Source: Halobacteria archaeon HArc-gm2 (GTDB lineage Archaea; Halobacteriota; Halobacteria; Halobacteriales; Haloarculaceae). From it: DNA of 64,000 nucleotides. The stretch covers positions 124,001 through 188,000 of the forward strand of contig JAOPKE010000005.1 of NCBI GenBank assembly GCA_025517465.1, given 5' to 3'. The notes under the pieces were generated by a model. It was not told where the DNA came from and did no database searches. It saw nothing but the letters and a program-made list of their open reading frames with translations. Shown piece by piece: positions 1 through 64,000 of this stretch; the first letter of the stretch is position 1, and every line of letters starts with the position of its first letter. Position numbers and translations under genes: made by a program.

Positions 1-647
1 GCCTCCTGGACGACGTCGCCGAAGAACGACCGGATGTCTGCCGGGTTCTCGACGTGGGCCCACCGGCCCTGGGAGAACTCGCCGAGGCTGCGGATGGTGT
101 CCTGGCCGTAGTTCGTCCCGAGGCCGGCCGAGTAGATGGAGATGCCGGCGTCGGTCAGGTCCTGGGCGAGCGGTTCGAAGTCGGCGGCCGACGCCCGGGT
201 GTCCCGCCCGTCCGAGAGCAGCAGGACGCGCTTGGAGATGGACTCGCCGCGCTCCAGCCCCGAGAGGATGCCTTCGGCCTCTTCGAGCGCGGAGTAGATG
301 TCCGTTCCGCCCGTCGTCGTTATCTCCTGGAGGCGCTCTTCGGCCTCCTCGCGTTCGATGTCACCCCACCGCGTCGCGTCCATGACCACCTCGATGTCCT
401 CGTCGAAGGTGACGATGCTCAGGTAGTCGTCGTCGTTGAGGATACCGAAGACCAGCTCCGTCGCGTCGCGGGCGTGGTCCAGCTTGTCGTCGTAGGCCAT
501 GGACCCGCTGCTGTCGATACACAGCGCGATGTGGCGCTCCGCGGCCTGCCCCTGTGCCTGCGGTGTGATGTCCAGCTCACAGGTGATCCCCCCACCCGAC
601 TCCGGAACGTACGGTCGATTTACAGTCGCGGAAATCTCGGTCGGCAT
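1..647 (-). CDS. von Willebrand factor A domain protein (C-terminus beyond window)
   Basis: This is the N-terminal ~215 residues of a vWA-domain protein whose 3' end lies outside the window. A complete MIDAS metal site is visible: DSSGS at residues 45-49, TGGTD near 116 and a downstream LLLSDGRD strand. vWA proteins bind partner proteins through a chelated divalent metal. There is no signal peptide, so it is probably cytoplasmic. The ATG at 645-647 is preceded on the minus strand by a TATA-like AAATTTAT about 25-30 bases upstream. The FHA/zinc-ribbon gene lies just upstream on the same strand, which suggests a shared phospho-signalling context. The partner is unknown. Confidence 0.85.
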   Translation of the reverse strand, partial: MPTEISATVNRPYVPESGGGITCELDITPQAQGQAAERHIALCIDSSGSMAYDDKLDHARDATELVFGILNDDDYLSIVTFDEDIEVVMDATRWGDIEREEAEERLQEITTTGGTDIYSALEEAEGILSGLERGESISKRVLLLSDGRDTRASAADFEPLAQDLTDAGISIYSAGLGTNYGQDTIRSLGEFSQGRWAHVENPADIRSFFGDVVQE

Positions 648-784
648 GCTCCTATCTGGCAACGCTTTCGGAGATAAATTTAACGGATATTGATAATTGG
701 TTTAGATATTCGACGCGCGTCTACGTCCCGTCCGGCGATCCGGACGAGTGTGCCACGTCCATTCGGCGGTGACCGGGTCGGATC

Positions 785-1657
785 TCAGAACTGGACCTCG
801 ACCTCGGCCCGTCCGGCGAGCGTGAGGAAGTCCCCGTCGGAGACCTGTTCGGTCCCGCCCTCCATCTTCGTGGAGTTCAGGAGCGTGCCGTTCCGGCTCA
901 CGTCGGTCACGTAGACGCCGTCGTCCTCGATAGAGAACTCGACGTGCTCGCTGGAGATGTAGGAGAGCGCGTCCGAACCGCCGCCCGCGACGACGAGGTC
1001 CTCGAGCCACTCCTCGTCCTCCCTGCCGAAGGTGTCGCCGTCCCCGAAGGTGTAGGACTCGCCGTTGACGACGAGGGTAATCTCTTCGGGCACCGATTCT
1101 GCGTCCTCGGAGTCCGGCGACTCGACGTCCGTCTGTGCATCTTCGGTTCCAGCGTCCTGCGTCTCTGCCTCGGCGGCCGTCGCGTCGTCGTCCGTCGCCG
1201 CGTCATCGCTTGCGGCCTCGGCACTGTCGGCGTCGGCCACCACAGTCGGTTCGTCCTCGGGCCCGTCTGCCGTCTCGTCGGCCTCGATCGCCGTGCCGCA
1301 ATCGGGACAGTACGACGCGTCGGCGGCGACGGTCCGCCCGCAGTCCGAGCACTCCGTCGTGTCCGACGACGCGCTCTCCGCACCGATCGCCGCGCCGCAC
1401 TCACGGCAGTACGACGGTGCCGCTCCGTCGTCGGACGAGGCCGTCGCCTCCTCGTCGGCCGGTTCGGTCGCCTCGGTTTCCGTCTCCTCGGCCTCGATCT
1501 CGTCGTCTCCCGTTTCCTCGGCGTCGTCCGCGTCGTCGGCCTCGCCGTGCTCGAAGTCCGGGTGAGGCGTGTCGCAGTCGGGACAGAACCCGCCGGTCGG
1601 TGCTGGGTCGAACGCCGTCTCGCACGAAACACACGCCAGTTCGGATTGATCGGACAT
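785..1657 (-). CDS. Zinc-ribbon and FHA domain protein
   Basis: A 290-residue acidic protein. The N-terminus has paired CxxC knuckles (CVSC...CPDC). A long Glu/Asp/Ala/Thr linker follows, then further zinc-ribbon cysteines (YCREC, ECSDC, YCPDC) and a C-terminal FHA domain from about residue 195. The FHA hallmarks are visible: GR in TFGRED, SSEH in ISSEHVEF and NG in SRNGTLLN. FHA domains bind phosphothreonine peptides, so this is probably a phospho-dependent adaptor. The same-strand vWA gene downstream is a common partner of FHA proteins. Function beyond adaptor is not deducible. Confidence 0.85.
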   Translation of the reverse strand: MSDQSELACVSCETAFDPAPTGGFCPDCDTPHPDFEHGEADDADDAEETGDDEIEAEETETEATEPADEEATASSDDGAAPSYCRECGAAIGAESASSDTTECSDCGRTVAADASYCPDCGTAIEADETADGPEDEPTVVADADSAEAASDDAATDDDATAAEAETQDAGTEDAQTDVESPDSEDAESVPEEITLVVNGESYTFGDGDTFGREDEEWLEDLVVAGGGSDALSYISSEHVEFSIEDDGVYVTDVSRNGTLLNSTKMEGGTEQVSDGDFLTLAGRAEVEVQF

Positions 1658-1863
1658 GTTTCTTTGACCAGTTGACGGAGGGATGTAAAAAAGATGTGGT
1701 GCACTGTTAAATTAACTGTCTCGTTTTTTGCTGCGGCTGCGATCTCCCACGCGCCGCTGATCGGGCTGGTTCGAGGCGATACCGGGAGTGACGCCGCCCG
1801 AGCGGACCGAAACCTGTAGGCGCAACTGAACGTTGGAAAATATTTACGGGCGCCCTCTCGCGA

Positions 1864-3408
1864 ATGATTCACGTGCGCTCCGCGAAACGAACGCTGACGG
1901 CACAGGCCACCATCGCCTTCCTCGAGTTACTCGTGGGGCTATCCGCGATTCTCGCGACGGTTGCCGTCCTTCTGGTGGCTGCGGTGGCCGTCCACGCTAT
2001 CGGCGCCGGCGCGAGCCGTGCTGGGATCGGTCCCGCGTTCGGCACCGTCGGAACTCACCTCGTCGCAGTCGCAGCGTTACTGGTGTTACTCGCCGCCGCG
2101 AGGTTCGTCGTCGTCGAGTACCGGCGGTTTCTCGACCGTGCCCCCGGGCCCGATGGACCGATCCTCCTCGCAGTCGGTCCGCTGGTCGGCGTCACTGTCC
2201 CGTTCGGATACGCCGTCTACGCGACGGCGTCCCTGCAACCCCCGTGGCCGCTGCTCGGCGTCGCCGTCGTCTCCGCACACGCACTCGCCTATCGAACTAT
2301 TGCCGCGTGGTCCGGCACCGCCAGATTCGCGGGCCTGGGGGAACTCGCCGGCGTCGTGGCTGGGGTCCCGACGCTCGTCACGCTCGTCACGCTCCTCACG
2401 GAGGGAGTGCTGTTCGGGCCGCTCGACGACGCCGGACGCCTCCTCCTGGCGACGCCCGGGTGGGGTCTGCTACCCCGCGACGGGCGCTTTCTGGTGGCGT
2501 TTCCGCTGTTCGTCGCTGTGGCCTTCCGCGTCTATCGGTACCTCTGGCGGACGGACCGCGTCGACGTGCCCGACCCTGATCTTCCCACCGTCGGCGTCTC
2601 CGTTCCCGACGACTGGGTTCGCGCGGTCGAGCGGCGTGTTTCGGTCCCGACGCTCACCGACGTCGCGCTGACGACGACAGACCGTCTGGGCGACTACGTG
2701 GCGGACCGACGACGGCGGACCGACACCGGCGTTCCCCCCGACGCACCGCCAGTTCCGACGCCGGTCGGGAGTCGGGGGAGCCGTTCGGACGGCGCGGGAC
2801 GGGACGCTCCCAGCGGATCACCGCGGGAGAGCGTCGACCTGGGGCCCCGGCCCCCCGCCTCTCCCTCGTCGGACGCCTCGCCATCGGCATCGTCGTCGTC
2901 GCCATCGTCGTCGCCGGAAGCAGATCCGTCGACGTCGGACGCGCCATCGACGGCATCGACGGCGTCGACCAGGTCCACGGCTGATACCTCCTCGTCCGGG
3001 AGCGATACCCCCGGATCCGCGGACAGAGCGCGGACGGCCGCCGGTGCCGAGGAAGCGAACGCTGACCCGGACGGCGACGACGAAGCCGCTGACAGTGAAG
3101 CCGCTGAATCCGATGCCGATCCGGCGAGCGCGACAGAAGCACCGTCAACACCGACCAGCGACGGGGAGGCACCGTCCGGCGAATCCTCCGCCGACGAGGG
3201 AGACGCCGATTCGGGGTCGGACGAAGCGGCGTCTCCGGGTGCCGCCGAGGGTGACGATTCCCAGACGAGAATCTACACTCCCGAGCCCGGGTCCGGGGAC
3301 GCGGCGGCGTCGGACGGCGCGGCCGTCGAGACCTGTCCGGCGTGCGAGGCCGACGTCCCGTCGGACGGGACGTACGCCTTCTGTCCGCTGTGTGGCCACG
3401 AGCTGTGA
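1864..3408 (+). CDS. Multi-spanning membrane protein with C-terminal zinc ribbon
   Basis: A 514-residue protein. The first ~230 residues hold about six hydrophobic segments. A long low-complexity Ser/Ala/Asp/Pro/Thr tail of ~220 residues follows. It ends in a CPxC...CPLC zinc ribbon (CPACEAD...FCPLCGHEL). The architecture suggests an integral membrane protein with a flexible cytoplasmic tail capped by a metal-binding module. The zinc ribbon resembles the one in the divergent FHA gene at 785-1657, but no catalytic motif is seen. The ATG at 1864 follows a TATA-like AAATATTTA at about 1837. Confidence 0.7.
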   Translation: MIHVRSAKRTLTAQATIAFLELLVGLSAILATVAVLLVAAVAVHAIGAGASRAGIGPAFGTVGTHLVAVAALLVLLAAARFVVVEYRRFLDRAPGPDGPILLAVGPLVGVTVPFGYAVYATASLQPPWPLLGVAVVSAHALAYRTIAAWSGTARFAGLGELAGVVAGVPTLVTLVTLLTEGVLFGPLDDAGRLLLATPGWGLLPRDGRFLVAFPLFVAVAFRVYRYLWRTDRVDVPDPDLPTVGVSVPDDWVRAVERRVSVPTLTDVALTTTDRLGDYVADRRRRTDTGVPPDAPPVPTPVGSRGSRSDGAGRDAPSGSPRESVDLGPRPPASPSSDASPSASSSSPSSSPEADPSTSDAPSTASTASTRSTADTSSSGSDTPGSADRARTAAGAEEANADPDGDDEAADSEAAESDADPASATEAPSTPTSDGEAPSGESSADEGDADSGSDEAASPGAAEGDDSQTRIYTPEPGSGDAAASDGAAVETCPACEADVPSDGTYAFCPLCGHEL

Positions 3409-3471
3409 ATCGAGGGCCGGTCCTCCTGGCCGGCCAGCGGGCGTCGCGACGGTGCCGAAGGGAATGCAAAT

Positions 3472-3482
3472 CGTTTATACTG
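3472..3482 (+). promoter_or_regulatory. TATA box of the aIF5A gene
   Basis: CGTTTATACTG lies about 25-30 bases upstream of the aIF5A start codon, the expected place for an archaeal TATA box with a short leader. A GGGAGA ribosome binding site lies between it and the ATG at 3504. Confidence 0.6.
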
Positions 3483-3503
3483 GCAGATAGATAACCGGGA
3501 GAC

Positions 3504-3878
3504 ATGCCACGACAGCAGACCGAGGTTCGCGAACTCGACGAGGGGAGTTACGTGATGATGGAGGACACTCCCTGCAAGATTACGGCCTACAGCACGGCCA
3601 AGCCGGGCAAACACGGCAGCGCGAAGGCCCGCGTCGAGGGCAAGGGCGTCTTCGACGCGAAGAAGCGATCCTTCTCCCAGCCGGTCGACCAGAAGGTCTG
3701 GGTGCCCATCATCGAGCGAAAGCAGGGCCAGGTCGTCTCGGTCACCGGCGACGACGCGCAGGTCATGGATCTCGAGACCTACGACACGTTCACGATGCGC
3801 ATCCCCGAGGACGAGGAGCTCAACCCCGACGACGAGATCGAGTACCTCGAGTACGAGGAGCAGCGGAAGATCGTCTGA
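3504..3878 (+). CDS. eif5a: Translation initiation factor aIF5A
   Basis: A 124-residue protein of full family length. The N-terminal SH3-like domain carries the hypusination loop PGKHGSAK, with Lys36 the expected modified residue. The C-terminal OB-fold half follows ([19 protein letters not shown]). aIF5A relieves ribosome stalling, for example at proline-rich stretches, and needs deoxyhypusine or hypusine on its lysine. The ureohydrolase gene starts 16 bases downstream on the same strand, and deoxyhypusine synthase lies ~6.7 kb away at 10549. So most of the modification pathway is in this window. Confidence 0.97.
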
Positions 3879-3893
3879 AGCGGGGTTCGCAGG

Positions 3894-4706
3894 ATGTTTC
3901 CTGGCGCGAACGCGGACCCGGCAGGGGCCGACTACGTCGTCGTCGGCGCACCGCTGGACGCCTCGACGACGTTCGAACCCGGCGCCCGCTTCGGTCCGCG
4001 CCGCGTCCGCCACTTTTCGACGCCGTTCGACGACTACGACCAGCGGACGGGCCGGCACTTCACCGACTGCTCGGTCGCCGACCACGGCGACGTCGGCCCG
4101 ACGGACGACGTCGCGGAGTACCTCCACTTCCTCGAAGGGACGCTCGGTGACTACGCCGACGACGGGACCGTCCCGCTGCTGGTCGGCGGCGAGCACACCG
4201 TCACCGTCGCCGCCGTCCGCGCCCTCGACCCCGACGTCTTCGTCTGCCTCGACGCCCACCTTGACCTGTACGAGGCCTACGCCGGCAACCCGCTGAGCCA
4301 CGCGACGGTCACCCGCCACGCCCTCGACGTCGCCGATCGGGCCGTAATTCTCGGCGCCAGGACCGGCAGCGAGGCCGAGTGGGACCGCGCCGCCGAGTCG
4401 GACGTGACTGTCGTCTCGCCCGAGGACGTCGCCGACTGGACGCCCAATTTAGCTGGCTCGGATCAGGTCTACCTCTCCGTCGACGTCGACGCTGCCGACC
4501 CGGGGTACGCGCCTGGCACCGGCACCAAGGAGCCGTTCGGCCTGGAACCGCGCGAGATGCGCGACGTCGTCCGGGCCGTCGCGCCCCACGCCGTCGGCTT
4601 CGACCTCGTCGAAGTCAACGACGGCGACGACGGCCAGGCCGCGGTCCTCGGCGCCAAACTCCTCCGCGAGTTCGTCTTCTCCCACGCGGACGCGAATACG
4701 TTCTAA
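3894..4706 (+). CDS. speB: Agmatinase-family ureohydrolase
   Basis: A 270-residue member of the arginase/agmatinase/formiminoglutamase superfamily. The binuclear Mn ligands are visible: GGEHT, the DAHLD motif and DVDAADPGYAPG (the usual D-x-D with PGTG after it). It sits 16 bases after aIF5A, almost certainly co-transcribed. Family knowledge: haloarchaea lack free spermidine, and an agmatinase acting after transfer of an agmatine-derived group has been linked to deoxyhypusine formation on aIF5A. The adjacency supports that role rather than general polyamine synthesis. The exact substrate is inferred, not shown. Confidence 0.88.
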   Translation: MFPGANADPAGADYVVVGAPLDASTTFEPGARFGPRRVRHFSTPFDDYDQRTGRHFTDCSVADHGDVGPTDDVAEYLHFLEGTLGDYADDGTVPLLVGGEHTVTVAAVRALDPDVFVCLDAHLDLYEAYAGNPLSHATVTRHALDVADRAVILGARTGSEAEWDRAAESDVTVVSPEDVADWTPNLAGSDQVYLSVDVDAADPGYAPGTGTKEPFGLEPREMRDVVRAVAPHAVGFDLVEVNDGDDGQAAVLGAKLLREFVFSHADANTF

Positions 4707-4728
4707 TACGCTGTCAGACGACGCCTGC

Positions 4729-4975
4729 GGTTGCTGAGCGGTCAGGAAGCGTGATTCGCGCCGGAGGGCGCGAATTCGGGGTGGGTTGGTGGATCATTCG
4801 CGAGCGCGAGCCGGAGCGAATGCGAAGGCCGCGTGAGCTATGCAGTCCTGGTGGACTGAAAGGGCGAGGCACGGTCGGCGAAGTCCGACGACGTAAGCAC
4901 GCGAACGGAGTGAGCGCGCGCAACGAGTCGCACGAGTCGAGCGGGCCGAGGGCTTTCTGGCTCTCGTCGGTCTCG
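4729..4975 (+). repeat. Dispersed haloarchaeal intergenic repeat, copy A
   Basis: This non-coding stretch between the agmatinase gene and the next CDS carries ordered modules found again near 10 kb and 54.4 kb. They are a GCGGTCAGGAAGCGTGATTC block, a GCGCC...GGCGC hairpin, ATTCGCGAGCGCG, GGACTGAAAGGGCGAGGC, and a terminal CGAGGGCTTTCTGG. No protein is encoded. It could be a structured RNA or a mobile non-autonomous repeat. The rest of the gap (4976-5087) holds a probable promoter for the downstream gene. Confidence 0.7.
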
Positions 4976-5087
4976 CCGCCGTGGGTCACGCTATCGTTCC
5001 CCGTTATGTTGATCTCACCAGCTTCGACCAGAACTACAGATCAGAGGTGGGAGATTTAAGCCCCAGGACCACGCACACACTCGCAAC

Positions 5088-5873
5088 ATGGAACAACTGT
5101 CCTCGTGTTACTTCTGCGGTGCCGCCCTCGACGCCTCGCTGGACGAGTACCCCGTCGTGCCCAAGGACCTTCACCCGACGACGGACGACCAGAAGACCGT
5201 CGTGCTCTGCCAGGGCTGTCGCCAGAAGCTCGGCACCGTCGTCGAGACCATCGTGTCGGTCGTCGAGAGCCCCGAATCGGCCGACCCCGCTGACGACCGC
5301 ACACCCGACCCTGCCGATTCGTCGGCGGACGAGGACCCCCTCGCCGACGAGGGGTGGGTCGACGCCGGCGAACTGTCCGCCAGCGACGACGCCGGTGAGG
5401 CGGCCGCCGCAGCCGATGGACACGCAACCGGGAACGCGTCGACCGAGGAGACCGACGCCGACGCCGACGACGGGTCCGACGACGTCACCTACACCACGAG
5501 CACCGCGGCGGGCGGCCGGCGGAGCGTCTCGGGCAACGCGGAGTCTATCCGGGACGACGACGGGCCCGCAGGCGGCGACGAGAGGAGTGCTGGGGGGTCC
5601 GCCGCCAACGACGGCGCGGGCGCGTCGGGCACCGACGGCGGCGGCAACGGCGGCGAAGCAGGCGACGGCCGACCGTCCATGACGGCCCTGGAGAACACCA
5701 AGGTCATGCGCCTGCTCCAGAACCGGGAGTTCCCGGTCGACCGCGCGGAGATCAAGGCCGTCGCGGTCAACGCCTACGACATGAGCGAGTCGCAGTTCGA
5801 CAAAGTGGTCGACGCCGCCGTCGACCGCGGGCTCATCGGCGAGCAGAACGGGCAGATCGTCGACGGAAACTAG
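5088..5873 (+). CDS. Zinc-binding protein with C-terminal helical domain
   Basis: A 261-residue protein. The N-terminal treble-clef-like motif has CYFC and CQGC pairs ~35 residues apart (residues ~6-45). A ~130-residue disordered acidic Gly/Ala/Asp linker follows. The C-terminal ~70 residues (from MTALENTKVMRLLQNREF) look like a helical, possibly winged-helix, domain. It is recognisable as a haloarchaeal-type hypothetical, and no function can be assigned. A promoter-like GATTTAAG lies ~30 bases upstream of the ATG. The gene overlaps tail-to-tail by 4 bases with the minus-strand acetyltransferase. Confidence 0.7.
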   Translation: MEQLSSCYFCGAALDASLDEYPVVPKDLHPTTDDQKTVVLCQGCRQKLGTVVETIVSVVESPESADPADDRTPDPADSSADEDPLADEGWVDAGELSASDDAGEAAAAADGHATGNASTEETDADADDGSDDVTYTTSTAAGGRRSVSGNAESIRDDDGPAGGDERSAGGSAANDGAGASGTDGGGNGGEAGDGRPSMTALENTKVMRLLQNREFPVDRAEIKAVAVNAYDMSESQFDKVVDAAVDRGLIGEQNGQIVDGN

Positions 5874-6358
5874 CTGTCGTCGTCCCTGGCCGTCGTCCCC
5901 AGTCCCTGCGCGTAGGTCACCTGCTTTTTCGTGAAGCCGTTGTCCTCGTAGAACCGTCTGGCGCCGTCGTTGCCCCACTCACAGGACACCGTGAGGTACT
6001 CGGCGCCGCGCTCGGCCGCGACCCGTTTCGCCGCGTCGATAGCTTCGCTCCCGAACCCCTGGTCCCTGTAGGGCTCATCGACGAACAGGTCGACGAGTTT
6101 CGCGTACTGGGATAGCTCTCGCGTCGGGTGTTCGTCGTGGCGCAAGAGGAGATAGCCGACGGTCGTCCCGTCGACGTCGAGCAGGAACGGCGTACTGTCG
6201 TCGCCGTCGAGTAACTCCTCGAATCCGGATTCGACGTCCGCCGACCCCTCGACTGCCAGGTCGTTCAGGGTCGAGTATTGCTCCATCTCGCTGGCGAGGG
6301 AGAACCAGTACTCTGCGAGCACGTCGACGTCGTCCGCCGTCGCCTCGACGAGTTCCAT
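5870..6358 (-). CDS. GNAT-family N-acetyltransferase
   Basis: A 162-residue single-domain GNAT. It has the acceptor-side strands (PFLLDVDGTTVGYLLLR), the strand leading into the acetyl-CoA loop (LVDLFVDEPYRDQGFGSEAI, giving R/Q-x-x-G-x-G/A) and the C-terminal ARRFYEDNGF motif. It transfers an acetyl group from acetyl-CoA to an amine, and the substrate is unknown. The start was chosen at the ATG (6356-6358) because the N-terminus then matches GNAT beta-1. Upstream in-frame sequence runs antisense into the CBS gene. Confidence 0.85.
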   Translation of the reverse strand: MELVEATADDVDVLAEYWFSLASEMEQYSTLNDLAVEGSADVESGFEELLDGDDSTPFLLDVDGTTVGYLLLRHDEHPTRELSQYAKLVDLFVDEPYRDQGFGSEAIDAAKRVAAERGAEYLTVSCEWGNDGARRFYEDNGFTKKQVTYAQGLGTTARDDDS

Positions 6359-6458
6359 GCCGGCACGACCGGTGGGTCGGCCATACGTTTTGCCCGCCCC
6401 TGGAACTGTGTCACTCGGTAGCAAAACACATAAGCTCGGACTGTGTTCGCATACACGT

Positions 6459-6833
6459 ATGGACACCCAGCAGAAGACGCGCGTCAGGGAGGTAATGTCG
6501 ACGCCACTGGAGACAATCGCGCCGTCGGCGAGCGTGAAGGAGGCCGCCCAGCGGATGCGCGAGAAGGACATCAGCGCCCTCGTCGTGACGACGGGGCCGC
6601 GGTCGATCGTCACCAGTACGGACGTGCTCGACAGCGTCGCCCAGGGCCAGGATCCGACCGAAGCGGTGGTCAGCGACGTCATGACGGAGTCCGTCGAGAC
6701 GGTGACGCCCGACCTGTACATGGAGGAGGTCGCGGCGATGATGACGATGTACGAGATCCAGCACCTGCCGGTCGTCGACGACGGCTACGTCGGGATGATC
6801 TCCTCGACCGACGTCACCGCACAGCTCTCCTGA
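6459..6833 (+). CDS. CBS domain pair protein
   Basis: A 124-residue stand-alone Bateman module. CBS1 (REVMSTPLETIAPSASVKEAAQRM) and CBS2 (VVSDVMTESVETVTPDLYMEEVAAMM) each end in the typical LPVVD/ALVV strand and an S/T-D motif (STDVLDS, STDVTAQ). Such proteins bind adenine nucleotides or SAM and regulate partner proteins. The ATG at 6459 follows the TATA-like ACACATAAG ~30 bases upstream. It is divergent from the acetyltransferase, and the partner is unknown. Confidence 0.92.
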   Translation: MDTQQKTRVREVMSTPLETIAPSASVKEAAQRMREKDISALVVTTGPRSIVTSTDVLDSVAQGQDPTEAVVSDVMTESVETVTPDLYMEEVAAMMTMYEIQHLPVVDDGYVGMISSTDVTAQLS

Positions 6834-6934
6834 CTGCGGGGTCCGCTCCCACTCCCGCTCTCGAACCGGCTCCCTCGCCTCTCCTGCCGCCTGCTTCCCG
6901 AAGGCATACGACCGAGGCCCCAGAAGCACTGGCC

Positions 6935-7702
6935 ATGGAACTCTCGGAACTGACGGGACGCCTCGACGAGCGACTCGACACCGCGGCGTACGCCGACCTC
7001 GACGCCAGTCCGAACGGGCTCCAGGTCGGCCCGGAGTCGGGAACAGTCGAGCACGTCGCCGTCGCCGTCGACGCCGCCGTCGAGACCGTCGAGCGTGCGG
7101 CCGACGCCGGCGCGGACCTGCTCGTCACCCACCACGGGCTGATCTGGGGCGATATGGAGCGAGTCACCGGATCGAACTACCGCCGAATCGCACCGCTGGT
7201 CGACCACGATCTGCCGCTGTACGTCTCCCACCTCCCACTCGACGGCCACCAGGAACTCGGCAACGCCGCGGGCGTGGCCGACGTGCTCAACCTCGGCAAC
7301 CGGGAACCGTTCGGTTCGCTCGGGCCGGAGGTCATCGGCCAGCGCGGCACCGCCAGCGAGCCCTATGCCGTCGACGAACTCCGAAACTTGCTGGCCGACG
7401 AACTCGACACCGGCGACGGCGAGGTCCGGGCCCTCGGCTTCGGGCCCGACGAGATCAGGGACGTCGCCATCGTCACCGGCAGCGGCGTCGACTGGCTGGA
7501 TGAGGCCGCCGACGCCGGCGTCGACGCCCTCGTCACCGGCGAGGGCAAGCAGAAGGCCTTCCACGAGGCCCGGGAAGCGGGCATCAACGTCGTGCTCGCC
7601 GGCCACTACGCGACGGAGACGTTCGGTGTCCAGTCGCTCCAGTCACTTATGCGAGAGTGGGGCCTGGAGACGACGTTTATCGACTGTCCGACGGGGCTGT
7701 AG
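6935..7702 (+). CDS. NIF3-like dinuclear metal-centre protein
   Basis: A 255-residue NIF3/YbgI/DUF34 family protein. It shows the metal-binding signature THHGLIW (residues ~68-74), an H-x-D-like segment (YVSHLPLDGH) and the C-terminal GHYATETFG...L motif. Family members form hexamers with two metals per subunit. Some are annotated as GTP cyclohydrolase I type 2, but the real reaction is unsettled. It starts ~100 bases after the CBS gene on the same strand, so read-through is possible. Confidence 0.9.
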   Translation: MELSELTGRLDERLDTAAYADLDASPNGLQVGPESGTVEHVAVAVDAAVETVERAADAGADLLVTHHGLIWGDMERVTGSNYRRIAPLVDHDLPLYVSHLPLDGHQELGNAAGVADVLNLGNREPFGSLGPEVIGQRGTASEPYAVDELRNLLADELDTGDGEVRALGFGPDEIRDVAIVTGSGVDWLDEAADAGVDALVTGEGKQKAFHEAREAGINVVLAGHYATETFGVQSLQSLMREWGLETTFIDCPTGL

Positions 7703-7882
7703 GAGCAGGTCCGATCTGTCGTTATTCGGGACGACTGTACAGTTACATTTCTCACACGTTCGGTCAGCGGTGGTGGGAGTGTGGCGGAAGCGACGCCGGA
7801 TGACCGCCGGCGCGACGCACGCGGGCCGCCGACGCGACGGCGACCACCGCGCTCAATACGGTCGAGATTCGATACGTGCGTG

Positions 7883-8464
7883 ATGGACGCCGACGGCGCG
7901 CCGGAGTTCGACGAGATAGCCAGTCACGACGCCCTCGTCGACTGGTCGCGGGCCTACGCGCGCGAGGCCCGGCGGGAGTGGGTACTCGACGTCCGCCTGG
8001 ACCTCGTCGAGTGGGAGGTGTCGACGCGGGCCCGGCGCCGCGCCGCCGCGGTCAAGCGCCCGCGCCTCGACGACGCGTCGGTCGGCGACTCTTACGACTG
8101 GGACGCGGTCGAGGGATCGGACGGCCGCCCGCTCCCCTGCACCGTCTCGCTCACCTGGGACGCCTTCGACGAGTTCTCCCGCGCAGAGTGGCAGTCCACC
8201 CTGCGCCACGAACTCGTCCACGTCGAGCAGTACCAGCGCTTCGGCACGACCGGCCACGGGAAGCAGTTCAAGCGACGGGCGGAGGAGATGGACACCGAAG
8301 TCCACTGTCGCACCTTCGCCGAGCCGAAGTGGACGTTCTACTGCGAGTCCTGCGACGAGGTGACGGCCCACCGCTATCGCGAGTGCAAACTCGTCCGGGA
8401 GTACGACCGCTACCGGTCGAACTGCTGTGAGGCGCCGCTCCGCCGGACGTCGTCCGGGGACTGA
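7883..8464 (+). CDS. SprT-like zinc metalloprotease
   Basis: A 193-residue SprT/Spartan-like protein. The HELVHVEQ active-site helix (HExxH) is near residue 111, with a third histidine downstream in TTGHGKQF. A C-terminal zinc ribbon (FYCESC...RYRSNCC) is visible. Spartan proteases degrade proteins crosslinked to DNA, and the archaeal members are presumed to do likewise. The ATG at 7883 is preferred because upstream in-frame sequence is an Arg-rich non-protein-like stretch. Confidence 0.9.
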   Translation: MDADGAPEFDEIASHDALVDWSRAYAREARREWVLDVRLDLVEWEVSTRARRRAAAVKRPRLDDASVGDSYDWDAVEGSDGRPLPCTVSLTWDAFDEFSRAEWQSTLRHELVHVEQYQRFGTTGHGKQFKRRAEEMDTEVHCRTFAEPKWTFYCESCDEVTAHRYRECKLVREYDRYRSNCCEAPLRRTSSGD

Positions 8465-8490
8465 CTGGTTCTTCGGAGGGCTTGCGAGCC

Positions 8491-9750
8491 CTACCGATCC
8501 GCTACCCAGAGCACCATCGACAGCGCCGCGGCGGTCCCGAGCGACGCCGCGAGCAGTCCGAACGCGACCCGGAACCCGACCGACTCCGAGAGGTAGCCGA
8601 CGACGGCCGGAGAGACGGCGCCGGCACCCATCAGCAGCGTCCGGACGACGCCGAAGCTCCCGCCGCTGATGGCGTCGGGGATGACCGCCATCAGGTAGGC
8701 GCCCCGGACCGGCCGATAGCCGTGGGCGCCCAGACCGAGGGCGACGACGGCCGCGCCGAGGACCAGCGGACCACCGGCCGCCGAGAACGCGAGGATGGCC
8801 ACCATCCCCGCCGTCGCGACGCTGATGGTGAGGACGATGACCGGGAGCGTCCCCACCCGGTCGCTCACCTCGCCGGTCACCAGCTGGATCAGGCTGACGA
8901 CGAACAGCGCGCTAAACAGCAGGTTCGAGAGTGCCACCGAGAGGGCCGTCTCGCTGGCCAGATACAGCGGCAGGAAGGCGACCGCACCGTTGTAGGCGAA
9001 CGAGAAGAGGAGTGTCACCGCGACGAAGGCGCTGAACCGCGGTTTCCGGAACAGCGAGACGTACGTCCGGAAGGACGTGGTTTCGGAGCCGTCGTCGTCC
9101 GCTGGCCTCGCTGTCGCCTCCGAACCGGCCGCGTATCGCTCGTCCCCGGTCGCGTCGGGGGAGAGATACCGCGGGACCCGAACGGCGACGGCGACTGCCA
9201 GCCCCGCGCTCGCGAGGCCGCCCGCGAGGAACAGCGTCCGCCAGGGCGCCCCGAGGATCGGCGGGAGTGCGGCGACGACCACCACCGCCGCCGGCGCCGC
9301 GACGCCGCCGAACGTCCCGAACGTGTCGAACACGCCGAGGACGCGGCCCGTCTGGGCCGGGTAGGTCCGCGACAGGAGGCGCACGCCGACGGTCTTGTAG
9401 GCGCCCGTCCCCGCCCCGATCAGGAGCATCCCGCCAGCAAGCACCGCGAAGGGCGAGTCGACGACCAGCACCAGCGCGCCCGCGGCGGTGACCAGCGACC
9501 CACCGACCAGAACCCGTACAGATCCCCGCCGGTCGGCCAGCAGCCCGGAGGGGAACTGGGCCGCCGCGTAGACCAGCATGAACCCGGTGAACGCCGTCCC
9601 GAGCACCGTCCGCGAGACGCCGTAGGTCTCCCCGAGCGTGCCGAACAGCGGCGGGAACGCGTAGCGCAGGAACTTCCCGAGGAACCAGACGAGCGCGGCC
9701 AGGACGAGCGGCTCGAACCCACCGGCCCTGGAGCGTATCGCCGCTAGCAT
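8491..9750 (-). CDS. Major facilitator superfamily transporter
   Basis: A 419-residue MFS permease with about 12 hydrophobic segments. The MFS signature loop between helices 2 and 3 reads SGLLADRRGSVR (DxxGRR-like). A hydrophilic central loop of ~35 residues (residues ~190-225) separates the two halves. The C-terminal half repeats the pattern (GEVSDRVG). The substrate is unknown. The start was placed at 9748-9750 just before the first helix. An upstream in-frame ATG at 9889-9891 would add a Ser-rich non-family N-terminus. Confidence 0.88.
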   Translation of the reverse strand: MLAAIRSRAGGFEPLVLAALVWFLGKFLRYAFPPLFGTLGETYGVSRTVLGTAFTGFMLVYAAAQFPSGLLADRRGSVRVLVGGSLVTAAGALVLVVDSPFAVLAGGMLLIGAGTGAYKTVGVRLLSRTYPAQTGRVLGVFDTFGTFGGVAAPAAVVVVAALPPILGAPWRTLFLAGGLASAGLAVAVAVRVPRYLSPDATGDERYAAGSEATARPADDDGSETTSFRTYVSLFRKPRFSAFVAVTLLFSFAYNGAVAFLPLYLASETALSVALSNLLFSALFVVSLIQLVTGEVSDRVGTLPVIVLTISVATAGMVAILAFSAAGGPLVLGAAVVALGLGAHGYRPVRGAYLMAVIPDAISGGSFGVVRTLLMGAGAVSPAVVGYLSESVGFRVAFGLLAASLGTAAALSMVLWVADR

Positions 9751-9944
9751 GCTGGAGTCGCGTCCGGCCTGTGGGCTCGTTGATACCGCTCTCGCTGCAC
9801 CACTCTGTGTTGCGACTGACTCACTTGCGTTGTCGAATGACACCCGCTCACGCTGATATAGCTCCCGATATCGAACACCGTGGACTTCCATGAGACCAGA
9901 TCAGGGTGATCTGTTCGAGTTCTGGCCACAATTGAAGGCAGCAA

Positions 9945-10245
9945 GACGTCGAAAGCCCTCGGCACGCTCGCGGTCGCTCAGCGGGATACCCTCACGTCCG
10001 TTCGGGTAGTGCCCGCTGAGCGACTGCCCTTCGGCGCGAGCCTGCCTCGCCCTTTCAGTCCTCCAGGGACAGGGTTGCTCGCGCGGCTTCACTTCGTTCA
10101 GCACGCGCTCGCGAATGTCTCCACCACCCCTCCCCGGATTCGCGCCGTCCGGCGCGAATCACGCTTCCTGACCGCTCCGCAACCGCCCCCGGATTCGCGC
10201 CGTCCGGCGCGAATCACGCTTCCTGACCGCTCCGCAACCGCTTGG
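9945..10245 (-). repeat. Dispersed intergenic repeat, copy B (minus orientation)
   Basis: Read on the minus strand, this carries the same ordered modules as copy A at 4729-4975: the GCGGTCAGGAAGCGTGATTC block, CATTCGCGAGCGCG, GGACTGAAAGGGCGAGGC and CCGAGGGCTTTC. The first block is itself duplicated in tandem (10136-10186 and 10191-10241, period 55). It abuts copy C head-to-head, together filling most of the 798-base gap between the MFS and deoxyhypusine synthase genes. No CDS is seen in it. Confidence 0.7.
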
Positions 10246-10432
10246 CCGGGAGCGAGTAGCCGAGCGAAAGCGAGGCTCTCGCGACAAGGGGAAGGGCAGG
10301 GCTGCGGTGCCTGGTGGACTGAAAGGGCGAGGCGTGGTCCGGGAACCCGGGCGCAGCAAGCACCGGAGCGAAGCGAGGAGCGCAGCAAGCCCCGGGACCG
10401 GAGCGCGCCGAGGGCTTTCTGGTTGTTGCTGT
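10246..10432 (+). repeat. Dispersed intergenic repeat, copy C
   Basis: Shares CCTGGTGGACTGAAAGGGCG with copy A almost base for base, and the terminal GCGCCGAGGGCTTTCTGG. It lacks the first block but has its own GGGAGCGAGTAGCCGAGC lead. It is oriented opposite to copy B. Position 10433-10548 is left for the promoter of the downstream gene. Confidence 0.7.
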
Positions 10433-10548
10433 TGGGATCCGTTTCACTAGCTGAACTGAGAACCACCCACTCGTTACACAGTCGGATGAACCAACCGAGT
10501 CAAGATGAGAACCACGTCGTTGAAATCGCTCCCGGGGCGAGTACGAGT

Positions 10549-11592
10549 ATGACCGACGACCACGAGGAGGAGACGCCGCGGGAGACGTTCCACCACGACC
10601 CAATCGGGCACGCGCAGGTCAGCGCGGGCATGACTGTGGGCGAACTCGCCGACGAGTATGGAAAGGCGGGCATCGGCGCCGCGAACCTGCACGAGGCCGT
10701 CGACATCACGGCCGAGATGTTCGACGACGACGTGACGACGTTCCTCGGCCTCGCGGGGGCGATGGTGCCCACCGGGATGCGTCAGATCGTCGCGGACCTC
10801 ATCGCCGACGGGCACGTCGACGTGCTCGTGACGACGGGGGCGAACCTGACCCACGACGCCATCGAGGCCATCGGTGGCAAGCACCACCACGGCGCGGTCC
10901 ACGAGGCGGGCAAGACCGAGCGGGAACACGACGAGCGACTGCGCGACGAGGGCGTCGACCGCATCTACAACGTCTACCTGCCCCAGGAGCACTTCGCGCT
11001 GTTCGAGAGCCACCTCCGGAGCGAGGTCTTCCCGGCTCTCCAGGCGGAGTCACAGGACGAGGGCGCGGTCTCCATCCAGCGGCTCACCGAGGAACTCGGG
11101 CGGGCAAACGCGGAGGTCAACGACGCCGAGGACGTCGACGAACACCAGGGCGTCGCCGCGACGGCGTACGAACACGACGTCCCGATTCACTGCCCGGCGG
11201 TCCAGGACTCGGTGCTGGGCATCCAGGCGTGGATGCAGTCCCAGGTCACCGACTTCACGCTCGACGCGCTGGCCGACATGACGCCGCTGTCCGACATCGC
11301 GGCCGAGGCCGAGCAGACGGGCGCGTTCGTCGTCGGCGGCGGCGTCCCGAAGAACTACGTCCTCCAGACGATGCTCGTCTCGCCGGACGCCTACGACTAC
11401 GCCGTCCAGTTGACGATGGACACGCCCCAGACCGGCGGCCTGTCGGGCGCGACGCTGGACGAGGCCCGCTCGTGGGGCAAACTGGAGAAGGCAGCCCGCA
11501 ACGCATCCGTCTACGCCGACGCGACCATCACGTTGCCGCTTGTCGTCGCGGCAGCGAGAGAGAGAGGGTCGGCGCCGAGTGAGCGGGCCTGA
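10549..11592 (+). CDS. dys: Deoxyhypusine synthase
   Basis: A 347-residue NAD-dependent enzyme that modifies the aIF5A lysine. Motifs visible are the N-terminal TGxxxAD-like LAGAMVPTGMRQIVADLI, GANLTHD, GGGVPKN and the catalytic-lysine region SWGKLEK followed by ASVYADATITLPLVVAA, all diagnostic of the DHS family. In haloarchaea the donor is thought to be agmatine rather than spermidine, which fits the agmatinase-family gene beside aIF5A at 3894. The start is at the ATG before DDHEEETPRETFHHDP. An in-frame ATG at 10486 would add 21 residues. Confidence 0.93.
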   Translation: MTDDHEEETPRETFHHDPIGHAQVSAGMTVGELADEYGKAGIGAANLHEAVDITAEMFDDDVTTFLGLAGAMVPTGMRQIVADLIADGHVDVLVTTGANLTHDAIEAIGGKHHHGAVHEAGKTEREHDERLRDEGVDRIYNVYLPQEHFALFESHLRSEVFPALQAESQDEGAVSIQRLTEELGRANAEVNDAEDVDEHQGVAATAYEHDVPIHCPAVQDSVLGIQAWMQSQVTDFTLDALADMTPLSDIAAEAEQTGAFVVGGGVPKNYVLQTMLVSPDAYDYAVQLTMDTPQTGGLSGATLDEARSWGKLEKAARNASVYADATITLPLVVAAARERGSAPSERA

Positions 11593-11739
11593 GCACAGCG
11601 AAGGGCCGCGGTCGACGAACGGGGAACGAAGTGACCCGTGAGTGAAACGAGGGGCCGACGAATCCGCGAGCGGGGAACAACCTGACCCGTGAGCGAGTCG
11701 AATCGCAGGGATAGATCAGCGGTTGCTGATAGTCCGTTC

Positions 11740-13254
11740 TCAGAGCATGCCGCGGTCGTCGCTGCCGTCCCCCAGTTTTTCCCGGAGCACGTCGACCGCG
11801 CCGTAACGAACGGCCAGCGAGCCGGCGACCAGAACGACGCCGGCCACCGAGAGCACGATAGCGACGTTACCGACCGTCCCGATAACGCGCCCGGCGATGC
11901 CGACCAGCACGTCCATCGCCTGCTGCTGTTCGGCGGGGGCGTCGGTGGCCATCGACTGGAGCCGTGACCGGGCGAGTTCGACGCTGACGACCGTCGGCAC
12001 GCCGGCCGCCAGCAAGCTGAGGCCGGTGTCCGAGGCGACGGCGGCGACGGAGCGCCGGAGGGCGTAGAGCAGGCCGACGAGTGAGAGCCCGACGACGGGG
12101 AGGACGAACGCGAGTCGGTCGAGCCACTGGACGCCGGTGCGGGCCTGTTCGAAGCCCTGCTCGCCCGCGCCGCTCACGTTCTCGGTCAGGTCCACGCGGT
12201 CGGGCATCTCCGAGGCGAGGCGGGCGTCGGCTTCCGTGGCCGCGACGGCGGCGAGTTCGGCCCGGTCTTCCGACAGGTTCGATTGGAAGGACTGGTAGGA
12301 CTCGTTCGTCGTGAGGCCGTGGACGACGCTGTTCTGGATCGACGCGGTGGCGGCCTCTAGCTCCGTCTCGGCCTCGGCGGGGTCGGTCGTCCCCTGCTCG
12401 CGGACGATGACGATCTGGTCTGCGACGGCGTCGTCGACCTCGTCGCCGCGCTCGCGCTCGATGTAGTCCCGGAGCGCGACACGGATTTCGGGTTCCCGCT
12501 CGGCGACCATCCGTTCTTTCTCTGCCTCGGTGTAGTCGCGGGGGTCGTAGTCCTCGACGACGAGGCCGAGCAGTTCGTCGTTGCTCGCCCGCTCGAAGCC
12601 GCGGTCGACCGCCTCGTCGAGGACGCGCTCGCGCACCGTTTCCCTGAACTCGGCCTTCGTGGCCTCGTAACTGCTCTCGTTGGCGGTCAGGCGCTCCAGC
12701 GTCGAGGCGTTGATGGGGCCGTCGAGTTCGGCGTCGCTCTGGCGGAGAAGGTCCGCGAGCGAGGCGTTCCGGAGTTCGCGCTCGACGCCCGCCGAGAGGT
12801 TCTCCCGGATCGGCCCGGTCGCGACGGAGAGGTTCAGGTCCTCTCGTTCGCCGTGGAGATAGGCGTAGGCCCGGTCGACGTTGGCGTCGGTCTGGGCGGC
12901 GGCGTACTCTTCCGAGACGGCGTCGGCCAGCAGTTCGCTGGTGTTGACGGGCCCGGTCGCACTGGCCGGCGCGGCGCCCAGGGCCGCGTCCTCGACGGCG
13001 GTCTCGACGAAGGCGTAGCCACCCTCTTCCTCCATGCTGGTCGTGACGAACTCCGGGTCGAGCACGGTGAGATGGGCGGCGGCGACGACGTTCGCCGTCA
13101 CCAGCGTGGTGGTGAGCAGGAGCGCGACGAGGACGACGGCGAGTCTGCGCGCCAGGCTCACGACGACACCTCGCCGGGCCGGGGCTGTCGGACGCGCGAT
13201 CTGTCGGTCGGTGAAGTGCTCAGAGTCACAGACGGCATACGGATTTGCTATCAC
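11740..13254 (-). CDS. Membrane protein with large external coiled-coil domain
   Basis: A 504-residue protein. One N-terminal hydrophobic segment (residues ~34-60) is followed by ~290 residues rich in Glu, Asn-x-Ser/Thr sequons and helix-forming repeats. The C-terminal part has about three hydrophobic segments (WLDRLAFVLPVVGLSLVGLLYAL, a second near residue 410 and VIGTVGNVAIVLSVAGVVLVAG). The arrangement predicts a large extracytoplasmic helical domain. The true start may be a GTG or ATG within the first 30 residues. Function is not recognised. Confidence 0.6.
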   Translation of the reverse strand: MIANPYAVCDSEHFTDRQIARPTAPARRGVVVSLARRLAVVLVALLLTTTLVTANVVAAAHLTVLDPEFVTTSMEEEGGYAFVETAVEDAALGAAPASATGPVNTSELLADAVSEEYAAAQTDANVDRAYAYLHGEREDLNLSVATGPIRENLSAGVERELRNASLADLLRQSDAELDGPINASTLERLTANESSYEATKAEFRETVRERVLDEAVDRGFERASNDELLGLVVEDYDPRDYTEAEKERMVAEREPEIRVALRDYIERERGDEVDDAVADQIVIVREQGTTDPAEAETELEAATASIQNSVVHGLTTNESYQSFQSNLSEDRAELAAVAATEADARLASEMPDRVDLTENVSGAGEQGFEQARTGVQWLDRLAFVLPVVGLSLVGLLYALRRSVAAVASDTGLSLLAAGVPTVVSVELARSRLQSMATDAPAEQQQAMDVLVGIAGRVIGTVGNVAIVLSVAGVVLVAGSLAVRYGAVDVLREKLGDGSDDRGML

Positions 13255-13420
13255 TCACGTACCGGCCGACTTAGCCTTGACGCCCAACTATCAGCGGAGA
13301 GAACGGTGCGTCGGCCGCGGGACTGCCGCCAGCGTGGGGCGTCTGGCGTGCGTGTGTCACTCTCAGGCGCTCCCGGTCGCTTTGACAGCGTTTAAGCCCG
13401 CGATCCCCCGAGAGGTGCCA

Positions 13421-14608
13421 ATGAGTTTCGACATCGGGCTCGTCGGCAAGCCCTCGGTGGGGAAATCCACCCTCTTCAACGCCGCCACGATGAACGACGT
13501 CCCGGAGGGGGCCTATCCCTTCACGACTATCGATCCGAGCGTCGGCGAGGCGTACGTCCGCGTCGACTGCGCCGCCCCGGAGTTCGACCACGAGTGCACG
13601 CCCAACACGGGCTACTGCGACGACGGCGTCCGATTCGTCCCGGTCCGCCTGGTCGACGTCGCCGGCCTCGTCCCTGGCGCCCACGAGGGTCGCGGCCTGG
13701 GCAACCAGTTCCTCACCGACCTCAACGAGGCCGACGTGCTGGTCCACGTCGTCGACTTCTCCGGCACGACGGACATCGAGGGCGAGGCCACCGAGGGCCA
13801 CGACCCGCGCGAGGACGTCGACTTCCTGGAGAACGAACTCGACATGTGGTACCTCGACGTCCTGGAGAAGGGGATCGAGCGCTACCGCTCGGGCTACGAG
13901 GGCGAGGAGAAGGCCATCGAGGAGGACCTGGCCACCCAGATGAGCGCCTTCCGGACGAACGAGGACGAGATCAAACAGGTCATCCTCTCGCTGGACCTCG
14001 AACTCGACCCCGACGAGTGGGACGACGCGGACAAGGAGGCGCTCGCCCGCGAGATCCGCAAGCGCACCAAGCCGATGGTCGTCGCGGCGAACAAGATGGA
14101 CACCCCGGAGGCCAGGGCAAACTACGAGGCAATCACCAGCGACCCGGAGTACGACCACCTGACGGTCGTCCCGGTGAGCGCCCACGCCGAGAAGGCGCTC
14201 AAGAACGGCGACGAGCAGGACGTGCTCGACTACCGGCCGGGCGACGACGACTTCGAGGTGACGGCGGACATCCCAGAGGAGAAGGCCGCCGGCCTCGAAC
14301 AGGTCCGCGAGTTCGTCGACGAGTTCGACGGCACCGGCGTCCAGCAGGTCATCGAGACGGCGCTGTTCGACGAACTCGACGCCATCGCCGTCTTCCCCGG
14401 CGCGCGAAAACCGAAAGACGACGGTACCTTCCTCCAGGACTGCTTCGTCCTCGAGGGCGGGTCCACGGCGGAAGACTTCGCGTACTTCCTCCACACCGAC
14501 ATCGGCGACGGCTTCCTCCACGCCCACGACGTCCGGTCGCGACGGCAGGTGGCCGCCGACGCGGTGCTCGACCACCGCGACGTGGTCGAGATCACGACGA
14601 CGAACTGA
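13421..14608 (+). CDS. ychF: YchF/Obg-family redox-regulated NTPase
   Basis: A 395-residue P-loop NTPase. G1 is [11 protein letters not shown] (residues 8-18), G3 is DVAGLVPGA, and G4 is AANKMD. A helical insertion lies between G3 and G4, and a C-terminal TGS-like domain contains [19 protein letters not shown]. Universally conserved YchF proteins bind ribosomes and prefer ATP to GTP in bacteria and eukaryotes. The ATG at 13421 is ~28 bases after a TATA-like GTTTAAG. Confidence 0.95.
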
Positions 14609-14749
14609 CCCAGCCCGTGACAGGCCCTGATCCGGCCGAAACACCAATTTCGAAACGCTCGAAAACCGGCCGTAGACCGCTTCTACATACGATTAACTCG
14701 ATTCCGAGTCCGCAGAGATTTATGGGGTCCGAGCGACAAGGTATCGGTG

Positions 14750-14878
14750 ATGCCGCAGATATCGGTGTCCGACAGCCTGTACCGACAGATCGAAGACGCG
14801 ACCGACGGCCAGGACACGGAGGAAGCGATGTGGCAGATGCTCCACCTCTTCCAGCGCGGTAACAACCCGTCGGAGTGA
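14750..14878 (+). CDS. Small haloarchaeal RHH-like protein
   Basis: A 42-residue protein (begins MPQISVSDSLYRQIEDATDG; ends LFQRGNNPSE). The beta strand followed by an amphipathic helix is reminiscent of half a ribbon-helix-helix or CopG-type antitoxin. A TATA-like ATTTATGG lies ~28 bases upstream of the ATG, the usual spacing for a leaderless haloarchaeal transcript. Similar tiny proteins are common in haloarchaea. The function is unknown. Confidence 0.6.
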   Translation: MPQISVSDSLYRQIEDATDGQDTEEAMWQMLHLFQRGNNPSE

Positions 14879-15059
14879 CGCCCGCTCCGCGGTGAGTCGT
14901 CGCCCCTGCGTTCCCGTCGAGTCCCTTTCTCGCGTCGTCGCGACCCCCGATACTGAGACGTATCGCGCGCCGCCGCATCGACCGAGCGTCCGCTCGACCG
15001 ACGGTCCAGTCGCACGAGTGACCCCGGTATTTTTGTCCGCTCGACCGAATCGGGCCGCC

Positions 15060-15380
15060 ATGGGAGTCGCCGTGTTGGGTGCGATCAGTCTCGTCCTCGT
15101 CGCGGCGCCGGTCGTCGCCCTCTACTGGCTGCTCGACCGGCGGTACAACGGCAGGAAGACAGCCGCCCCCTACCGGGCGTTTCGTGCCTGCTACGCCGTC
15201 GGTGGGGCGACTCTCGTCGCAGCCACGGTCGCCGTCCCCCTCTCGATCCGAGGTGCTGTCGGGACCGGGCCGTCCCTCTTCGCGCCACTGCTCCACGTCG
15301 TCGACTGGCTTCTCCTCTTCGGGCTGGGATTCCTTGTCGTCGTCCTCGTCGCCTACGGGGTCGCCGCACGGCGGTCCTGA
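15060..15380 (+). CDS. Small three-span membrane protein
   Basis: A 106-residue hydrophobic protein with about three transmembrane segments (residues ~2-23, 42-62, 75-101) separated by short basic loops (DRRYNGRK). The ATG at 15060 follows a TATA-like GTATTTTTG ~28 bases upstream. The next gene starts 46 bases downstream with its own TATA. No family is recognised. Confidence 0.6.
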   Translation: MGVAVLGAISLVLVAAPVVALYWLLDRRYNGRKTAAPYRAFRACYAVGGATLVAATVAVPLSIRGAVGTGPSLFAPLLHVVDWLLLFGLGFLVVVLVAYGVAARRS

Positions 15381-15426
15381 CCGACCGCGAGTTTAAATCC
15401 GATGGCGACGAATCCGCTCGTAGCCA

Positions 15427-15810
15427 ATGTCGTCGGAGCCGTCGTTCACCATCCCGGCCCACCCGGAACGCCACTTCCCCAGGCGCGGGGCGCTCGAATA
15501 CGAGGGCGAGACCGTCTTCCGCCTGACGCCGGAGAGTGACCTCACCGGGCCCGACCTGGAGTCGCTCGTCGAGACGGTCCTCGCCGACGGCCCCTACCGG
15601 GCGGGCGACTTCCTGGAGTTGCCGATGGCGCTGTGGCTCGTCCGCGACGACGAGACGGCCGACGTGTTCCGCGTCTCTATTCGCGACGGCTCTGTCCGGT
15701 TGCACGTGCTCCCGGCGACGGAGTCGGCCGGCCTGCGCCGGTTCTACGACCGACTGGCCGCCAGCACCGACTGCGACTGGCGCGTCCGCTGTCGGACTGA
15801 CCTGGCCTGA
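15427..15810 (+). CDS. Conserved haloarchaeal hypothetical protein
   Basis: A 127-residue acidic alpha/beta protein (begins MSSEPSFTIPAHPERHFP) without cysteine pairs, membrane segments or catalytic motifs. The TATA-like GTTTAAATC ~30 bases upstream of the ATG supports it as a real gene with its own promoter. The function is unknown. Confidence 0.65.
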   Translation: MSSEPSFTIPAHPERHFPRRGALEYEGETVFRLTPESDLTGPDLESLVETVLADGPYRAGDFLELPMALWLVRDDETADVFRVSIRDGSVRLHVLPATESAGLRRFYDRLAASTDCDWRVRCRTDLA

Positions 15811-15879
15811 GAGACGGCCAGCCCCCTCTCTCCGCCCGGCAGTTTATCAGTAAAGACGGGACCAGCGGTGCGTATGCCC

Positions 15880-16015
15880 TGAGAAAGCACCGCGAAGCGG
15901 TCCGCGGGTGTGCGACGACCCGCTTCGCGTCCGCCGGAAGACTCACTTCGTTCGTCTTCCGAGCCCTGTGTCGTTTCACTCCACAGGACGCAGTCAGTCG
16001 CCTGTTCGCTATCGA
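15880..16015. repeat. Intergenic hairpin cluster
   Basis: In this 217-base gap there are several short inverted repeats: ACCGCGAAGCGGT, GACGAACGAAG-type arms around GGAAGACTCACTTCGTTCGTCTTCC, and CCTGTGTCGTTTCACTCCACAGG. It separates convergent genes (15810 stop, 16028 stop), so these may act as bidirectional terminators or be decayed intergenic repeats. Confidence 0.45.
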
Positions 16016-16027
16016 GCCGGCTAGCCG

Positions 16028-17419
16028 CTACTCGCGTTCCCCATCGCCAGATCCGTCCGCCGCCCTGGGCGCCGACGTCGGGGTCCGAACCTCTCGCTCG
16101 ACGACGGACCGGTCCGGGAGGTCCGGGTCCGGCTCGCGACCCAGCGTGAGGAGCCGTTCGGTGAGGGTGAGTTCCTCGGCGCCGGGGCTCGGCTTGGCGA
16201 TCTCCTCGTACTCGACGGCCACGCCCTCCGGTTCGGCCGCGATACGGACGGCACAGAGCTGGTAGGACGGGTAGAAGACCGGCGGGAGGACGCCGATGAT
16301 GCCGTCGCGGCGGTGGAGTCGCTTCAGCCACGTCCCGGTGTTGACCAGCAGGCGTCCGTCGACGGTCTGGACGTTCGGTCGGTGGGTGTGCCCGTAACAG
16401 TAGACGGCGGTCTCCGGGCGCTCGTCGGCGATGTCGCGGACCCGCTCCGCGTAGGGTGCCTCGGCGTCGACGGTCAGCGCCGTCTCGAAGACGCCGAAGC
16501 GCTGGATGGTCTTGCGGGCGTCCCGCCGGATGAGATACAGGGGGATGCCGACGAGCACCAGCAGCCCCGCGACGGCGACGTTGACCGAGAGCAGGAACCA
16601 GAGCGCGGTGCCGGCCATCCCGAACTGGCCGAGGAACGCCTCGGCCTGGTCGACCGGCATCGACCAGACGCCAGCCAGGTCGAGTCCCGCCAGCACCGCC
16701 AGCAACGCGCTGATATTGAACAGGAGCAGGAACGGCACCAGCGCGTACCGCAGGAACGGGTTCATCTCGCGGTAGAAGTACTTCGAGAGCAGCCAGGCGG
16801 GCATCCGCTCGGTCGGCGTGACAGCCTGGACGTCCTTCAGCCAGTTGTACCGGCCGCGGTCGGAGAGCTGGCCGGCCCTGCTCGTCACCAGCGTGTTGTA
16901 GTAGTACCCCAGCGGTGTCGCGTGGGGACTGCCCCAGTCTTCGATCTCGTTGTTGGGGTCCTGCTGGTGGCCGTGTTCGAAGTGGATGACCTGGTCACCG
17001 ACGGGCCGGGTCATCGACTGGGCCTGCACGAGGTCCACGTTGTACGCGGCGAACCGCTCGACGTACTCGTCGTGGGCGGCCAGTTCGTGGTCGTGGTTGC
17101 CAGGGAGCAACGTGATGGGGATCGACTCGCCGGTGGCGCGGAGCTGGTCGAACAGCTCGGGGTACCGGTCGACGAGGACGTCGAACTTCGCCGGGCCGTC
17201 GATGGCGGTGAACTCCCAGAGCCCGAACGCGTCGCCGTTGACGATCAGTTCGGCGTTCTCGTCGGTCGTCTCGAGACGCTCCAGCAACTCCAGCAACTCC
17301 TCGAGGAACTCGACGTGTTCGAGTTGCTCGTCGCCGCCGATGTGCAGGTCGCTGATGACGTAGTACACCGGCTCCTCGCCGTCGCCGCCGTCGGCCATTG
17401 CGTCCGAAGTCTGGGCCAT
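16028..17419 (-). CDS. Membrane-anchored metallophosphoesterase
   Basis: A 463-residue calcineurin-like phosphoesterase. The metal-binding motifs are in order: DLHIGGDE, VNGDAFGLWE, LPGNHDHE, a histidine in HFEHGHQ and YGHTHRP. Unusually, three to four hydrophobic segments (residues ~230-330) are inserted between the HFEHGHQ and GHTHRP motifs, so the catalytic domain is split by a membrane insertion. The substrate is unknown. The ATG at 17417-17419 was chosen, and an internal ATG 21 bases later is equally possible. Confidence 0.82.
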   Translation of the reverse strand: MAQTSDAMADGGDGEEPVYYVISDLHIGGDEQLEHVEFLEELLELLERLETTDENAELIVNGDAFGLWEFTAIDGPAKFDVLVDRYPELFDQLRATGESIPITLLPGNHDHELAAHDEYVERFAAYNVDLVQAQSMTRPVGDQVIHFEHGHQQDPNNEIEDWGSPHATPLGYYYNTLVTSRAGQLSDRGRYNWLKDVQAVTPTERMPAWLLSKYFYREMNPFLRYALVPFLLLFNISALLAVLAGLDLAGVWSMPVDQAEAFLGQFGMAGTALWFLLSVNVAVAGLLVLVGIPLYLIRRDARKTIQRFGVFETALTVDAEAPYAERVRDIADERPETAVYCYGHTHRPNVQTVDGRLLVNTGTWLKRLHRRDGIIGVLPPVFYPSYQLCAVRIAAEPEGVAVEYEEIAKPSPGAEELTLTERLLTLGREPDPDLPDRSVVEREVRTPTSAPRAADGSGDGERE

Positions 17420-17596
17420 TCGTGAAAGCTGTTGGTCCCAACTGTTTGGGGCCGTATACGGATCGGTCGGCGTTCGCGCGGATAGATGTGACGGCACGAC
17501 GCCGACGTCCCGGCGGACGATCCAGCCAAAGCGTCTCGACCAGGCGGCGCTTTCCGCTCCAAAACGGTCTTGACGCCGCTCCCCTACTTTCCCACC

Positions 17597-18823
17597 ATGA
17601 CCGTCTCTCGCGAGATCGAACTGGAGGGCCACATCATCGACTCGGGGATGATGCAGGCCGCCTTCGGTATCGTCATGGACATGGGCGGCTCCTTCTCCGT
17701 CGAGGAGTTCGACATCGGCCGCCACAAGACCGAGTCCTCCTACGCGCGACTCCTCGTCGAGGCCGACGACGAGGAACAGCTCCAGTCCATCGTCCACGAA
17801 CTCCACCAGAACGGCGCGAACCCGGCCGATCCCAAGGACGCCAAACTGACGCCCGCACCGGGCGACCAGGTCGTCCCGACCGGCTTCTACTCGACGACGA
17901 ATCACCCGACGTTCATCCGCTACGAGGGCGAATGGGTCGAAGTCGAGAAGGTGGAGATGGACTGCGCCGTCGTCGTCGAGGATGGGGAGAATCCCACCGC
18001 GTACACCAAGGTCCTCAACGCCGTCGAGGAGGGCGACCTGATCGTCACCGGCGAGACCGGCATCAAGGTCGAACCGCCTGAGCGCCCCCGCGACAAGGAG
18101 GGCGCCTTCGGCTTCATGCAGGGCGGCGTCTCCTCGGAGCGCCCGTCGGTCTCGACCATCCACCAGATCGCCGACGCCATCGGGGAGACCAAACAGGAGG
18201 GCGGCAAGGTCCTGGCCGTCTGCGGCCCCGCGCTCATCCACTCCGGCGCGCGCGAGGACCTGGCCCGTCTCGTCGACGAGGGGTTCGTCGACATGCTCTC
18301 GGCGGGCAACGGCTTCGCCGTCCACGACCTCGAGCGCGACCTCTACGGCACCTCGCTCGGAATGGACACCGAGAGCCTCGACCACCCCCGGAAGGGCCAC
18401 AAGCACCACATCTACACCATCTCGGAGATCATCCGCGCCGGCGGCATCGAACCCGCCGTCGACGACGGCCTCATCGAGTCCGGCGTGATGTACGAGTGCG
18501 TCACCAACGACGTCCCATTCGTACTGGCCGGGTCCATCCGCGACGACGGCCCGCTACCGGACACTATCACCGACGCCGTCGAGGCTCAGGACGCCATCCG
18601 CGAGCAGGCTCACGAGGCCGACATGGTGCTCATGCTCTCGACGTTGCTGCACTCCGTCGCCGTGGGGAACTGCCTCCCCTCGACGACCAGGGTGGTGTGC
18701 GTCGACATCAACCCCGCGACGGTGACCCAGCTGCTGGACCGTGGCTCAGCACAGGCCGTCGGGATGGTCACCGACATCGGCACGTTCGTGCCGATTCTGG
18801 CGGAGAGTCTACTGGAGGAGTAG
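17597..18823 (+). CDS. Archaeal-type ornithine cyclodeaminase (TIGR00300 / LOR-SDH family)
   Basis: A 408-residue protein of the TIGR00300 family. The N-terminal LOR/SDH-like domain (residues 1-~100, EIELEGHIIDSGMMQAAFGIVMDMGGSF) is followed by a C-terminal NAD-binding region (VLAVCGPALIHSGAREDLARL; LAGSIRDDGPLPDT). Family knowledge: methanogen members convert ornithine to proline and ammonia. The C-terminal ...GTFVPILAESLLEE is nearly duplicated 199 bases downstream. It is preceded by a TATA-like CCTACTTTCC near the ATG. Substrate is inferred from the family. Confidence 0.8.
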   Translation: MTVSREIELEGHIIDSGMMQAAFGIVMDMGGSFSVEEFDIGRHKTESSYARLLVEADDEEQLQSIVHELHQNGANPADPKDAKLTPAPGDQVVPTGFYSTTNHPTFIRYEGEWVEVEKVEMDCAVVVEDGENPTAYTKVLNAVEEGDLIVTGETGIKVEPPERPRDKEGAFGFMQGGVSSERPSVSTIHQIADAIGETKQEGGKVLAVCGPALIHSGAREDLARLVDEGFVDMLSAGNGFAVHDLERDLYGTSLGMDTESLDHPRKGHKHHIYTISEIIRAGGIEPAVDDGLIESGVMYECVTNDVPFVLAGSIRDDGPLPDTITDAVEAQDAIREQAHEADMVLMLSTLLHSVAVGNCLPSTTRVVCVDINPATVTQLLDRGSAQAVGMVTDIGTFVPILAESLLEE

Positions 18824-19009
18824 GGCGGCGCGCCCGCAGGGGGGCCGCCGGACAGCACAGCGGCGACGGACGGAGCCGCGAGCAGGAACGCGACGAGCGC
18901 AGCGAGTCGCGGTTTTTCGCCCACGTTTTTGCGCGAGCGGTCCGCGAAGCGGACCCGAAGCGGAAAAAGGTGGATCTGGGACGTTCGTGCCGATTCTGGC
19001 GGAGAGTCT
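18782..19009 (+). repeat. Direct repeat of the gene's 3' end flanking a ~170-base insert
   Basis: A 29-base match (beginning ACGTTCGTGCCGATTCTGGC) occurs at 18782-18810 inside the cyclodeaminase gene and again at 18981-19009. The second copy reads in a frame giving GTFVPILAESLLDED and then a stop. The intervening segment has GC-rich inverted repeats and T-runs but no gene. It looks like an insertion near the 3' end that left the gene functional with a duplicated tail. Confidence 0.7.
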
Positions 19010-19113
19010 GCTCGACGAGGACTGAGCGCGGCAGTCGGCAGGCGAACCGATCGCGCGACCGGAATGTGCAAGCAGATGGAGTATCACGGTCCGGCCCCTA
19101 CCGGGGTTGCAAC

Positions 19114-19308
19114 ATGGCAACTGCAAACGCGGGGACGTTCACGAAGCTCGGCATCGTCTCGACGCTCGTTGACGCGGCGGTGGCGTTCGCCCGGGGCAAC
19201 CGCCTCGGCGGTGCCGTCCTGCTCGCCGCGGCGGCGCTCTCGTCGAAGATTCCCGGTATCGGCGTCGCGGCGTCCGTCGCGTTCCGGATCGTCAAACGGC
19301 TGCGATAG
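19114..19308 (+). CDS. Small hydrophobic basic peptide
   Basis: A 64-residue protein (begins MATANAGTFTKLG, ends IVKRLR). It is largely Ala/Gly/Val/Leu with scattered Lys/Arg, predicting one or two weakly amphipathic membrane helices. The ATG is preceded by ACCGGGGTTGCAAC, with no clear TATA. The function is unknown. Confidence 0.5.
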   Translation: MATANAGTFTKLGIVSTLVDAAVAFARGNRLGGAVLLAAAALSSKIPGIGVAASVAFRIVKRLR

Positions 19309-19356
19309 GCGTCGACCGATCCCCGACCTTGTTTCTCGTTTCTACGGTCGTCCCGC

Positions 19357-19629
19357 TCAGACGCCTTCGACGCCCGAACGGTACTCCGTGACGTGCTCGT
19401 GAGCGTCGGCTATCGTCTCGGCGTCGTCGTCGCCGGCGCTCCCCTCCAGGTCGTTGAGCGCGTTCTCGATGCGGGCGAGGCGGCCGTGGTCCGGGCCGCG
19501 CTCGGCCTCTGCGAGGTTCGATAGCTGGTCCGAGAGGCTCGCCAGACGCTCGGCGTCGTCGGCGTCGTCGGTGCTGTCGGCGGCCGATTCGAGCAGGTCG
19601 CTCGCTGTCGCGAGTTCGTCGCGTGTCAT
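19357..19629 (-). CDS. Haloarchaeal small helical protein (DUF7553-like)
   Basis: A 90-residue, strongly acidic, all-helical protein (MTRDELATASDLLESAADS...EYRSGVEGV). The motif AERGPDHGRLARIENALNDL is typical of a widespread haloarchaeal family of unknown function. The start was taken at MTRDEL, though MCVVEYMTRDEL upstream in frame is possible. Confidence 0.65.
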   Translation of the reverse strand: MTRDELATASDLLESAADSTDDADDAERLASLSDQLSNLAEAERGPDHGRLARIENALNDLEGSAGDDDAETIADAHEHVTEYRSGVEGV

Positions 19630-19716
19630 GTACTCGACTACACACATTCCCCGCAAAACAGTTCGGGTATCGGCCGTGGGTCGCGAGGGGGTCGGCAGGG
19701 GTGCGGTTCGTGCGGC

Positions 19717-20817
19717 TTAGAACCCGACCGCGCGCCGGTACTGGACCGGCCCTTCTATCTCGTCCGTCGCACCGAGTTTCTCGGCGGCGTGCAGCGCGAA
19801 GTAGGGGTCGCGCAGGTGTTCCCGTCCCACGATGGCGAGGTCGGCGCGGTCGTTGGCGACGACGGCCTCGGCCTGTTCCGGCGTCGTGATGCCGCCGACG
19901 GCGCCGACGGCGATATCGGACTCGCTCTCCTCGCGGACCCGTTCGGCGAGTCGGAGCTGGTAGTTCGGACCGGCGTACGCCGGGAAGGAATCCGGGACGA
20001 TGCCGCCGCTGCTCACGTCGATCAGGTCCGCGCCCGCGTCGTGTAGTCGATCGGCGAGGCGGACCGACTGGTCGACGGTCCAGGAGTCGCGCTCGTCGAG
20101 CCAGTCGGTCGCGGAGATGCGGACGAAGACGGGCTTCTCGTCGGGCCAGACGTCCCTGACAGCCGCTGTGGCTTCGCGGGCCAATCTGATCCGGCCCTCG
20201 AAGTCGCCCCCGTAGTCGTCCTCCCGGTGGTTGGTCACCGGCGAGAGGAACTCGTGGAGGAGGTAGCCGTGGGCGGCGTGCACTTCGGCTACTTCGAAGC
20301 CGGCGTCGAGGGCCCGCTCGGCCGCGGCGCGGAAGGAGTCGACGACGGCTTCGACGTCCTCCTGGTCCATCGCTCGCGTGGCTGGCGGTTCGTCCTCGTA
20401 GGGCCAGGGGTTCCCGCTCGGTGACAGGACGTCCCAGCCGCCCTCGTCGGGGTCGACCGGTTCGCTGTCCTCCCACGGTCGGGTCTTCGACGCCTTCCGG
20501 CCGGCGTGGGCCAGCTGGATGGCCGGGACGCTCCCCTGCTCACGGATGAAGTCGGTCGTCTTCGTCAGCGCGTCGGCGTGGTCGTCGCTCCAGATGCCCA
20601 GGTCCTCTGGCGTGATGCGACCACGCGGTTCGACTGCCGTCGCCTCGCTCATCACGAGGCCGGCGCCGCCGACCGCCCGTGACCCGAGGTGGACGTGGTG
20701 CCAGTCCGTCGCCAGGCCGTCGCGGTCCTCGCAGGAGTACTGGCACATCGGGGAGACCATCACGCGGTTCGGAATCGTCGTCTCGCGCAGTTCCAGCGGC
20801 GAGAAGAGTGCTGTCAT
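19717..20817 (-). CDS. Old yellow enzyme family NADH:flavin oxidoreductase
   Basis: A 366-residue TIM-barrel FMN protein of the YqjM-like class. Seen are the N-terminal LFSPLELRETTIPNRVMVSPMCQYSCEDRDG with the class-typical Cys, AIQLAHAGRKAS, the EVHAAHGYLLHEFLSP active-site His pair and VGAVGGITTPEQAE phosphate-binding loop. It reduces activated C=C bonds using NAD(P)H. It is divergent from the ZIP transporter, with a repeat-rich spacer between. Confidence 0.92.
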   Translation of the reverse strand: MTALFSPLELRETTIPNRVMVSPMCQYSCEDRDGLATDWHHVHLGSRAVGGAGLVMSEATAVEPRGRITPEDLGIWSDDHADALTKTTDFIREQGSVPAIQLAHAGRKASKTRPWEDSEPVDPDEGGWDVLSPSGNPWPYEDEPPATRAMDQEDVEAVVDSFRAAAERALDAGFEVAEVHAAHGYLLHEFLSPVTNHREDDYGGDFEGRIRLAREATAAVRDVWPDEKPVFVRISATDWLDERDSWTVDQSVRLADRLHDAGADLIDVSSGGIVPDSFPAYAGPNYQLRLAERVREESESDIAVGAVGGITTPEQAEAVVANDRADLAIVGREHLRDPYFALHAAEKLGATDEIEGPVQYRRAVGF

Positions 20818-20880
20818 CGGTTGCCGTTGACGATACCGGGGGAAGTCCCTGACGGCCCGTACGGTATTCGCCGGTGGTTC

Positions 20881-21035
20881 ATAGTGGTGGTTGTAAGCCC
20901 GTACCGGGTTCGACGTGGCCGGTACCGTCGAACGCCGACGGACTTGCGCTGCTCGTCCGTCGAGCCCACGCTCACTCCGTTCGCGTGGACGCCCGTAAAA
21001 AGTTACAACCACCACTATCTTACAACCACCACTAT
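20881..21035. repeat. 17-bp inverted repeat with a doubled right arm
   Basis: ATAGTGGTGGTTGTAAG at 20881-20897 is exactly reverse-complemented by CTTACAACCACCACTAT at 21019-21035. A second right-arm copy at 21002-21018 differs in one base. The arms enclose ~105 bases with a further GGTACCG-type palindrome and no gene. The unit lies in the 323-base divergent promoter region between the flavin oxidoreductase and ZIP genes. It could be a MITE remnant or an operator array. Confidence 0.75.
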
Positions 21036-21140
21036 CAGACGAGCCCCGACGGCGTCGAATTTCCACTGAACCGTGCGTCTTCGGGGCGCCCAACACCCGA
21101 CCGACACTCTTATTAAATGCGGTAACAGAGTTATTAACGA

Positions 21141-22013
21141 ATGGGTAGTATGCAGTGGTTCGATACTAACGACTCGTCCGGGCGCGTCTCCACGCTCGGG
21201 GTCGTCGGCACCGTCCTGCTCGTCGCGCTCTCGGCGTTCGCGGTCAGCGGTGGGGCCGAGAAAGTACTGGTCATCGGATGGGTCGCCTTCGTCGCGATGG
21301 TACTCGGTGCGTGGCTCGGCGCCCGCGCGAACGAGACCAATCCATACCGGCTCGTCTGGGGTTACGGACTCGCGAGCGGTGCGATGATCACCAGCGCGGC
21401 GATGTTCCTGGTCCCGCAGGCCATCGGCATCGGGACGGCCGCGGGCGCACCGCAGCTCGGCGGTATCGGCATCGCCGCGGGCGTCGCCGTCGGCTACAGC
21501 TCCCACACGATCGGCCACCGACTCACGCACCTCGACGTCTCCTTCGACGTCTCGACGGCGGAAATCGCCGCCCACGCCCTCTCGGCGGGGCTCATCATCG
21601 GCCTGGTCTACGGTTCGATGCCGACACTCGGCCTGTTGCTCGGCCTCGCTATCGTCTCGCACAAGGGCCCCGCGGGCTACGCCGCCGCCCGTCGACTCTC
21701 CCGCCGCGGCAAGTCCGCGACGGCGCTGCTGTTACCCGCCGCCGGCGTCGGCATCACGGCGATTCCGACGGCCGTCCTCCCCATGCCCGAGGCACCGGCC
21801 ATCAACGCCGTCGTCTTCGGCTTCGCCGCCGGCATCTTCCTCCACGTCGCGATGGACTTCCTCCCCAACTGCGAGGCCGGCAGCGAGATCGACGAGGTCT
21901 GCTCGCTCCACGAGCACTCCCACGACCTGCTCGACGAGTTGCGGACCCACGCCGTGGGCTCGACCGCGCTGGGCGCTCTCGTCGTGATCGTGGCCTGGGT
22001 CCTGCTGTACTGA
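21141..22013 (+). CDS. ZIP-family divalent metal transporter
   Basis: A 290-residue ZIP permease with about eight hydrophobic segments. The intramembrane metal-site motifs are visible: AAHALSAGLIIG (helix IV, HxxxxG type), IVSHKGPAGYA (helix V, H-K) and AAGIFLHVAMDFLPN. A His-rich stretch (EHSHD) lies in a C-terminal loop. ZIP proteins import Zn, Fe or Mn. The start could be the second ATG at 21150. A TATA-like CTTATTAAA lies ~30 bases upstream. Confidence 0.85.
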   Translation: MGSMQWFDTNDSSGRVSTLGVVGTVLLVALSAFAVSGGAEKVLVIGWVAFVAMVLGAWLGARANETNPYRLVWGYGLASGAMITSAAMFLVPQAIGIGTAAGAPQLGGIGIAAGVAVGYSSHTIGHRLTHLDVSFDVSTAEIAAHALSAGLIIGLVYGSMPTLGLLLGLAIVSHKGPAGYAAARRLSRRGKSATALLLPAAGVGITAIPTAVLPMPEAPAINAVVFGFAAGIFLHVAMDFLPNCEAGSEIDEVCSLHEHSHDLLDELRTHAVGSTALGALVVIVAWVLLY

Positions 22014-22065
22014 CCCCGGTCGGACGGGGAGACGACACCGCCTGTTTCCGGACCGGTCAGCTCGT

Positions 22066-22905
22066 TCACCCGTCGAGTTCCACCTCGAGCGTGTCGCCCC
22101 CGTCGGCGTCATCGAGGTGGTAGGTGACACTCGCCGACCCGTCGCCGTCCTCGCTCACCGTGTACTCCATCCAGTCGTCGGCGACCGTCAGCGTCTCCGT
22201 CTCGCCGGCCCCGACCAGCCCCGTGACGCGCGCGACGGGCGTGTAGGCGATCATCGGGCCGACTCGATTGAGTGCGCCGAGGTAGCGGCCCTCGTGGTCG
22301 CTCTCGTTCGTCACTGCGATCTCGACCGTCCGTTCGGTCGCCCCATCTGTCGCGTCCTCCAGGGACAGCGACGCGTTCATCGTCGGTCGCGGCGCCGAAA
22401 GCTGTCCAACCAGGGACTCGTCGGCGTCCCACCCGCCGCCGGGCCACTCGAGCCGCGGCGCGTCGGCTGCAGGGTCGTCGGGCAGCTCGAACAGGAGCAA
22501 GCCGCGGTCGCGTCCTCCCTCGTACCACTGGTCGTCGCCCCAGTCAGTCCGATAGAACTCCTCGAGGACCGTCGGCCGCACCTCGCTTTCCCCGTCGGTC
22601 CACGCGAACGTGTCCCGGTCGAGTGGGCCGTCCTCGACGGCCACGTCGGCCACGACGTACCGCGTGTCCGTCTTCATCACGCCGATCGAATCGGGCGAGC
22701 TGGGGACGACGTACCCCCACTGGTGGACGACCGACGACACGGTCACGGACGCCGCGGCGTCCGTCTCCGTCGGCGATTCGGACGGCGTCCCGTCTCGGGG
22801 CGATTGCTCCGTCGGGAGGTCGCCTGTATCGTTCAGGGAGTCGATGCAACCGGCGAGCGCCGCGAGCGAACCGCCGACGCTCGCGAGGAGGGCGCGTCGT
22901 CGCAT
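22066..22905 (-). CDS. Secreted lipoprotein of unknown function
   Basis: A 279-residue protein. The N-terminus MRRRALLASVGGSLAALAGC has a twin-arginine-like MRRRALL start and an LAGC lipobox, so it is probably exported by Tat and lipid-anchored at Cys20. The mature part is acidic with a Thr/Ser/Asp-rich linker and a DUF-like beta-rich domain (TDTRYVVADVAVEDG...). It resembles haloarchaeal surface lipoproteins, and the function is unknown. Confidence 0.75.
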   Translation of the reverse strand: MRRRALLASVGGSLAALAGCIDSLNDTGDLPTEQSPRDGTPSESPTETDAAASVTVSSVVHQWGYVVPSSPDSIGVMKTDTRYVVADVAVEDGPLDRDTFAWTDGESEVRPTVLEEFYRTDWGDDQWYEGGRDRGLLLFELPDDPAADAPRLEWPGGGWDADESLVGQLSAPRPTMNASLSLEDATDGATERTVEIAVTNESDHEGRYLGALNRVGPMIAYTPVARVTGLVGAGETETLTVADDWMEYTVSEDGDGSASVTYHLDDADGGDTLEVELDG

Positions 22906-22960
22906 GGCTGTAGTCGGTCACGGGGCCGGTAAATGTCTTCAGGTGGGTGAAAATTCGACA

Positions 22961-22984
22961 AGTTGTACCCCCGCCAGCGGTGGC
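22961..22984. repeat. Distal direct repeat (tfs 3'-end copy)
   Basis: Perfect 24-base duplicate of the 3' end of tfs, beginning AGTTGTACCCCCGCCAGCGG. In this copy the reading frame lacks the tfs stop codon, so it is the vestigial, non-functional half. Confidence 0.8.
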
Positions 22985-23020
22985 AACACACCGTGAAAAC
23001 CTTTCAGACCCTCTGTTCAC

Positions 23021-23806
23021 TCAATCCGCGGAAATTTCGGGAAGCCGCTTCACCTTCGCCTTGAGCTTGGAACGAGGGATCGCCTCACGGTCGGCGTTCT
23101 CGTGGCAATTAGGGCAGAGCACGATGAGATTCTCTGGATCGTTCGGACCGCCTTCTCGGCGTGGTTTGATGTGGTGGACCTGCAAGTGGTCGTAGGATTC
23201 TTCACACCACTCACATCGCTGTCCCGATCGGTCGAAAATGAGTTTGTTTTTCAGTTTTTCTGGAGTGGGTGGGGTCTTTTTCGTTTTACTCGAAGACGAA
23301 TCGCTGGACGTTCTGTCTTCCAGTGGCGTTACGAGAAATTCCCAGGCGGACTGCCAATCTTCTGTTCTGTAGAGATACCCCGTGAAGACGAAGGGAGTTA
23401 CGCCAACGATCAAAGCACCAACTCCGAAAAGAGGTAGGAGTGTATTCTCCGAGTCCCAGAACGCGTAGAGCATGAACAGGCCGACGGTAAGGAACATCGC
23501 TCCTATTCCGTACGGTGGGAATTCCGTCAGGTCTACATCCGAATCACTTCCCGAGTACGTATCCTCTGCCGTGGGCTGCATACCGAGCGGGGTTGGACCG
23601 TGTGCTTTCTCTTCGAATAATCCCTCGGCTTCAGAATACGAGGAAACCTCCCTGAGAGGGACTGCATCGAATCCAACGCCGTTCCTATTACTTGGTGCAT
23701 TAGAGGTGAGAATCTTCATCTGTGATTCTCGACGAAATGTGATCTCGTACACCCCCTCGCTCCGCTTTTCGAGTCGCCAGTCTCCTTCGCGACGAACGAC
23801 GCCCAT
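23021..23806 (-). CDS. Membrane-anchored HNH endonuclease
   Basis: A 261-residue protein. Residues 1-~70 are a beta-rich N-terminal region, followed by two hydrophobic segments at ~95-145. The C-terminal HNH domain (from ~195) has RCEWCEES, LQVHHIKPR and NLIVLCPNCHENAD, so both CxxC zinc pairs, the HH and the N/H catalytic residues are intact. HNH nucleases cut DNA, and a membrane tether is unusual and recalls effectors of defence or competition systems. It is the only gene of the 24-bp repeat-flanked insert and uses AT-richer codons than its host neighbours. Confidence 0.8.
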   Translation of the reverse strand: MGVVRREGDWRLEKRSEGVYEITFRRESQMKILTSNAPSNRNGVGFDAVPLREVSSYSEAEGLFEEKAHGPTPLGMQPTAEDTYSGSDSDVDLTEFPPYGIGAMFLTVGLFMLYAFWDSENTLLPLFGVGALIVGVTPFVFTGYLYRTEDWQSAWEFLVTPLEDRTSSDSSSSKTKKTPPTPEKLKNKLIFDRSGQRCEWCEESYDHLQVHHIKPRREGGPNDPENLIVLCPNCHENADREAIPRSKLKAKVKRLPEISAD

Positions 23807-23901
23807 GGCACTGGTTGGTAACTACACTCATGAATAGATTTGGACCGAGTTGGAGACTGATTGGGTGGTTTCAGGACGAAACGTGAGGAATGATTCTGAA
23901 T

Positions 23902-24225
23902 TCAGTTGTACCCCCGCCAGCGGTGGCCGCACTCCTTGCACTTGAAGAAGCGCGTCGGCGGTTCGTCGGCCGAACCCGTTTGCTTGATCTCGTACCAGGC
24001 CTCGCCGTGGCCGCAGTCGTCGCAGGTGACGTCCTTGGCCGTCGGCTTCCCCTCGAAGTTGGCGCCCTCCTCCGTCTCGATGAGTTCGTCGCCGGACTGG
24101 GCCTCGGTGCTGACGAACGCGTCGGCCTTCTCCTGATCCTTGGCGACCTCCGCGCCGCAGGACTTGCAGACCATCACGTCGCCGTCCGCGTGCATCATCG
24201 ATCCGCAGTCGTCGCAGAACTGCAT
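23902..24225 (-). CDS. tfs: Transcription factor S (TFS, TFIIS-like)
   Basis: A 107-residue archaeal TFS. The N-terminal zinc ribbon is FCDDCGSMM...CKSCG. The C-terminal ribbon CDDCGHGEAWY...FKCKECGHRWR carries most of the RNA-cleavage domain. The usual acidic hairpin (DE) is represented by QTGSADEPPTRFF. TFS stimulates transcript cleavage by backtracked RNA polymerase. Its 5' end is the attachment site of the 30 kb element, and its 3' end is duplicated by the HNH insert, yet the frame is intact. Its native promoter now lies near 54226. Confidence 0.95.
   Translation of the reverse strand: MQFCDDCGSMMHADGDVMVCKSCGAEVAKDQEKADAFVSTEAQSGDELIETEEGANFEGKPTAKDVTCDDCGHGEAWYEIKQTGSADEPPTRFFKCKECGHRWRGYN
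24205..24225. repeat. Left attachment repeat (tfs side)
   Basis: The 21 bases are exactly the first codons of tfs on the reverse strand (MQFCDDC). They recur at 54176-54196. The core is bounded by inverted GCAGT/ACTGC arms. Sequence differs immediately outside on both sides, as expected for att sites. Confidence 0.85.
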
Positions 24226-24230
24226 CGTGT

Positions 24231-24252
24231 GTTATTAGAAACTATTAACCGC
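24231..24252 (-). promoter_or_regulatory. Element-supplied promoter now upstream of tfs
   Basis: On the reverse strand, GGTTAATAGTTTCTAATAA lies ~8-25 bases before the tfs ATG, giving two TATA-like boxes. It is inside the integrated element, so integration replaced the original tfs promoter. The spacing to the ATG is shorter than that of the native TATA at 54226, so strength may differ. Not proven. Confidence 0.4.
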
Positions 24253-24274
24253 AGGTATTTCATCTTCGATACTA

Positions 24275-24895
24275 ATGCCTCCTGACCCGGAGAATGCGCC
24301 AACCGATTCTGATGATGTTAGCATGACTACTGTATCTGCTCAAGTGGCCGAGAGTAAAAAAGCCCGCTGGGAGCAAGCAGTTGAGGAATCTGATGAATAC
24401 GATAGTGTTTCCAACCTCATCCGAATCTCTGTCACTCGTGAACTCGGTGACGAATACGTGTATCAGAAGAAGTCACTAGTGGGTCAGGGGAACATAGACT
24501 TCGATACTGACGAGCTTCTCAACGAACTAGACAAACGGTTCGAAGACGTGAATGACCGCATCGACCGTCTTGCCGCTGAGAAATCTGACCGAGTAGAGCG
24601 GAACGCTAGCCTGACGAATGAAATCATTGACCACGTACCAACGTTGCCGACGATGGATGTCGCCCGCGACTGGATAGACCAGCGAACGGACCACGAAGGG
24701 GAGCTGTTAAGCGAACACATCGAACCCGACGACGAAGGTCGGGCAATCGCATCGTCGATTCGCCTTGCGAACTATTTGGACGTGGATAACCACGATGTTC
24801 GTCAAGCGATGTATAACATAGAGAAGGGGAGCAGTCGCTTCAAAACCATCAGAGAACGCGGTGAGACGTGGATGTTCGCTATGGGGGGCGACTAA
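24275..24895 (+). CDS. RHH-like regulator with coiled coil
   Basis: A 206-residue protein (or ~190 if the ATG at 24323 is used). Residues ~17-60 (TVSAQVAESKKARWEQAVEE...VSNLIRISVTREL) resemble a ribbon-helix-helix DNA-binding motif. A charged helix around residues 85-110 suggests dimerisation. The C-terminus (RLANYLDVDNHDVRQAMYNIEK) looks like another helical DNA-binding element. It lies immediately upstream of the integrase with a 4-base gap, so it may control integration or excision. Confidence 0.65.
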   Translation: MPPDPENAPTDSDDVSMTTVSAQVAESKKARWEQAVEESDEYDSVSNLIRISVTRELGDEYVYQKKSLVGQGNIDFDTDELLNELDKRFEDVNDRIDRLAAEKSDRVERNASLTNEIIDHVPTLPTMDVARDWIDQRTDHEGELLSEHIEPDDEGRAIASSIRLANYLDVDNHDVRQAMYNIEKGSSRFKTIRERGETWMFAMGGD

Positions 24896-24899
24896 TCTA

Positions 24900-26003
24900 A
24901 TGAGCGAAAAAACGCAGGACCCCATCACTCGCAAAATCGATTATTCGGGTCAGGACTGGACACTAGCTCGCGCTCACAAGATGTGGGTCGATGACTCCAT
25001 CAGCGAACAGGACGATAATGACGGGAATGCTCACGCGATGCGGTATAATATCCCGAACCGATTCCGTGCGTGGTTAGCAGGAGATGGTCTCGTTGCAGAG
25101 GGTCGTGACGTAGACTATGAGTACCCAACAGAAGCAGACTACCACCTCCCAATAGAGGATGCAGAAGAACTCACGGTCAATCATCACAAGGGTTGGTACC
25201 GGGCTCTACACGAGCACGGGTGGGCTTCAACGACAATCAACTCGTACCACACTCTCCTTTCAATGTGGGCAAAGTGGATGACGGAGAAAACTATCCTTGA
25301 GGAGGACTTTCACGAGAATCTCCGAAAATACGGTGACCCAGACGACCTCCCCGGTATCGATTCTACGAAGGGTTTCAAGGAGGAACAGTTCAAGGACGAG
25401 ATTCAATACGCATCTCTTGAAGAAGTTGATGAGATGTGTAAGTACGTTACCTCTCCGAAAATTCAGACGGAATTAGCCATTCGTCTGATGTTCCAGACAG
25501 GGGTTAGGGAGGTGGAGCTACGGAACATCGAACTAACTGACATCGACCGGAAGAAACGCAAAATCAAAATCATCACTGCGAAGAACGGGAAGCTTCGGGA
25601 CGTTTGGTATCACCCTTCATTAGACATGCTCATGGACCGATATTTAGATGTCGAACGAGACGAACTGAACTACTCTGACTCTCCGTATCTCTTCCCCACG
25701 AAATACTCTCCACAGATGGCTCGCAATACACCGAACCAGAACGTTACCGAATGTGCAGAGAAGGCAGGCATTCAAGACTACACTGAGCCTGATGCATCGG
25801 GAAAGCGTCGGCGTCGAATCACTGCACACGCACTACGCCACGGATTCGGTGTCCAGTGTGCGAAAAACGGGATGCATATCAAGTCGATACAAGAACTGCT
25901 TGGCCACCAGCAAATAGAGCAGACTAAAAAGTACATTCAGTTCGCTACTAAAGACGTTAAGAACCAATACGACCACTACGGCCCGATGGAATCGAAGTTG
26001 TAG
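24900..26003 (+). CDS. int: Tyrosine recombinase (integrase)
   Basis: A 367-residue tyrosine recombinase. A SAM-like core-binding domain (~85-145) precedes the catalytic domain. All catalytic residues are visible: Arg203 (TGVREVEL), Lys228 (TAKNGK), His310/Arg313 (HALRHGFG), His336 (LLGHQQ) and Tyr345 (TKKYIQF). It is next to the left attachment repeat, so it very probably integrates this element into tfs. It begins with ATG at 24900, four bases after the preceding stop. Confidence 0.93.
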   Translation: MSEKTQDPITRKIDYSGQDWTLARAHKMWVDDSISEQDDNDGNAHAMRYNIPNRFRAWLAGDGLVAEGRDVDYEYPTEADYHLPIEDAEELTVNHHKGWYRALHEHGWASTTINSYHTLLSMWAKWMTEKTILEEDFHENLRKYGDPDDLPGIDSTKGFKEEQFKDEIQYASLEEVDEMCKYVTSPKIQTELAIRLMFQTGVREVELRNIELTDIDRKKRKIKIITAKNGKLRDVWYHPSLDMLMDRYLDVERDELNYSDSPYLFPTKYSPQMARNTPNQNVTECAEKAGIQDYTEPDASGKRRRRITAHALRHGFGVQCAKNGMHIKSIQELLGHQQIEQTKKYIQFATKDVKNQYDHYGPMESKL

Positions 26004-26044
26004 ATATCCTCGTTTGTATAGACGACCTCACACTCGTTCGTCTG

Positions 26045-26114
26045 TAGCCACGTATCCACTGGTGTACGTTCGAACGTACGTAGCCACGTACCTATGGATG
26101 TACATAGCCACGTA
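26045..26114. repeat. GTAC-rich repeat cluster downstream of the integrase
   Basis: Three copies of TAGCCACGTA (26045-26054, 26081-26090, 26105-26114) surround a perfect 16-base palindrome GTACGTTCGAACGTAC at 26064-26079 and further CGTAC steps. It lies between the integrase and the 75-residue zinc-ribbon gene, upstream of a TATA-like GTTATAC. It is probably a multi-site protein-binding region, for example for an excisionase or repressor. Confidence 0.7.
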
Positions 26115-26190
26115 CATCGCTATGTCTGCGCGTACATTACAGAATATTGATAAGAGTTATACCCCTGCCCAGTATGGGGTTTGCCGAAGC

Positions 26191-26418
26191 ATGACTGACA
26201 AATTGCGAGTCCTAGTCGAAGTCGAATGCCCGAATTGTGGGGATACTGTCCGCTGGGTCGTCCACGTGGGAGATGATGGTTGGGCGTCGCTATCTTCAAC
26301 GGGATGCCCCGGTTGCGACTGCATGGGAATTCATCAGGGCGACATCTACACTGACTCAGACCGTATCGATGCTGCTATCGATAAGGATACTGCCCCTGTT
26401 GTTATCGGGCAAGAATAG
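26191..26418 (+). CDS. Zinc-ribbon microprotein
   Basis: A 75-residue protein (begins MTDKLRVLVEVECPNCGD). Two cysteine clusters (CPNC and CPGCDC) could bind zinc or another metal. The ATG was chosen because a TATA-like GTTATACC lies ~35 bases upstream. The upstream CCCCTGCCCAGTATGGGG inverted repeat at 26162-26179 may be an operator. No family is recognised. Confidence 0.6.
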   Translation: MTDKLRVLVEVECPNCGDTVRWVVHVGDDGWASLSSTGCPGCDCMGIHQGDIYTDSDRIDAAIDKDTAPVVIGQE

Positions 26419-26591
26419 CATCCCACGGTACGAATAAAGACGAACTCCCACCGACCGTGGGTAATCAACCCTGTACACAGACTTTGCCTCGTATCGGCGT
26501 CCTGTGGCGTCTGGAGTATTGAGTTACTGATGTACTAACTTAACCATCAACTATCCGACATAGATTTAGGGTTTTATATAGTATATGAGGT

Positions 26592-26846
26592 ATGGCAAGT
26601 ACCCCATTCGTCTGGATTAGCCTCCATATCGACGACATCCGCGAAATTCCATTGGACGAACCGTGGACGAAGCAAGACATCGACTTCTTTGATGAGAACA
26701 AGCAGTTGTTCTGCCAAATAACCAATAGACGGTCTAACAAGCGGATTGCCGAACCCGTCGGCGAAGATTCTGATACCCGTGCGACGAAGTGGCAGATTCG
26801 ACAAGAGGTACGAGATTACATCCAACGAGAGTACGACATCCAGTAG
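26592..26846 (+). CDS. Hypothetical protein preceding the virion module
   Basis: An 84-residue charged protein (begins MASTPFVWISLHIDD) without cysteines or hydrophobic segments. A strong TATA region (GTTTTATATAGTATATG) lies just upstream. A T-rich run at 26863-26880 follows the stop and may terminate the transcript before the virion genes. The function is unknown. Confidence 0.55.
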   Translation: MASTPFVWISLHIDDIREIPLDEPWTKQDIDFFDENKQLFCQITNRRSNKRIAEPVGEDSDTRATKWQIRQEVRDYIQREYDIQ

Positions 26847-26897
26847 CACAATCTCGTAGACGGTTTTTTGTAGTCTTTTTGACATATATACATATGC

Positions 26898-27365
26898 ATG
26901 GCAAACGACAATTACATCGTACTGGTAGAAGACCACCTTGACGAGCTGTTGCTCGCACTCTATGTGTTCGCATTCGGCTCGCTCATGGCTGTCTTCGGCA
27001 ACTTCGACTTCCTGCCGGTCCTGACGGATGGCCCGGTCTTCAGTCTGGATGGACAGTTCACAGCTATTGGCGACCCTGCTGCTGATGGGACGGTCATCAC
27101 GTGGGCAGGTGCTCTCGCTATCCTCGCTGGTGTGACAACCTATGTTACCAACCTCGGCGTAGAGGCTCTGACAGAGAAGCCTGCAGACTTTGAGGTGGTC
27201 GATGCCGCCCTCGCAGTGGGTGTCTTCGGTCTCCCTGCAGTCATCGCGGCAGACCTCTTCTCCGTTCACACGGATTACATCGCAGGCGAGCCTGTCGCCT
27301 CCATTGGTGTATTCGTTGTTGGTGTCATCGGTGCCATCATCCTGAAGGACACCGACCAGAACTGA
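26898..27365 (+). CDS. VP3-like virion membrane protein
   Basis: A 155-residue protein with four hydrophobic segments (around residues 11-33, 73-93, 106-125 and 135-153) and short polar loops. It is the first gene of the virion module. In pleolipoviruses a small four-span protein (VP3 type) lines the inner face of the membrane vesicle and precedes the spike gene. The match here is by size, topology and position, as no motif was identified. Confidence 0.7.
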   Translation: MANDNYIVLVEDHLDELLLALYVFAFGSLMAVFGNFDFLPVLTDGPVFSLDGQFTAIGDPAADGTVITWAGALAILAGVTTYVTNLGVEALTEKPADFEVVDAALAVGVFGLPAVIAADLFSVHTDYIAGEPVASIGVFVVGVIGAIILKDTDQN

Positions 27366-27390
27366 GCATTTAGCTCAAATTTCTTTCACC

Positions 27391-27579
27391 ATGTTTGGAA
27401 TTGATATAGACATCGACGTTGAGAGCGCCCTGATGGGGATGGGCTTCGGGCTTGCAGGCTCGGATATCCTCATGAACTCAGTGTTCGCTGGGTCTTCGAT
27501 TCTCATCGCTGGCATCGGTGTTGCCGCTGCTGGCTGGGGAATCAAATTCATGCGAAATAGCGAACCGGGCAAGAACTAA
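27391..27579 (+). CDS. Small two-span membrane protein in the virion module
   Basis: A 62-residue protein (begins MFGIDIDIDVESALMG). The central region is Gly/Ala-rich and hydrophobic (residues ~12-54), forming one or two membrane helices. It sits between the VP3-like and spike genes, where pleolipoviruses carry small membrane ORFs. Probably a virion or assembly protein, by position only. Confidence 0.6.
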   Translation: MFGIDIDIDVESALMGMGFGLAGSDILMNSVFAGSSILIAGIGVAAAGWGIKFMRNSEPGKN

Positions 27580-27581
27580 CC

Positions 27582-27743
27582 ATGAAGCAGATAGGAATTG
27601 CACTAATCGCGTTCGTCCTGTTCGACCACGCCCTTGAGGGATTGATTGAGACGTTTCTCGGTCAAGACCCGTCAGTGGCGTCTTTGGTCATCATCGCGAT
27701 TGGCGCGGTCCTAGTACTCCGTTCAAATCAGACCAATGAGTAA
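27582..27743 (+). CDS. 53-residue membrane microprotein
   Basis: Starts three bases after the preceding stop codon and overlaps the spike start as ATGAGTAA. It has two hydrophobic stretches (MKQIGIALIAFVLF and SVASLVIIAIGAVLVL). The tight coupling on both sides supports real translation. It is likely a small envelope-associated protein of the virion module. Confidence 0.6.
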   Translation: MKQIGIALIAFVLFDHALEGLIETFLGQDPSVASLVIIAIGAVLVLRSNQTNE

Positions 27744-29976
27744 CACCAATACCAAGCGGCAGGTCATCACGGTCCTCGCAGTCATCGCTATGGTTCTCAT
27801 CGCTGGCGTCCCCATCATCGGGGTCGTTGCGGGAGAACTGGGCGACGAAGGCTGTGGAGACGAATTTCAGGCAGCCGCAGAACGAAACATCAATCCTGAC
27901 GATGGGTTTGTCGGCAAAGTCGTAGGAAGCTATGGGGCTTCCATCGATTCTGTCGTCCAGAACGTCATCGACCCATGTTGGGCAGAACAGTCCGGGGAAG
28001 ACCCGAACAAATCAATCAACGACACGTACCAGTCCGCGCTGGAACGGTACGACGTAGTTGAGCAGAAGTCTCGCATCACTGATTCTATCGCGGTAGATGC
28101 GGAGACCTCCAAGCAGCCCGTCCGAGAGTCTGCAACCTCGTCGATGGGTACGTACTACTACAACGATACGGCCAACGCAACCGAGGAAGGATTCCTCCAA
28201 GCGGGTACGGACTCCATCGATAATGACTACCGCTTCCGAGAGGCAGGGGCAGTCCTCAACTACAACAACGACCTCCGATACGTTCAGAACGGAGTCTACG
28301 AGGAACTTGCCGCTGAGAATGCGACGGAACATCTCCACGTCTACGTCAATGGCACGGAGGTGACTACGCCGTCGAACTCGGCAGACATCACCTTCAGCGT
28401 CCCCGACAATGAGAGTGACACTCGCAACGGCTCTGATGGCGTTGCGTACACTCTCGCGAATAGTGACACTCTGAGAGCGGGTACCATCACAGTCAACGGG
28501 ACTGCGTACACGTTCGAAGACAATCTGGCCGTCACGATGACCGACCCTGCAGGCGAACTTCAGGAAGTCCCGATTGTCGGACGTGACCTTGGTACGGAAT
28601 ATGGTTCAACTGCTTACACTCCTGAGGTTAGTCCATCAGAGGCAGACATTGTAGCAGCTACTGATGGGTCAGGAGATTACGAATCAATTCACACCGCAAT
28701 GGGTGCGGCTACTGATGGTCAAACCATCTATGTGGAATCTGGTGATTATTCTGCTCCGGGTACATTCACTGAAACTTCTGCTAACATCACAGTGATTGCC
28801 GAACCGGGTGCAGTCTACAACAGTGAGCAGTATTCAGCAATCCGACCCAGTGCGAACCTGACAATCAAAGGTCTGACCATTGACGGACCTACTCACGTGT
28901 TTGACATCCAATCTGCGAGTTCTGTCGTGGAATTGGATTACGTGACTGTCCAGAACGTTTCTACTGGTCTTGTGGACACAGGAAACAGCGTCTCTGGATA
29001 TACTGGTACACTGAACAACACCCTCCTCCTTAGTGGGACAAACAAGCTCGGTGAATTTGGGTCATCGGCTGTTGAAGGTGAGGAATTCCACACCCGGCAG
29101 TTCGACTCCTATACCCAGAATTACATCGACCAGCAACTCACTGACCGGGCGGAGATTCTGAACGCCTTCGGGACGACTTCGGAAGGTTTTGTCTCCGACC
29201 TGTGGGCACGTCACCAAGCTGGTGATGTCGGTCCTGACTACTACGGTGGCTGGGAGAAGCTGGCGCAGGACGGACTCTCTGAGGACGACCTCGGTACCCG
29301 GGTTTGGTTGGATATCCAGTACGACCGGATGGGTTACTCGTCGCTGAACGAGACTCGTGCGACCACGGACGTTGTGGTTGAATCAGGTTCGACAGTCTAC
29401 GGTAACGCTCAGGAAGGTAACGCAGTGACCCTCTCGTCCGATAAGACCTACAGCGGTCACATCTGGACGAAGCACCCGCCTGCATCAGGTGAGTGGTCCA
29501 CGAACACCACCTATAGCACCGACAACCTCGGTGGCCCGCTCTTCGTGACCTACTACGGTCAGGAAACGAAGATTGAGGATGGTAACCTGACGACTGAAGT
29601 CGTCTCCAAGACGGTCGCCGTCACGGGGACCTTCAGCTTCGATTCCATCACTACGCAGGGTGGTGAGTCCATCACGACTGCTTCGCACGACACGGACAAC
29701 TACCGTGCGTCCACTGACCCATACAACGCATCATCCGTAGTCGATGATATGGCGTCACAGGACGACCGGATGGAAAACTACCGTGACGCAGCCGCCGAGA
29801 ACGACGATGGCAGCGGTGGTGGTGGTGCTGGAGATGGCTGTGGTATCAGCTTCTTCGGCGTCTGTTCGGGCATCTCGTCGATGCAGATTAGCCTCCTCGG
29901 AGGATTCATCGTCCTCATCGTTGCAGGTTACGTGTTCCGACCGCTGCTCGGGACGCTCCAGAACCTGACAGAATAG
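27736..29976 (+). CDS. VP4-like spike protein with a beta-helix insert
   Basis: A 746-residue surface protein. An N-terminal hydrophobic signal segment (residues ~8-32) is followed by an extracellular part with many Asn-x-Ser/Thr sequons and a C-terminal anchor (residues ~713-740) after a Gly-rich linker and GCGISFFGVC. This is the organisation of pleolipovirus spikes, which mediate receptor binding and membrane fusion. Residues ~302-435 (VAATDGSGDYESIHTAMGAA...) look like a pectin-lyase-type right-handed beta-helix. This stretch (about 28639-29041) uses AT-richer codons than the flanks, suggesting acquisition. The protein is longer than the ~500-residue spikes described. Confidence 0.8.
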   Translation: MSNTNTKRQVITVLAVIAMVLIAGVPIIGVVAGELGDEGCGDEFQAAAERNINPDDGFVGKVVGSYGASIDSVVQNVIDPCWAEQSGEDPNKSINDTYQSALERYDVVEQKSRITDSIAVDAETSKQPVRESATSSMGTYYYNDTANATEEGFLQAGTDSIDNDYRFREAGAVLNYNNDLRYVQNGVYEELAAENATEHLHVYVNGTEVTTPSNSADITFSVPDNESDTRNGSDGVAYTLANSDTLRAGTITVNGTAYTFEDNLAVTMTDPAGELQEVPIVGRDLGTEYGSTAYTPEVSPSEADIVAATDGSGDYESIHTAMGAATDGQTIYVESGDYSAPGTFTETSANITVIAEPGAVYNSEQYSAIRPSANLTIKGLTIDGPTHVFDIQSASSVVELDYVTVQNVSTGLVDTGNSVSGYTGTLNNTLLLSGTNKLGEFGSSAVEGEEFHTRQFDSYTQNYIDQQLTDRAEILNAFGTTSEGFVSDLWARHQAGDVGPDYYGGWEKLAQDGLSEDDLGTRVWLDIQYDRMGYSSLNETRATTDVVVESGSTVYGNAQEGNAVTLSSDKTYSGHIWTKHPPASGEWSTNTTYSTDNLGGPLFVTYYGQETKIEDGNLTTEVVSKTVAVTGTFSFDSITTQGGESITTASHDTDNYRASTDPYNASSVVDDMASQDDRMENYRDAAAENDDGSGGGGAGDGCGISFFGVCSGISSMQISLLGGFIVLIVAGYVFRPLLGTLQNLTE

Positions 29977-30000
29977 CGCGGTAACTACCTTTCGCGGTTT

Positions 30001-30498
30001 TTATTGAGCGGCGATGTTGGACATCCACTTACCTTGTTCAACGAGACCGTTCCATCGGTCGAACTCTTCGATGGGAGCATGATGGATGTAGCCAATCATC
30101 AAGAGACCTTTTTCGTAGAGTTTCTTTAGGAGGTACACAGCACCTCTGAGTGAGATTGATGCAGCGATTGCTTCCACTGGGAGGAATTGATTTGCGAATT
30201 CAGCTATAGCTGATTTGAATTCGGTGAGCAGACCAGTCATCCCGATAGTTGCGGCTGCTTCTTCCAATTCCTCTTTGAGGTTGTTTATCTGCCCTATTCT
30301 TCGAACAACTCCGACCAGCGGGTCGGCTAGCTCAAGTGCGACCTGACGCCCATCGCGATGGATACCGACCCAATCGCTGACTGAATCTGTCGTGTACGTA
30401 ATCCGCAAATTGTAGAACGGGAGTTTATCGTACGGATGGCTGTCTACAGCCCGCAGAGATGACGGAACAGGTCCAGAAGTGGAACCTTCGTCCTGCAT
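30001..30498 (-). CDS. Hypothetical protein antisense within the virion module
   Basis: A 165-residue protein (begins MQDEGSTSGPVPSSLRAVD). A helical central part (residues ~75-125) includes an amphipathic or weakly hydrophobic stretch. It lies between the spike and the next structural gene on the opposite strand. A TATA-like GCTTAAATATC is ~22 bases upstream of the ATG. It may be an inserted cargo or a control gene that splits the virion genes into two transcripts. The function is unknown. Confidence 0.6.
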   Translation of the reverse strand: MQDEGSTSGPVPSSLRAVDSHPYDKLPFYNLRITYTTDSVSDWVGIHRDGRQVALELADPLVGVVRRIGQINNLKEELEEAAATIGMTGLLTEFKSAIAEFANQFLPVEAIAASISLRGAVYLLKKLYEKGLLMIGYIHHAPIEEFDRWNGLVEQGKWMSNIAAQ

Positions 30499-30601
30499 AT
30501 GCAAGCTAATTCCTCGCGATATTTAAGCCCACCGTGGCGGGAGATATACTTTTACGAACTGAACGGCGGTTTTATGTACTTGTCATACTTTTTATACTAT
30601 A

Positions 30602-31312
30602 GTGAAGCGCACTAGCATCCTCGTGGGATTGCTTGTGCTTCTGATGGTTGCGACGGGCGGTGTTCTCGCACAAGAAGGAACATCGACCCCGACAGCAACT
30701 CCAGAGGACAATCAATCCACGAACGAGACGGAGACCTCCACTCCTACCCCGAATGGAGGTGAGAATGTACAGAATGGGTCAGTCACTATCCCTATCGGAG
30801 AGTACGTCCAGTTAACGGATTCTGACAAAGGTGACGTGAAGCAGGTGCGGAAAGACCTCGGGAGCTATGGCCACATCTACAAGTTCGAAGCGAATCCTGA
30901 GAACGACACAGCGTGGTTGTATATCAAAGCCGACCGAGATATGCGGATTACTCTTGCAGACGCACAAGGAATTGACCTCAGCGAGTCCAGCGGGTCGTAC
31001 TTCCTGAAGTCTTACCACCTGCTCAAGAGCGACGAGCCTTACAAAATCCTCGTCCAAGCAACTCGTGACGACAAGAATCAAGGGGTGACAATTACAGGAG
31101 ATGGGACTCCTGACGACCGTGGTATCTGGATTTCGACAGGGAATGCTGGCGGGAGTGGAATCCTACCCGATAGCGTTGAGAAACATCACCTGTACGTAGC
31201 CGCACTTGCGGGTGCGCTTGCGGTAACGGAGTATTTGTTCACGTGGGTTCGCCGTATCAAGAAGAAACTCCGCAGGAACGTCCTGACGGTCACAGACAAG
31301 GTGAAACCATGA
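30602..31312 (+). CDS. Signal-peptide membrane protein of the virion module
   Basis: A 236-residue protein with a GTG start. A signal peptide (MKRTSILVGLLVLLMVATGG), a Thr/Pro-rich stalk, a beta-rich ectodomain (residues ~60-195) and a C-terminal helix (YVAALAGALAVTEYLF) followed by basic KKKLRRN. It occupies the ORF6 position of pleolipoviruses. A TATA-like GGTTTTATGTA lies ~30 bases upstream. The stop overlaps the next start (ATGA). Confidence 0.65.
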   Translation: MKRTSILVGLLVLLMVATGGVLAQEGTSTPTATPEDNQSTNETETSTPTPNGGENVQNGSVTIPIGEYVQLTDSDKGDVKQVRKDLGSYGHIYKFEANPENDTAWLYIKADRDMRITLADAQGIDLSESSGSYFLKSYHLLKSDEPYKILVQATRDDKNQGVTITGDGTPDDRGIWISTGNAGGSGILPDSVEKHHLYVAALAGALAVTEYLFTWVRRIKKKLRRNVLTVTDKVKP

Positions 31313-32121
31313 AGGAACGTCTACCCAATCCCGATATCTCCAAGACCAACATCGACCTGCCAGATATCACCATCGGCAAGGTCGCGATTGGAGCTGTCAT
31401 CGTGTTGTTCGCCGCAGACCACTTTGGCGTCATCAACGTGGGGCAGAATCTCCCCGGGTGGATGAACTGGAGCCTTATCCAGACGTTCGCAGTCATCTAC
31501 ATCGCTGTACGTCTGTTCATCGCCCCACAGGTGACGAAGTGGTTGAAGAACCTGTTCCGTCCAGATATGCAGTGGATTCAATCGCTTGATGCAAAAGGAA
31601 TTGAGACAGCATGGCGACTTACGCACCCGGAGACGATTGTCCACGCTGATACTGGTCGTGTGGAAACCCGTGAAGACCCGAAAACTGGAGAGACAATCGC
31701 CACTGTTCGCGATATCCTTGGATGGGATGAAGAGAAGCCCGACGTTCTGCACGTCGAAGGTGTGAACGAATGGGATGATATCCCTTCGGATGACCAGATT
31801 ATTGCGGACAAGACGCAGTACGCCCAGTATCGCGACATTGAAGAAAAGGCACGCGAGGGGCACAAGATTCGCCAAGGTCTCCCTGCGTTCAAGACGAAGC
31901 TGGAGGGTCTTCTGACCAAGAAGTTCGCCGTGATGTACGAACAGTCCACCTCTGGTCAAGGTGGGTACATCGACACGCTCCTTGGCAAGTCTGTAGAGGA
32001 ATACAAGCAGTTGGAGGGTGAGCCTGACAACTTCGTCCGTGAGTACGCCAATCAAGAAATGGTGGATGATGAGGAGGTGAATGACCTCTCAGACGACGAT
32101 GAAGACGGTGATTCAGAATGA
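31309..32121 (+). CDS. Membrane-bound virion-module protein (ORF7-like)
   Basis: A 270-residue protein. Two hydrophobic segments at residues ~22-43 and ~54-74 are followed by a long charged cytoplasmic domain. It is translationally coupled at both ends: ATGA overlap with the preceding gene and with the ATPase. It ends in -DGDSE, whose codons carry the GGTGAT ribosome binding site of the ATPase gene. Its position corresponds to the ORF7-type membrane protein next to the ATPase in pleolipoviruses. Confidence 0.65.
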   Translation: MKERLPNPDISKTNIDLPDITIGKVAIGAVIVLFAADHFGVINVGQNLPGWMNWSLIQTFAVIYIAVRLFIAPQVTKWLKNLFRPDMQWIQSLDAKGIETAWRLTHPETIVHADTGRVETREDPKTGETIATVRDILGWDEEKPDVLHVEGVNEWDDIPSDDQIIADKTQYAQYRDIEEKAREGHKIRQGLPAFKTKLEGLLTKKFAVMYEQSTSGQGGYIDTLLGKSVEEYKQLEGEPDNFVREYANQEMVDDEEVNDLSDDDEDGDSE

Positions 32122-33326
32122 CGGACTACTACACCCCTGCACTGCTTCGACACCGACTGGACGACTATGCGAAGCAATTAGGAGGCGCTCCGACTCCCGA
32201 AGCTCTCGGTCTGGAAGACGAGTATGCTATGGAGGCAGTCATCCAGTTGATTCGCCACTACCCAGTTGAACATCCAGATATGCCTGATGACCCGCGAGAG
32301 TGTGCCCTCTTCAAGGACATCATCGGTGAGAGTGGTACAGCATCGATTCAGACTGCACTTCGGAACGGCCAGCTAACCGAACTCAATTACTGGAAAGGAA
32401 TCACGGACAACCGCATCGAAGCCACGGGATACGAGAAACTCGTTGGAGAACTCATCCCTGCAGCCCAGCAGATGCTCATCAAGGGTGCGAAAGGGAGTGG
32501 TAAATCTACGAAAGCTGCCGACCTCGTATCCAAGCTCCACTCCGAGTTCGATGGGAACCTGAAGGTGATTACGAACATCAAGGGACTGGAAGAGCATCCT
32601 GACGTGGAGTTCGCGGAGAAAATGAGTGACTACCTCCTGTTCGCACGTCGCCCGGGGGAGAAGGTTGCACTCATCGACGAGGCATCCACCGTGATGGCAG
32701 GATACGCTTCACTCGGCGGGTCTGATGTCATCGACCAGTTCGGGCGGGCTATCAACGCTCTGCGGAAAGGAGAAGGTGGCTCTACACGCTTGATTATCAT
32801 CGGGCACCGTAACGACGCAGACATCGCTCCGATGCTTCGACGACAGTCTGACGTTGTGATGTATGCCGATGGGAAGGTGAAGGAAGACCTCATCGACAAA
32901 GCCACTGTCTACGGGTCGTGGGACGAATTCAAGAAAGAACGTAGTTCCTACAAGGTATACGGTCTCCAAGACATCAATGACGACTCTCCGTGGAGCTTCG
33001 AATCCAACTACTTCGCCACGTTCGAATTCGACCTTGACGACCCAGAGAATCAGATTCGGAGAGGGAAGATTGTGGACAACTGGGAGTCCTACCAAGAGAG
33101 TCCACCAAGTGGCGAATCTGGAGAGGAGACGGCTCAAGACACCCAATGGGACACTGACAAGGTGAACGCCGTGGTCGATTACCTGAATAGTGACGAAGGT
33201 CTTCGGCCAATCGCTGAACGTCACGGTACCGATAAGACCACTCTTGGACGCTGGAAAGACGAAATGGTGGAAGCCAACGAGGTCGTCCGGGGCGAGTTGG
33301 ACGGCGGTGAAGAAGACGAAGAATAA
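32118..33326 (+). CDS. VP8-like P-loop ATPase with C-terminal HTH
   Basis: A 402-residue ATPase. Walker A is GAKGSGKST at residues 123-131, Walker B is VALIDEA near 184-189, and a later IIIGHRNDAD strand resembles sensor motifs. The C-terminus (DYLNSDEGLRPIAERHGTDKTTLGRWKDEM is split here as residues ~355-385) forms a helix-turn-helix. Pleolipoviruses encode one conserved P-loop ATPase at the end of the virion module. This is its counterpart, with the HTH suggesting DNA contact. Role in packaging or assembly is inferred. Confidence 0.82.
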   Translation: MTDYYTPALLRHRLDDYAKQLGGAPTPEALGLEDEYAMEAVIQLIRHYPVEHPDMPDDPRECALFKDIIGESGTASIQTALRNGQLTELNYWKGITDNRIEATGYEKLVGELIPAAQQMLIKGAKGSGKSTKAADLVSKLHSEFDGNLKVITNIKGLEEHPDVEFAEKMSDYLLFARRPGEKVALIDEASTVMAGYASLGGSDVIDQFGRAINALRKGEGGSTRLIIIGHRNDADIAPMLRRQSDVVMYADGKVKEDLIDKATVYGSWDEFKKERSSYKVYGLQDINDDSPWSFESNYFATFEFDLDDPENQIRRGKIVDNWESYQESPPSGESGEETAQDTQWDTDKVNAVVDYLNSDEGLRPIAERHGTDKTTLGRWKDEMVEANEVVRGELDGGEEDEE

Positions 33327-33428
33327 CTGTCCCATTTCTCCACTTACTATACTACGTATAGTACCACTCTATGAGACACCCCTAATTTACGGACTATTAT
33401 TACCCGTGTCTACATACGCTGGTCAAGG

Positions 33429-33908
33429 ATGGAATGTGAACACTGTGGGGATACAATCGCGGATGCTGACACACGTTACGAGGAAGTTGTCCCGGTCGAT
33501 GGTGGTGGACAGACGATGGATGCGTTCTGTTCCATCAGTTGTCTAAACAGAGACGTTGGCTACTCGCAAGAAGAAATTGAGGCTCTAATGGTTCAGGAGG
33601 GAATTGATGTTCAACCAGACTACGAATCAGAGTGGACTGCTGCCGTTGAACCAGAGAACGTCCAAGCGAACAGAGACGCACAAGGGGAACACTTCATTGC
33701 TCTCAGCCATGTTTCCAAGGAATACGACGTGGAGATATTCTTCGACCCGATTGAGAAGTTGTACGAGGTCTCCGTTTGGGAATACGATATGGTAGAAGGT
33801 GAGAAGATGGGCTATGATACAACTAGCACGATGCGAACGGGCGTCCATCAACGTGCGTTAAAGCACGCTCGGGACTACATGGATAGGATTGAGGATGGGA
33901 CTTACTGA
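33429..33908 (+). CDS. Cys-rich N-terminus hypothetical protein
   Basis: A 159-residue protein. The first ~45 residues hold a CEHC...CSISC zinc-finger-like pattern. The remainder is a charged alpha/beta domain ending in a helix (HQRALKHARDYMDRI). The stop overlaps the start of the next gene by 14 bases. No family is recognised. Confidence 0.6.
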   Translation: MECEHCGDTIADADTRYEEVVPVDGGGQTMDAFCSISCLNRDVGYSQEEIEALMVQEGIDVQPDYESEWTAAVEPENVQANRDAQGEHFIALSHVSKEYDVEIFFDPIEKLYEVSVWEYDMVEGEKMGYDTTSTMRTGVHQRALKHARDYMDRIEDGTY

Positions 33909-34101
33909 CCGAGTTCAGGTATTTGGTGGGATTGTCGTCATCGTCGTTGTTGTCGGTCTTTCGCTCAATCTCATCTTCGGGCTACCATTCGTGGAGATTG
34001 AAGCTCCGAATAACCTATTCCAGAGAATACTTGGATTGGCGATTCCGTCAGGCATACTCTTTGTACTCTTCGTTTTGCACAAGTACTGGGGCGGCTTCTA
34101 G
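33895..34101 (+). CDS. Two-span membrane microprotein
   Basis: A 68-residue protein (begins MGLTDRVQVFGG) overlapping the end of the preceding gene. It has two hydrophobic helices (GIVVIVVVVGLSLNLIFGL and the segment ~45-62). It is probably translated by coupling. The function is unknown. Confidence 0.55.
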   Translation: MGLTDRVQVFGGIVVIVVVVGLSLNLIFGLPFVEIEAPNNLFQRILGLAIPSGILFVLFVLHKYWGGF

Positions 34102-34146
34102 TCGTAGCAACGCCTTTGTGTATCTCTACTAAAATACATAATGTAG

Positions 34147-34332
34147 ATGATACAAGCAAGCACAACTGACATCGATGCGTTCATAGACGACAACTTCATG
34201 CCAGATTGCCCGATGTGCGATAGCCGATTTAGACAGGCTCGTTCGGGCGACGAAGATGGTGATTGGATTTGCACATCCTGTCCACACTGGGCAGAAGACC
34301 GTGATATCAAGACGATGGTGTTGACGCTCTAA
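34147..34332 (+). CDS. Zinc-ribbon microprotein
   Basis: A 61-residue protein (begins MIQASTTDIDAFI) with a CPMC...CTSC zinc ribbon about 22 residues apart. One of several tiny zinc-ribbon proteins in the element. A TATA-like AAAATACATAA is just upstream. The function is unknown. Confidence 0.55.
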   Translation: MIQASTTDIDAFIDDNFMPDCPMCDSRFRQARSGDEDGDWICTSCPHWAEDRDIKTMVLTL

Positions 34333-34391
34333 TATCGTCGGTAGCGGGCTGTTCCCGTGAACCTCAAACGGCGATTCTTAAGTGAACATTC

Positions 34392-34425
34392 AGGCGTCGC
34401 GGCGGTGAGAACCCGTGCGACGCCT
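34392..34425. terminator. GC-rich hairpin, possible terminator or operator
   Basis: AGGCGTCGC and GCGACGCCT form a perfect 9-base stem with a 16-base loop, followed by TTCTCGCTTT. It lies between the zinc-ribbon gene and the next start. The stem is unusually GC-rich for the element. Confidence 0.5.
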
Positions 34426-34477
34426 TTCTCGCTTTCTGCGGGCAATACCTTTGCACTTCGCTGTACGTATCACATAT

Positions 34478-34663
34478 ATGTCAGAATCAAACACAGGTCC
34501 GTTAATCCATTACCACGGGCACGAGTTCCACGCAATTGACGTAGTACGGGCTGTACAGCATGTTGGCGGAAGCATCGAAGAAGCACGGGCAGCACTGATG
34601 GGCGTCGGATTGACACCCGAACATGCGCACAGAGCCACATATCACCCGGGAGATTCGGAGTGA
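34478..34663 (+). CDS. Small hypothetical protein ending in -PGDSE
   Basis: A 61-residue protein (begins MSESNTGPLIHYHGH). The C-terminal helix-turn-helix-like segment (AIDVVRAVQHVGGSIEEARAAL) could be a UBA-like or HTH fold. The stop TGA is followed directly by the next ATG. The ending -GDSE matches the recurrent tail seen in other genes of the element. Confidence 0.55.
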   Translation: MSESNTGPLIHYHGHEFHAIDVVRAVQHVGGSIEEARAALMGVGLTPEHAHRATYHPGDSE

Positions 34664-34900
34664 ATGGGATTGATGCTTCCTCGCTGCGGGACGCATCACA
34701 TGAGCGAAGATTTGGACATCGACCATCCCGACGCACCCGACTCTGTACCCGATGAAGTGGTAGAATTCGTGCGAGACGCCGATATGCTCACACTTGGCGA
34801 CCTTGATGCATATTTGGACCGAGAACTGACGGTTCGGGCCAGTGCGATTCTGGAGACCGACGCCAATGAACTTCCATCGAAGTATCTCCGCGATTGTTGA
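34664..34900 (+). CDS. Small acidic hypothetical protein
   Basis: A 78-residue acidic protein starting directly after the preceding stop. The true start may be the later ATG at MSEDLDIDHPD. It contains no cysteines other than near the ends and no membrane segment. The function is unknown. Confidence 0.5.
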   Translation: MGLMLPRCGTHHMSEDLDIDHPDAPDSVPDEVVEFVRDADMLTLGDLDAYLDRELTVRASAILETDANELPSKYLRDC

Positions 34901-34955
34901 AGTCCTGAATTGAACCGTTTGAACCCGCTCTACTTTCACTTCCGCTCTGGATGAT

Positions 34956-34977
34956 AGCGGTCTGAATGAAGTGTGTC
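34956..34977 (-). repeat. Dispersed 22-base intergenic motif, copy 1
   Basis: Read on the minus strand this is GACACACTTCATTCAGACCG and two more bases. Copies occur at 43665, 47968, 50763, 50789 and 53040, all between genes of the element. Possible operator for an element-encoded regulator. Confidence 0.6.
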
Positions 34978-35031
34978 ATTCTGAGTCGATACCAGCGATA
35001 AACATGAATAGCAGGGCTATCAGTCCCGACT

Positions 35032-35490
35032 ATGGACAAACCAGACTGGGCACAAATAGTTCAGGTGATGTACCGAGTCTCACCTACGGAGCCAAACACC
35101 AGCATCGACGAAGACCACCCATTCGTAACGAAGACAGATTTGGACGTAGAGAGGGCTTCAGAAGCCGCAGAATCCATCGAATCGTGGGGTCTTCTCAATC
35201 GGTACGAGTCTCGGATTGAAGACATCAATGAAGAGACAGGGGAACAAGAACCGATGATATCAGAATATACTCTCACACCCGATGGGTTCGAAGTAGCTCA
35301 CGAACGGGAGCTTGCCAGTCGAAATAACGATATCAACCAGTCACTAGTCTTCTTGACTTTTGTATTGGTCATTGCCCAGCTCATCGGTGTAACGCCTATA
35401 AGCGACGCAGCGAAGCTATTCATAGGATTTATGATACTGCTTTTGATGGTCGTTGTGATTTGGAAGACCGATTTGCTGTCAGAATACTGA
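35032..35490 (+). CDS. Winged-helix-like protein with two C-terminal membrane segments
   Basis: A 152-residue protein. Residues 1-~95 look like a winged helix (AEPNTSID...SWGLLNRYES...YTLTPDGFEVAHE). Residues ~105-145 contain two hydrophobic segments (SLVFLTFVLVIAQLIGV and LFIGFMILLLMVVVIW). It may be a membrane-tethered regulator. The function is unknown. Confidence 0.6.
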   Translation: MDKPDWAQIVQVMYRVSPTEPNTSIDEDHPFVTKTDLDVERASEAAESIESWGLLNRYESRIEDINEETGEQEPMISEYTLTPDGFEVAHERELASRNNDINQSLVFLTFVLVIAQLIGVTPISDAAKLFIGFMILLLMVVVIWKTDLLSEY

Positions 35491-35611
35491 CTGTCTCCGT
35501 CTTACCAACGCCACCCCTACCCTCTGGACGTTGAGCAGACGCTCTATATCCTCAATTCCAACAGTTCGAACCGAGGACTTAAGCACCTATCAATGATATT
35601 ATACGATACAT

Positions 35612-35770
35612 ATGACAATCGAACGTCAATTGTATTTGGACGAATTGCAGGAACAGTTCGGAATGCCAGAAGAGGAAGCCGAACTCACACTAGAAACCGC
35701 CGAACTGAACAAGAACGTAGACCGACTCCGAGTTCATCTCGGATTGTCTGAAGACGGTGAGAAGCGATGA
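35612..35770 (+). CDS. 52-residue helical microprotein
   Basis: First of a run of overlapping micro-genes. The protein is charged and helical (begins MTIERQLYLDELQEQ). A TATA-like TGATATTATACG lies ~25 bases upstream. It ends EDGEKR, and its stop overlaps the next start (ATGA). The function is unknown. Confidence 0.5.
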   Translation: MTIERQLYLDELQEQFGMPEEEAELTLETAELNKNVDRLRVHLGLSEDGEKR

Positions 35771-35904
35771 TTGGAATCCTTGAGATTGCGGCAGGGATTG
35801 TAATTGGAGGAATTCTCCTTGCTGTACTCCCATACGTAGTGTTTGGTCTGCTGTATGTAGGATTGGTCGCATGTGCTGCTCTCGTTGAAGGTGATTCTGC
35901 ATGA
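35767..35904 (+). CDS. 45-residue membrane microprotein ending in -VEGDSA
   Basis: Starts within the ATGA overlap with the previous gene. It is almost entirely one long hydrophobic stretch (MIGILEIAAGIVIGGILL and onward) and ends VEGDSA. The GGTGAT of the last codons lies ~10 bases before the next ATG and can serve as its ribosome binding site. Confidence 0.5.
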   Translation: MIGILEIAAGIVIGGILLAVLPYVVFGLLYVGLVACAALVEGDSA

Positions 35905-36137
35905 TTACAGGACTCGCTATCGGTATCGGGGTAACGGTCGTCGCGGTCGTCTGGCTCACAAAGACAATCTACCAGTGTCCCGAATGCCATTACAGCAATG
36001 ACTGGGACCACGTGACTAGTGTGACTGCCGAAGCTCCATACTGCCCCTACTGCGGAGAACACACCGAGGTCGATGGAACGAAGTTCGAACGACTTGGACG
36101 GCGACTTCGGTTCAGCAAGGGTGAAGAAGATGTCTGA
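35901..36137 (+). CDS. Membrane-anchored zinc-ribbon microprotein
   Basis: A 78-residue protein. An N-terminal helix (residues ~3-20) is followed by a CPEC...CPYC ribbon (residues ~26-52) and a basic tail. It overlaps both neighbours by ATGA-type junctions. It is the clearest membrane-tethered zinc ribbon in the set. Confidence 0.55.
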   Translation: MITGLAIGIGVTVVAVVWLTKTIYQCPECHYSNDWDHVTSVTAEAPYCPYCGEHTEVDGTKFERLGRRLRFSKGEEDV

Positions 36138-36264
36138 TACCGTTACGCCTGACGACCTCGCACTCCTCGCACGCTCGGAAGGTGCGTCGATGCAGTTAGC
36201 AGAACGGTTAGCAGAACGGTACCGTGCCCATCTTGAAGCCGCACGAACAGGTGGTTCGGCGTGA
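36130..36264 (+). CDS. 44-residue helical microprotein
   Basis: Begins MSDTVTPDDLALLARSEG and overlaps the end of the preceding gene by 8 bases. It forms a single amphipathic helical hairpin. Its stop overlaps the GTG start of the next gene. The function is unknown. Confidence 0.45.
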   Translation: MSDTVTPDDLALLARSEGASMQLAERLAERYRAHLEAARTGGSA

Positions 36265-36419
36265 AGAATGCAACAACCTTCGAAACCCGAGAGTTCGTCA
36301 TCGCTATCGCTTCCATCGCGGTAGTCGGCCCACTCGCGCTGAAGGTGACTGGTGATGTCAACCTCGCAGGATGGATAATCCTCGCCGTCGGCGTCGCCGC
36401 AATGTTCCTTACCGATTGA
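36261..36419 (+). CDS. 52-residue two-span membrane microprotein
   Basis: GTG start in a GTGA overlap. The helices are at EFVIAIASIAVVGPLAL and AGWIILAVGVAAMFL. It ends the run of five coupled micro-genes (35612-36419). The function is unknown. Confidence 0.45.
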   Translation: MKNATTFETREFVIAIASIAVVGPLALKVTGDVNLAGWIILAVGVAAMFLTD

Positions 36420-36442
36420 CTCACTCGGCGCTCTTGCTAATT

Positions 36443-36937
36443 CTACGTAGTTCGAAGACGGTCTGTTCGCGGTTCGTAGACTTCCCCTTTCTGCTTCAAC
36501 TGTAGAAGCTCGTCTTTGGCATCATCCATCGACATACCGAGGTATTCCGCAAGATAGAGAACTTTATCCTCAGGAGCGCCCTCGTCGTGCTGGCTCTCCA
36601 GCTTACTAATCAAGCCCTTCAGGTTCTGAATTCTCTCCCGCTGGTCGTCGAACATCGAATCATCGATATCGTATTCCTCACGGATGTCCTTGATGACGAT
36701 TTCCGACCCATCCACGGATACGAAGAATGGTGGGTCCAGACGCTTGCTAATACGACCTGTTATCTCTTCGACCGGGAGGCTGGCACTGAACAACCCTTCA
36801 TCAAGGTCGTAGCTGACGTTGGCTGCGCTTCGTTCGATGGCATCATTGACAATCTCGTTGATTTCGTCGGCCATCGAATCCAAGGTCTCGTCAACTTCGG
36901 TGAGTTGCTCGTGGACTTCTTCGAACTGTTCCGCCAT
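36443..36937 (-). CDS. Coiled-coil protein with C-terminal winged helix
   Basis: A 164-residue protein. Residues 1-~40 form a charged coiled coil (EQFEEVHEQLTEVDETLDSM). A central beta region follows. The last ~60 residues (YLAEYLGMSMDDAKDELLQLKQKG) resemble an MCM-type winged helix. A strong ribosome binding site (AAGGTGATGGGAGG) precedes the ATG on the minus strand. It may be a DNA-binding regulator or replication accessory. Confidence 0.6.
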   Translation of the reverse strand: MAEQFEEVHEQLTEVDETLDSMADEINEIVNDAIERSAANVSYDLDEGLFSASLPVEEITGRISKRLDPPFFVSVDGSEIVIKDIREEYDIDDSMFDDQRERIQNLKGLISKLESQHDEGAPEDKVLYLAEYLGMSMDDAKDELLQLKQKGEVYEPRTDRLRTT

Positions 36938-37118
36938 TGTCCTCCCATCACCTTGGGACACAGTGTCTACGTGCAAGGGTAGAGTCATAAATCGACTAGG
37001 TGAAGAACCGTTTCTTCTCCCCTGATGAAGCAGTTCACCCGATATCCTAACTACTGACGACAGATTCCAATATGTAGTTAGGACAATACTTTTGCCCATT
37101 ACTTACGTAATCTGATAT

Positions 37119-37745
37119 ATGTCTAATACCAAATGGACTGTAGTAGCATTAATCGGATGTCTGGCGATTATAACGATGCTCGGAGGTCTGGCCATCCACC
37201 AACATCAGCAACAGATAGATGACTTGGAGACCGAACTGGATGATACTGAATCGAATGCCAGCGAGCTTGAGACCGAGCTTGATGCCGTAGAATCCGAGAA
37301 TAGTGAACTACGCGAACAAGCCATTCGTGATGACCCGGAGATAGAGAACGTCTCAGCTAGTTGCCACAGAGTTGCAAGTAGCAGTCATGCGTGCAACTAT
37401 ACTGTATCAATATCGGGAGATTACGACCTCTTGTACGTCATCTCGCCTGAGTTTATAGATATCCCGATGAACGCACCAGAAAAAATAGATGACAGTACCT
37501 TCAGCGGGAGAGCGTGGGAGTACACGTATGATGAGTATCGGGAGACAATTGACCGTCACGTCTACACCGTGGACGTGGGTCCTGATGGAGTAGATAGGAT
37601 TAGATATCTCGGGACTATGAAGATGGATTATCGCAATAATCCGTCCCACATAGCATTCGACAAACCGTGCGACCTCAGTCTAGATAGTGAGTTAGAAGCA
37701 TACTGTGATGATTCTCAAACCGAGTTAGAAGGTGATTCTGAATGA
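37119..37745 (+). CDS. Signal-anchored protein with coiled-coil stalk
   Basis: A 208-residue protein. An N-terminal hydrophobic anchor (residues ~5-25) precedes a coiled coil (residues ~30-70, HQQQIDDLETELDDTESN...) and a beta-rich ectodomain with several cysteines. It ends -LEGDSE. The design suggests a surface stalk protein. A TATA-like GATATATG is close to the ATG. The function is unknown. Confidence 0.6.
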   Translation: MSNTKWTVVALIGCLAIITMLGGLAIHQHQQQIDDLETELDDTESNASELETELDAVESENSELREQAIRDDPEIENVSASCHRVASSSHACNYTVSISGDYDLLYVISPEFIDIPMNAPEKIDDSTFSGRAWEYTYDEYRETIDRHVYTVDVGPDGVDRIRYLGTMKMDYRNNPSHIAFDKPCDLSLDSELEAYCDDSQTELEGDSE

Positions 37746-37903
37746 TGAAGGTCTATATCTGGATTGCATTCACGACTATCCAACTCACACTCGCAGTCCA
37801 AAGTTTAGTGGAAGGAGATGTCTTCATGGTAGCATTCGCTAGTGTATTCGCAGTCTTGTCAGGGATGATTGCCTATTCCGAATACAACGGTGAATCCCGA
37901 TGA
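37742..37903 (+). CDS. 53-residue membrane microprotein
   Basis: Overlaps the preceding stop. It has two hydrophobic stretches (YIWIAFTTIQLTLAVQSLV and VFMVAFASVFAVLSGMIAY) and ends NGESR, with GGTGA again serving as the ribosome binding site of the following start. The function is unknown. Confidence 0.5.
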   Translation: MMKVYIWIAFTTIQLTLAVQSLVEGDVFMVAFASVFAVLSGMIAYSEYNGESR

Positions 37904-37977
37904 GCGTCGTCATCACCATCAGTGACGACGGCCACATTGAAGCTCAGGATAACTCCGGGCGGGTTCTGTGGTCGTGA
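37900..37977 (+). CDS. Possible 25-residue peptide
   Basis: ATGA overlap with the preceding gene and a good ribosome binding site. The encoded peptide (begins MSVVITISDDGHIE) would be a beta hairpin. It is at the limit of what can be supported. Confidence 0.25.
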   Translation: MSVVITISDDGHIEAQDNSGRVLWS

Positions 37978-38022
37978 AAGGTCGAACCCCAATTTGATAA
38001 GGATGCTTGTCAAGTGCCAATT

Positions 38023-38187
38023 ATGGTTGACGAACCACCGCTACAACACATAATCCAAGCTGCCGAGTACATGGGTGTCTTAGAGACAGAATTCGATATC
38101 ACAGCACCAGAAGAGAAAGAAGCTGTTGCGATGTTCTATCTTGGAGACCAACTCAGTCGGATAGCAGATTCTATGGAAGACAATTAA
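38023..38187 (+). CDS. 54-residue acidic helical microprotein
   Basis: Begins MVDEPPLQHIIQAAEYMG and is followed by an acidic helix. A TATA-like TTTGATAAG lies ~30 bases upstream. No family is recognised. Confidence 0.45.
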   Translation: MVDEPPLQHIIQAAEYMGVLETEFDITAPEEKEAVAMFYLGDQLSRIADSMEDN

Positions 38188-38282
38188 CTGAACCTACGTA
38201 CATCCGCCCTTGGTGGCCGTAGTATACTAAGGAAATCGTTTCGGACGATATCTATTTAGCAAATGCCGGAGCGAGCGCGAAT

Positions 38283-38384
38283 GTGGACATACTCAAGTGG
38301 ATAATCGCGGCAGGAAGTACAGCTATGATGACTGCAGCCCTTCTCTGGGTTCTGGATATTGCCCTGCCTACATTCGCAGTCTGA
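38283..38384 (+). CDS. Possible 33-residue membrane peptide
   Basis: A GTG-started frame encoding one hydrophobic helix (LKWIIAAGSTAMMTAALLWV). The upstream sequence has a TATA-like CTATTTAGC. No better frame exists here. Weak support. Confidence 0.25.
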   Translation: MDILKWIIAAGSTAMMTAALLWVLDIALPTFAV

Positions 38385-38391
38385 TTTGCTG

Positions 38392-38769
38392 TCAGAAATC
38401 CTCAATAGAAGACTGTTCCCTGACTCGCTCAAACACGCCAACATCGAGTCTCTCCTTCAGCTCCGACTCTTTGACTTCTTCAATCTCAGCGTCCGAGTTT
38501 CTGACATCCCATTCTTCCGATGATTGGTATCGCACCCGGTACTCCCAATATGGCTCTGCCTTTGGAGTGAATCCATCGGGAGCAGCAGTAGCTGGACGGA
38601 TATGGCCAGTGCTGATTATCTCGGCAAAATCTGGCTTTCCCTCTAAAGTCACGCGGAAGACCTCTCCCACATTGAAGTCTCCCCCGATGAACTCTGCTGG
38701 GTCTTCCAACGGGTTCACCTCCTCTTCCCCATCCTCGGTCATGGGTCGATGTAGAACAGGCTGGGCCAT
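38392..38769 (-). CDS. Hypothetical protein
   Basis: A 125-residue acidic protein (begins MAQPVLHRPMTEDGEEE) with a beta-rich middle and a charged C-terminal helix. It has no cysteines or membrane segments. It is divergent from the membrane protein at 38832, and the shared gap carries a TATA-like TATTAATTTG for this gene. The function is unknown. Confidence 0.6.
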   Translation of the reverse strand: MAQPVLHRPMTEDGEEEVNPLEDPAEFIGGDFNVGEVFRVTLEGKPDFAEIISTGHIRPATAAPDGFTPKAEPYWEYRVRYQSSEEWDVRNSDAEIEEVKESELKERLDVGVFERVREQSSIEDF

Positions 38770-38831
38770 AATACTTTGAGGGGCAAATTAATAGTGAAAT
38801 GCTTTTATATTGACTCCAAGGTGCTTCCATC

Positions 38832-39575
38832 ATGGCAAGCTCCCTGTTGGCAACTCTTTTTGATGTAGTCTTTCTGTTGATTGCATCTGCCATTTTTGGT
38901 CTATTGGCGTACGGAGTCTTCAAACTCGCAAACCGTCATATGGAAATTAATCCGAAGAGGGAACTGCTACTTGTCGTCGTGGGTGGGATTCTCGGTAGTC
39001 TTGCATTCACCATCATCAGTCCATTTGTCGTGCCTCCCATCCAATCCGCACAAGCGGACTTGCGAGCGCCTAACCCTGATATGTCCATTGAATACACCGA
39101 AGATATTCCTGAGGACTACTATCGGGTCTACGATATCCCGAGGAACGGTAGCGGTTATGTATTTTATCGCGTCGAAATTGCGAATCCAAGTAATTACGTT
39201 CTGCAAAGCTTCGATGTCTCGTTGGCATTCAATGGATGCGTCGATGACGTTGGACTAGATTACTTGGACCGACCGACAGCATCAGCTCTGGGGATACGTG
39301 ATACTCTCGTCATGCAACAGGATTTTCCCGAGAGTGAAATAAGGCGCTGTACTCGGAATTTCCACGTTAAGAATTTAGAGCCCCAACAAGTGGTCAGTCT
39401 CTATTATCTCGTAGATACAACGCCCGAAGAGGAAGTTACCGTCCGGACGAGTGGTGCTCCTTCATCTAATGGGACGGTGCTAATCGGACATCGATACTAC
39501 TGGAACTTCCGAGGCCAATTAGATGCTGAAGGTCACGACCCTCAGTACAGGAACGCATCTGAGATATCGTCTTGA
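38832..39575 (+). CDS. Membrane protein with beta-rich ectodomain
   Basis: A 247-residue protein. Two N-terminal hydrophobic helices (residues ~5-32 and ~44-66) precede a ~170-residue polar beta-rich domain (YYRVYDIPRNGSGYVFYRVEI...). It has cysteines near residues 138 and 173. Probably extracytoplasmic. The function is unknown. Confidence 0.6.
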   Translation: MASSLLATLFDVVFLLIASAIFGLLAYGVFKLANRHMEINPKRELLLVVVGGILGSLAFTIISPFVVPPIQSAQADLRAPNPDMSIEYTEDIPEDYYRVYDIPRNGSGYVFYRVEIANPSNYVLQSFDVSLAFNGCVDDVGLDYLDRPTASALGIRDTLVMQQDFPESEIRRCTRNFHVKNLEPQQVVSLYYLVDTTPEEEVTVRTSGAPSSNGTVLIGHRYYWNFRGQLDAEGHDPQYRNASEISS

Positions 39576-39596
39576 CTGCCCAATACTAACGAGAAA

Positions 39597-40181
39597 TTAG
39601 ACTTCGGAGGGGTCTACGCCTTCTATATTATGTTGTTCTACGAACTTGCTTGTAGACGTTGTATGTAACTCCCTCAACCTTGTCAAGACTGCATCCGTAC
39701 GTTCACGGACTACCACAGAGTCAGCAGATGGTATCTCCAAGTATATCCCACTCTCATCTACTCTGGAGACGGTTACACCTTCCACCTCATTTAGCGTTCT
39801 TTTGATTCCAGAGTACGCTTTTTCTTTCGTGAATACTCGGTTATCAGAGTGAACCCTTCCAGCTTTATTTAGTGTCCTAGTGAAGAGGTCTAATGGTTTA
39901 TTTGCTGATGCTGGATTCCTTCCCTCTTGGTAATATTTCAATAGTACTGTTGATTTGCCTTTTAGGAGAGGAAAGTACTCTACGTTGTGGAGAATGGGCT
40001 TCAGCTTCTCTCTATGAAATTCCACGTCTTCTAGTTGCTCCAGCGATTCACGAATACTGGTTCTGGTTTGGAAGATTTGAGAGCTAAAGCTAAGGACGGC
40101 AGTGGTAATCAAAAGCAGGCTATTGAATATCGTAAGCCCGTTCGTTTGAATGAACGAGATTACCCCGTCAATCCACGTCAT
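39597..40181 (-). CDS. Membrane-anchored hypothetical protein
   Basis: A 194-residue protein. One N-terminal hydrophobic segment (residues ~12-34) is followed by a coiled-coil stretch (~40-60) and a basic alpha/beta domain. It faces the + strand membrane gene tail-to-tail. The function is unknown. Confidence 0.55.
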   Translation of the reverse strand: MTWIDGVISFIQTNGLTIFNSLLLITTAVLSFSSQIFQTRTSIRESLEQLEDVEFHREKLKPILHNVEYFPLLKGKSTVLLKYYQEGRNPASANKPLDLFTRTLNKAGRVHSDNRVFTKEKAYSGIKRTLNEVEGVTVSRVDESGIYLEIPSADSVVVRERTDAVLTRLRELHTTSTSKFVEQHNIEGVDPSEV

Positions 40182-40313
40182 CTTACGATGGCATTCTGTG
40201 GATATGGAATCAGTGTTCTGGTGAAGGTCGAGTACGCCGAAGCCCCTTCGTCGAAGAATCCACCAAGTGCAGCTATGGAGTAGGCATTAGTACCTCTGAG
40301 TTAATTCCCGGTC

Positions 40314-40622
40314 ATGGGCTGGTTTGACAATCTGAAGATGGACATCTGGTTCAAGGCAGTAACATATCTTGGAGGAGTCATCGTACTTCTATCTCTTACT
40401 GTCCCTATGCGTGTATTGTCGAATGACGTGTGGTCCTTACTCGGGTTTGGTCTGTTCACATTCGGAATGGGTCGCTGGAAGAACCACAAAACCCACTCAC
40501 AACCCGTCCCCGGGGGGTACATGACTTGGCAAGACCGAAACACCGACTACCTCGGTATTCTGCTTGAGGTAACAGGAGTGGTATTGGTTTTGCTGGCGAT
40601 ATGGCAAATTATTGGATTCTAA
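40314..40622 (+). CDS. Three-span membrane protein
   Basis: A 102-residue protein (begins MGWFDNLKMDIW). Hydrophobic segments at ~12-29, ~37-51 and ~80-100. It ends convergently, 2 bases from the end of the next minus-strand gene. The function is unknown. Confidence 0.55.
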   Translation: MGWFDNLKMDIWFKAVTYLGGVIVLLSLTVPMRVLSNDVWSLLGFGLFTFGMGRWKNHKTHSQPVPGGYMTWQDRNTDYLGILLEVTGVVLVLLAIWQIIGF

Positions 40623-40624
40623 AC

Positions 40625-40939
40625 CTACTCGTCTTCCTCCAATTTACGGTCAAGAATCAATATGAGGATTCGTTTGCCAGCCCATTCTTCGGTTCCGATA
40701 TTGATTCCTCCATCCTTCTGAACGTATGATTGAACCCGTTTCTTGTGTTTCTGGCTGTATGTCGTCGTTTTGAGTTGCCCTCTGTCTTCCATTGGTACCC
40801 AAGCAACAAGGTGGTGTCCGTACTTGCTTTCTACACCTGCCCAGCCCTTTCCAGACACTTCATCAATTCCGAAATCGACGATATCGGCATCAATTTCCCT
40901 ATCAAACCTTGGTTCAAGGTCGTGGCTTACGTTTGGCAT
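40625..40939 (-). CDS. Hypothetical basic/acidic small protein
   Basis: A 104-residue protein (begins MPNVSHDLEPRFDREID). The beta-rich fold includes KGWAGVESKYGHHLVAW and a C-terminal hydrophobic strand (ILILILDRK). The start could be further upstream at 41062, but the ATG chosen has the better fit. The function is unknown. Confidence 0.5.
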   Translation of the reverse strand: MPNVSHDLEPRFDREIDADIVDFGIDEVSGKGWAGVESKYGHHLVAWVPMEDRGQLKTTTYSQKHKKRVQSYVQKDGGINIGTEEWAGKRILILILDRKLEEDE

Positions 40940-41106
40940 CGTTCCACTTGACACAGAATAGAGATGTATTATTAAAGCTGGTGGTTCTGTAGATTTCCCG
41001 TAAAACGCAGTATTCGGCACGTTGTAGAATTTCCAGTAGTATATTCTCAGAATGCATCTCACTGGTCGGCGAAGAACCTTTGCACGATGTATACTTTATC
41101 TTACAT

Positions 41107-41610
41107 ATGGTCGAAATTACAGAGACTGAAAAAGAGATAATGGACAGTTCTGATGATGAACTCCTCACCGCGATGTATGAGGCGCCTGAAGACAACCTCT
41201 ACGCAGTAATTGAGTATCTTCGAAGGCAGAACAATCCTGACCGACACGTCTTGAACGAGTTGAAGAATATCCACTACTCGCTTCGTGAAAACGGTGAACC
41301 CTTCCTTGGTGAAACAGATGTCAAGAACCTCAAACACCACCTGCAGAGGAAGGTCGTAGTCAAGTCGCTGGCAGGCTCCCCGCTCGTCACCAGCCACACT
41401 GACGACGAGACCGAGAACCCGTGGTCGTACTTAGACGACTACGCGCTGACGGGGAAACCTGAGAGTATCAAGGCCGCCGACCGACACCGGGACGAACTCA
41501 TCGACGAGCTTGACAGGATGGTCTCCTCCGGGCAGGTCGCCACCACTGCCCGTCTCGTCTCATTTGCGAAGGATATCAACCGAGAACGCACCGACGTTGA
41601 CTCACGATGA
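41107..41610 (+). CDS. Hypothetical helical protein
   Basis: A 167-residue acidic, helical protein (begins MVEITETEKEIMDSSDDE). A winged-helix-like middle (SLRENGEPFLGETDVKNL) may bind DNA. It is followed by a coupled gene (ATGA overlap). A TATA-like GTATACTTTATC lies just upstream. Its codons are GC-richer toward the 3' end, suggesting a mosaic origin. Confidence 0.55.
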   Translation: MVEITETEKEIMDSSDDELLTAMYEAPEDNLYAVIEYLRRQNNPDRHVLNELKNIHYSLRENGEPFLGETDVKNLKHHLQRKVVVKSLAGSPLVTSHTDDETENPWSYLDDYALTGKPESIKAADRHRDELIDELDRMVSSGQVATTARLVSFAKDINRERTDVDSR

Positions 41611-41864
41611 CGACTCACATCGACCACGCCTTCGGACCGCATCGAACCCCGAGGTACGAACTGGGTGCCGAGTTCGTGTGTGACTCAACCGAAACGCGCT
41701 GGCTGGTGCGCCGACGCTACTGGAACCCCGACGCAGACAACCCATCGCACTCGTGGGAATACGCACTCATCAGCGAGGAACTCAACGAGACGCAGGTCAG
41801 CGGGTTCGACTTGTCGGTCAACTACTCCCGAACCGGTCACGAAGAAGGTGATTCCGATGTGTAG
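41607..41864 (+). CDS. Hypothetical protein ending in -EEGDSDV
   Basis: An 85-residue protein (begins MTTHIDHAFGPHRTPRYE). The beta-rich core (EFVCDSTETRWLVRRRYW) resembles small SH3-like folds. The last codons contain GGTGATTCCG, which overlaps the start of the poly-Cys gene. The function is unknown. Confidence 0.5.
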   Translation: MTTHIDHAFGPHRTPRYELGAEFVCDSTETRWLVRRRYWNPDADNPSHSWEYALISEELNETQVSGFDLSVNYSRTGHEEGDSDV

Positions 41865-42009
41865 GTGCTGTTGCTGCTGTTGTTCCTGCCCTCACCCATG
41901 GTGGGACTGGGCGTACGCACAGAGCTTCAGCACGAGTGATTACGAAGAGGACGTTGAAGACCTATTGGCATACATCGAGTCCAACGTCGTCGAAGGTGAG
42001 AGGCAATGA
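41857..42009 (+). CDS. Poly-cysteine microprotein
   Basis: A 50-residue protein starting MCRCCCCCCSCPHPWWDW: eight of the first eleven residues are cysteine. An acidic helix follows (YEEDVEDLLAYIESN). The start has the GGTGAT ribosome binding site within the upstream gene, and the end couples to the next gene by ATGA, so translation is likely. The cysteine cluster could bind metal, be lipidated or be a redox centre. No known family fits. Confidence 0.55.
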   Translation: MCRCCCCCCSCPHPWWDWAYAQSFSTSDYEEDVEDLLAYIESNVVEGERQ

Positions 42010-42296
42010 TTGACTGGTTCACCAGCTTGCCCGCTGGCCAGCAGGTCGGGATGTTACTGGTCGGGTTCATCGGCTTCCTCGCCACTACCGCGATATTCCA
42101 GAAGTACAAGCGGTACGAATCATACGACGAGTACGAGCAAGCGAGTGGTGTTGCTATTACATCGCTCGGAGGGATATTCGCCGCCTATTACGGGCATGGT
42201 GCTGGCGGAAGTGGTGTGTATGCCATCATCGTCATCGCCGCTTTGCTCGTTATCGGGGGGAAAGCAAGTGGTAGGATGGAGTCTGCGAAGAGATAG
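42006..42296 (+). CDS. Small membrane protein
   Basis: A 96-residue protein (begins MIDWFTSLPAGQQ) with hydrophobic segments at ~12-30 and ~50-86. It is coupled to the poly-Cys gene. It ends about 110 bases before the TIR gene, which has its own promoter. The function is unknown. Confidence 0.55.
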   Translation: MIDWFTSLPAGQQVGMLLVGFIGFLATTAIFQKYKRYESYDEYEQASGVAITSLGGIFAAYYGHGAGGSGVYAIIVIAALLVIGGKASGRMESAKR

Positions 42297-42404
42297 TCAG
42301 CTTGGGTTTCTTCTCTCAGATGTCGTTTTTAAGGTCTGAAACTCCCGAATTCGTAATCATTTGGTAATAAAAATTTATTCACTTACCCGCCAGTAGATAT
42401 CTAC

Positions 42405-43202
42405 ATGGTTCAAACACCAGACGAGGATGAGGCGCACGATGTGTTCATTTCCTACTCACACAACGATTCGAAAGACGTTGTAGGATTACTTGTGGAAGAA
42501 TTGCAAGCGTACGGGCTGGATGTGTGGTATGACGATATTTCGATGTCCATTGGAGATAGCCTCCGGAAAGAGATGGACATAGGCCTTCGAAATTCACGCT
42601 ACGGCGTCATCGTCTGTTCTGAAGGCTACTTCGAAGGAACATCTGAATGGGAATTCAACGGTCTCGTAAAGAAGCACATCGACGAAGAGAACGTGATTCT
42701 ACCAGTTCTCCACGGTGTTGGGCACGATGATATCCTTGAAGAAAGCCATAGCTTGGCTGACCTGAAGTACGAAACAATTGATGAGGATAACATTGAGTCT
42801 GTTGCTACGAGTATATACAGCACAGTAACAGGCGAGGATGGTGGGGATGGTAATCTGAGAGAGGACGGCGAATCTTTGATGGCTTCCATCGATATCCGAT
42901 TCCAAGGAAACTTCACACCCGATATCGGGGACGGGATAACGATTACCTCGTGGAGAAACCATCACGCACCCCGGTTCGAAGAATTGGAAGCAGCCGAAAT
43001 CCGAGATGAGAATGGTGTTGAGTACTCCAGCAGGTCTGGAGGAACAATAATGAAAGTCGCAAGGATAGATGATGAACCACTGGAAGGCGTTGTCTCAGAC
43101 ATCAAGACCGTCCAGTCCAATAAAATTGAGTTCACTGTTCGAATTAGACAGAGCAGACTTGATGAACTCTCTGACGACCCTTCTGACTACGAAATGTTGT
43201 GA
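42405..43202 (+). CDS. TIR-domain protein
   Basis: A 265-residue protein. The TIR domain spans residues ~10-140: HDVFISYSHND (box 1), the GLDVWYDD strand, ISMSIGDSLRKEMD and the catalytic-region EWEFNGLVKK with Glu83 aligning to the NADase glutamate, then VILPVLHGV. The C-terminal ~110 residues are a beta-rich domain that may act as sensor. TIR proteins in prokaryotic defence cleave NAD+ when a partner or ligand is sensed. A TATA-like AAATTTATTC lies ~30 bases upstream. It is alone here, with no CARF or STING partner seen. Confidence 0.85.
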   Translation: MVQTPDEDEAHDVFISYSHNDSKDVVGLLVEELQAYGLDVWYDDISMSIGDSLRKEMDIGLRNSRYGVIVCSEGYFEGTSEWEFNGLVKKHIDEENVILPVLHGVGHDDILEESHSLADLKYETIDEDNIESVATSIYSTVTGEDGGDGNLREDGESLMASIDIRFQGNFTPDIGDGITITSWRNHHAPRFEELEAAEIRDENGVEYSSRSGGTIMKVARIDDEPLEGVVSDIKTVQSNKIEFTVRIRQSRLDELSDDPSDYEML

Positions 43203-43217
43203 GGAAAACTGTGGGTT

Positions 43218-43562
43218 CTATTCGAACTGCTCTTTCTGGCCTTTGCGAACCGTCAACTTAGCGGCGTCCTTGACTTCAACCGTGTCAGTATCGTAAACCG
43301 GAAGTTCAACATCTTCTTCCCTTCCTTGCAAAATTCGACTCCGAATCCAGACAACCCCGTATGCGACACAAGCCGCTATCGCGATTGGCAGTTTTACGCC
43401 TTGTAACTCCTGCACATCTACATCCAATAGGTCAGCAAGACTACCACCGATAACAGGGAGATTGAACATTCCGATGTGGTCACCCACCCACGATAATATT
43501 GGTTCGACGCGCTCGTAGGTCTCTTCCGAGAGGACTACATTCCCCCTGTGGAAACGCTTCAT
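43218..43562 (-). CDS. Membrane-associated hypothetical protein
   Basis: A 114-residue protein (begins MKRFHRGNVVLSEE) with one hydrophobic segment (LPIAIAACVAYGVVWI) near residue 70 and a C-terminal beta-rich acidic tail. It is convergent with the TIR gene, ending 16 bases from it. An earlier ATG (43662-43664) would extend it by 34 residues. The function is unknown. Confidence 0.5.
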   Translation of the reverse strand: MKRFHRGNVVLSEETYERVEPILSWVGDHIGMFNLPVIGGSLADLLDVDVQELQGVKLPIAIAACVAYGVVWIRSRILQGREEDVELPVYDTDTVEVKDAAKLTVRKGQKEQFE

Positions 43563-43664
43563 ACCGATTCTATAGCTTGGCGATATTTGAATCGCCTGTT
43601 CAGTTTGGCTTTCTTCTCGTAGACTCCCAAACTGAGGCGGGTTTTCGACCCTATATCGAACCAA

Positions 43665-43687
43665 TATCGGTCTAAATCAGAGGTGTT
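43665..43687 (-). repeat. Dispersed 22-base motif, copy 2 (diverged)
   Basis: On the minus strand AACACCTCTGATTTAGACCG matches the copies at 50763-50811 and 53040 in most positions. It is intergenic, between the minus gene at 43218 and the plus gene at 43743. Confidence 0.45.
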
Positions 43688-43702
43688 TTGCAGATGCCCA
43701 AG

Positions 43703-43728
43703 CTGAGGCAACACCTTTAGGGGTGTAA
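43703..43728 (+). promoter_or_regulatory. Inverted-repeat operator, shared with 48377
   Basis: TGAGGCAACACC followed by TTTAGGGGTGT forms an ACACC...GGTGT inverted repeat. A near-identical sequence occurs at 48377-48402. In both places it precedes a TATA-like sequence and a gene start ~20-40 bases downstream, so a common regulator is likely. Confidence 0.55.
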
Positions 43729-43742
43729 GATAATTGATATGT

Positions 43743-44054
43743 ATGAACCAGACAACAAACGAGGTTTGGTATGTAGTATGGGCAGGTGACTACGGCGGGT
43801 ACGAGCACAGGCCAATCACAAATGAGCCTGTTGACGCAGACAGGGCAAACGCAATCATCATGCGTGAGTCGATTGAGTACGCCCAGACCTTCGACACTCC
43901 CATCGACTCAGTGGATGAGTCCGAGGCTGTAGACACCGTTACGGTGAAACCTCACTACGAGGGTGGTAACCCAGAGGTGTTCTACTGGAAGTCATTTGCG
44001 ACGAAGCAGGAGGCGCAGGACAGTATCGACCGCTACGACCCTTACCACATATAA
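43743..44054 (+). CDS. Hypothetical protein
   Basis: A 103-residue protein (begins MNQTTNEVWYVVWAGD). The beta-alpha-beta layout and the C-terminal FYWKSFATKQEAQDSIDRY recall small single-domain regulators. It lies directly after the operator and is followed by a stop/start overlap (TAATG). The function is unknown. Confidence 0.55.
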   Translation: MNQTTNEVWYVVWAGDYGGYEHRPITNEPVDADRANAIIMRESIEYAQTFDTPIDSVDESEAVDTVTVKPHYEGGNPEVFYWKSFATKQEAQDSIDRYDPYHI

Positions 44055-44113
44055 TGACGATGAGCAGGACAGAAGTCAAGACAGAATTTGTGGTCGAAGG
44101 TGATTCCCGATGA
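44054..44113 (+). CDS. Possible 19-residue leader-like peptide ending in -EGDSR
   Basis: MTMSRTEVKTEFVVEGDSR, with start and stop both inside overlaps with neighbours. It may exist mainly to carry a ribosome binding site to the next gene. Weak as a protein, stronger as part of a coupled run. Confidence 0.3.
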   Translation: MTMSRTEVKTEFVVEGDSR

Positions 44114-44217
44114 CTACAGAGCAGGAACGGCGACTGCGGAAGTTCGCCCGAAACATGCGACGAGTGCCTCGCGACCACGCCCTCATTCTCGTCGGACACC
44201 AAGGTGATTCCGAATGA
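44110..44217 (+). CDS. 35-residue basic peptide ending in -QGDSE
   Basis: A basic helix (MTTEQERRLRKFARNMRR) followed by HALILVGHQGDSE. ATGA overlaps join it to both neighbours. The GGTGATTCCG in the last codons is positioned as ribosome binding site for the following zinc-ribbon gene. Confidence 0.4.
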   Translation: MTTEQERRLRKFARNMRRVPRDHALILVGHQGDSE

Positions 44218-44402
44218 CAACGAAAATAGGCGCTCTAATAGGGTCGAATATCCAAGATAGTGATATGACTGACTGGAAGGATTGCCCCGAGTGCGGCGCG
44301 CAAACCGAGGTCTCCCCGGGGATGTTCGACGGCGTGAACGAGGTTGCAGTCAATCACTGCGCTAACTGCGGATACGACTTCGACGGTGGTGATGATGAGT
44401 AA
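44214..44402 (+). CDS. Zinc-ribbon microprotein
   Basis: A 62-residue protein with CPEC...CANC ~24 residues apart. The start may be the later MTDWKDCPEC. It is coupled to the next gene through a GATGATGAG overlap. The function is unknown. Confidence 0.5.
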   Translation: MTTKIGALIGSNIQDSDMTDWKDCPECGAQTEVSPGMFDGVNEVAVNHCANCGYDFDGGDDE

Positions 44403-44598
44403 CGACTCCGAGATATACGACCAATGGCGCAGGGGTGAGATTACACGTGAGGAAGCTGAAACCCGCGTCGAAGACAATTGGGAGGTCGTCAGTCAGATTG
44501 GCTCAGTCCGATGGGCGAGGTCGGGAGAAGATAGCGAGAGAGTAAGCGACGAGCTGGACGGGCTGTTCTCCAGTGACGAAGGTGGTGATAATGAGTAA
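44395..44598 (+). CDS. Hypothetical acidic small protein
   Basis: A 67-residue protein (begins MSNDSEIYDQWRRGEITREE), resembling the SHOCT-like short helical motif (YDQWRRGEITREEAE). It ends -GGDNE with GGTGGTGATAATGAG overlapping the recombinase start. Probably a small cofactor or regulator of the recombinase by position. Confidence 0.5.
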   Translation: MSNDSEIYDQWRRGEITREEAETRVEDNWEVVSQIGSVRWARSGEDSERVSDELDGLFSSDEGGDNE

Positions 44599-45250
44599 GA
44601 CAGAATCCAAGACTACGAACGAACCAGTGGTGCATCGATACATCAACATCCGAGAGGTAGACCCATTGCGTGACGCGGCGCACGACCGCCCGCTTCGATA
44701 CGACTCTCTCGGAATCCGTCTCCGTGACGAAACCTTCGTCACCCTTGCCATTGACCTCGGGCTCCGTGCGGAGGAACTGCGAGGACTCAAGCGGTCGATG
44801 TTCCGATTGAAGGATGGAGAGGTGACCATCCCCGGGCACGTGCAGAAGGACTACCCAAGGGAAGATATCACACCCGGTGCAGTCACGATGCGACTTGACC
44901 CGTACGGCCACTTCGGAACAGTTCGTCTGCTCCGCTCGTACTTCCAAACCGAATGGTATCAAGACCGAGACAGCGAGTACGTGTTCCCCAGCAGGCAGTC
45001 CGACCAGATGTCCACGGAGTCGATGCGGAACGTCGTCGAAGACCTCGCCGTCCACGCCGACGTTACCGTTCACCGTTCAGACGGGGAACCTGCCGACCCG
45101 TCAGAACTGCATCCGCATGCGTTCCGTCACAGTCTCGCGAACTACATGCTCGCGGACAACGACACGCGCTTGGTCGAGGTGAGGAATCGGCTTCGACATC
45201 GAAGCATCACGACGACAGAACGAGTCTACGACCACTTCCAGCGGCGTTAG
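44591..45250 (+). CDS. Second, shortened tyrosine recombinase
   Basis: A 219-residue protein that consists almost only of the catalytic domain. Visible residues are Arg59 (LGLRAEELRGL), His176/Arg179 (HAFRHSL), His203 (LRHRSIT) and Tyr213 (TERVYDHF). The usual N-terminal core-binding domain is missing. It is the last gene of a coupled cluster of micro-genes. It may resolve multimers, invert a segment or be a second integration system in a composite element. No att-like repeats were found beside it. Confidence 0.85.
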   Translation: MSKTESKTTNEPVVHRYINIREVDPLRDAAHDRPLRYDSLGIRLRDETFVTLAIDLGLRAEELRGLKRSMFRLKDGEVTIPGHVQKDYPREDITPGAVTMRLDPYGHFGTVRLLRSYFQTEWYQDRDSEYVFPSRQSDQMSTESMRNVVEDLAVHADVTVHRSDGEPADPSELHPHAFRHSLANYMLADNDTRLVEVRNRLRHRSITTTERVYDHFQRR

Positions 45251-45480
45251 AGTACCTCAGCAGTCCAACCTTCTTCTGTGTGAGTTGTATCTACTCTGTA
45301 AATTACCCGCTCTTCTGGGTTAAACAACTTGACGTGGTAATCATAGACTTGCTCCTCATCTCCTTCAATCAGCGCCATCGTATCCTCTTCCTCCATCTTC
45401 AGAAGACTATATGACCGAGGGACGACCCGTTCAACTGCAGCCCCCGCAGCAGACTCTACATCTGGATAGTATTCAGGCAT
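45247..45480 (-). CDS. Hypothetical small acidic protein
   Basis: A 77-residue protein (begins MPEYYPDVESAAGAAVERV). A beta-rich C-terminus (YDYHVKLFNPEERVIYRVD) is preceded by a helix. It overlaps the recombinase gene tail-to-tail by 4 bases. The function is unknown. Confidence 0.55.
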   Translation of the reverse strand: MPEYYPDVESAAGAAVERVVPRSYSLLKMEEEDTMALIEGDEEQVYDYHVKLFNPEERVIYRVDTTHTEEGWTAEVL

Positions 45481-45559
45481 TACCGATTATTGATACCAAC
45501 CCTTCATGTCCTTTCGGGTCTATCGCTACAGAGTACTTTGAACGGTGTTGAGAAGTGGT

Positions 45560-45862
45560 TCAACCCTCTTCCTGCTCCTGATATACCTGTTTGATTCTCT
45601 CAACGGCTTTACTGTCGTGACGGAAATACCACCGACCCCCATCGGGCTTGTAGACCGCTATTTCCTTGTCTTCTGAATTAGGTCGATACCAGACATCAGG
45701 ATGCTCACTGAGGACACGTTCAATCCGTTCTTCCTTCTGGTCACTATTACAATCGCTGCACAGCGAGCGCATCGGCTGTCTAACACCAATCATGTATGGT
45801 GCATCGTAAGTGGCCCCGCACCTGTTGCACTCTCGTTCTTCTGTGTAGTACTTACCCGGCAT
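45560..45862 (-). CDS. Zinc-finger hypothetical protein
   Basis: A 100-residue protein. CNRC and CSDC pairs (residues ~11-39) form a ribbon, followed by a charged wHTH-like part (RVLSEHPDVWYRPNSEDKE). A longer version starting at 45883 is possible. The function is unknown. Confidence 0.55.
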   Translation of the reverse strand: MPGKYYTEERECNRCGATYDAPYMIGVRQPMRSLCSDCNSDQKEERIERVLSEHPDVWYRPNSEDKEIAVYKPDGGRWYFRHDSKAVERIKQVYQEQEEG

Positions 45863-45964
45863 CTGAGAGTCTGTACACAGCAACCGAATGAATGTCTAGG
45901 GGATTTTTTATCAACCAACCTGACAGATAGGCAACAGCGGTCCGCACCACACAGACTCAGAAGA

Positions 45965-46264
45965 TTATTCTAAATCGTAGTGGTCGTCTTCTTCTGCACG
46001 AATCCGCTTCATCTCATCCACCGCTTTATCAATTTCATCAAGGACGTATTCCAGATGGCTATCCTCTGGGTTTTGCTTCTCAACTTCCTTCTGGAACTCA
46101 TCGTGATATTTGTCGAACTCGTCTTTCCAGATACCGAAGTCGAAGGGGGCATCCTCAATATCTGCCTTGGCGTTTGAGACGAATGTTCCAGCCGCGTTGT
46201 AGTTCTCACTTCCAACGCGGTCGCGAGCATCTTCTAATTCAGTGGAGGCATGATGGTACACCAT
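45965..46264 (-). CDS. Acidic helical protein (HEPN-like?)
   Basis: A 99-residue all-helical acidic protein (begins MVYHHASTELEDARDRVG). The layout of four helices with an early EL-x-DAR-type motif recalls small HEPN or MNT partners, but the Rx4-6H motif is not seen. Function unknown. Confidence 0.5.
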   Translation of the reverse strand: MVYHHASTELEDARDRVGSENYNAAGTFVSNAKADIEDAPFDFGIWKDEFDKYHDEFQKEVEKQNPEDSHLEYVLDEIDKAVDEMKRIRAEEDDHYDLE

Positions 46265-46324
46265 ATTTCGTTACCTAATGGTCCCATGAAATCGGGGATA
46301 CTTGAACGCAGGGTACTTCCTAAT

Positions 46325-46672
46325 TTAGGAAGGGGACGGGATGAAGAGGGCGATAAACTGAAACAGAAAACCACCAATTAGACCGATAGCGGCTATTGAC
46401 TGGTTCCGCATCATTCTCTTTGTGTTCTCGTATCTCGCTGTTGAGCTTGGAATTGCTTCACCTGAAAGCCCGCCTCCAACGGGGCTGACTATATTTACGG
46501 GTGGTTCTCTGTCAACACTCTCTGGGTTCTCTCGGTCAACATGGCGGACATAGAACCACCACATCCGAATTGGCTTAGATGAGAACAGGTCAGTGAGAGT
46601 TAGTGCAACCACTCCGACCATGTTTAGTATTAAACCCAACCCCGTAAGAACGTCACCCCAAGGTACTGCCAT
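46325..46672 (-). CDS. Two-span membrane protein
   Basis: A 115-residue protein (begins MAVPWGDVLTGLGLI). Hydrophobic segments lie at ~8-30 and ~90-112 with a polar loop between (YVRHVDRENPESVDREPP). The function is unknown. Confidence 0.55.
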   Translation of the reverse strand: MAVPWGDVLTGLGLILNMVGVVALTLTDLFSSKPIRMWWFYVRHVDRENPESVDREPPVNIVSPVGGGLSGEAIPSSTARYENTKRMMRNQSIAAIGLIGGFLFQFIALFIPSPS

Positions 46673-46769
46673 ATCTATTCCATGTAGTAAACTCAATAAA
46701 ATAGTGTGCGTTCGGATTTCAATGGTTGAGTAAGCTAGCTCTGAGTAAGGTGGTTGTAGATGCCCGATT

Positions 46770-47564
46770 CTACTTCAGAATTTTCTTCGTTGCCCAGACG
46801 AATCCGCCGATGTAGCAAATATTCCCAAGGATTAGAAGTCCAATCTCTATTGGGTCTATACCGATGTCCAACCCCTGTATTGTTGTTTCGACAGTAAGGA
46901 TTCGAAAATTGTACAGTTCAGCACCTACCACAGCGAGTATCAGTCCAGTTATAATTATTGCTATCAACGTAGTGTTCGTCGAACTATCGATTGAACTTGC
47001 GGTTATCTCATAATATTTTGCTTTGAATACTCTTCGAAACTTCCAAACAAGGGCAAATACAGACATTGACCCAACAACAATAGTCCAAACTAGTGCGAGT
47101 TGGTAGGTGGAAGGAGCTTCTCTATAGCCGAGTATTAGAACATAGACCGCTAGCCAGCCAGAGATGATTACTGTTAGAACTAGCCAAAAAAGATGATTTA
47201 GTCGTCGTCGGATAAATCGATTAATTGCACTTCCTTCTTGCTGCTTATCGGATAGAAAGACCAAAACCCGACCGACAAACCGAGTGGCGGCAACTCCTTC
47301 AATCCACCGACCAGTAAGAAGAAGGGCTGCAGCGAATAGGAATGTTTGATTCAAATATAAATACAAACTCAGGAATCCCGCTCCGACCATGGCAAGAATT
47401 GAACTATACCAGTATTCCAGTTCATCATTATCAAAGTTAGTCTTCCAGAAGCTGATTATCCAAAATACGACAACAGAGAGTGCCAATCCAACTGCAAGGA
47501 GAAATGCCCCAAGCCATTCAGGAACATAATCGACGAACCACCTTATCTGAAGAATTTCTCTCAT
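46770..47564 (-). CDS. Seven-span membrane protein
   Basis: A 264-residue protein (begins MREILQIRWFVDYVPE) with about seven hydrophobic segments. It starts 1 base after the stop of the preceding three-span gene, so the two are co-translated. No conserved transporter motif was seen. AT-rich codon use. The function is unknown. Confidence 0.6.
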   Translation of the reverse strand: MREILQIRWFVDYVPEWLGAFLLAVGLALSVVVFWIISFWKTNFDNDELEYWYSSILAMVGAGFLSLYLYLNQTFLFAAALLLTGRWIEGVAATRFVGRVLVFLSDKQQEGSAINRFIRRRLNHLFWLVLTVIISGWLAVYVLILGYREAPSTYQLALVWTIVVGSMSVFALVWKFRRVFKAKYYEITASSIDSSTNTTLIAIIITGLILAVVGAELYNFRILTVETTIQGLDIGIDPIEIGLLILGNICYIGGFVWATKKILK

Positions 47565-47565
47565 C

Positions 47566-47862
47566 CTAAACCTCCAACAAGACAATCGAAGCGTAGTACC
47601 CTGTGATAACGAGTCCAGTCAGGAAGAAGAATCCTGCAAATAGATACCCTAACGATTCAGTCCACAATGAAAGACCGTTGCTCATCCCTGCTACCGATAT
47701 GCCCCCAAGAACAGCAAATCCAACCCGGTACGACTTTTTTTCAAGTGGCAAACCGTCACCTTGACCGCTTTTCATTTCTACTCCCACACCAATAGCAAAG
47801 TACCAGAAAGCAGTAGTGGCAAACAAGAAGACTCCAATATCCCGAAGGAATTCATAAGCCAC
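47566..47862 (-). CDS. Three-span membrane protein
   Basis: A 98-residue protein (begins MAYEFLRDIGVFLF). Helices are at ~8-27, ~44-64 and ~68-97. It is the first gene of a membrane-protein pair with 46770-47564. The function is unknown. Confidence 0.55.
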   Translation of the reverse strand: MAYEFLRDIGVFLFATTAFWYFAIGVGVEMKSGQGDGLPLEKKSYRVGFAVLGGISVAGMSNGLSLWTESLGYLFAGFFFLTGLVITGYYASIVLLEV

Positions 47863-47967
47863 GTTCCTGCTTACGGAGACTCACGGTGTAATGAAAATAT
47901 GTAGTGGAGGATTTCTACCCAGCTCATTCCAAACTTCCTACCAGAATTTTTCAGTTTGAATGTGGCA

Positions 47968-47989
47968 ATGGTAGATACCCGATTTAGAC
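47968..47989 (+). repeat. Dispersed 22-base motif, copy 3 (diverged)
   Basis: GATACCCGATTTAGACCGCA and two further bases match the consensus of the other copies apart from a few positions. It is intergenic, between 47862 and the stop at 48010. Confidence 0.45.
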
Positions 47990-48009
47990 CGCACTCTATA
48001 GCGGATAGA

Positions 48010-48255
48010 TTAGCTTTGGATTGCAACAATCAAACCAGAAAGCAAGATGAGGCCGACTATCGATATCGCTATCAGATAGGCTCCTGCCCCAATTGCACCT
48101 CCAATCGGTATCGCTATTGCGAGGAATATCGACCAGCGGACTATCGTCCAACGTTGTGTCTTGGGCTTGCTTCGTAACCAAACAAAGAACGGGTGATAGA
48201 CGAACCAGTCAGGCCCGTGGAGGTCTTCATCATCTGCCCCGGAGGAAGTGGTCAC
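48010..48255 (-). CDS. Small two-span membrane protein
   Basis: An 81-residue protein (begins MTTSSGADDEDLHGPDW). The N-terminal half is polar and the C-terminal half carries two adjacent hydrophobic helices. The function is unknown. Confidence 0.5.
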   Translation of the reverse strand: MTTSSGADDEDLHGPDWFVYHPFFVWLRSKPKTQRWTIVRWSIFLAIAIPIGGAIGAGAYLIAISIVGLILLSGLIVAIQS

Positions 48256-48376
48256 ACCAGATGATGAAAAAGAGGTTTGATAAACCTAACTCGTCTCTCG
48301 TTCCTCCCAATCTCGTCTGCCACGAAGCAGATAACCTGAGGACACCGGGTGATGCTACGCGGTCGAACCAAGATTC

Positions 48377-48402
48377 CAGATTGAGGCAACACCTATAGGA
48401 TG
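48377..48402 (+). promoter_or_regulatory. Inverted-repeat operator, shared with 43703
   Basis: TTGAGGCAACACC and TATAGGATGTGT form an ACACC...GATGTGT imperfect inverted repeat upstream of a TATA-like TTAAATAT and the gene at 48422. The same arrangement precedes the gene at 43743. Confidence 0.55.
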
Positions 48403-48421
48403 TGTTAAATATATGGTAGGT

Positions 48422-48727
48422 ATGGCAACAAGCAAGCAAGCCACTGAACAAGCACGACGAACCGCACAGACGATGGCAGACACACTGGAGGATGAGTTAG
48501 GTCTTGACGACCCTACTGTAACTGTAAATCGTCGAAACAACGAAGGAGTCTCCGAGTACTATGCGAAGGTCTTCGCAGGGACGTTCATCGACGAAGACAA
48601 ATCACTAGCCAAGGAACGTCGTAATGAATGCCGGGATATTCTGGGTGACGATATCACAACCCGAATCAAGACAAGTTGTCCAAACGGGTGGACGACGACC
48701 TATATAGTACTCATCACAGTCAAGTGA
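48422..48727 (+). CDS. Hypothetical protein, fusion-like paralogue of 51328/51678
   Basis: A 101-residue protein. Its first codons (MATSKQA) match the start of the 51328 gene (MATDKQA), while the body (DELGLDDPTVTV, FAGTF, KERR, ITTRIKTSCPN) matches the 51678 gene (DELGL, PSVTV, YAGSF, RERR, ITPTIRTSAPN). The upstream operator matches that at 43703. This suggests an internal duplication with deletion. Function unknown. Confidence 0.6.
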   Translation: MATSKQATEQARRTAQTMADTLEDELGLDDPTVTVNRRNNEGVSEYYAKVFAGTFIDEDKSLAKERRNECRDILGDDITTRIKTSCPNGWTTTYIVLITVK

Positions 48728-48877
48728 GGTAACGTCCTGATTTTCAAACCGTTGTAACCATTTCTCACGACCCTTTTCAGCGTCGATGCAGGCGTTCTCT
48801 TGATGTAGTATATTAAAACCCCGCCACTTGTCGGATTGGCGACACACTAATAGGGTAAGTAGTATCTATTATCATAT

Positions 48878-49222
48878 ATGTTGGAACAAGCAAAACCGAC
48901 ATGGCGTATCGATGGCGAGAACGAGCGGAAGATATTGAATCAAATCGTCAATAAGAACCGTATCAAGTGGTCGCAACTATCAGACTACTTCGGGACCGTG
49001 CCAAGTAAGCTGATGTCCCGCGTCGAAGCTGTCAACAAGAAGTTGATGGCTGGCGTAGAGTTCGCGAACGAGCGAGACGATTTGCCCCGGGAAGAGATGG
49101 ACGAAGTTGAGTGGCAAACGTATGTCCTCGCAGCAGGTTACCGAGGTATCATGGAGGATGCGTTCGAAGAACGCTACTCCGACATCGTTGAAGAATACGG
49201 AGAAATCTACGGTGATGACTGA
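48878..49222 (+). CDS. Hypothetical protein preceding the RHH coiled-coil gene
   Basis: A 114-residue protein (begins MLEQAKPTWRIDGENER). Helical with a HTH-like middle (RIKWSQLSDYFGTVPSKL). It ends -EIYGDD, where GGTGATGACTGATG couples it to the next start. Position beside the candidate origin suggests a replication or partition role, which is inference. Confidence 0.55.
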   Translation: MLEQAKPTWRIDGENERKILNQIVNKNRIKWSQLSDYFGTVPSKLMSRVEAVNKKLMAGVEFANERDDLPREEMDEVEWQTYVLAAGYRGIMEDAFEERYSDIVEEYGEIYGDD

Positions 49223-49821
49223 TGGGGGGAACCGGGAACTTCTACGCGGACGACGAGTTGCTGGAGAAGCTGGACGAGTTGCCCAACAAGTCTGAGTTCA
49301 TCAGGAACGCAGTTGGTGCAGCACTCTCTGCGGAAAGCGAATCCGAACGTCGGCTGTCTGAGATTGACGATGATATCGATGACATTGATGAGAAGATACG
49401 AGGTCTCAAACAGTCCCGCTCGGAACTCGTGAAAGAACGAGAAGAGATTGAGGCCGTGGTTGGCGCAGTGGATAGTTCGGATAGTGGAGAACCAGAACGA
49501 GTGCAGCACGTCTTCGATGTCGTCGAAGAGATGCTGTCGAAGCCTACCCACGTGTGGGAAGGTCACCTGAACAAGAACCTGAATGACAACCTCGCAGAGA
49601 GTATCACAGAAGATGTCACGATGCACCAAATCGACAATCCCGATGCGAACGCAGTGTCCGGGGAGTTTGTGAAAGAGGACCTCCGTGACGAGGGGTTCGA
49701 CCCAGAAGAGGTCATCACAGCCGACCACAACGAAGTGTACGCACTCTCGGACGAAGCGTTCGAAATCTTCGACGGATTGACGAGCCGAGAACGAGCCGAG
49801 ATTGAGGAACTGCTGAACTGA
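49222..49821 (+). CDS. RHH/coiled-coil protein beside the putative origin
   Basis: A 199-residue protein. Residues ~8-35 (ADDELLEKLDELPNKSEFIR) resemble a ribbon-helix-helix DNA-binding motif. Residues ~40-80 form a coiled coil (LSEIDDDIDDIDEKIRGLK). The C-terminal ~100 residues are a separate acidic domain. RHH plus coiled coil is common in plasmid partition and replication control. It directly precedes the iteron region. Confidence 0.65.
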   Translation: MGGTGNFYADDELLEKLDELPNKSEFIRNAVGAALSAESESERRLSEIDDDIDDIDEKIRGLKQSRSELVKEREEIEAVVGAVDSSDSGEPERVQHVFDVVEEMLSKPTHVWEGHLNKNLNDNLAESITEDVTMHQIDNPDANAVSGEFVKEDLRDEGFDPEEVITADHNEVYALSDEAFEIFDGLTSRERAEIEELLN

Positions 49822-49858
49822 AGCCATTTTTCTCCTTCCTTATTTAACGTTTAGGTAA

Positions 49859-50103
49859 TTTGTAGACTCTAAGAAGTGTACCTCTACACAAACACCATAT
49901 AATATAATAAACTAAATCTATTATAATAGTATAGTATAGTATAGTAGAAGTAGAAATTGTAGAGAGACACTTCTCTGAATCTACAAAAAACATCTCTATA
50001 TAAATCCGTCTGTAGACAGGTCGAAAACCACTCAATTAGAATAGAAAATTTCTATTATAATATCGTGTATGTGTAGGTACACACACTTCTCAGAGTCTAC
50101 AAA
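49859..50103. other. Candidate replication origin with three 21-base iterons
   Basis: TTTGTAGACTCTAAGAAGTG (plus one base) at 49859-49879 is repeated in reverse at 49967-49987 and 50083-50103 with 1-3 mismatches. The spacer is extremely AT-rich, with TATAG repeats (49928-49944) and palindromes AGAAAATTTCT and GTGTAGGTACAC. It fills the 344-base gap between the RHH gene and the wHTH gene. Inverted iterons around an AT-rich unwinding region are typical of plasmid and viral origins. Confidence 0.6.
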
Positions 50104-50165
50104 TCTTGACTAACGCCCCGAATCTTTGTTCCACGAACGCAGAGAGGTAGAACACCACCGCGTCA

Positions 50166-50600
50166 TTAATTCTCTGAATCGAACATCAAGCTCGCGAGAC
50201 GGTCTCGGAACTTCTCTAGCGATTTCAATCGGTTGTGGGTCTGTGAGGTCTGATTCTCAAGCATATCGATACGCTGCTCCAACCGTTCGACCTTCTCTGT
50301 AACTTCATTCTCCAGTACCCATTCCCGAGCTTCGGGGCTGATTCCTTCTTCCACGATGGCCATCCCATCATCGGTCAGTGTGGCTTCCTTTGGGTCTCGG
50401 CGGCTGGTTCCACTGTTGGCATACCCGGTGTCGATGTAGCCCATCTGGTCCAACTTCTCAAACCGATAGTTTCGTTCCTTCTGGGACAATCCAGTTCGGT
50501 CGCGAATCTCGGTTGTCTTGGCAGTGCCTCCACTCTCGTATACGGCTCTGAGAAACGCCTCGGACTTCACGTCCAGATTCGTTCCAACTTTAATGTTCAT
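50166..50600 (-). CDS. Winged-helix regulator with coiled coil
   Basis: A 144-residue protein. The N-terminal ~75 residues form a wHTH (FLRAVYESGGTAKTTEIRDR, then LSQKERNYRFEKLDQMGYI and a TLTDDG wing). The last ~45 residues are a coiled coil (VEKVERLEQRIDMLENQTS). It resembles haloarchaeal virus and plasmid repressors. Its 3' end faces the iteron region. It may bind one of the repeats described here. Confidence 0.7.
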   Translation of the reverse strand: MNIKVGTNLDVKSEAFLRAVYESGGTAKTTEIRDRTGLSQKERNYRFEKLDQMGYIDTGYANSGTSRRDPKEATLTDDGMAIVEEGISPEAREWVLENEVTEKVERLEQRIDMLENQTSQTHNRLKSLEKFRDRLASLMFDSEN

Positions 50601-50762
50601 ATATATTATATGAGTGAGAAAGTGCAAAGGTGTTAGGTGCTATCCCGATATTCGGAGTCTATCTTTTTCACCCCCATCTGTAACACATCACGATGTACCC
50701 CAGACACGTCTCACGACCCCCTTCTATGGAGGGCACCCTCAAATTGGACTTAGACTGGTGGG

Positions 50763-50811
50763 GGACACACCTGATTCAGAACGCTCCCGGACACCCCTCA
50801 TTCAGACCGCT
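50763..50811 (+). repeat. Tandem pair of the dispersed 22-base motif, copies 4 and 5
   Basis: GGACACACCTGATTCAGAAC (plus three bases) at 50763-50785 and GGACACCCCTCATTCAGACC (plus three) at 50789-50811, a 26-base period. It runs into the 3' end of the gene at 50802. Upstream of the wHTH regulator by ~165 bases. Confidence 0.6.
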
Positions 50812-51098
50812 TTCTCATCAAGTATCGCTGCGAAAATGGTTCCCCATTCCTTGCCAAGGAATTCTTCTCCGACATCTGATGACCGATAGTATGCATCCAG
50901 AATGGCGATGGCGACCTCTTCTTGACTATCTAGACTGGTGATAGTGTCATTGGCTTCTGAACCGTCTGGCCAGAAAGTGCGGAGGTTTGTGGAGTTATCT
51001 CCGTACAAATGGGCTTCTGCTCCGTTATCCCACGAGATGGTAATTGAGTCACTACGCTGTTTCACGTCGTCGATGTCAGGCAGGTTTGTATTTGCCAT
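50802..51098 (-). CDS. Hypothetical protein
   Basis: A 98-residue protein (begins MANTNLPDIDDVKQRSD). A beta-rich N-terminal half precedes a helical half (SQEEVAIAILDAYYRSS). No motif is recognised. AT-rich codon use like its neighbours. Confidence 0.5.
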   Translation of the reverse strand: MANTNLPDIDDVKQRSDSITISWDNGAEAHLYGDNSTNLRTFWPDGSEANDTITSLDSQEEVAIAILDAYYRSSDVGEEFLGKEWGTIFAAILDEKAV

Positions 51099-51327
51099 AC
51101 GCCCTCAACGAAAAACTCACTGTATATACTCTGGCATCTTGATTTGAATCAATGTCCCGGGGGAATTTCCCCACAGGAGAACTTGTGATAAGCAAGCGGA
51201 GCCGATGGAGGGCATCGACCCAATACATAAGAATACTGTCAGTTATATAAAACCACCTACGGATGTTACTTTCCTCAGATTTTGGGGTGGGGGTACACTA
51301 ATGGGATAGGTTGCAATTCTGTTATAT

Positions 51328-51678
51328 ATGGCAACTGATAAGCAAGCCATGTACAAGACGTACCGAACCTCTCTGGATGAGGTGGTTGACATCGACCACG
51401 ACCACCGAGAGGAACTCACGACGACGTTTGTGAGTGCGGCAAACTACTACACGAATCACGGCATCTCTAGCGAGACTGTGTGGCCTGCGCTGGCTCAGGG
51501 CTACACGAACCTGACTGACGATGGGGTCTCCCCGACGCCGACCCACAGTCAGCGAGAGCAGTATTTCCACTCCCACTTCGACCTGAGCGAGTGGGTGGAG
51601 ATGACTGACGAAGGACGTGACCGACACACGAACGAACTGATGGCCAATCTCGTGAAGGAGGTGGCAGGTGATTTCTAA
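51328..51678 (+). CDS. Hypothetical protein, first gene of a five-gene coupled operon
   Basis: A 116-residue protein (begins MATDKQAMYKTYRTSLD). It is helical with conserved-looking Trp and His (ETVWPALAQGY). It ends VAGDF, where GGTGATTTCTAATG provides ribosome binding site and start for the next gene. Its N-terminus is echoed by the gene at 48422. The function is unknown. Confidence 0.55.
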   Translation: MATDKQAMYKTYRTSLDEVVDIDHDHREELTTTFVSAANYYTNHGISSETVWPALAQGYTNLTDDGVSPTPTHSQREQYFHSHFDLSEWVEMTDEGRDRHTNELMANLVKEVAGDF

Positions 51679-51998
51679 TGTCGGACCAATTACTGCGAGC
51701 GGGTCAGACAATCTCTGACCTATTGGCAGACGAACTCGGTCTGACTAACGGAGCGGGGACTGACAATCCATCTGTCACCGTCCCGCGTAACGGAGGTAAC
51801 AGAGTGCGAGTGTACGCTGGTAGCTTCACGAAGGACAAGGAGTCAGCGCGAGAGCGTCGTGATGCCGTAGCAGAGGTAGTATCTGAATACGGAATCACAC
51901 CGACGATTAGGACTTCTGCACCCAATAACGAGTCTGAAACGCACTACAGTACCAGAGTCAACATCTCACAACAAGAGGTGTCCTCAGGTGATTTCTGA
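51678..51998 (+). CDS. Hypothetical protein, paralogue of 48422
   Basis: A 106-residue protein (begins MSDQLLRAGQTISDLLADE). The beta-alpha body (PSVTVPRNGGNRVRVYAGSF, ARERRDAVAEVV) matches the gene at 48422. It ends SSGDF, and GGTGATTTCTGATG couples it to the next gene. The function is unknown. Confidence 0.55.
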   Translation: MSDQLLRAGQTISDLLADELGLTNGAGTDNPSVTVPRNGGNRVRVYAGSFTKDKESARERRDAVAEVVSEYGITPTIRTSAPNNESETHYSTRVNISQQEVSSGDF

Positions 51999-52261
51999 TG
52001 TGCATCACGCGAGACCTCTGCCCAGAGTGTGGCGAGGAACTGATGGATGCAGACGTGGCGAAGGCTGAGTACATAGAGCGTGCGGAGAAAGCCTCCCACA
52101 CCGACCCGAATGACGGGATTGGTGAGGAAGAGTACTACAGTCTCGTCGCGGCGCGCATCTCGTGGCACGATTACTTTTGCCCGGGATGTGACCGAGGCCA
52201 CAACGAGGATGACTTCTGTTGGGGTGCCTGTGGCGAGCAAGTCTCGCTGGGTGAGTTCTGA
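51998..52261 (+). CDS. Zinc-finger hypothetical protein
   Basis: An 87-residue protein. CPEC near the N-terminus and CPGC with a later HNED...C form a split zinc-binding site around a helical insert. It begins at a TGATG junction and ends at another. The function is unknown. Confidence 0.55.
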   Translation: MCITRDLCPECGEELMDADVAKAEYIERAEKASHTDPNDGIGEEEYYSLVAARISWHDYFCPGCDRGHNEDDFCWGACGEQVSLGEF

Positions 52262-52479
52262 TGACGTTCACTCGCTTCGACGACCTGACCGAATCAGCGC
52301 AAGCAGAGTTCCTTGCACTGTTTGACACACAGGAAGAGGTTGCTCGGTCAGAACGGATGGGGCGTCTCTCCGAGACGGAATGGTACTTCGACTCTGATGG
52401 TCAAGCAAGAATTCAGCACCGACAGTTGGAGGGCGTTCACATTACAGCCACGGAGGTGGTCTGGGGTGTTGGTCGATGA
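52261..52479 (+). CDS. Hypothetical small protein
   Basis: A 72-residue protein (begins MTFTRFDDLTESAQAEF). The helix-strand layout lacks motifs. TGATG junction with the preceding gene and ATGA overlap with the next. Confidence 0.5.
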   Translation: MTFTRFDDLTESAQAEFLALFDTQEEVARSERMGRLSETEWYFDSDGQARIQHRQLEGVHITATEVVWGVGR

Positions 52480-53039
52480 GTACCCGACCAAGTGCGGGTG
52501 CGGACTACGAATCAAAAATGAGCGATGCACGTCGCTTCTCACCACTTCTCTGTAAACTGGTTGCAGACCGCTTCGGGTTGTCCCCGGATGAAGTTTCGAA
52601 TCTGGAGATGGCCGACGAGGGTGAGGACGTGGACCGCGACCTGAATGGCATCGACGCGGTGCTTCACTTCCCCACGTCAGGTGAGTCCACAGTGGCGTTC
52701 AGAACTCGCCTTGACGACCCACGCTTCGAAGTGGACTTCTCGCTTCGGACAGTCAGCAGGAACAACACCACAGAGTCGGAGTGGCACAAGCTCAAGCGAG
52801 CGTATCTTGGTGACGAATACGAGGGCGAGATTGCCGATTACTACTGCTTCGCCCGAACACGTGACGCACGCATCACGGATTGCTACTTGATGCGTACAGA
52901 GTGGCTCATGGACGTTCTCTGGGGTGAAGGTGGAGACCCTGAGGGCGAGTACGAAGAGCGGGCGAGTGAGAATGGAGGGTCTGCCCGGTACGTCCCTGTC
53001 GAAGATATCTCGCGGGCTGTCGTTGCGGAGTTGGAGTAG
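52476..53039 (+). CDS. Hypothetical protein, last gene of the coupled operon
   Basis: A 187-residue acidic protein (begins MSTRPSAGADYESKMSD). The real start may be the later ATG at MSDARRFSPL. A beta-rich middle (VAFRTRLDDPRFEVDFSLRT) and a helical end. No catalytic motif. The function is unknown. Confidence 0.55.
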   Translation: MSTRPSAGADYESKMSDARRFSPLLCKLVADRFGLSPDEVSNLEMADEGEDVDRDLNGIDAVLHFPTSGESTVAFRTRLDDPRFEVDFSLRTVSRNNTTESEWHKLKRAYLGDEYEGEIADYYCFARTRDARITDCYLMRTEWLMDVLWGEGGDPEGEYEERASENGGSARYVPVEDISRAVVAELE

Positions 53040-53063
53040 GGTACACACCCGATTCAGACCGCT
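53040..53063 (+). repeat. Dispersed 22-base motif, copy 6
   Basis: GGTACACACCCGATTCAGAC plus four bases. It lies ~15 bases upstream of the TATA-like GTTAAATATC of the Abi-like gene, an operator-like position. Confidence 0.6.
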
Positions 53064-53106
53064 GTCCTTCCCGGGAGGTTAAATATCAACCAGCCCACCA
53101 TCGGTT

Positions 53107-54084
53107 ATGATTGGTTGGCGTCCATTTGGGAACCGCAATTCCGAGCTGGAAGAACGGGTCCACGAGACATTTACTGATGATGCGCGAGACAGGATTGCCT
53201 ATGCGATGGCCGGGACTGTCTCCAGAGGCGAGATTCAGGAAGCCTATCAGGAATATAAAATCAACCGAGCCAACGATGTGGGCTACTTCAATACACGGAA
53301 TACGGAGCCCGCAATGGCGTCTCTGCACCAATTTATCAAGGACGAAGAGGACGCCGAAGTTCTGACTCTGTTGGAATTACTTCTCAACGAAGTATGGGAA
53401 GAGTCCAATATTTCAAGTGAAAGCCACTCAGCGGAGGCTTTGCTTGACTTGGATGAAAAACTTCGTCAAATACTGCTCGAAGAAGGGATACTGCTTGAAC
53501 TGACTCCAGACCGCGAGACGGTCGAAGAACTCGGTGTGGCTCTAGACAAATATGAGAACGGTGGCGGGAGGTCCCGCAATCGAAGGAGCTACCAGTCCCG
53601 CCCAAGTCGCGACTGGAATTTCCAGTTCGAATGGCAAGCACATGGAGCGGTCATCGACTCGGACCAAGCACTGCGGAAGCTAGGTCGGCAAGAGCGGTGG
53701 GAGGATGTGCTTGACCCATATGATGAGGCTTGGGAGGCTTATCAGAACCCACCAGTCTCGTACGTAGTTGCAGAAAAACTCTACAACGCTCTGGAAGGTA
53801 CTCTCGCAAAAATCTGCGTGGAGCAGGGGTGGAACTCAGAAGGAGACGGTGTTTCGGCCTACATTGAATCACTGAAGGATAACGGAATGTTTGGACCCAA
53901 TCCGGCAATGGTACACGAGTGGAGACAGATAGCCGAGGGGCTCAAGACAGGCGTTCAGAAGACAGGTGGGGACCGGAAGCGCCATGAGCAGTTTGACGAA
54001 GATTACGCTCTGTTGCTGCTCCATCAGGTCGGCGCATTCTTGTCGTACGTCATCTCCCGATACGAAAACGAGTACGTGGAGTGA
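53107..54084 (+). CDS. Abi_C-like (possible abortive-infection) protein
   Basis: A 325-residue protein. The N-terminal part is helical and acidic, followed by a basic Arg/Ser-rich linker (~165-180). The C-terminal ~110 residues (VSYVVAEKLYNALEGTLAKICVEQ... DYALLLLHQVGAFLSYVISRYE) have the pattern of Abi_C / AbiJ-type C-terminal domains found in phage-defence proteins. It is the last gene before the right attachment repeat, a usual position for cargo. TATA-like GTTAAATATC lies 25-30 bases upstream. The assignment is tentative. Confidence 0.5.
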   Translation: MIGWRPFGNRNSELEERVHETFTDDARDRIAYAMAGTVSRGEIQEAYQEYKINRANDVGYFNTRNTEPAMASLHQFIKDEEDAEVLTLLELLLNEVWEESNISSESHSAEALLDLDEKLRQILLEEGILLELTPDRETVEELGVALDKYENGGGRSRNRRSYQSRPSRDWNFQFEWQAHGAVIDSDQALRKLGRQERWEDVLDPYDEAWEAYQNPPVSYVVAEKLYNALEGTLAKICVEQGWNSEGDGVSAYIESLKDNGMFGPNPAMVHEWRQIAEGLKTGVQKTGGDRKRHEQFDEDYALLLLHQVGAFLSYVISRYENEYVE

Positions 54085-54175
54085 GTTCCTCTGGCCGAAG
54101 CAATGGGCGCTCGGACTCGGACGAATTGAAGAAAATATTGCCGCCAATTCTTAATAAATTCTAATAGTGGCTGGG

Positions 54176-54196
54176 GCAGTCGTCGCAGAACTGCAT
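54176..54196. repeat. Right attachment repeat
   Basis: Exact 21-base duplicate of the tfs start region (24205-24225). The sequence right of it (TGATGAGAGGGATTAG...) is the original upstream region of tfs. Left of it the element ends in AT-rich sequence. Confidence 0.85.
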
Positions 54197-54221
54197 TGAT
54201 GAGAGGGATTAGTTCGTCGTC

Positions 54222-54234
54222 CCTGTTATACTCT
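54222..54234 (-). promoter_or_regulatory. Orphaned native tfs promoter
   Basis: Reverse strand GAGTATAACAGG: a TATA box 30 bases from the ATG-equivalent position in the right repeat (54194-54196), the ideal archaeal spacing. Before integration it drove tfs, now 30 kb away. It may now transcribe into the right end of the element. Confidence 0.6.
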
Positions 54235-54293
54235 CGGCTCTGGAGGCGAAGACGGTTAGCGCGCTGATTCAATTGCGCTCGCCACCAGGAAAG

Positions 54294-54543
54294 GAAAGCC
54301 CCCGGACGCTCGTCGGCTGCTACTCGCTGCGGTCCTCAGTTCACTCCGTTCACCTGCGGTCCTTGCTTCGTCTCGCTCGACGAGCGACCGGCCCCTTTCA
54401 GTCCCACCCGGTGGTTCATCCGATGGGCGGGAATGAAAGGGGCGGCCCGGTAGCCGAACCCCGACGAAGCAAGGACCGGAGTGACCGGAGGGAACGAGGA
54501 CCACAGCGAGTCGCGGGAGGCTACCGGGCCGGGGCTTTCGGGC
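54294..54543. repeat. Dispersed intergenic repeat, copy D (two opposed halves)
   Basis: Two inverted halves, ~54294-54413 on the minus strand and ~54427-54543 on the plus strand. Each reads (G)ACTGAAAGGGG or (G)AATGAAAGGGG, then CGAAGCAAGGACCG, CAGCGAGT and a closing GGGGCTTTC. The plan matches copies A-C (ACTGAAAGGG ... GGGCTTTC). It fills most of the 405-base gap after the element. Confidence 0.65.
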
Positions 54544-54601
54544 TGTTGTTACTACTCTTGGGTGCGTCGATGATGCGCCTCATTGCTTTGACTCCCAGTC
54601 C

Positions 54602-55243
54602 TCATCCACTTCGTTCGAGTTCGTCGCGCTCGGCGACGACAGGGCAGTCCAGCAGGCGGACGGTGTCCATGTCGAGGAACTCGATGATCTCGGCGGTGTG
54701 GTGGCCACAGGAGACGTCCGGCGGCGGGGAGAAGTGCTCGCAGCCCTCGCAAAAGCGGTGTTTCGAGACGTCGCTGTAGCGGCCCTCGTCGGGCACCGAC
54801 GGCTCGGCGTCGTCGCTGGCTTCGTCGTCGTCCTCCGCGGTTATCGACTCCCAGACCTGGTCCGGGTCGACGGCGCCCGCGTCGACGCGCTCGAACACGT
54901 TGCCGGCACCCTCGAACGCGCTCTCCGACGGGGTGGCGACGTTGGCGAAGGGGTCGCTCGTCTCCTCGAAGTCGTCCACCGTCTCCTCGAAGGTGTCCGC
55001 CGTGTCCTCGAACGAGTCGTCGCCCGTCGCGGAACCGCCCTCGCCCGTAGTTTCGCCGCGGCGGTCTTCGCCCGGCGGCACCCAGGGGTCGTCGACGGGA
55101 GCGTCCGGAGTTCCGTCGTCCGCGGGGACGTCGTCGTCGAGTCGCTCGAAGGGGTCGCCGTCGCGGTCGGCGGGGTACCCCAGTCGGTCGAACGGGTCAC
55201 CGGCATCGGCAGAATCCTCCCCCTCGGACGGGTCGTCGGTCAT
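54602..55243 (-). CDS. Acidic protein with C-terminal Cys/His cluster
   Basis: A 213-residue protein. About 150 residues are disordered with repeats of DPFDRL/DPFERL and FEETVDDFEET. The C-terminal ~65 residues carry FCEGCEHFS...CGHHTAE...CPVV, a probable zinc site. The start overlaps the stop of the preceding gene (ATGA). Probably a partner of the coiled-coil protein encoded just upstream. Confidence 0.65.
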   Translation of the reverse strand: MTDDPSEGEDSADAGDPFDRLGYPADRDGDPFERLDDDVPADDGTPDAPVDDPWVPPGEDRRGETTGEGGSATGDDSFEDTADTFEETVDDFEETSDPFANVATPSESAFEGAGNVFERVDAGAVDPDQVWESITAEDDDEASDDAEPSVPDEGRYSDVSKHRFCEGCEHFSPPPDVSCGHHTAEIIEFLDMDTVRLLDCPVVAERDELERSG

Positions 55244-56130
55244 TCGTCGTGGCCCTCGCCGGCTTCGAGCTGTGCGGCCGGGACCAGTCGGGCCTTCTTG
55301 CGCAGGATGCCACCGGCCGGGCGGACGTCCGAGACGGTGGCCTGGCAGTGGGGGCACTCCGGCTCGTTCAGCAGCGCGACGTGGACGGCCTCGCCGCAGC
55401 GCTCGCACGTCGCGGTCGAGACGCCCTCCTGGGCCGCGGCGCGTCGGATGCGGTCGACGGCCTTCTCGTGGGCGTCGCGGCCGGCAGTCTCCTCCTTCAG
55501 GTCGCTGACGACCCAGGCGACGCGGTTGAGTTTCTCCGCCGCGTCGTCGACGCGGTCGGTCAGCTCACCGGCCGCGTCCGCCTGCGCCTCGATCCCGTCC
55601 TCGACGTCGTCGAGGCGGTCGTCGACGTCCTCGCGGAGTCTCGCCAGGTCGGTCGCGAGTTCGTTCACCCGGGCGTCGAGGGCGTCGACGGCCGCGAGTT
55701 CGTCGTGCGTGTGGGCCTTCGGCGCCTTCGCGTCGGTCTCCTGCTTGACCTGAACGACGCGCTCGCGCACGTCGTCGATCTTCGCCTGGAACTCCGCGTC
55801 CAGGTCGTCGAGTCGGTCGTCGAGTCGGTCGTCGAGTGCGGCCTCGACGTGGGATTCGACCACGTCGTCGAGCCGGGAATCGACCTGTTGCTCGACGGCC
55901 TCGGCGACGGCGCTCTCCACGTCGACGAAGTCGTCTGCGTCCAGATCCAGCAACTCCGTCGCGTCGAGGTCGCCGTCGAGCGTCGCGGCGGCGTGGTAGG
56001 AAGCGAGGATCTGGGCCACGAGCTGTTCGCGGTCCAGCCCGAGCGTCGCGGCCTGCTCGTCGAGCCACTCGTCGAGTTCGTCGGGAACGTCGACGCCGAC
56101 GACTGGGTCCTCTCGCGACTCGCTCGCCAT
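55240..56130 (-). CDS. Coiled-coil protein with zinc ribbon
   Basis: A 296-residue protein. Residues ~75-215 are a long coiled coil (RLDDRLDDLDAEFQAKIDD and similar heptads). A CERCGE...CPHC zinc ribbon lies at ~245-270. An N-terminal helical region begins MASESREDPVVGVDVPDEL. Co-transcribed with the next gene by ATGA overlap. It could be a structural or cytoskeleton-like factor. The function is unknown. Confidence 0.7.
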   Translation of the reverse strand: MASESREDPVVGVDVPDELDEWLDEQAATLGLDREQLVAQILASYHAAATLDGDLDATELLDLDADDFVDVESAVAEAVEQQVDSRLDDVVESHVEAALDDRLDDRLDDLDAEFQAKIDDVRERVVQVKQETDAKAPKAHTHDELAAVDALDARVNELATDLARLREDVDDRLDDVEDGIEAQADAAGELTDRVDDAAEKLNRVAWVVSDLKEETAGRDAHEKAVDRIRRAAAQEGVSTATCERCGEAVHVALLNEPECPHCQATVSDVRPAGGILRKKARLVPAAQLEAGEGHDE

Positions 56131-56255
56131 TACAAGCTGGATTCGGCAGCTACTAGGTAAGGGTTTGGGGCCGATTTCAACTCACGATATCCCCGTCGTC
56201 CGATCTGCTCTCCCGTCACCTGATCTTCCGCCTCGTCACCTGACCGACTTCCCCG

Positions 56256-57092
56256 TCACCTGATCTTCCGGACGTCGCTGATGTCGAAGCCGGCGTCGCC
56301 GATGTCGGTCTCGAACCTGACGATGTCCTCGTCCTCGATCTGGGAGAGCACCCCGCGGAACTGCTTGACGACGAGCGTGCGGGCCCGCGTCGACCCGCCG
56401 GACTCCCACTCGAAGTGCATCGTCCCGTCGACGGCCTCCGAGAGCTGGCCGAACTCGGTCGGCGATAGCGTCTCGTGGTTGAGGTGGAGGAGGATGAGCC
56501 CGTCCCACTCGTGGGCAGCCTTCTGGAGGCCCTTGACGAGGAAGTTGATGTCCGCCCAGTCGACCTCCTCCGTGCGGGTGGCGATGAGGTCCGACAGCGA
56601 GTCGATGACGACGAGGTTGCCCGGCGCGACCTCGCTGAGTGTCGACCCGAGCGCACCGAGCAGGTCCTCCCGGTCGCTCCGCTGGCGGAGGTCGGTTATC
56701 GTCCGGGTCTTCTCGGCGTACCACTCACGCGGGACGGGGCTGACGTGGAAGTACCGCTCGGACATGTCGTGAAACTCGACGAGGTCGAGGCCGTGGTCGA
56801 CGACGTCGTCGTCCATCGCCAGCCCCATCTCGTCGGCGAGTGCCGCTTTGCTGTCGGTGAAGGAGATGTAGTGGACCTCTCCGGGCTGGATCGCCTCTGC
56901 GCCCGGTTCGCCGTAGTAGAGGTCGTACAGGTCGTCGCCGACGGTGCCGAGTCCGTTGAGCAGCGCGCTCGTGTGGATGAACTCCCGGGACCCGGCGCCC
57001 GCCTCACCGGCGAGCAAGACGACGCTCCCCGTCGGTGCCCCGCCGTTGACGATGGTGTCGAGCTGGCGAACACCGAAGGGGATCCGGTCCAT
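56256..57092 (-). CDS. HTR-like protein (KaiC/RecA superfamily)
   Basis: A 278-residue RecA-fold protein. The core ATPase fold is present: GSVVLLAGEAGAGSREFIH, VVIDSLSDLI (Walker B-like) and LILLHLNHETL. The P-loop is degenerate: in GEAGAGSR (residues 29-36) the usual Lys is Ser and the following Ser/Thr is Arg. This is the pattern of haloarchaeal HTR-like proteins. It may bind but probably not hydrolyse nucleotide. Regulatory role inferred. Confidence 0.82.
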   Translation of the reverse strand: MDRIPFGVRQLDTIVNGGAPTGSVVLLAGEAGAGSREFIHTSALLNGLGTVGDDLYDLYYGEPGAEAIQPGEVHYISFTDSKAALADEMGLAMDDDVVDHGLDLVEFHDMSERYFHVSPVPREWYAEKTRTITDLRQRSDREDLLGALGSTLSEVAPGNLVVIDSLSDLIATRTEEVDWADINFLVKGLQKAAHEWDGLILLHLNHETLSPTEFGQLSEAVDGTMHFEWESGGSTRARTLVVKQFRGVLSQIEDEDIVRFETDIGDAGFDISDVRKIR

Positions 57093-57157
57093 GGTGTCCG
57101 GTGACCGCTCGCTCCGCTTAACGATTTGCCTGCAGCAATCGTCTGTGATAACAGCGA

Positions 57158-58138
57158 CTACCCCAGCGTGGGGCCGTCCCGTCCCGTGGCGCCGTCGTTG
57201 CGTGGCGTCGCGGTGAGCACGTCGCCGTCGACGCCCAGGTCCGAGAGCGCCATCTCGGCGGCCGTCTCGGCGGCGTCGACGTCGCCCCTGGTCGTCAGCC
57301 CCCAGACCGCCGGCCCCCAGGAGGACTGGCCCGCGCCGGCGACGGCGGGGCTCTGGGACAGCCGCTCGACGATTCGCCCGGCCGGGGGTCGGTAGACGCC
57401 GCCCTGTTCGTCCGCGTACCAGGCGCCGTTGAGCCGGCCGAGGCGGGCCGCCGCTCGCCCGAACCGGCGGTGGTCGCCCTCCGCGGCGGCGGGCAGCAGT
57501 TCTCGCGTGAGTACCGCCGCGACGTCGTCGGCGATGCCCGGGTCCGCGCGTTCGACGGACTGGCGCATCCGGCGGTCCTCGTCGGCCCCGCTCGCGCCCG
57601 ACGCGGCGTCCGGGACGACGAGGACGAACCGCCAGTCGCCGGGGACGTCGTGGCGGGCGATGACCGGGGGGACGGTCCAGGCGCCGTTCTCCGGCGGCCG
57701 GGAGGTAAAGCGCTCGGTCGGGTGGCCGCCGTCGACGACGAAGCCGCCGGATTCGAAGGTGGCGACGCCGACGCCGCTGCGCCCGCCACGGCCCAGGTCC
57801 GGTGCCAGCTCGCGCGGGTCGACATCGACGTCGTACGCACGCGCGACGGCCACGAGGGATGCGAGTGCGAGCTGCGTTCCGCTCCCGAAGCCGACGTGGC
57901 GCGGGAAGCGCTTCGTCACAGTGACCTCGGCCCCCTCGACGTCCAGCGTCGCGGCGACGCGCCGGACGTACGACTCCGCGGCCGGGTCGTCACAGCGAAC
58001 CTCGTCGGCGGGACGCGCGCTCACTTCGAGCTCGGGACCATCCAGTGCGACCCCGACACCGCCGTAGAGACGCTCGTTGGCGAGCGCGAGGTTCTGGAAC
58101 CCGAAGTGCAACCGCGCCGCCGTCGTGACCGTGGCCAT
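57158..58138 (-). CDS. Beta-ribofuranosylaminobenzene 5'-phosphate synthase
   Basis: A 326-residue GHMP-superfamily protein. N-terminal ARLHFGFQNL and the glycine-rich FPRHVGFGSGTQLALA phosphate loop, with the ARLHFG and GRGGRSGVG motifs characteristic of beta-RFAP synthase. It catalyses the first committed step of methanopterin-type pterin synthesis (PRPP plus p-aminobenzoate). Haloarchaea carry this enzyme although they use folate-like C1 carriers. Start chosen at the ATG at 58136-58138. Confidence 0.9.
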   Translation of the reverse strand: MATVTTAARLHFGFQNLALANERLYGGVGVALDGPELEVSARPADEVRCDDPAAESYVRRVAATLDVEGAEVTVTKRFPRHVGFGSGTQLALASLVAVARAYDVDVDPRELAPDLGRGGRSGVGVATFESGGFVVDGGHPTERFTSRPPENGAWTVPPVIARHDVPGDWRFVLVVPDAASGASGADEDRRMRQSVERADPGIADDVAAVLTRELLPAAAEGDHRRFGRAAARLGRLNGAWYADEQGGVYRPPAGRIVERLSQSPAVAGAGQSSWGPAVWGLTTRGDVDAAETAAEMALSDLGVDGDVLTATPRNDGATGRDGPTLG

Positions 58139-58309
58139 GGCCTGGGTTCGGTCGGGGGTGAAATGAAGGTAGGGCACTCGTCGGCGGTGGCCGCCGTGCG
58201 GCACTCGAACACAGTGGGAACTGTGCAGACACTCGTCCGCGCTGGTCGCCGTGCGTCGCACTCGTGGGGCCGCGTTCCATTTAAGCCGCTCTGTCCCGGC
58301 TAGTGGACT

Positions 58310-59191
58310 GTGGCCAGAGAAACCGTCAGGAACGTCGCGCTCGCGGTCTGCGGCGTGCTCGCGGTGACGCTCACCGCGGCGACGCTGCCGTCGGCATTCC
58401 GGCCGGAGCGGTCCGGCTCGGGCGGGTCTGGCAGTGTCGGGACGGGGGACGGCGCCGGGCAGCCGTCGTCACCGTTTTCGGTCGGCTCGACCGAGACCGT
58501 CGAGATACCGTTCCTGACCGAAATCGCGACGCTCCTCGTCACTGTCGTCGTTCTCGTCGCGCTCTGGTACCTCTTCGTCAACCGGCGACGGGCGTTCCGG
58601 GTCGCGGTCGGGCTGCTCGCACTCGGCGCCGTCGGGGGCCTGCTGGCCCGGTTCTTCTCGGCGAACCCGGAGCGCATTCCCTCTCCGTCCGTGGCGCCGC
58701 TGGTCGACAACGCCACCGCTGGCGGCGCCGCCGGTGAATCGGTGGCCGACCCGTCGCTCCTGTCGCTCGTGGTCGTGTTCACCCTGACGCTGGTCTGTCT
58801 CGCCGCGGTGGTCACGGTCCGGCAGCGATCTGCCGAGACGGCGACGGCTTCGTCCAACGACGACCAGTCGACGGCGGCCGCCGCAGTAGGCCGGGCTGCC
58901 GGCCGGGCGGCCGAGCGCATCGAGACCGGCGACGACCTCGACAACGAGGTGTACCGGGCCTGGCGCGAGATGACGTCGCCCCTCGACGTCTCCCGCCCGG
59001 AGTCGACCACGGCGGGCGAGTTCGAGGCGGCGGCCGTCGACGCCGGGATGGACCCCGACGACGTCCGCGAACTGACCGACCTCTTCGAGGGGGTCCGGTA
59101 CGGCGGACGCGACCCCGAGCCGGCGGACGAGGAGCGAGCGGTCGCGCTGCTCCGTCGCATCGAGGACCAGTACGCGGAGGCCGAGCCGTGA
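58310..59191 (+). CDS. DUF4129 domain membrane protein
   Basis: A 293-residue protein with a GTG start. The N-terminal helix (VRNVALAVCGVLAVTLTAA) is followed by an external Gly/Ser-rich segment, two or three more helices (to ~residue 165) and a cytoplasmic C-terminal DUF4129 region (residues ~195-290, EVYRAWREMTSPLDVSRPES...). It overlaps the DUF58 gene (GTGA). Family context: DUF4129 and DUF58 proteins occur with MoxR ATPases and transglutaminases, none of which is in this window. Confidence 0.78.
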   Translation: MARETVRNVALAVCGVLAVTLTAATLPSAFRPERSGSGGSGSVGTGDGAGQPSSPFSVGSTETVEIPFLTEIATLLVTVVVLVALWYLFVNRRRAFRVAVGLLALGAVGGLLARFFSANPERIPSPSVAPLVDNATAGGAAGESVADPSLLSLVVVFTLTLVCLAAVVTVRQRSAETATASSNDDQSTAAAAVGRAAGRAAERIETGDDLDNEVYRAWREMTSPLDVSRPESTTAGEFEAAAVDAGMDPDDVRELTDLFEGVRYGGRDPEPADEERAVALLRRIEDQYAEAEP

Positions 59192-61173
59192 ACCGGTCCG
59201 GACTGCTGGCCGTCGCGGGCGTGCTCGCGTTCGGCCTCGGCCTCGCGACGCTGGCGGTCCCCGGACTGGTCGCGCTCGGGGCCGAAGGCGCCGTCCTCGT
59301 CGTGGTCGGACTGCTGGCACTCGTCCAGATCGTGCGCGTCGGACGTGCTCGCTACCGGGGACAGATCCGACGGGCGGGAACCGCCGACGCCGAATTATCG
59401 GCGGACGTCGAGTCCCCGGGTGCGGACCTGGGCGCGGTGCTCGACGAGTTCGATCCGGACGGCTACCGCTACGCCCAGGGCGGTCGCCGGCGGTCCCAGC
59501 TGCGACGGGTCGCGGTCGAGGCGCTGACGCGGTCAGACGACTGTTCGGAAACCGAAGCCCGGGAACGGATCGCGACCGGAATATGGACCGACGACCCGGT
59601 CGCCGCCGCCTTCCTCGCGGAGGACGGCGGAGACGACCTTCCACTCCTGTCCCAGCTCGGGTCCCGTCTCAGGTCCCGGCTCCGGTCCCGGCTCACCACC
59701 GAGTCCGCCTATCAGCGGCGGATTCGGCGGACGACCGACGCTATCGCGGCCGTCACCGGCTTACCGCCCGGGCCAGCGACGGCGGACAGCGCAGCCGGGT
59801 TCCGCTCGCGGTCGCGTCTGGCGAGCATCGGGCAGCGTCTCACGGGCGACGTGGAGACAGGGGAGCCGCCATCGGCGTGGGACGACACCGACCAGTCCAG
59901 GCGTCGGTCGACAGGGCACTGGCGCGGGGTCAGCGCCGTCGCGCTCGTCGGCATCACCGTCGGCGTCCTGGCGGAGCAGGCGACGGCGCTCCTCGTCGGC
60001 GTCGTCGGGATCAGCTACGCAGCCTACGCGCGTTCGACGACGCCGCCCTCGCCGACGCTCTCCGTCGAGCGAACGCTCTCGCCCGAGACGCCGTCGCCCG
60101 GCGAGTCGGTCACAGTGACCGTCTCGGTGACCAACGACGGCGACCGGACGCTTCCGGACCTCCGGCTCGTCGACGGCGTCCCGCCGGCGCTGTCGGTGGT
60201 CGACGGTTCGCCCCGGCTGGGGACGGCCCTTCGCGCCGGCGAGACGGTGTCATACGAGTACGCCGTCGAGGCCAGGAGGGGGAGTCACGCGTTCGACCCG
60301 GTCCACGTGGTCGCTCGGAACCTCGCGGGGACCGCCGAACGCGAGCGGACGGTGTCGCCCGCCGAGGCGACGCCTATCCAGTGCGTTCCGCCGCTCGAAC
60401 CGGTCGAGACGGCCGTCCCGGTCCGCAGGCAGCCGACGGGGCTCACCGGCCGGGCGAAGACTGACATCGGCGGCGAGGGGGCGGAGTTCTTCGCGACGCG
60501 GCCGTACCGACCGGGCGACCCGTTGCACCGAATCGACTGGAACCGGCGGGCGAAGAGCGGCGACCTCGCGACGCTCGAACTCCGCGAGGAGCGGTCCGTG
60601 ACCGTCGTCCTCGTCGTCGACGCGTCGGACGGCGCCGCCGTCGGTCCGGAGCCCCGGGAAGCGACCGCGATCGACCGGTCCGTCGATGGCGCGCGACAGG
60701 CGTTCACCGCGCTGCTCGACGACGGGAACCGCGTCGGCGTCGCGGCGCTCGCCGACGGCGACTGCTGGATCCCCCCGGGCGCTGGCGAGGTTCATCGAAC
60801 CCGCGTGCGCGAACTGCTGGCAACCGATCCCGCGTTCGCACCTGGACGACGGCCGCCGTCACCGTCGTTCTACGCCTGGTTCTCACGCCTGCGGCGTCGG
60901 CTGCCGGGCGACGCGCAGGTCGTCCTGTTCTCGCCGCTCTGTTCGGACGACGCCGTCCTGGCGGCGACGCGGCTCGAAGCGCACGGCTACCCGGTGACGG
61001 TCGTGAGCCCGGACCCGACCAGTCGGCAGACCACGGGGAACCGCCTCGCCGCGGTCGTCCGGCGGTTCCGGATGGCCGACCTGCGGTCGGGCGGCGTGCC
61101 AGTCGTCGACTGGGGCTGGGACGACCCGCTCGCGGTGGCGCTGGCTCGGTCGACCCGGCGGTGGTCGCGATGA
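59188..61173 (+). CDS. DUF58 domain protein
   Basis: A 661-residue protein with a GTG start overlapping the upstream stop. Two N-terminal helices, a second pair near residue 250, a CARDB-like beta domain (~290-400, SVTVTVSVTNDGDRTLPDL) and a C-terminal DUF58 domain. The DUF58 signature RPYRPGDPLHRIDWNRRAKS is followed by a vWA-like fold (VVLVVDASDG). Probably an adaptor of a MoxR-type complex in envelope maturation. Substrate unknown. Confidence 0.88.
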   Translation: MNRSGLLAVAGVLAFGLGLATLAVPGLVALGAEGAVLVVVGLLALVQIVRVGRARYRGQIRRAGTADAELSADVESPGADLGAVLDEFDPDGYRYAQGGRRRSQLRRVAVEALTRSDDCSETEARERIATGIWTDDPVAAAFLAEDGGDDLPLLSQLGSRLRSRLRSRLTTESAYQRRIRRTTDAIAAVTGLPPGPATADSAAGFRSRSRLASIGQRLTGDVETGEPPSAWDDTDQSRRRSTGHWRGVSAVALVGITVGVLAEQATALLVGVVGISYAAYARSTTPPSPTLSVERTLSPETPSPGESVTVTVSVTNDGDRTLPDLRLVDGVPPALSVVDGSPRLGTALRAGETVSYEYAVEARRGSHAFDPVHVVARNLAGTAERERTVSPAEATPIQCVPPLEPVETAVPVRRQPTGLTGRAKTDIGGEGAEFFATRPYRPGDPLHRIDWNRRAKSGDLATLELREERSVTVVLVVDASDGAAVGPEPREATAIDRSVDGARQAFTALLDDGNRVGVAALADGDCWIPPGAGEVHRTRVRELLATDPAFAPGRRPPSPSFYAWFSRLRRRLPGDAQVVLFSPLCSDDAVLAATRLEAHGYPVTVVSPDPTSRQTTGNRLAAVVRRFRMADLRSGGVPVVDWGWDDPLAVALARSTRRWSR

Positions 61174-61676
61174 CGGGCGTCGATCGGGGGCCGACGCGGT
61201 CGAGTAGCGTCGTCGCCGTCGCCGCCGCGATCGTCGCCTTCCTCCTGAGCGGACCGTACGACTGGGTCGCACTCGCGGCGAGCGGCCTCGGTGTCGCCCT
61301 CGTCGCCGTCGGCGTCCTCACCGGACGGCACGCCCCGGTGACGGCCGGCAGCGCGGGACTGGTCGTCGGCGTCCTCGCGGGCGCTGTCGCGAACACGCCG
61401 CCGCTGTTCGTCCTCGGCGGAGCAGTCGCTGCCGTTGTGGCCTGGGACGCCGGCGGAACGGCGATCGACCTCGGGAACCAGCTCGGGCGGGGGGCCGGGA
61501 CGACCAGGCTGGAACTGGTCCACGTCGGATCGACGGCGCTCGTCGGGGTCGTGACTGCCGTCGGGAGCCTGGCGCTGTACCGGACGGGCCTCGGTCGTGC
61601 GTCGATGGCCGTCCCGATGCTCCTCGTGGTCGCCGCCCTGTGTATCGCCGTGGCGCTAACGGTCGGAAGCGAATGA
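61170..61676 (+). CDS. Multi-span membrane protein of the DUF58 operon
   Basis: A 168-residue hydrophobic protein with about five helices. It overlaps the DUF58 gene by 4 bases (ATGA), so it is the third gene of the operon. Its N-terminus ([13 protein letters not shown]) is cytoplasmic by the positive-inside rule. The function is unknown. Confidence 0.7.
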
Positions 61677-61785
61677 ACCGTCCGAGCGGGCCGTTTCCGG
61701 CGTCGTCCCGCATCAGGCGGGCGACCTGGGGACGACCAACACGGTAGTCCGTGTGCTTAAGGCCCGGCGTCACACAGTTTCGGAC

Positions 61786-63513
61786 ATGAGTCAGCAGGAA
61801 CGCAAACAGCGTCCCGAGAAGGACGAGGACCTCCCGAGTTCAGAGGTCACCGAAGGGACAGAGCGGGCGCCCCACCGGGCGATGTTCCGCGCGATGGGGT
61901 ACGACGACGAGGACCTGTCTTCGCCGATGGTCGGCGTGGCCAACCCGGCGGCGGACATCACGCCGTGTAACGTCCACCTCGACGACCTGGCGGCCTCTGC
62001 CTACGACGGCATCGACGACGCGGGCGGGATGCCCATCGAGTTCGGCACGATCACGATCTCCGACGCCATCTCCATGGGAACCGAGGGGATGAAGGCCTCC
62101 CTGATATCCAGGGAGATCATCGCCGACTCCGTCGAACTCGTCTCCTTCGGCGAGCGCATGGACGGCCTCGTCACGATCGGTGGCTGTGACAAGAACATGC
62201 CCGGGATGATGATGGCGTCGGTCCGGACGGACCTTCCGAGCGTCTTCCTCTACGGCGGGTCGATCATGCCCGGCGAGCACGATGGCCGCGAGATAACCGT
62301 CCAGAACGTCTTCGAGGGCGTCGGCTCGGTCGCCACGGGCGAGATGACCGAAGACGAACTCGACGAGATGGAGCGCAACGCCTGCCCCGGCGCCGGCTCC
62401 TGTGGCGGGATGTTCACCGCCAACACGATGTCCTCCATCGCGGAGGCGCTGGGCTTCTCGCCGCTCGGTGCGGCCTCGCCACCGGCCGAGCACGAGGAAC
62501 GCTACGAGGAGGCCGAGCGCGCCGGACGCCTCGCCGTCGAGGTCGTCTCCGAGCGCCGGCGCCCCTCCGACTTCCTCTCGAAGGAGTCCTTCGAGAACGC
62601 CATCGCGCTGCAGGTGGCCATCGGCGGATCGACCAACGCCGTGCTCCACCTGCTGGCCCTCGCCGCCGAGGCCGGTATCGACCTGGACATCGAGGAGTTC
62701 AACGAGATCAGCAAGCGGACGCCGAAGATCGCGGACCTCCAGCCCGGCGGCACGCGCGTGATGAACGACCTCCACGAGGTCGGCGGCGTCCCCGTCGTCC
62801 TCAAAGAGCTCCACGACGCGGGTCTGCTCCACGGCGACGCGCTCACCGTCACGGGCAACACCATCGCCGAGGAACTCGAAGCGGCCGATCCGCCGGCCAT
62901 CGCGGACCTCGACGCGGACTTCCTCTACACGATCGACGAGCCCAAGAACGAGCAGGGGGCCATCCGCATCCTCTCGGGCAACCTCGCGCCCGACGGCGCG
63001 GTCATCAAGATCACCGGCCACGACCACCTCTACCACGAGGGGCCCGTCCGCGTGTTCGAACGCGAGGAGAACGCCATGCAGTACGTCCAGGAAGAAGGCG
63101 TCGAGGCCGGCGACGTCATCGTCATCCGCAACGAGGGGCCCCAGGGTGGGCCCGGGATGCGCGAGATGCTCGGCGTCACCTCCGCCGCGGCGGGCCAGGG
63201 CCACGCCGAAGACGTCGCGCTGGTCACGGACGGCCGCTTCTCCGGCGCGACCCGCGGGTTCTCGATCGGCCACGTCGCCCCCGAGGCCTTCGCCGGCGGC
63301 CCCATCGCCGCGCTCGAAGACGGCGACGTGATCACTATCGACATCGACGAACTGGAACTCTCGGTGGACCTCACCGACGCGGAAATCGAGGACCGTCTCG
63401 AGGACCACGACCCCGAACCGAACTACGAGAGCGGCGTGCTGGCGAAGTACCACCGCGACTTCGGTTCGGCGTCGAACGGCGCGGTGACGAATCCCGGCGC
63501 GAAGTGGGACTGA
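61786..63513 (+). CDS. ilvD: Dihydroxy-acid dehydratase
   Basis: A 575-residue IlvD/Edd-family Fe-S dehydratase. It makes 2-keto acids in valine, leucine and isoleucine synthesis. Cluster cysteines are in [16 protein letters not shown] and [16 protein letters not shown]. The C-terminal [11 protein letters not shown] and [11 protein letters not shown] motifs are present. The ATG at 61786 matches the family N-terminus (after a haloarchaeal acidic extension) and follows the TATA-like GTGCTTAAGG by ~28 bases. Confidence 0.97.
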
Positions 63514-63539
63514 GCGGAGACGGAGTCTCTGCGAGGGTC

Positions 63540-63649
63540 GAAAATCGAGCGAAGCGAGATTTTCGGGATTGAGTACCGCCGCAAGGCGGTACGAAAGCCG
63601 GTAGACGAACGTAGTGAGTCTACCGGAAGTGAGCGAAATCAACGATTTC
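63540..63649. repeat. Array of four short hairpins
   Basis: Four successive inverted repeats follow ilvD: GAAAATC/GATTTTC (63540-63564), GTACCGCC/GGCGGTAC (63573-63592), CCGGTAGAC/GTCTACCGG (63598-63626) and GAAATC/GATTTC (63635-63649). The loops share the (G)CGAAG(C) or GAACGTAGTGA theme. The rest of the gap to 63844 has no gene. It may be a terminator cluster or decayed repeats. Confidence 0.55.
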
Positions 63650-63844
63650 GCGAAGGACGAAAATCGAGTAGAAGATCCCTCTCGAGGTTCGTGTTCAGGC
63701 GCGACAGTAGCACCTGCCGAACCCTCGCCTCCCCACCACGCTAGCCAGAAGTGTGTACCTGGTACGTATCTGATCTCCAGTGTGCACTGTGATGGCCTGA
63801 CGTGGACGGTACAGTTTTGTAAAACTGGTAGAGACGGTGTGTAG

Positions 63845-63934
63845 ATGCCTCGAACGTGGAGACGACACGCTGACATCTCCGCACGGGCCATCGATCTGCC
63901 CGTTTCAGTTGCCAGGGAGGTGATCCGCAGGTGA
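63845..63934 (+). CDS. Possible 29-residue peptide coupled to the next gene
   Basis: ATG at 63845 gives a basic peptide ending VAREVIRR. Its last codons contain GGAGGTGATCC, a full match to the 16S rRNA anti-Shine-Dalgarno, and its stop overlaps the GTG of the next gene (GTGA). It may be a leader peptide. Weak as a protein. Confidence 0.3.
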   Translation: MPRTWRRHADISARAIDLPVSVAREVIRR

Positions 63935-64000
63935 GGCCGCTGAATCGGTGGTACGACTGGATCGAGACTCGCTACACCAAACGGACGCTGACGCGCGTCG
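63931..64000 (+). CDS. Start of an unidentified gene (truncated by window end)
   Basis: Only 23 codons are visible, beginning with GTG (RPLNRWYDWIETRYTKRT). A perfect GGAGGTGATCC ribosome binding site lies 7 bases upstream, rare among the mostly leaderless genes here. The short basic/aromatic N-terminus suggests a membrane-protein cytoplasmic start. The product cannot be named. Confidence 0.5.
   Translation, partial: MRPLNRWYDWIETRYTKRTLTRV

Follow-up and report, generated by a model that had tools for sequence, protein, structure and literature searches.

What occupies the 30 kb directly upstream of the start of tfs, the gene for transcription factor S, in the 64-kb stretch of DNA analysed here (the window), and how did it come to be there? 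We consider it likely that the segment is an integrated 30.0 kb provirus related to the pleolipoviruses, probably a virus–plasmid mosaic, which carries an integrase module targeting the starts of genes.

Boundaries of the element and the empty site

The tfs gene (23902–24225, − strand; NCBIfam TFS_arch, 7.1e-22) has an intact open reading frame, and its product shares 100% amino acid identity with TFS of a congener, G006. The 21-nt sequence GCAGTCGTCGCAGAACTGCAT occurs in two exact copies in the same orientation, at 24205–24225 and 54176–54196 (attL and attR, both + strand), with no further copy elsewhere in the 64-kb window. As the initial annotation had proposed, the left copy coincides with the first 21 nt, codons 1–7, of this protein-coding transcription factor gene, and no tRNA gene was found in the window, nor any Rfam match in 22900–55000. 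The G+C content is 50.4% between the repeats and rises to 68.0% and 70.2% in the DNA on either side. Allowing one mismatch, the 21-mer is present in 175 of the 352 genomes of the order that were searched; positions were obtained for every genome with at least two same-strand copies, and two linked copies in the same orientation were found only in the source genome, those of the other such genomes being unlinked.

The empty site that had been predicted for a strain lacking the element is found in G006, where tfs is joined to the right flank through a single 21-nt copy. A predicted empty site assembled from the left and right flanks aligns with G006 at 92.6% identity over 363 nt across the junction, and the collinearity of the right flank extends for 3.4 kb at 93.9% identity. 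The element DNA is absent from the 40 kb around the G006 tfs locus. Since G006 is collinear with both flanks and lacks the intervening DNA, we conclude that the element spans 24205–54196, 30.0 kb including both att copies, in agreement with the repeat-bounded segment originally described. A chance repeat was considered as the source of the att pair and is ruled out by the repeat, the 352-genome survey, the empty site and the base composition.

Two further observations concern the surroundings of tfs. Relative to G006, the window carries a 0.9 kb insertion directly downstream of the gene (22996–23901) with an HNH endonuclease gene at 23021–23806 (PF01844, 1.6e-12); with the element at the start of tfs, foreign DNA has thus visited both ends of the gene. 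In another congener, G001, a second tfs copy, 65% identical to the first, lies convergently beside it (L033/L034, near 1619466–1620178).

A distant but recognisable virion cassette

A virion gene order matching that of pleolipoviruses had been claimed, and spike, ORF6-like, ORF7-like and ATPase genes are indeed found in this order on one strand between 27736 and 33326, with one antisense ORF among them (30001–30498, − strand; no family match). The cassette extends over 5.6 kb because the spike is long. The VP4-type spike (27736–29976, +) has 746 residues, a signal peptide and a C-terminal transmembrane segment, and matches PHROGs 2231 and 24543 (phrog_2231, 7e-14, shared with HRPV-1 VP4). It is followed by an ORF6-like secreted protein with a transmembrane anchor (30644–31312, +; phrog_1938, 1.8e-6), an ORF7-like membrane protein (31309–32121, +) and a VP8-type ATPase with the Walker A motif GAKGSGKST (32118–33326, +; phrog_1979, 6e-33). 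The PHROGs matched by spike, ORF6 and ATPase are those matched by their counterparts in HRPV-1 and HRPV-3. Upstream, a multi-transmembrane protein (26898–27365, +) is tentatively VP3-like (phrog_3232, 0.029, a family also matched by HRPV-3 VP1).

Profile HMMs built solely from eight or nine isolates (HRPV-1, -3, -10 and -13, HGPV-1, HHPV-3, Harhisp1, SNJ2 and His2, the last omitted for VP3) each gave their top match, among the 57 window ORFs, at the expected gene in the expected order. The E-values, which apply to this small set of 57 proteins, are 3.3e-19 for the spike, 2.5e-25 for the ATPase, 2e-11 for ORF6, 0.0095 for VP3 and 0.0011 for ORF7. The last is weak by sequence and is placed by its position; the same HMM gives 3.4e-8 with the homologue in G002 and 1e-13 to 1e-3 with homologues across the clade. 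Single-sequence phmmer searches with HRPV-1 and HRPV-3 proteins found no match among the window proteins, and tblastn found none for spike or ATPase in the phage collection or for the ATPase in plasmids. As homology is visible by profile only, the relationship of the cassette to pleolipoviruses is real but distant. The similarity of spike and ATPase to VP4- and VP8-type proteins, on which the original proposal hinged, is thereby upheld, and classification as a pleolipovirus-related provirus is supported by the predicted virion genes: spike, VP8-type ATPase, an ORF6-like gene between them and the core gene order, all features of the Pleolipoviridae.

Within the spike, a stretch of roughly residues 290–430 resembles the β-helix of pectinesterase and pectate lyase (DGSGDYESIHTA...); the apparent insert, at about 303–420, possibly binds glycans. 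The single-sequence AlphaFold model of the spike is poor (pLDDT 40), and its weak Foldseek matches to β-helix polysaccharide lyases, the best such with an E-value of 0.06, are a hint only.

In most clade relatives (G136, G171, G257 and others), ORF6 and ORF7 are seemingly fused into one protein of about 450–490 residues. One pleolipovirus-like cassette, that of G043, also contains a microbial rhodopsin gene (L050:931–1509, − strand; PF01036, 8e-16), which overlaps the fused ORF6–7 gene and the ATPase gene; its product has the YADWxxTTP motif as well as a candidate retinal lysine (FISKHGLA). In the open-licence literature, the single paper to mention both rhodopsins and pleolipoviruses concerned head-tailed proviruses.

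An integrase family that enters gene starts

The integrase gene (24900–26003, +) lies next to the left repeat, where it had been annotated. Its product is a Xer-like tyrosine recombinase (Pfam PF00589, 8.7e-27; NCBIfam XerA_Arch, 1e-35) that matches archaeal XerA/XerC profiles and conserves the catalytic R, H..R, H and Y positions in the family alignment. On comparison with pleolipovirus proteins, as suggested at the outset, it is not of the SNJ2 type: an HMM of the SNJ2 and Harhisp1 integrases reached only E 0.11 among the window proteins and did not match it. Searches of IMG/VR with the integrase profile returned distant matches only. Directly upstream, 24275–24895 (+) encodes a small accessory protein with a coiled coil, homologues of which precede related integrases. 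A ribbon-helix-helix-like motif is visible by eye at its N-terminus; neither Pfam (no match) nor AlphaFold (pLDDT 46) supported assignment to that fold.

The integrase family is present in 87 of 392 genomes of the order (E<1e-40), usually with the small gene directly upstream. None of the 30 best loci has a tRNA gene within 1.5 kb, and at six of them (G002, G185, G151, G225, G136 and G131) the pair lies divergently at the start of rfcL. There, two copies of the core sequence GAYTGGACNGARA bound an insert of 26.6 kb in G002, which belongs to the genus of the window; in G151 and G131, second copies with one mismatch, at distances of 13.9 kb and 13.3 kb, probably mark the element ends. The pair in G136, 29.3 kb apart, is tentative, and G185 has widely separated copies in opposite orientation, as a rearranged element would. 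The elements at rfcL likewise supply the start codon and the upstream sequence, and attR of G002 retains a stub reading MADWTEK followed by a stop codon. The integrase family thus habitually enters at the starts of information-processing genes, also with elements in which no cassette was found there. In G329 (L115/L103), a related accessory–integrase pair lies beyond the 3′ end of infB and is co-oriented with that gene; gene-start entry is therefore not universal in the family.

The attachment core contains the dyad GCAGT-N9-ACTGC. Dyads of this sort are used by tyrosine recombinases, and the element of symmetry with its 9-nt centre is probably the recombination site, a reading that, with arms of only 5 bp, is a suggestion. 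Integration would proceed by recombination between a 21-bp attP core and the opening codons of tfs, which have the same sequence, so that the TFS protein is left unaltered.

Displacement of the tfs promoter

What changes on integration is the DNA ahead of the gene. The native tfs promoter region is displaced by 30 kb and now lies at 54197–54240 (−), where the TATA element GAGAGTATAA is at the same offset from the attR copy as it is from the tfs start codon in G006. What it now precedes, at the right end of the element, is a stub of 11 codons, MQFCDDCPSHY and stop in the tfs frame. The functional tfs gene is preceded instead by 49 bp of element DNA (24226–24274), a divergent intergenic region shared with the accessory gene. 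We infer that this region has promoter activity and drives tfs, promoter replacement being deduced from position; the same 49 bp would serve the accessory–integrase operon. A broader proposal, which we put forward tentatively, is that a family of haloarchaeal proviruses and kindred elements shares the two-gene accessory–integrase module as a means of recognising the opening codons of information-processing genes, tfs and rfcL, and that the divergent promoter supplied by the element couples expression of a host factor for transcription or replication to the integration switch of the provirus.

Replication genes and the state of the provirus

No known pleolipovirus replication protein was recognised. 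Among the 57 window ORFs, no HUH rolling-circle Rep of the Alphapleolipovirus type was found (best match to HRPV-1 Rep, E 0.8). The betapleolipovirus Rep (HRPV-3 ORF9/SNJ2 ORF19 type, DUF7845) and HRPV-3 ORF6 gave best E-values of 0.15 and 0.39, whereas eight relatives match the same Rep at 1e-45 to 1e-221 in the same test. HMM searches of the element found no Orc1, and spike, ATPase and integrase aside, no ORF is of the size of the Gammapleolipovirus PolB; the att-bounded integration also contrasts with the linear genome of that genus. The replication genes compared do not place the element in Alpha-, Beta- or Gammapleolipovirus. With no recognised Rep, Orc1 or PolB, the element would have to rely for replication on host functions or on an initiator not recognised here. 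Between genes, at 49858–50104, lies an imperfect inverted repeat of 70 nt that could, speculatively, be the replication origin.

A defective or satellite provirus, which neither replicates nor forms virions alone and persists by holding the promoter position of tfs, would account for the missing replication protein, for the antisense ORF within the cassette and for the lack of any spike or ATPase relative in IMG/VR. We regard this as rather unlikely: no disruption is seen in the integrase, spike or ATPase ORF, the two att repeats have not diverged, and a recent insertion would fit the empty site of G006. On the reading that we favour, the excised circle would use the cassette to leave the cell in membrane vesicles formed by budding, the route taken by pleolipoviruses.

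Cargo and the unity of the element

The description of about 20 kb of mostly unrecognised small genes (33327–54175) was borne out by the family searches, in which most of the other cargo ORFs had no match in the sets searched. Among the exceptions are zinc-ribbon proteins; a coiled-coil protein with a C-terminal MCM-like winged helix (36443–37099, −; PF21120, 9.5e-4, below the gathering score; 46% identity over 68 residues to a protein of G203); and a TIR-domain protein, probably a defence effector judging by its matches (42405–43202, +; PADLOC PDC-S66, 1.2e-39; ThsB, 2.5e-21; Pfam TIR_2, 2.2e-17). A second tyrosine recombinase (44591–45250, +; PF00589, 1e-18) is 53–85% identical to genes of other elements. 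It occurs near pleolipovirus cassettes in G000, G002, G185, G236 and G280, and also in elements with no detected cassette.

This second recombinase, with neighbours of its own that recur in G301, might suggest that two elements lie nested or in tandem, one a pleolipovirus-like provirus of 10 kb and the other bounded by the recombinase. We think this very unlikely, given that G002 has the same recombinase downstream of the cassette in one repeat-bounded element of 26.6 kb; the version with internal att sites was rejected, no internal direct repeat resembling an att pair being present.

Closer to even chances, though still on the lesser side, is an origin by capture, in which an integrative plasmid or a mobile element of another kind took up the virion cassette of a pleolipovirus and became a composite that moves in vesicles, as opposed to a virus lineage that has grown. 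The integrase is not of the SNJ2 type, the 20 kb of orphan genes and the want of a known pleolipovirus Rep fit such an origin, and the second recombinase and its neighbours are 64–85% identical to those of elements without a detected cassette, such as G301. Nevertheless, the same recombinase has a pleolipovirus cassette nearby in both G280 and G236, and G002 and G185 possess the same accessory gene, integrase, ATPase and second recombinase, the ATPase and recombinase of G002 being 42% and 53% identical to those of the window. A gene combination common to G002 and G185 argues for a lineage, not a one-off capture. A virus–plasmid composite is nonetheless plausible, as no known pleolipovirus replication protein was found. 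Moreover, pleolipoviruses themselves are believed to originate through plasmid recombination (PMC10599561), so that the readings as an enlarged virus and as a virus–plasmid mosaic overlap.

Clade and genome size

ATPases of this group occur in 18 of the 392 genomes of the order (E<1e-20), and that of the window is 36–51% identical to those of other haloarchaeal proviruses; scans of IMG/VR with ATPase and spike found no relative. In eight relatives, repeats link a tRNA gene to the other end of the element, giving sizes, provisional for the individual relatives since most of the repeats are short (15–24 nt), of 18.6 kb (Ala), 14.4 and 18.3 kb (Tyr), 19.4 kb (Arg), 17.1 and 27.9 kb (Pro), 18.3 kb (Val) and 25.4 kb (Cys). 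The 27.9 kb tRNA-Pro element contains apparent IS/transposase ORFs. Many of the tRNA-targeted elements carry the betapleolipovirus Rep. Published pleolipoviruses measure about 7–16 kb (PMC13107129), and of the isolates in the phage collection Harhisp1 has the longest genome, 19.5 kb. The unusual size noted in the initial annotation therefore stands, the element being the largest of its clade in this sample, whereas the statement that described genomes are half as large or less was slightly overstated in view of Harhisp1 and of relatives reaching 28 kb. At 30 kb, the element is at the top of the range of its clade and not an isolated freak.

Comparison with known systems

In haloarchaeal chromosomes, the clade thus reaches 30 kb. 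Its member in the window is without the usual Rep, and some members have exchanged their integrase for one that inserts the element at the start of a protein-coding gene and puts element DNA in place of the promoter region. At tfs, this would be a natural promoter exchange before the gene of an RNA polymerase factor. The closest experimental parallel is the temperate Betapleolipovirus SNJ2 (17.0 kb), the only pleolipovirus shown to integrate (PMC5867852), which has the homologous order of spike, ORF6, ORF7 and ATPase and likewise inserts into a haloarchaeal chromosome. SNJ2, however, enters a tRNA-Met gene (PMC5867852) and has an SNJ2-type integrase, the DUF7845 Rep and Orc1, none of which was detected in the window element, itself 1.8 times larger. 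One of the larger pleolipoviruses, Haloarcula virus Harhisp1 (19.5 kb), combines its virion cassette with an accessory region encoding a XerC/D-like integrase and a CopG protein; it differs in having an HRPV-3 ORF9-type Rep and Orc1, and its integrase is unmatched to that of the window by HMM. The proposed Epsilonpleolipovirus (PMC10599561), compared here by description, resembles the element in its enlarged spike and ORF6 and its poorly conserved core; it is known from metagenomes only, with no assigned host.

Protein-coding att sites have been listed for other archaeal proviruses, with different targets (BJ1, Msmi-Pro1 and NitGar-E6; PMC8371274). The pertinent section of that review describes such sites as untested for recombination and asks about dyad symmetry; neither it nor our search of open-licence papers yielded an example at the start of tfs or rfcL, which now provide defined, testable sites of this kind. 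In mode of entry, the nearest likeness is to the SXT/R391 integrative conjugative elements, whose tyrosine recombinase enters the 5′ end of the conserved protein-coding gene prfC (PMC2791158). These elements are bacterial, conjugative and about 100 kb long, with unrelated cargo; they work alike and are not kin.

Follow-up and report, generated by a model that had tools for sequence, protein, structure and literature searches.

Genes for a protein that combines an N-terminal ribbon-helix-helix (RHH) domain with a coiled coil (RHH-CC) are repeatedly associated with AT-rich repeat clusters in haloarchaea, the repeats being unlike one another from locus to locus. One such cluster occupies positions 49822–50165 of a 64,000-nt stretch of contig JAOPKE010000005.1 of Halobacteria archaeon HArc-gm2 (the window), within a ~30-kb provirus. 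This segment is probably either the place where copying of the excised virus starts or a site for its inheritance at cell division. With a little less than even confidence, based on comparison of sequences, we interpret it as a maintenance locus that acts in cis and is bound by RHH-CC, its most likely role being that of replication origin for the excised circle. How pleolipoviruses, and haloarchaeal elements related to them, replicate when they have no recognised Rep is an open question in the literature (PMC10599561 on the Epsilonpleolipovirus HFPV-1; PMC13107129).

The provirus (24,205–54,196) is bounded by two identical 21-bp att repeats, GCAGTCGTCGCAGAACTGCAT, at 24205–24225 and 54176–54196. 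The left copy comprises the first seven codons of a transcription factor S (TFS) gene (23902–24225; TFIIS zinc ribbon), and integration at this 5′-end keeps the reading frame of the host gene and makes its upstream region element-borne. In genome G207, the TFS gene has the element at its 3′-end. A tyrosine integrase (24861–26003, plus strand) is accompanied by an accessory protein gene (24275–24895, plus strand), with related genes found beside the integrases of the G002, G037 and G141 elements. A spike protein (27736–29976, plus strand; phrog_2231, 7e-14, and phrog_24543) and, downstream of it, a packaging-type ATPase (32118–33326, plus strand; phrog_1979, 6e-33) belong to PHROGs shared with HRPV-1 VP4 and HRPV-3 VP2, and with HRPV-1 VP8 and HRPV-3 ORF5, respectively, and the element is therefore described as a pleolipovirus-type provirus. 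Genomes of Pleolipoviridae are about 7–17 kb, and we refrain from assigning membership because the ~30.0 kb between the att repeats exceeds this range. Other genes of the element encode a TIR-domain protein (42405–43202; PF13676, 2e-17), possibly a defence gene; a second, short tyrosine recombinase (225 aa; 44573–45250) in mid-element, with close relatives (53–77% identity) in the pleolipovirus-type elements of G235, G002 and G205 and also in G162; and a protein with a coiled coil and a winged helix (36443–37000) resembling the C-terminal winged helix of archaeal MCM (PF21120, 7e-4, below the cut-off).

The GC content of the 344-bp segment is 34%, compared with ~50% for the element and ~68% for the chromosome. 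It contains three copies of the 21-mer TTTGTAGAYTCWRAGAAGTGT, for which zero chance matches are expected: iteron 1 (TTTGTAGACTCTAAGAAGTGT) at 49859–49879 on the plus strand, and iterons 2 (TTTGTAGATTCAGAGAAGTGT) and 3 (TTTGTAGACTCTGAGAAGTGT) at 49967–49987 and 50083–50103 on the minus strand, with centre-to-centre spacings of 108 and 116 bases. When up to three mismatches were allowed, the consensus matched only these three copies in the 64-kb window; it had no match in 100 dinucleotide-preserving shuffles, and the whole genome yielded one extra match, with three mismatches, and no other close copy. Iterons 1 and 2 extend to a dyad of ~32 bp with the form TTTGTAGA-N16-TCTACA(C/A)(A/T), which runs to ~49890 for iteron 1 (TTTGTAGA-N16-TCTACACA) and begins at ~49956 for iteron 2 (TTTGTAGA-N16-TCTACAAT). 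The right arm of iteron 3 is partial, and a GTGTA-GG-TACAC palindrome is found in its place. The outer two iterons are taken in by a longer imperfect inverted repeat (49858–49927 and 50035–50104; 70 nt, 70% complementary), and the putative cis-acting AT-rich region that it delimits (49858–50104) contains TATAATATAATA and (TAGTA)n tracts, as well as TAGTATAGTATAGTATAGTAG at about 49926–49946. Folded as single-stranded DNA, the segment is far more stable than its shuffles (z −6.7; 0 of 200 as good). The original prediction of three 21-base iterons in these positions and orientations, at a near-even spacing of ~110 bases and around an AT-rich core with TATAG repeats and palindromes, is borne out.

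A DNA search of 145 related genomes with the segment gave no match, nor did an exact search for the repeat in viral contigs. GC skew follows gene direction here and was for that reason left out of the analysis. The two neighbouring genes (49222–49821, plus strand; 50166–50600, minus strand) converge on the segment, which is downstream of both and is therefore not the promoter of either. The segment combines a repeated specific sequence with an adjoining AT-rich region, as in iteron-type origins, and it equally combines a repeat cluster with an adjoining gene for a DNA-binding protein, as in partition loci.

The plus-strand neighbour encodes RHH-CC (199 aa), which consists of an N-terminal RHH, a coiled coil and a short conserved C-terminal motif. 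Its first 40 residues match PF01402 with an E-value of 0.003, just below the cut-off, and the same N-terminal pattern is present in its homologs. Its start overlaps the stop codon of a gene for a winged helix-turn-helix (wHTH)-like protein (114 aa; 48878–49222, plus strand), and a small wHTH gene is likewise found upstream of RHH-CC in G037 and in Natrialba, there with one gene between. The minus-strand neighbour encodes a protein of 144 aa with a putative wHTH and a coiled coil, for which the domain match is weaker (HTH_24, E 0.026). Its family is widespread (74 of 391 genomes have homologs), and in G264 one such gene lies 3 kb from a 66% identical copy of the TIR protein. Both neighbours had been put forward as possible partners of the repeats. 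This holds for the RHH gene, which is the best candidate because its distant homologs also adjoin repeat clusters, and we consider it likely, judging from these associations, that RHH-CC binds the repeats. The convergent wHTH gene was rejected as a partner: the repeat of the window is absent from its 25 best homologous loci, and the comparison points to no consistent link between this family and repeats.

RHH-CC is proposed here as a family of distant homologs, characterised by an RHH N-terminus, a coiled coil, a common C-terminal motif and an adjoining AT-rich repeat region. AlphaFold models of three sequences had a mean pLDDT of 62, too low for the C-terminal part to be classed or for a fold search, and a PDB profile search returned coiled-coil matches only. 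The window protein as a direct query found no relative in plasmids, phages or viral contigs; RHH-profile matches in viral contigs proved to be bacterial RHH proteins and were dropped, and a broad RHH profile run against 391 genomes gave mostly coiled-coil noise. Gene calls were ORF-based, and the searches covered part of the known haloarchaeal genomes. Within this scope, six candidate members were recognised, in the window, G037, Natrialba swarupiae, Halopiger djelfimassiliensis, G207 and G025, the last two matching profiles from whose building sets they were absent (7.8e-12 for G207; 4e-7, full-length, for G025). The homologs are 21–32% identical, and the homology is weak, resting on profile scores and common layout, not on structure.

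Repeat clusters are found beside most of these genes. A 4.5-kb Natrialba contig (NZ_VTAW01000059.1) carries three exact copies of GAATCGTAATAATCATAC in AT-rich DNA directly 3′ of the RHH-CC gene, and G037, found by the RHH-CC profile, carries three copies of TGTATTACTTAATAC at 27% GC in the same position. In Halopiger, three copies of AAAGTATTAATCATACTC lie 5′ of the gene. In the G207 locus, found by sequence, a dyad (GGTATTACAATTACATA...TATGATGTAATACC) follows the gene on its 3′ side; the repeat score is modest, amounting to a partial cluster. In the G025 locus, also found by sequence, the convergent space 3′ of the gene is very AT-rich, with no repeat cluster at the threshold used. An AT-rich repeat region beside the RHH-CC gene is therefore clear in four of the six loci, partial in G207 and absent at threshold in G025. 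In five loci (the window, Natrialba, G037, G207 and G025), the AT-rich segment follows RHH-CC immediately on the 3′ side, where the genes converge or seem to, which makes a promoter role unlikely.

When 37 haloarchaeal regions were scanned for three-copy repeats, very few clusters in AT-rich DNA emerged. Besides that of the window, these were the clusters of Natrialba and Halopiger and the CCCCCACCC boxes of a chromosomal origin next to orc1/cdc6 (the gene was recognised by its translation), which served as a useful positive control. In a ranking of 648 AT-rich windows from 1.3 Mb by their repeat content, the first five places all went to RHH-CC flanks, from the window analysed here (rank 2), Natrialba and G037. 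The Halopiger flank, at 43% GC just above the cut, had a repeat score of 39, compared with 0.3 in shuffles. Because repeats were the reason for choosing the window and also what drew attention to Halopiger, only Natrialba and G037 count as unbiased cases.

The repeat sequences vary from locus to locus, as do the RHH N-termini. Natrialba and Halopiger have the most similar N-termini (K/E-RIS-S-DPEV) and share a GTATGATTATTA-like motif; this parallel, drawn from few cases, suggests direct recognition of the repeats. Next to the repeats of Natrialba, Halopiger and G207 are CTA/TAG trinucleotide tracts (L065 2030–2080, L101 8200–8250 and L177 19280–19310), which recall DnaA-trio-like tracts; the window has (TAGTA)n only. 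RHH-CC elements also encode a small protein that bears the motif DVK(T/S)R or EVKFR and has no Pfam match (L175 8763–9371, L065 4048–4467 and L101 11244–11801), which, from its sequence, looks like a PD-(D/E)XK nuclease.

As originally noted, no known Rep is evident in the element: none was recognised when its larger proteins were scanned against Pfam and PHROG, and the only genes adjacent to the repeat segment are those for RHH-CC and wHTH proteins. An unrecognised Rep may be present among its small ORFs. Rep-Arvir (PF25227), a family of archaeal initiators described only recently, drives SNJ2 replication (PMC13107129) and was ruled out as the initiator of this element, as the only two matches in the genome are both on contig C11, outside it. 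The RHH-CC loci of the window, G037 and Halopiger lie within pleolipovirus-type elements with spike and ATPase genes and no Rep-Arvir nearby. The G037 element is ~16 kb long, in Halopiger the spike and RHH-CC genes are 5.7 kb apart, and neither genome has a Rep-Arvir match. The Halopiger repeats are about 2.3 kb from an AAA-type protein gene, whose product might be the real Rep of that element. In eight related elements, Rep-Arvir is encoded within about 10 kb of the ATPase, and RHH-CC is found in none of them. RHH-CC thus occurs in 3 of ~12 Rep-less elements compared with 0 of 8 Rep-bearing ones, a difference in the expected direction that is not significant (one-sided Fisher p about 0.19), and several other Rep-less relatives have neither RHH-CC nor Rep.

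An origin at this segment could work as follows. Dimers of RHH-CC would bind the inverted repeats of ~21–34 bp, and the coiled coil would bring the bound repeats together. Once they are together, the AT-rich core would open more easily, or the long inverted repeat would extrude more easily, which would allow host replication proteins to be loaded. We propose that, with these proteins loaded via RHH-CC, the element could replicate without a recognisable Rep. We know of no RHH protein that acts as a replication initiator. The further claim that RHH-CC is the sequence-specific initiator of an origin in pleolipovirus-type proviruses without a known Rep, an archaeal replicon class not described before, is put forward as possible but, on balance, doubtful. 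A defined cassette of ~1.3–1.7 kb (wHTH, RHH-CC and repeats) occurs in several elements and, if it works, would add a replicon or partition module to those known in archaea and possibly provide a shuttle-vector tool.

The strongest rival to an origin is a centromere-like partition site, because proteins with RHH domains and coiled coils are typical of partition. RHH-CC would then be a motor-less, single-protein segregation factor, its RHH domain binding the repeats and its coiled coil pairing or tethering copies of the element. Among the classic centromere binders are RHH proteins (ParR, ParG and omega), and single-protein partition systems with a helix-turn-helix and a coiled coil include pSK1 Par, KfrA and RocS (cf. 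PMC11500499). Spaced, inverted repeat clusters beside the gene fit partition nearly as well as, or equally to, an origin, and no ParA/ParM/TubZ-type NTPase was recognised among the element proteins scanned (Pfam, PHROG), none being needed by a motor-less system. However, partition would leave the element without any replication system, no RHH-CC relative was found among 72,556 plasmids, where partition modules abound, and the AT-rich core and 3′ placement are closer to known archaeal cis replication elements. We regard partition as a less probable explanation than an origin.

A role in transcription is unlikely. In this case, the repeats would be an operator cluster or downstream regulatory element through which RHH-CC or a wHTH repressor controls transcription, for instance by terminating the convergent genes or by acting on an RNA that is not annotated. 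Related proviruses in G002 (G002:C1:960072–960179; L107 5172–5279) and G205 (G205:C1:1985360–1985467) carry three copies of TGAGTTTTGGAGTCT, two of them inverted, and these clusters are probably operators, given their position in a divergent promoter. In G207, a near copy of the left half of the dyad is also present once in the RHH-CC promoter. The window repeats are instead downstream of both neighbours, with no further copy at any window promoter, and a structured AT-rich region of 250 bp exceeds what a terminator needs.

Less probable still is a different DNA transaction, in which the segment would be recognised by the second tyrosine recombinase, control excision or serve to package the viral genome. 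Both att sites are far away, and homologs of the second recombinase occur in elements without such a cluster, the repeats instead tracking RHH-CC genes; set against this, the recombinase is present, with a 77% identical counterpart in the Halopiger element, and a viral genome must be packaged, although we know of no packaging signals described for pleolipoviruses. That the segment is a degenerate remnant with no present function is scarcely credible: integrated elements do decay, and this one has many unknown small genes, but the 21-bp cores are near-identical in both orientations, and the flanking ORFs and att repeats are intact.

The segment can be compared with several known systems. Like haloarchaeal oriC regions with origin recognition boxes, it is AT-rich and has two repeats in one orientation and one in the other, whereas it has neither an Orc1/Cdc6 gene nor the G-string ORB motif. 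With iteron-type plasmid origins (RepE/RepA), it shares spaced specific repeats, an AT-rich region and an adjoining gene for the presumed binding protein. Its repeats are, however, inverted and ~110 bp apart, and in place of a Rep_3-like initiator with a winged-helix pair there is an RHH protein. Single-protein partition systems (pSK1 Par, KfrA and RocS; StbA) similarly combine a DNA-binding domain and a coiled coil with an adjoining repeat cluster and no NTPase, but the DNA-binding domain of RHH-CC is an RHH, and the protein was found here only in integrated haloarchaeal elements.

The minimal replicon of pRN1 (orf56/orf904) resembles the window locus in having a gene for a small DNA-binding regulator in an operon followed by a structured noncoding 3′ cis element, while no orf904-like primase-polymerase-helicase was recognised in the window element. 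The pRN1 operon contains orf56 as a copy-control repressor gene, and no AT-rich iteron origin could be found in pRN1 by its authors (PMC4234260). The orf56 product is an RHH protein. The Betapleolipovirus SNJ2 shares with the window element a pleolipovirus-type provirus and a noncoding cis element directly 3′ of the operon of a DNA-binding protein, with an inverted repeat and stem-loop potential. Unlike SNJ2, the window element has no Rep-Arvir or other recognised nicking enzyme, the linked protein being RHH plus coiled coil, and it has three spaced 21-bp repeats and a long AT-rich core where SNJ2 has one inverted repeat and a conserved nick hairpin. For both SNJ2 (PMC13107129) and pRN1 (PMC4234260), the essential cis element for replication has been mapped to a stem-loop on the 3′ side of the replication operon, and by this analogy the placement of the putative origin in the window matches the two mapped archaeal examples.
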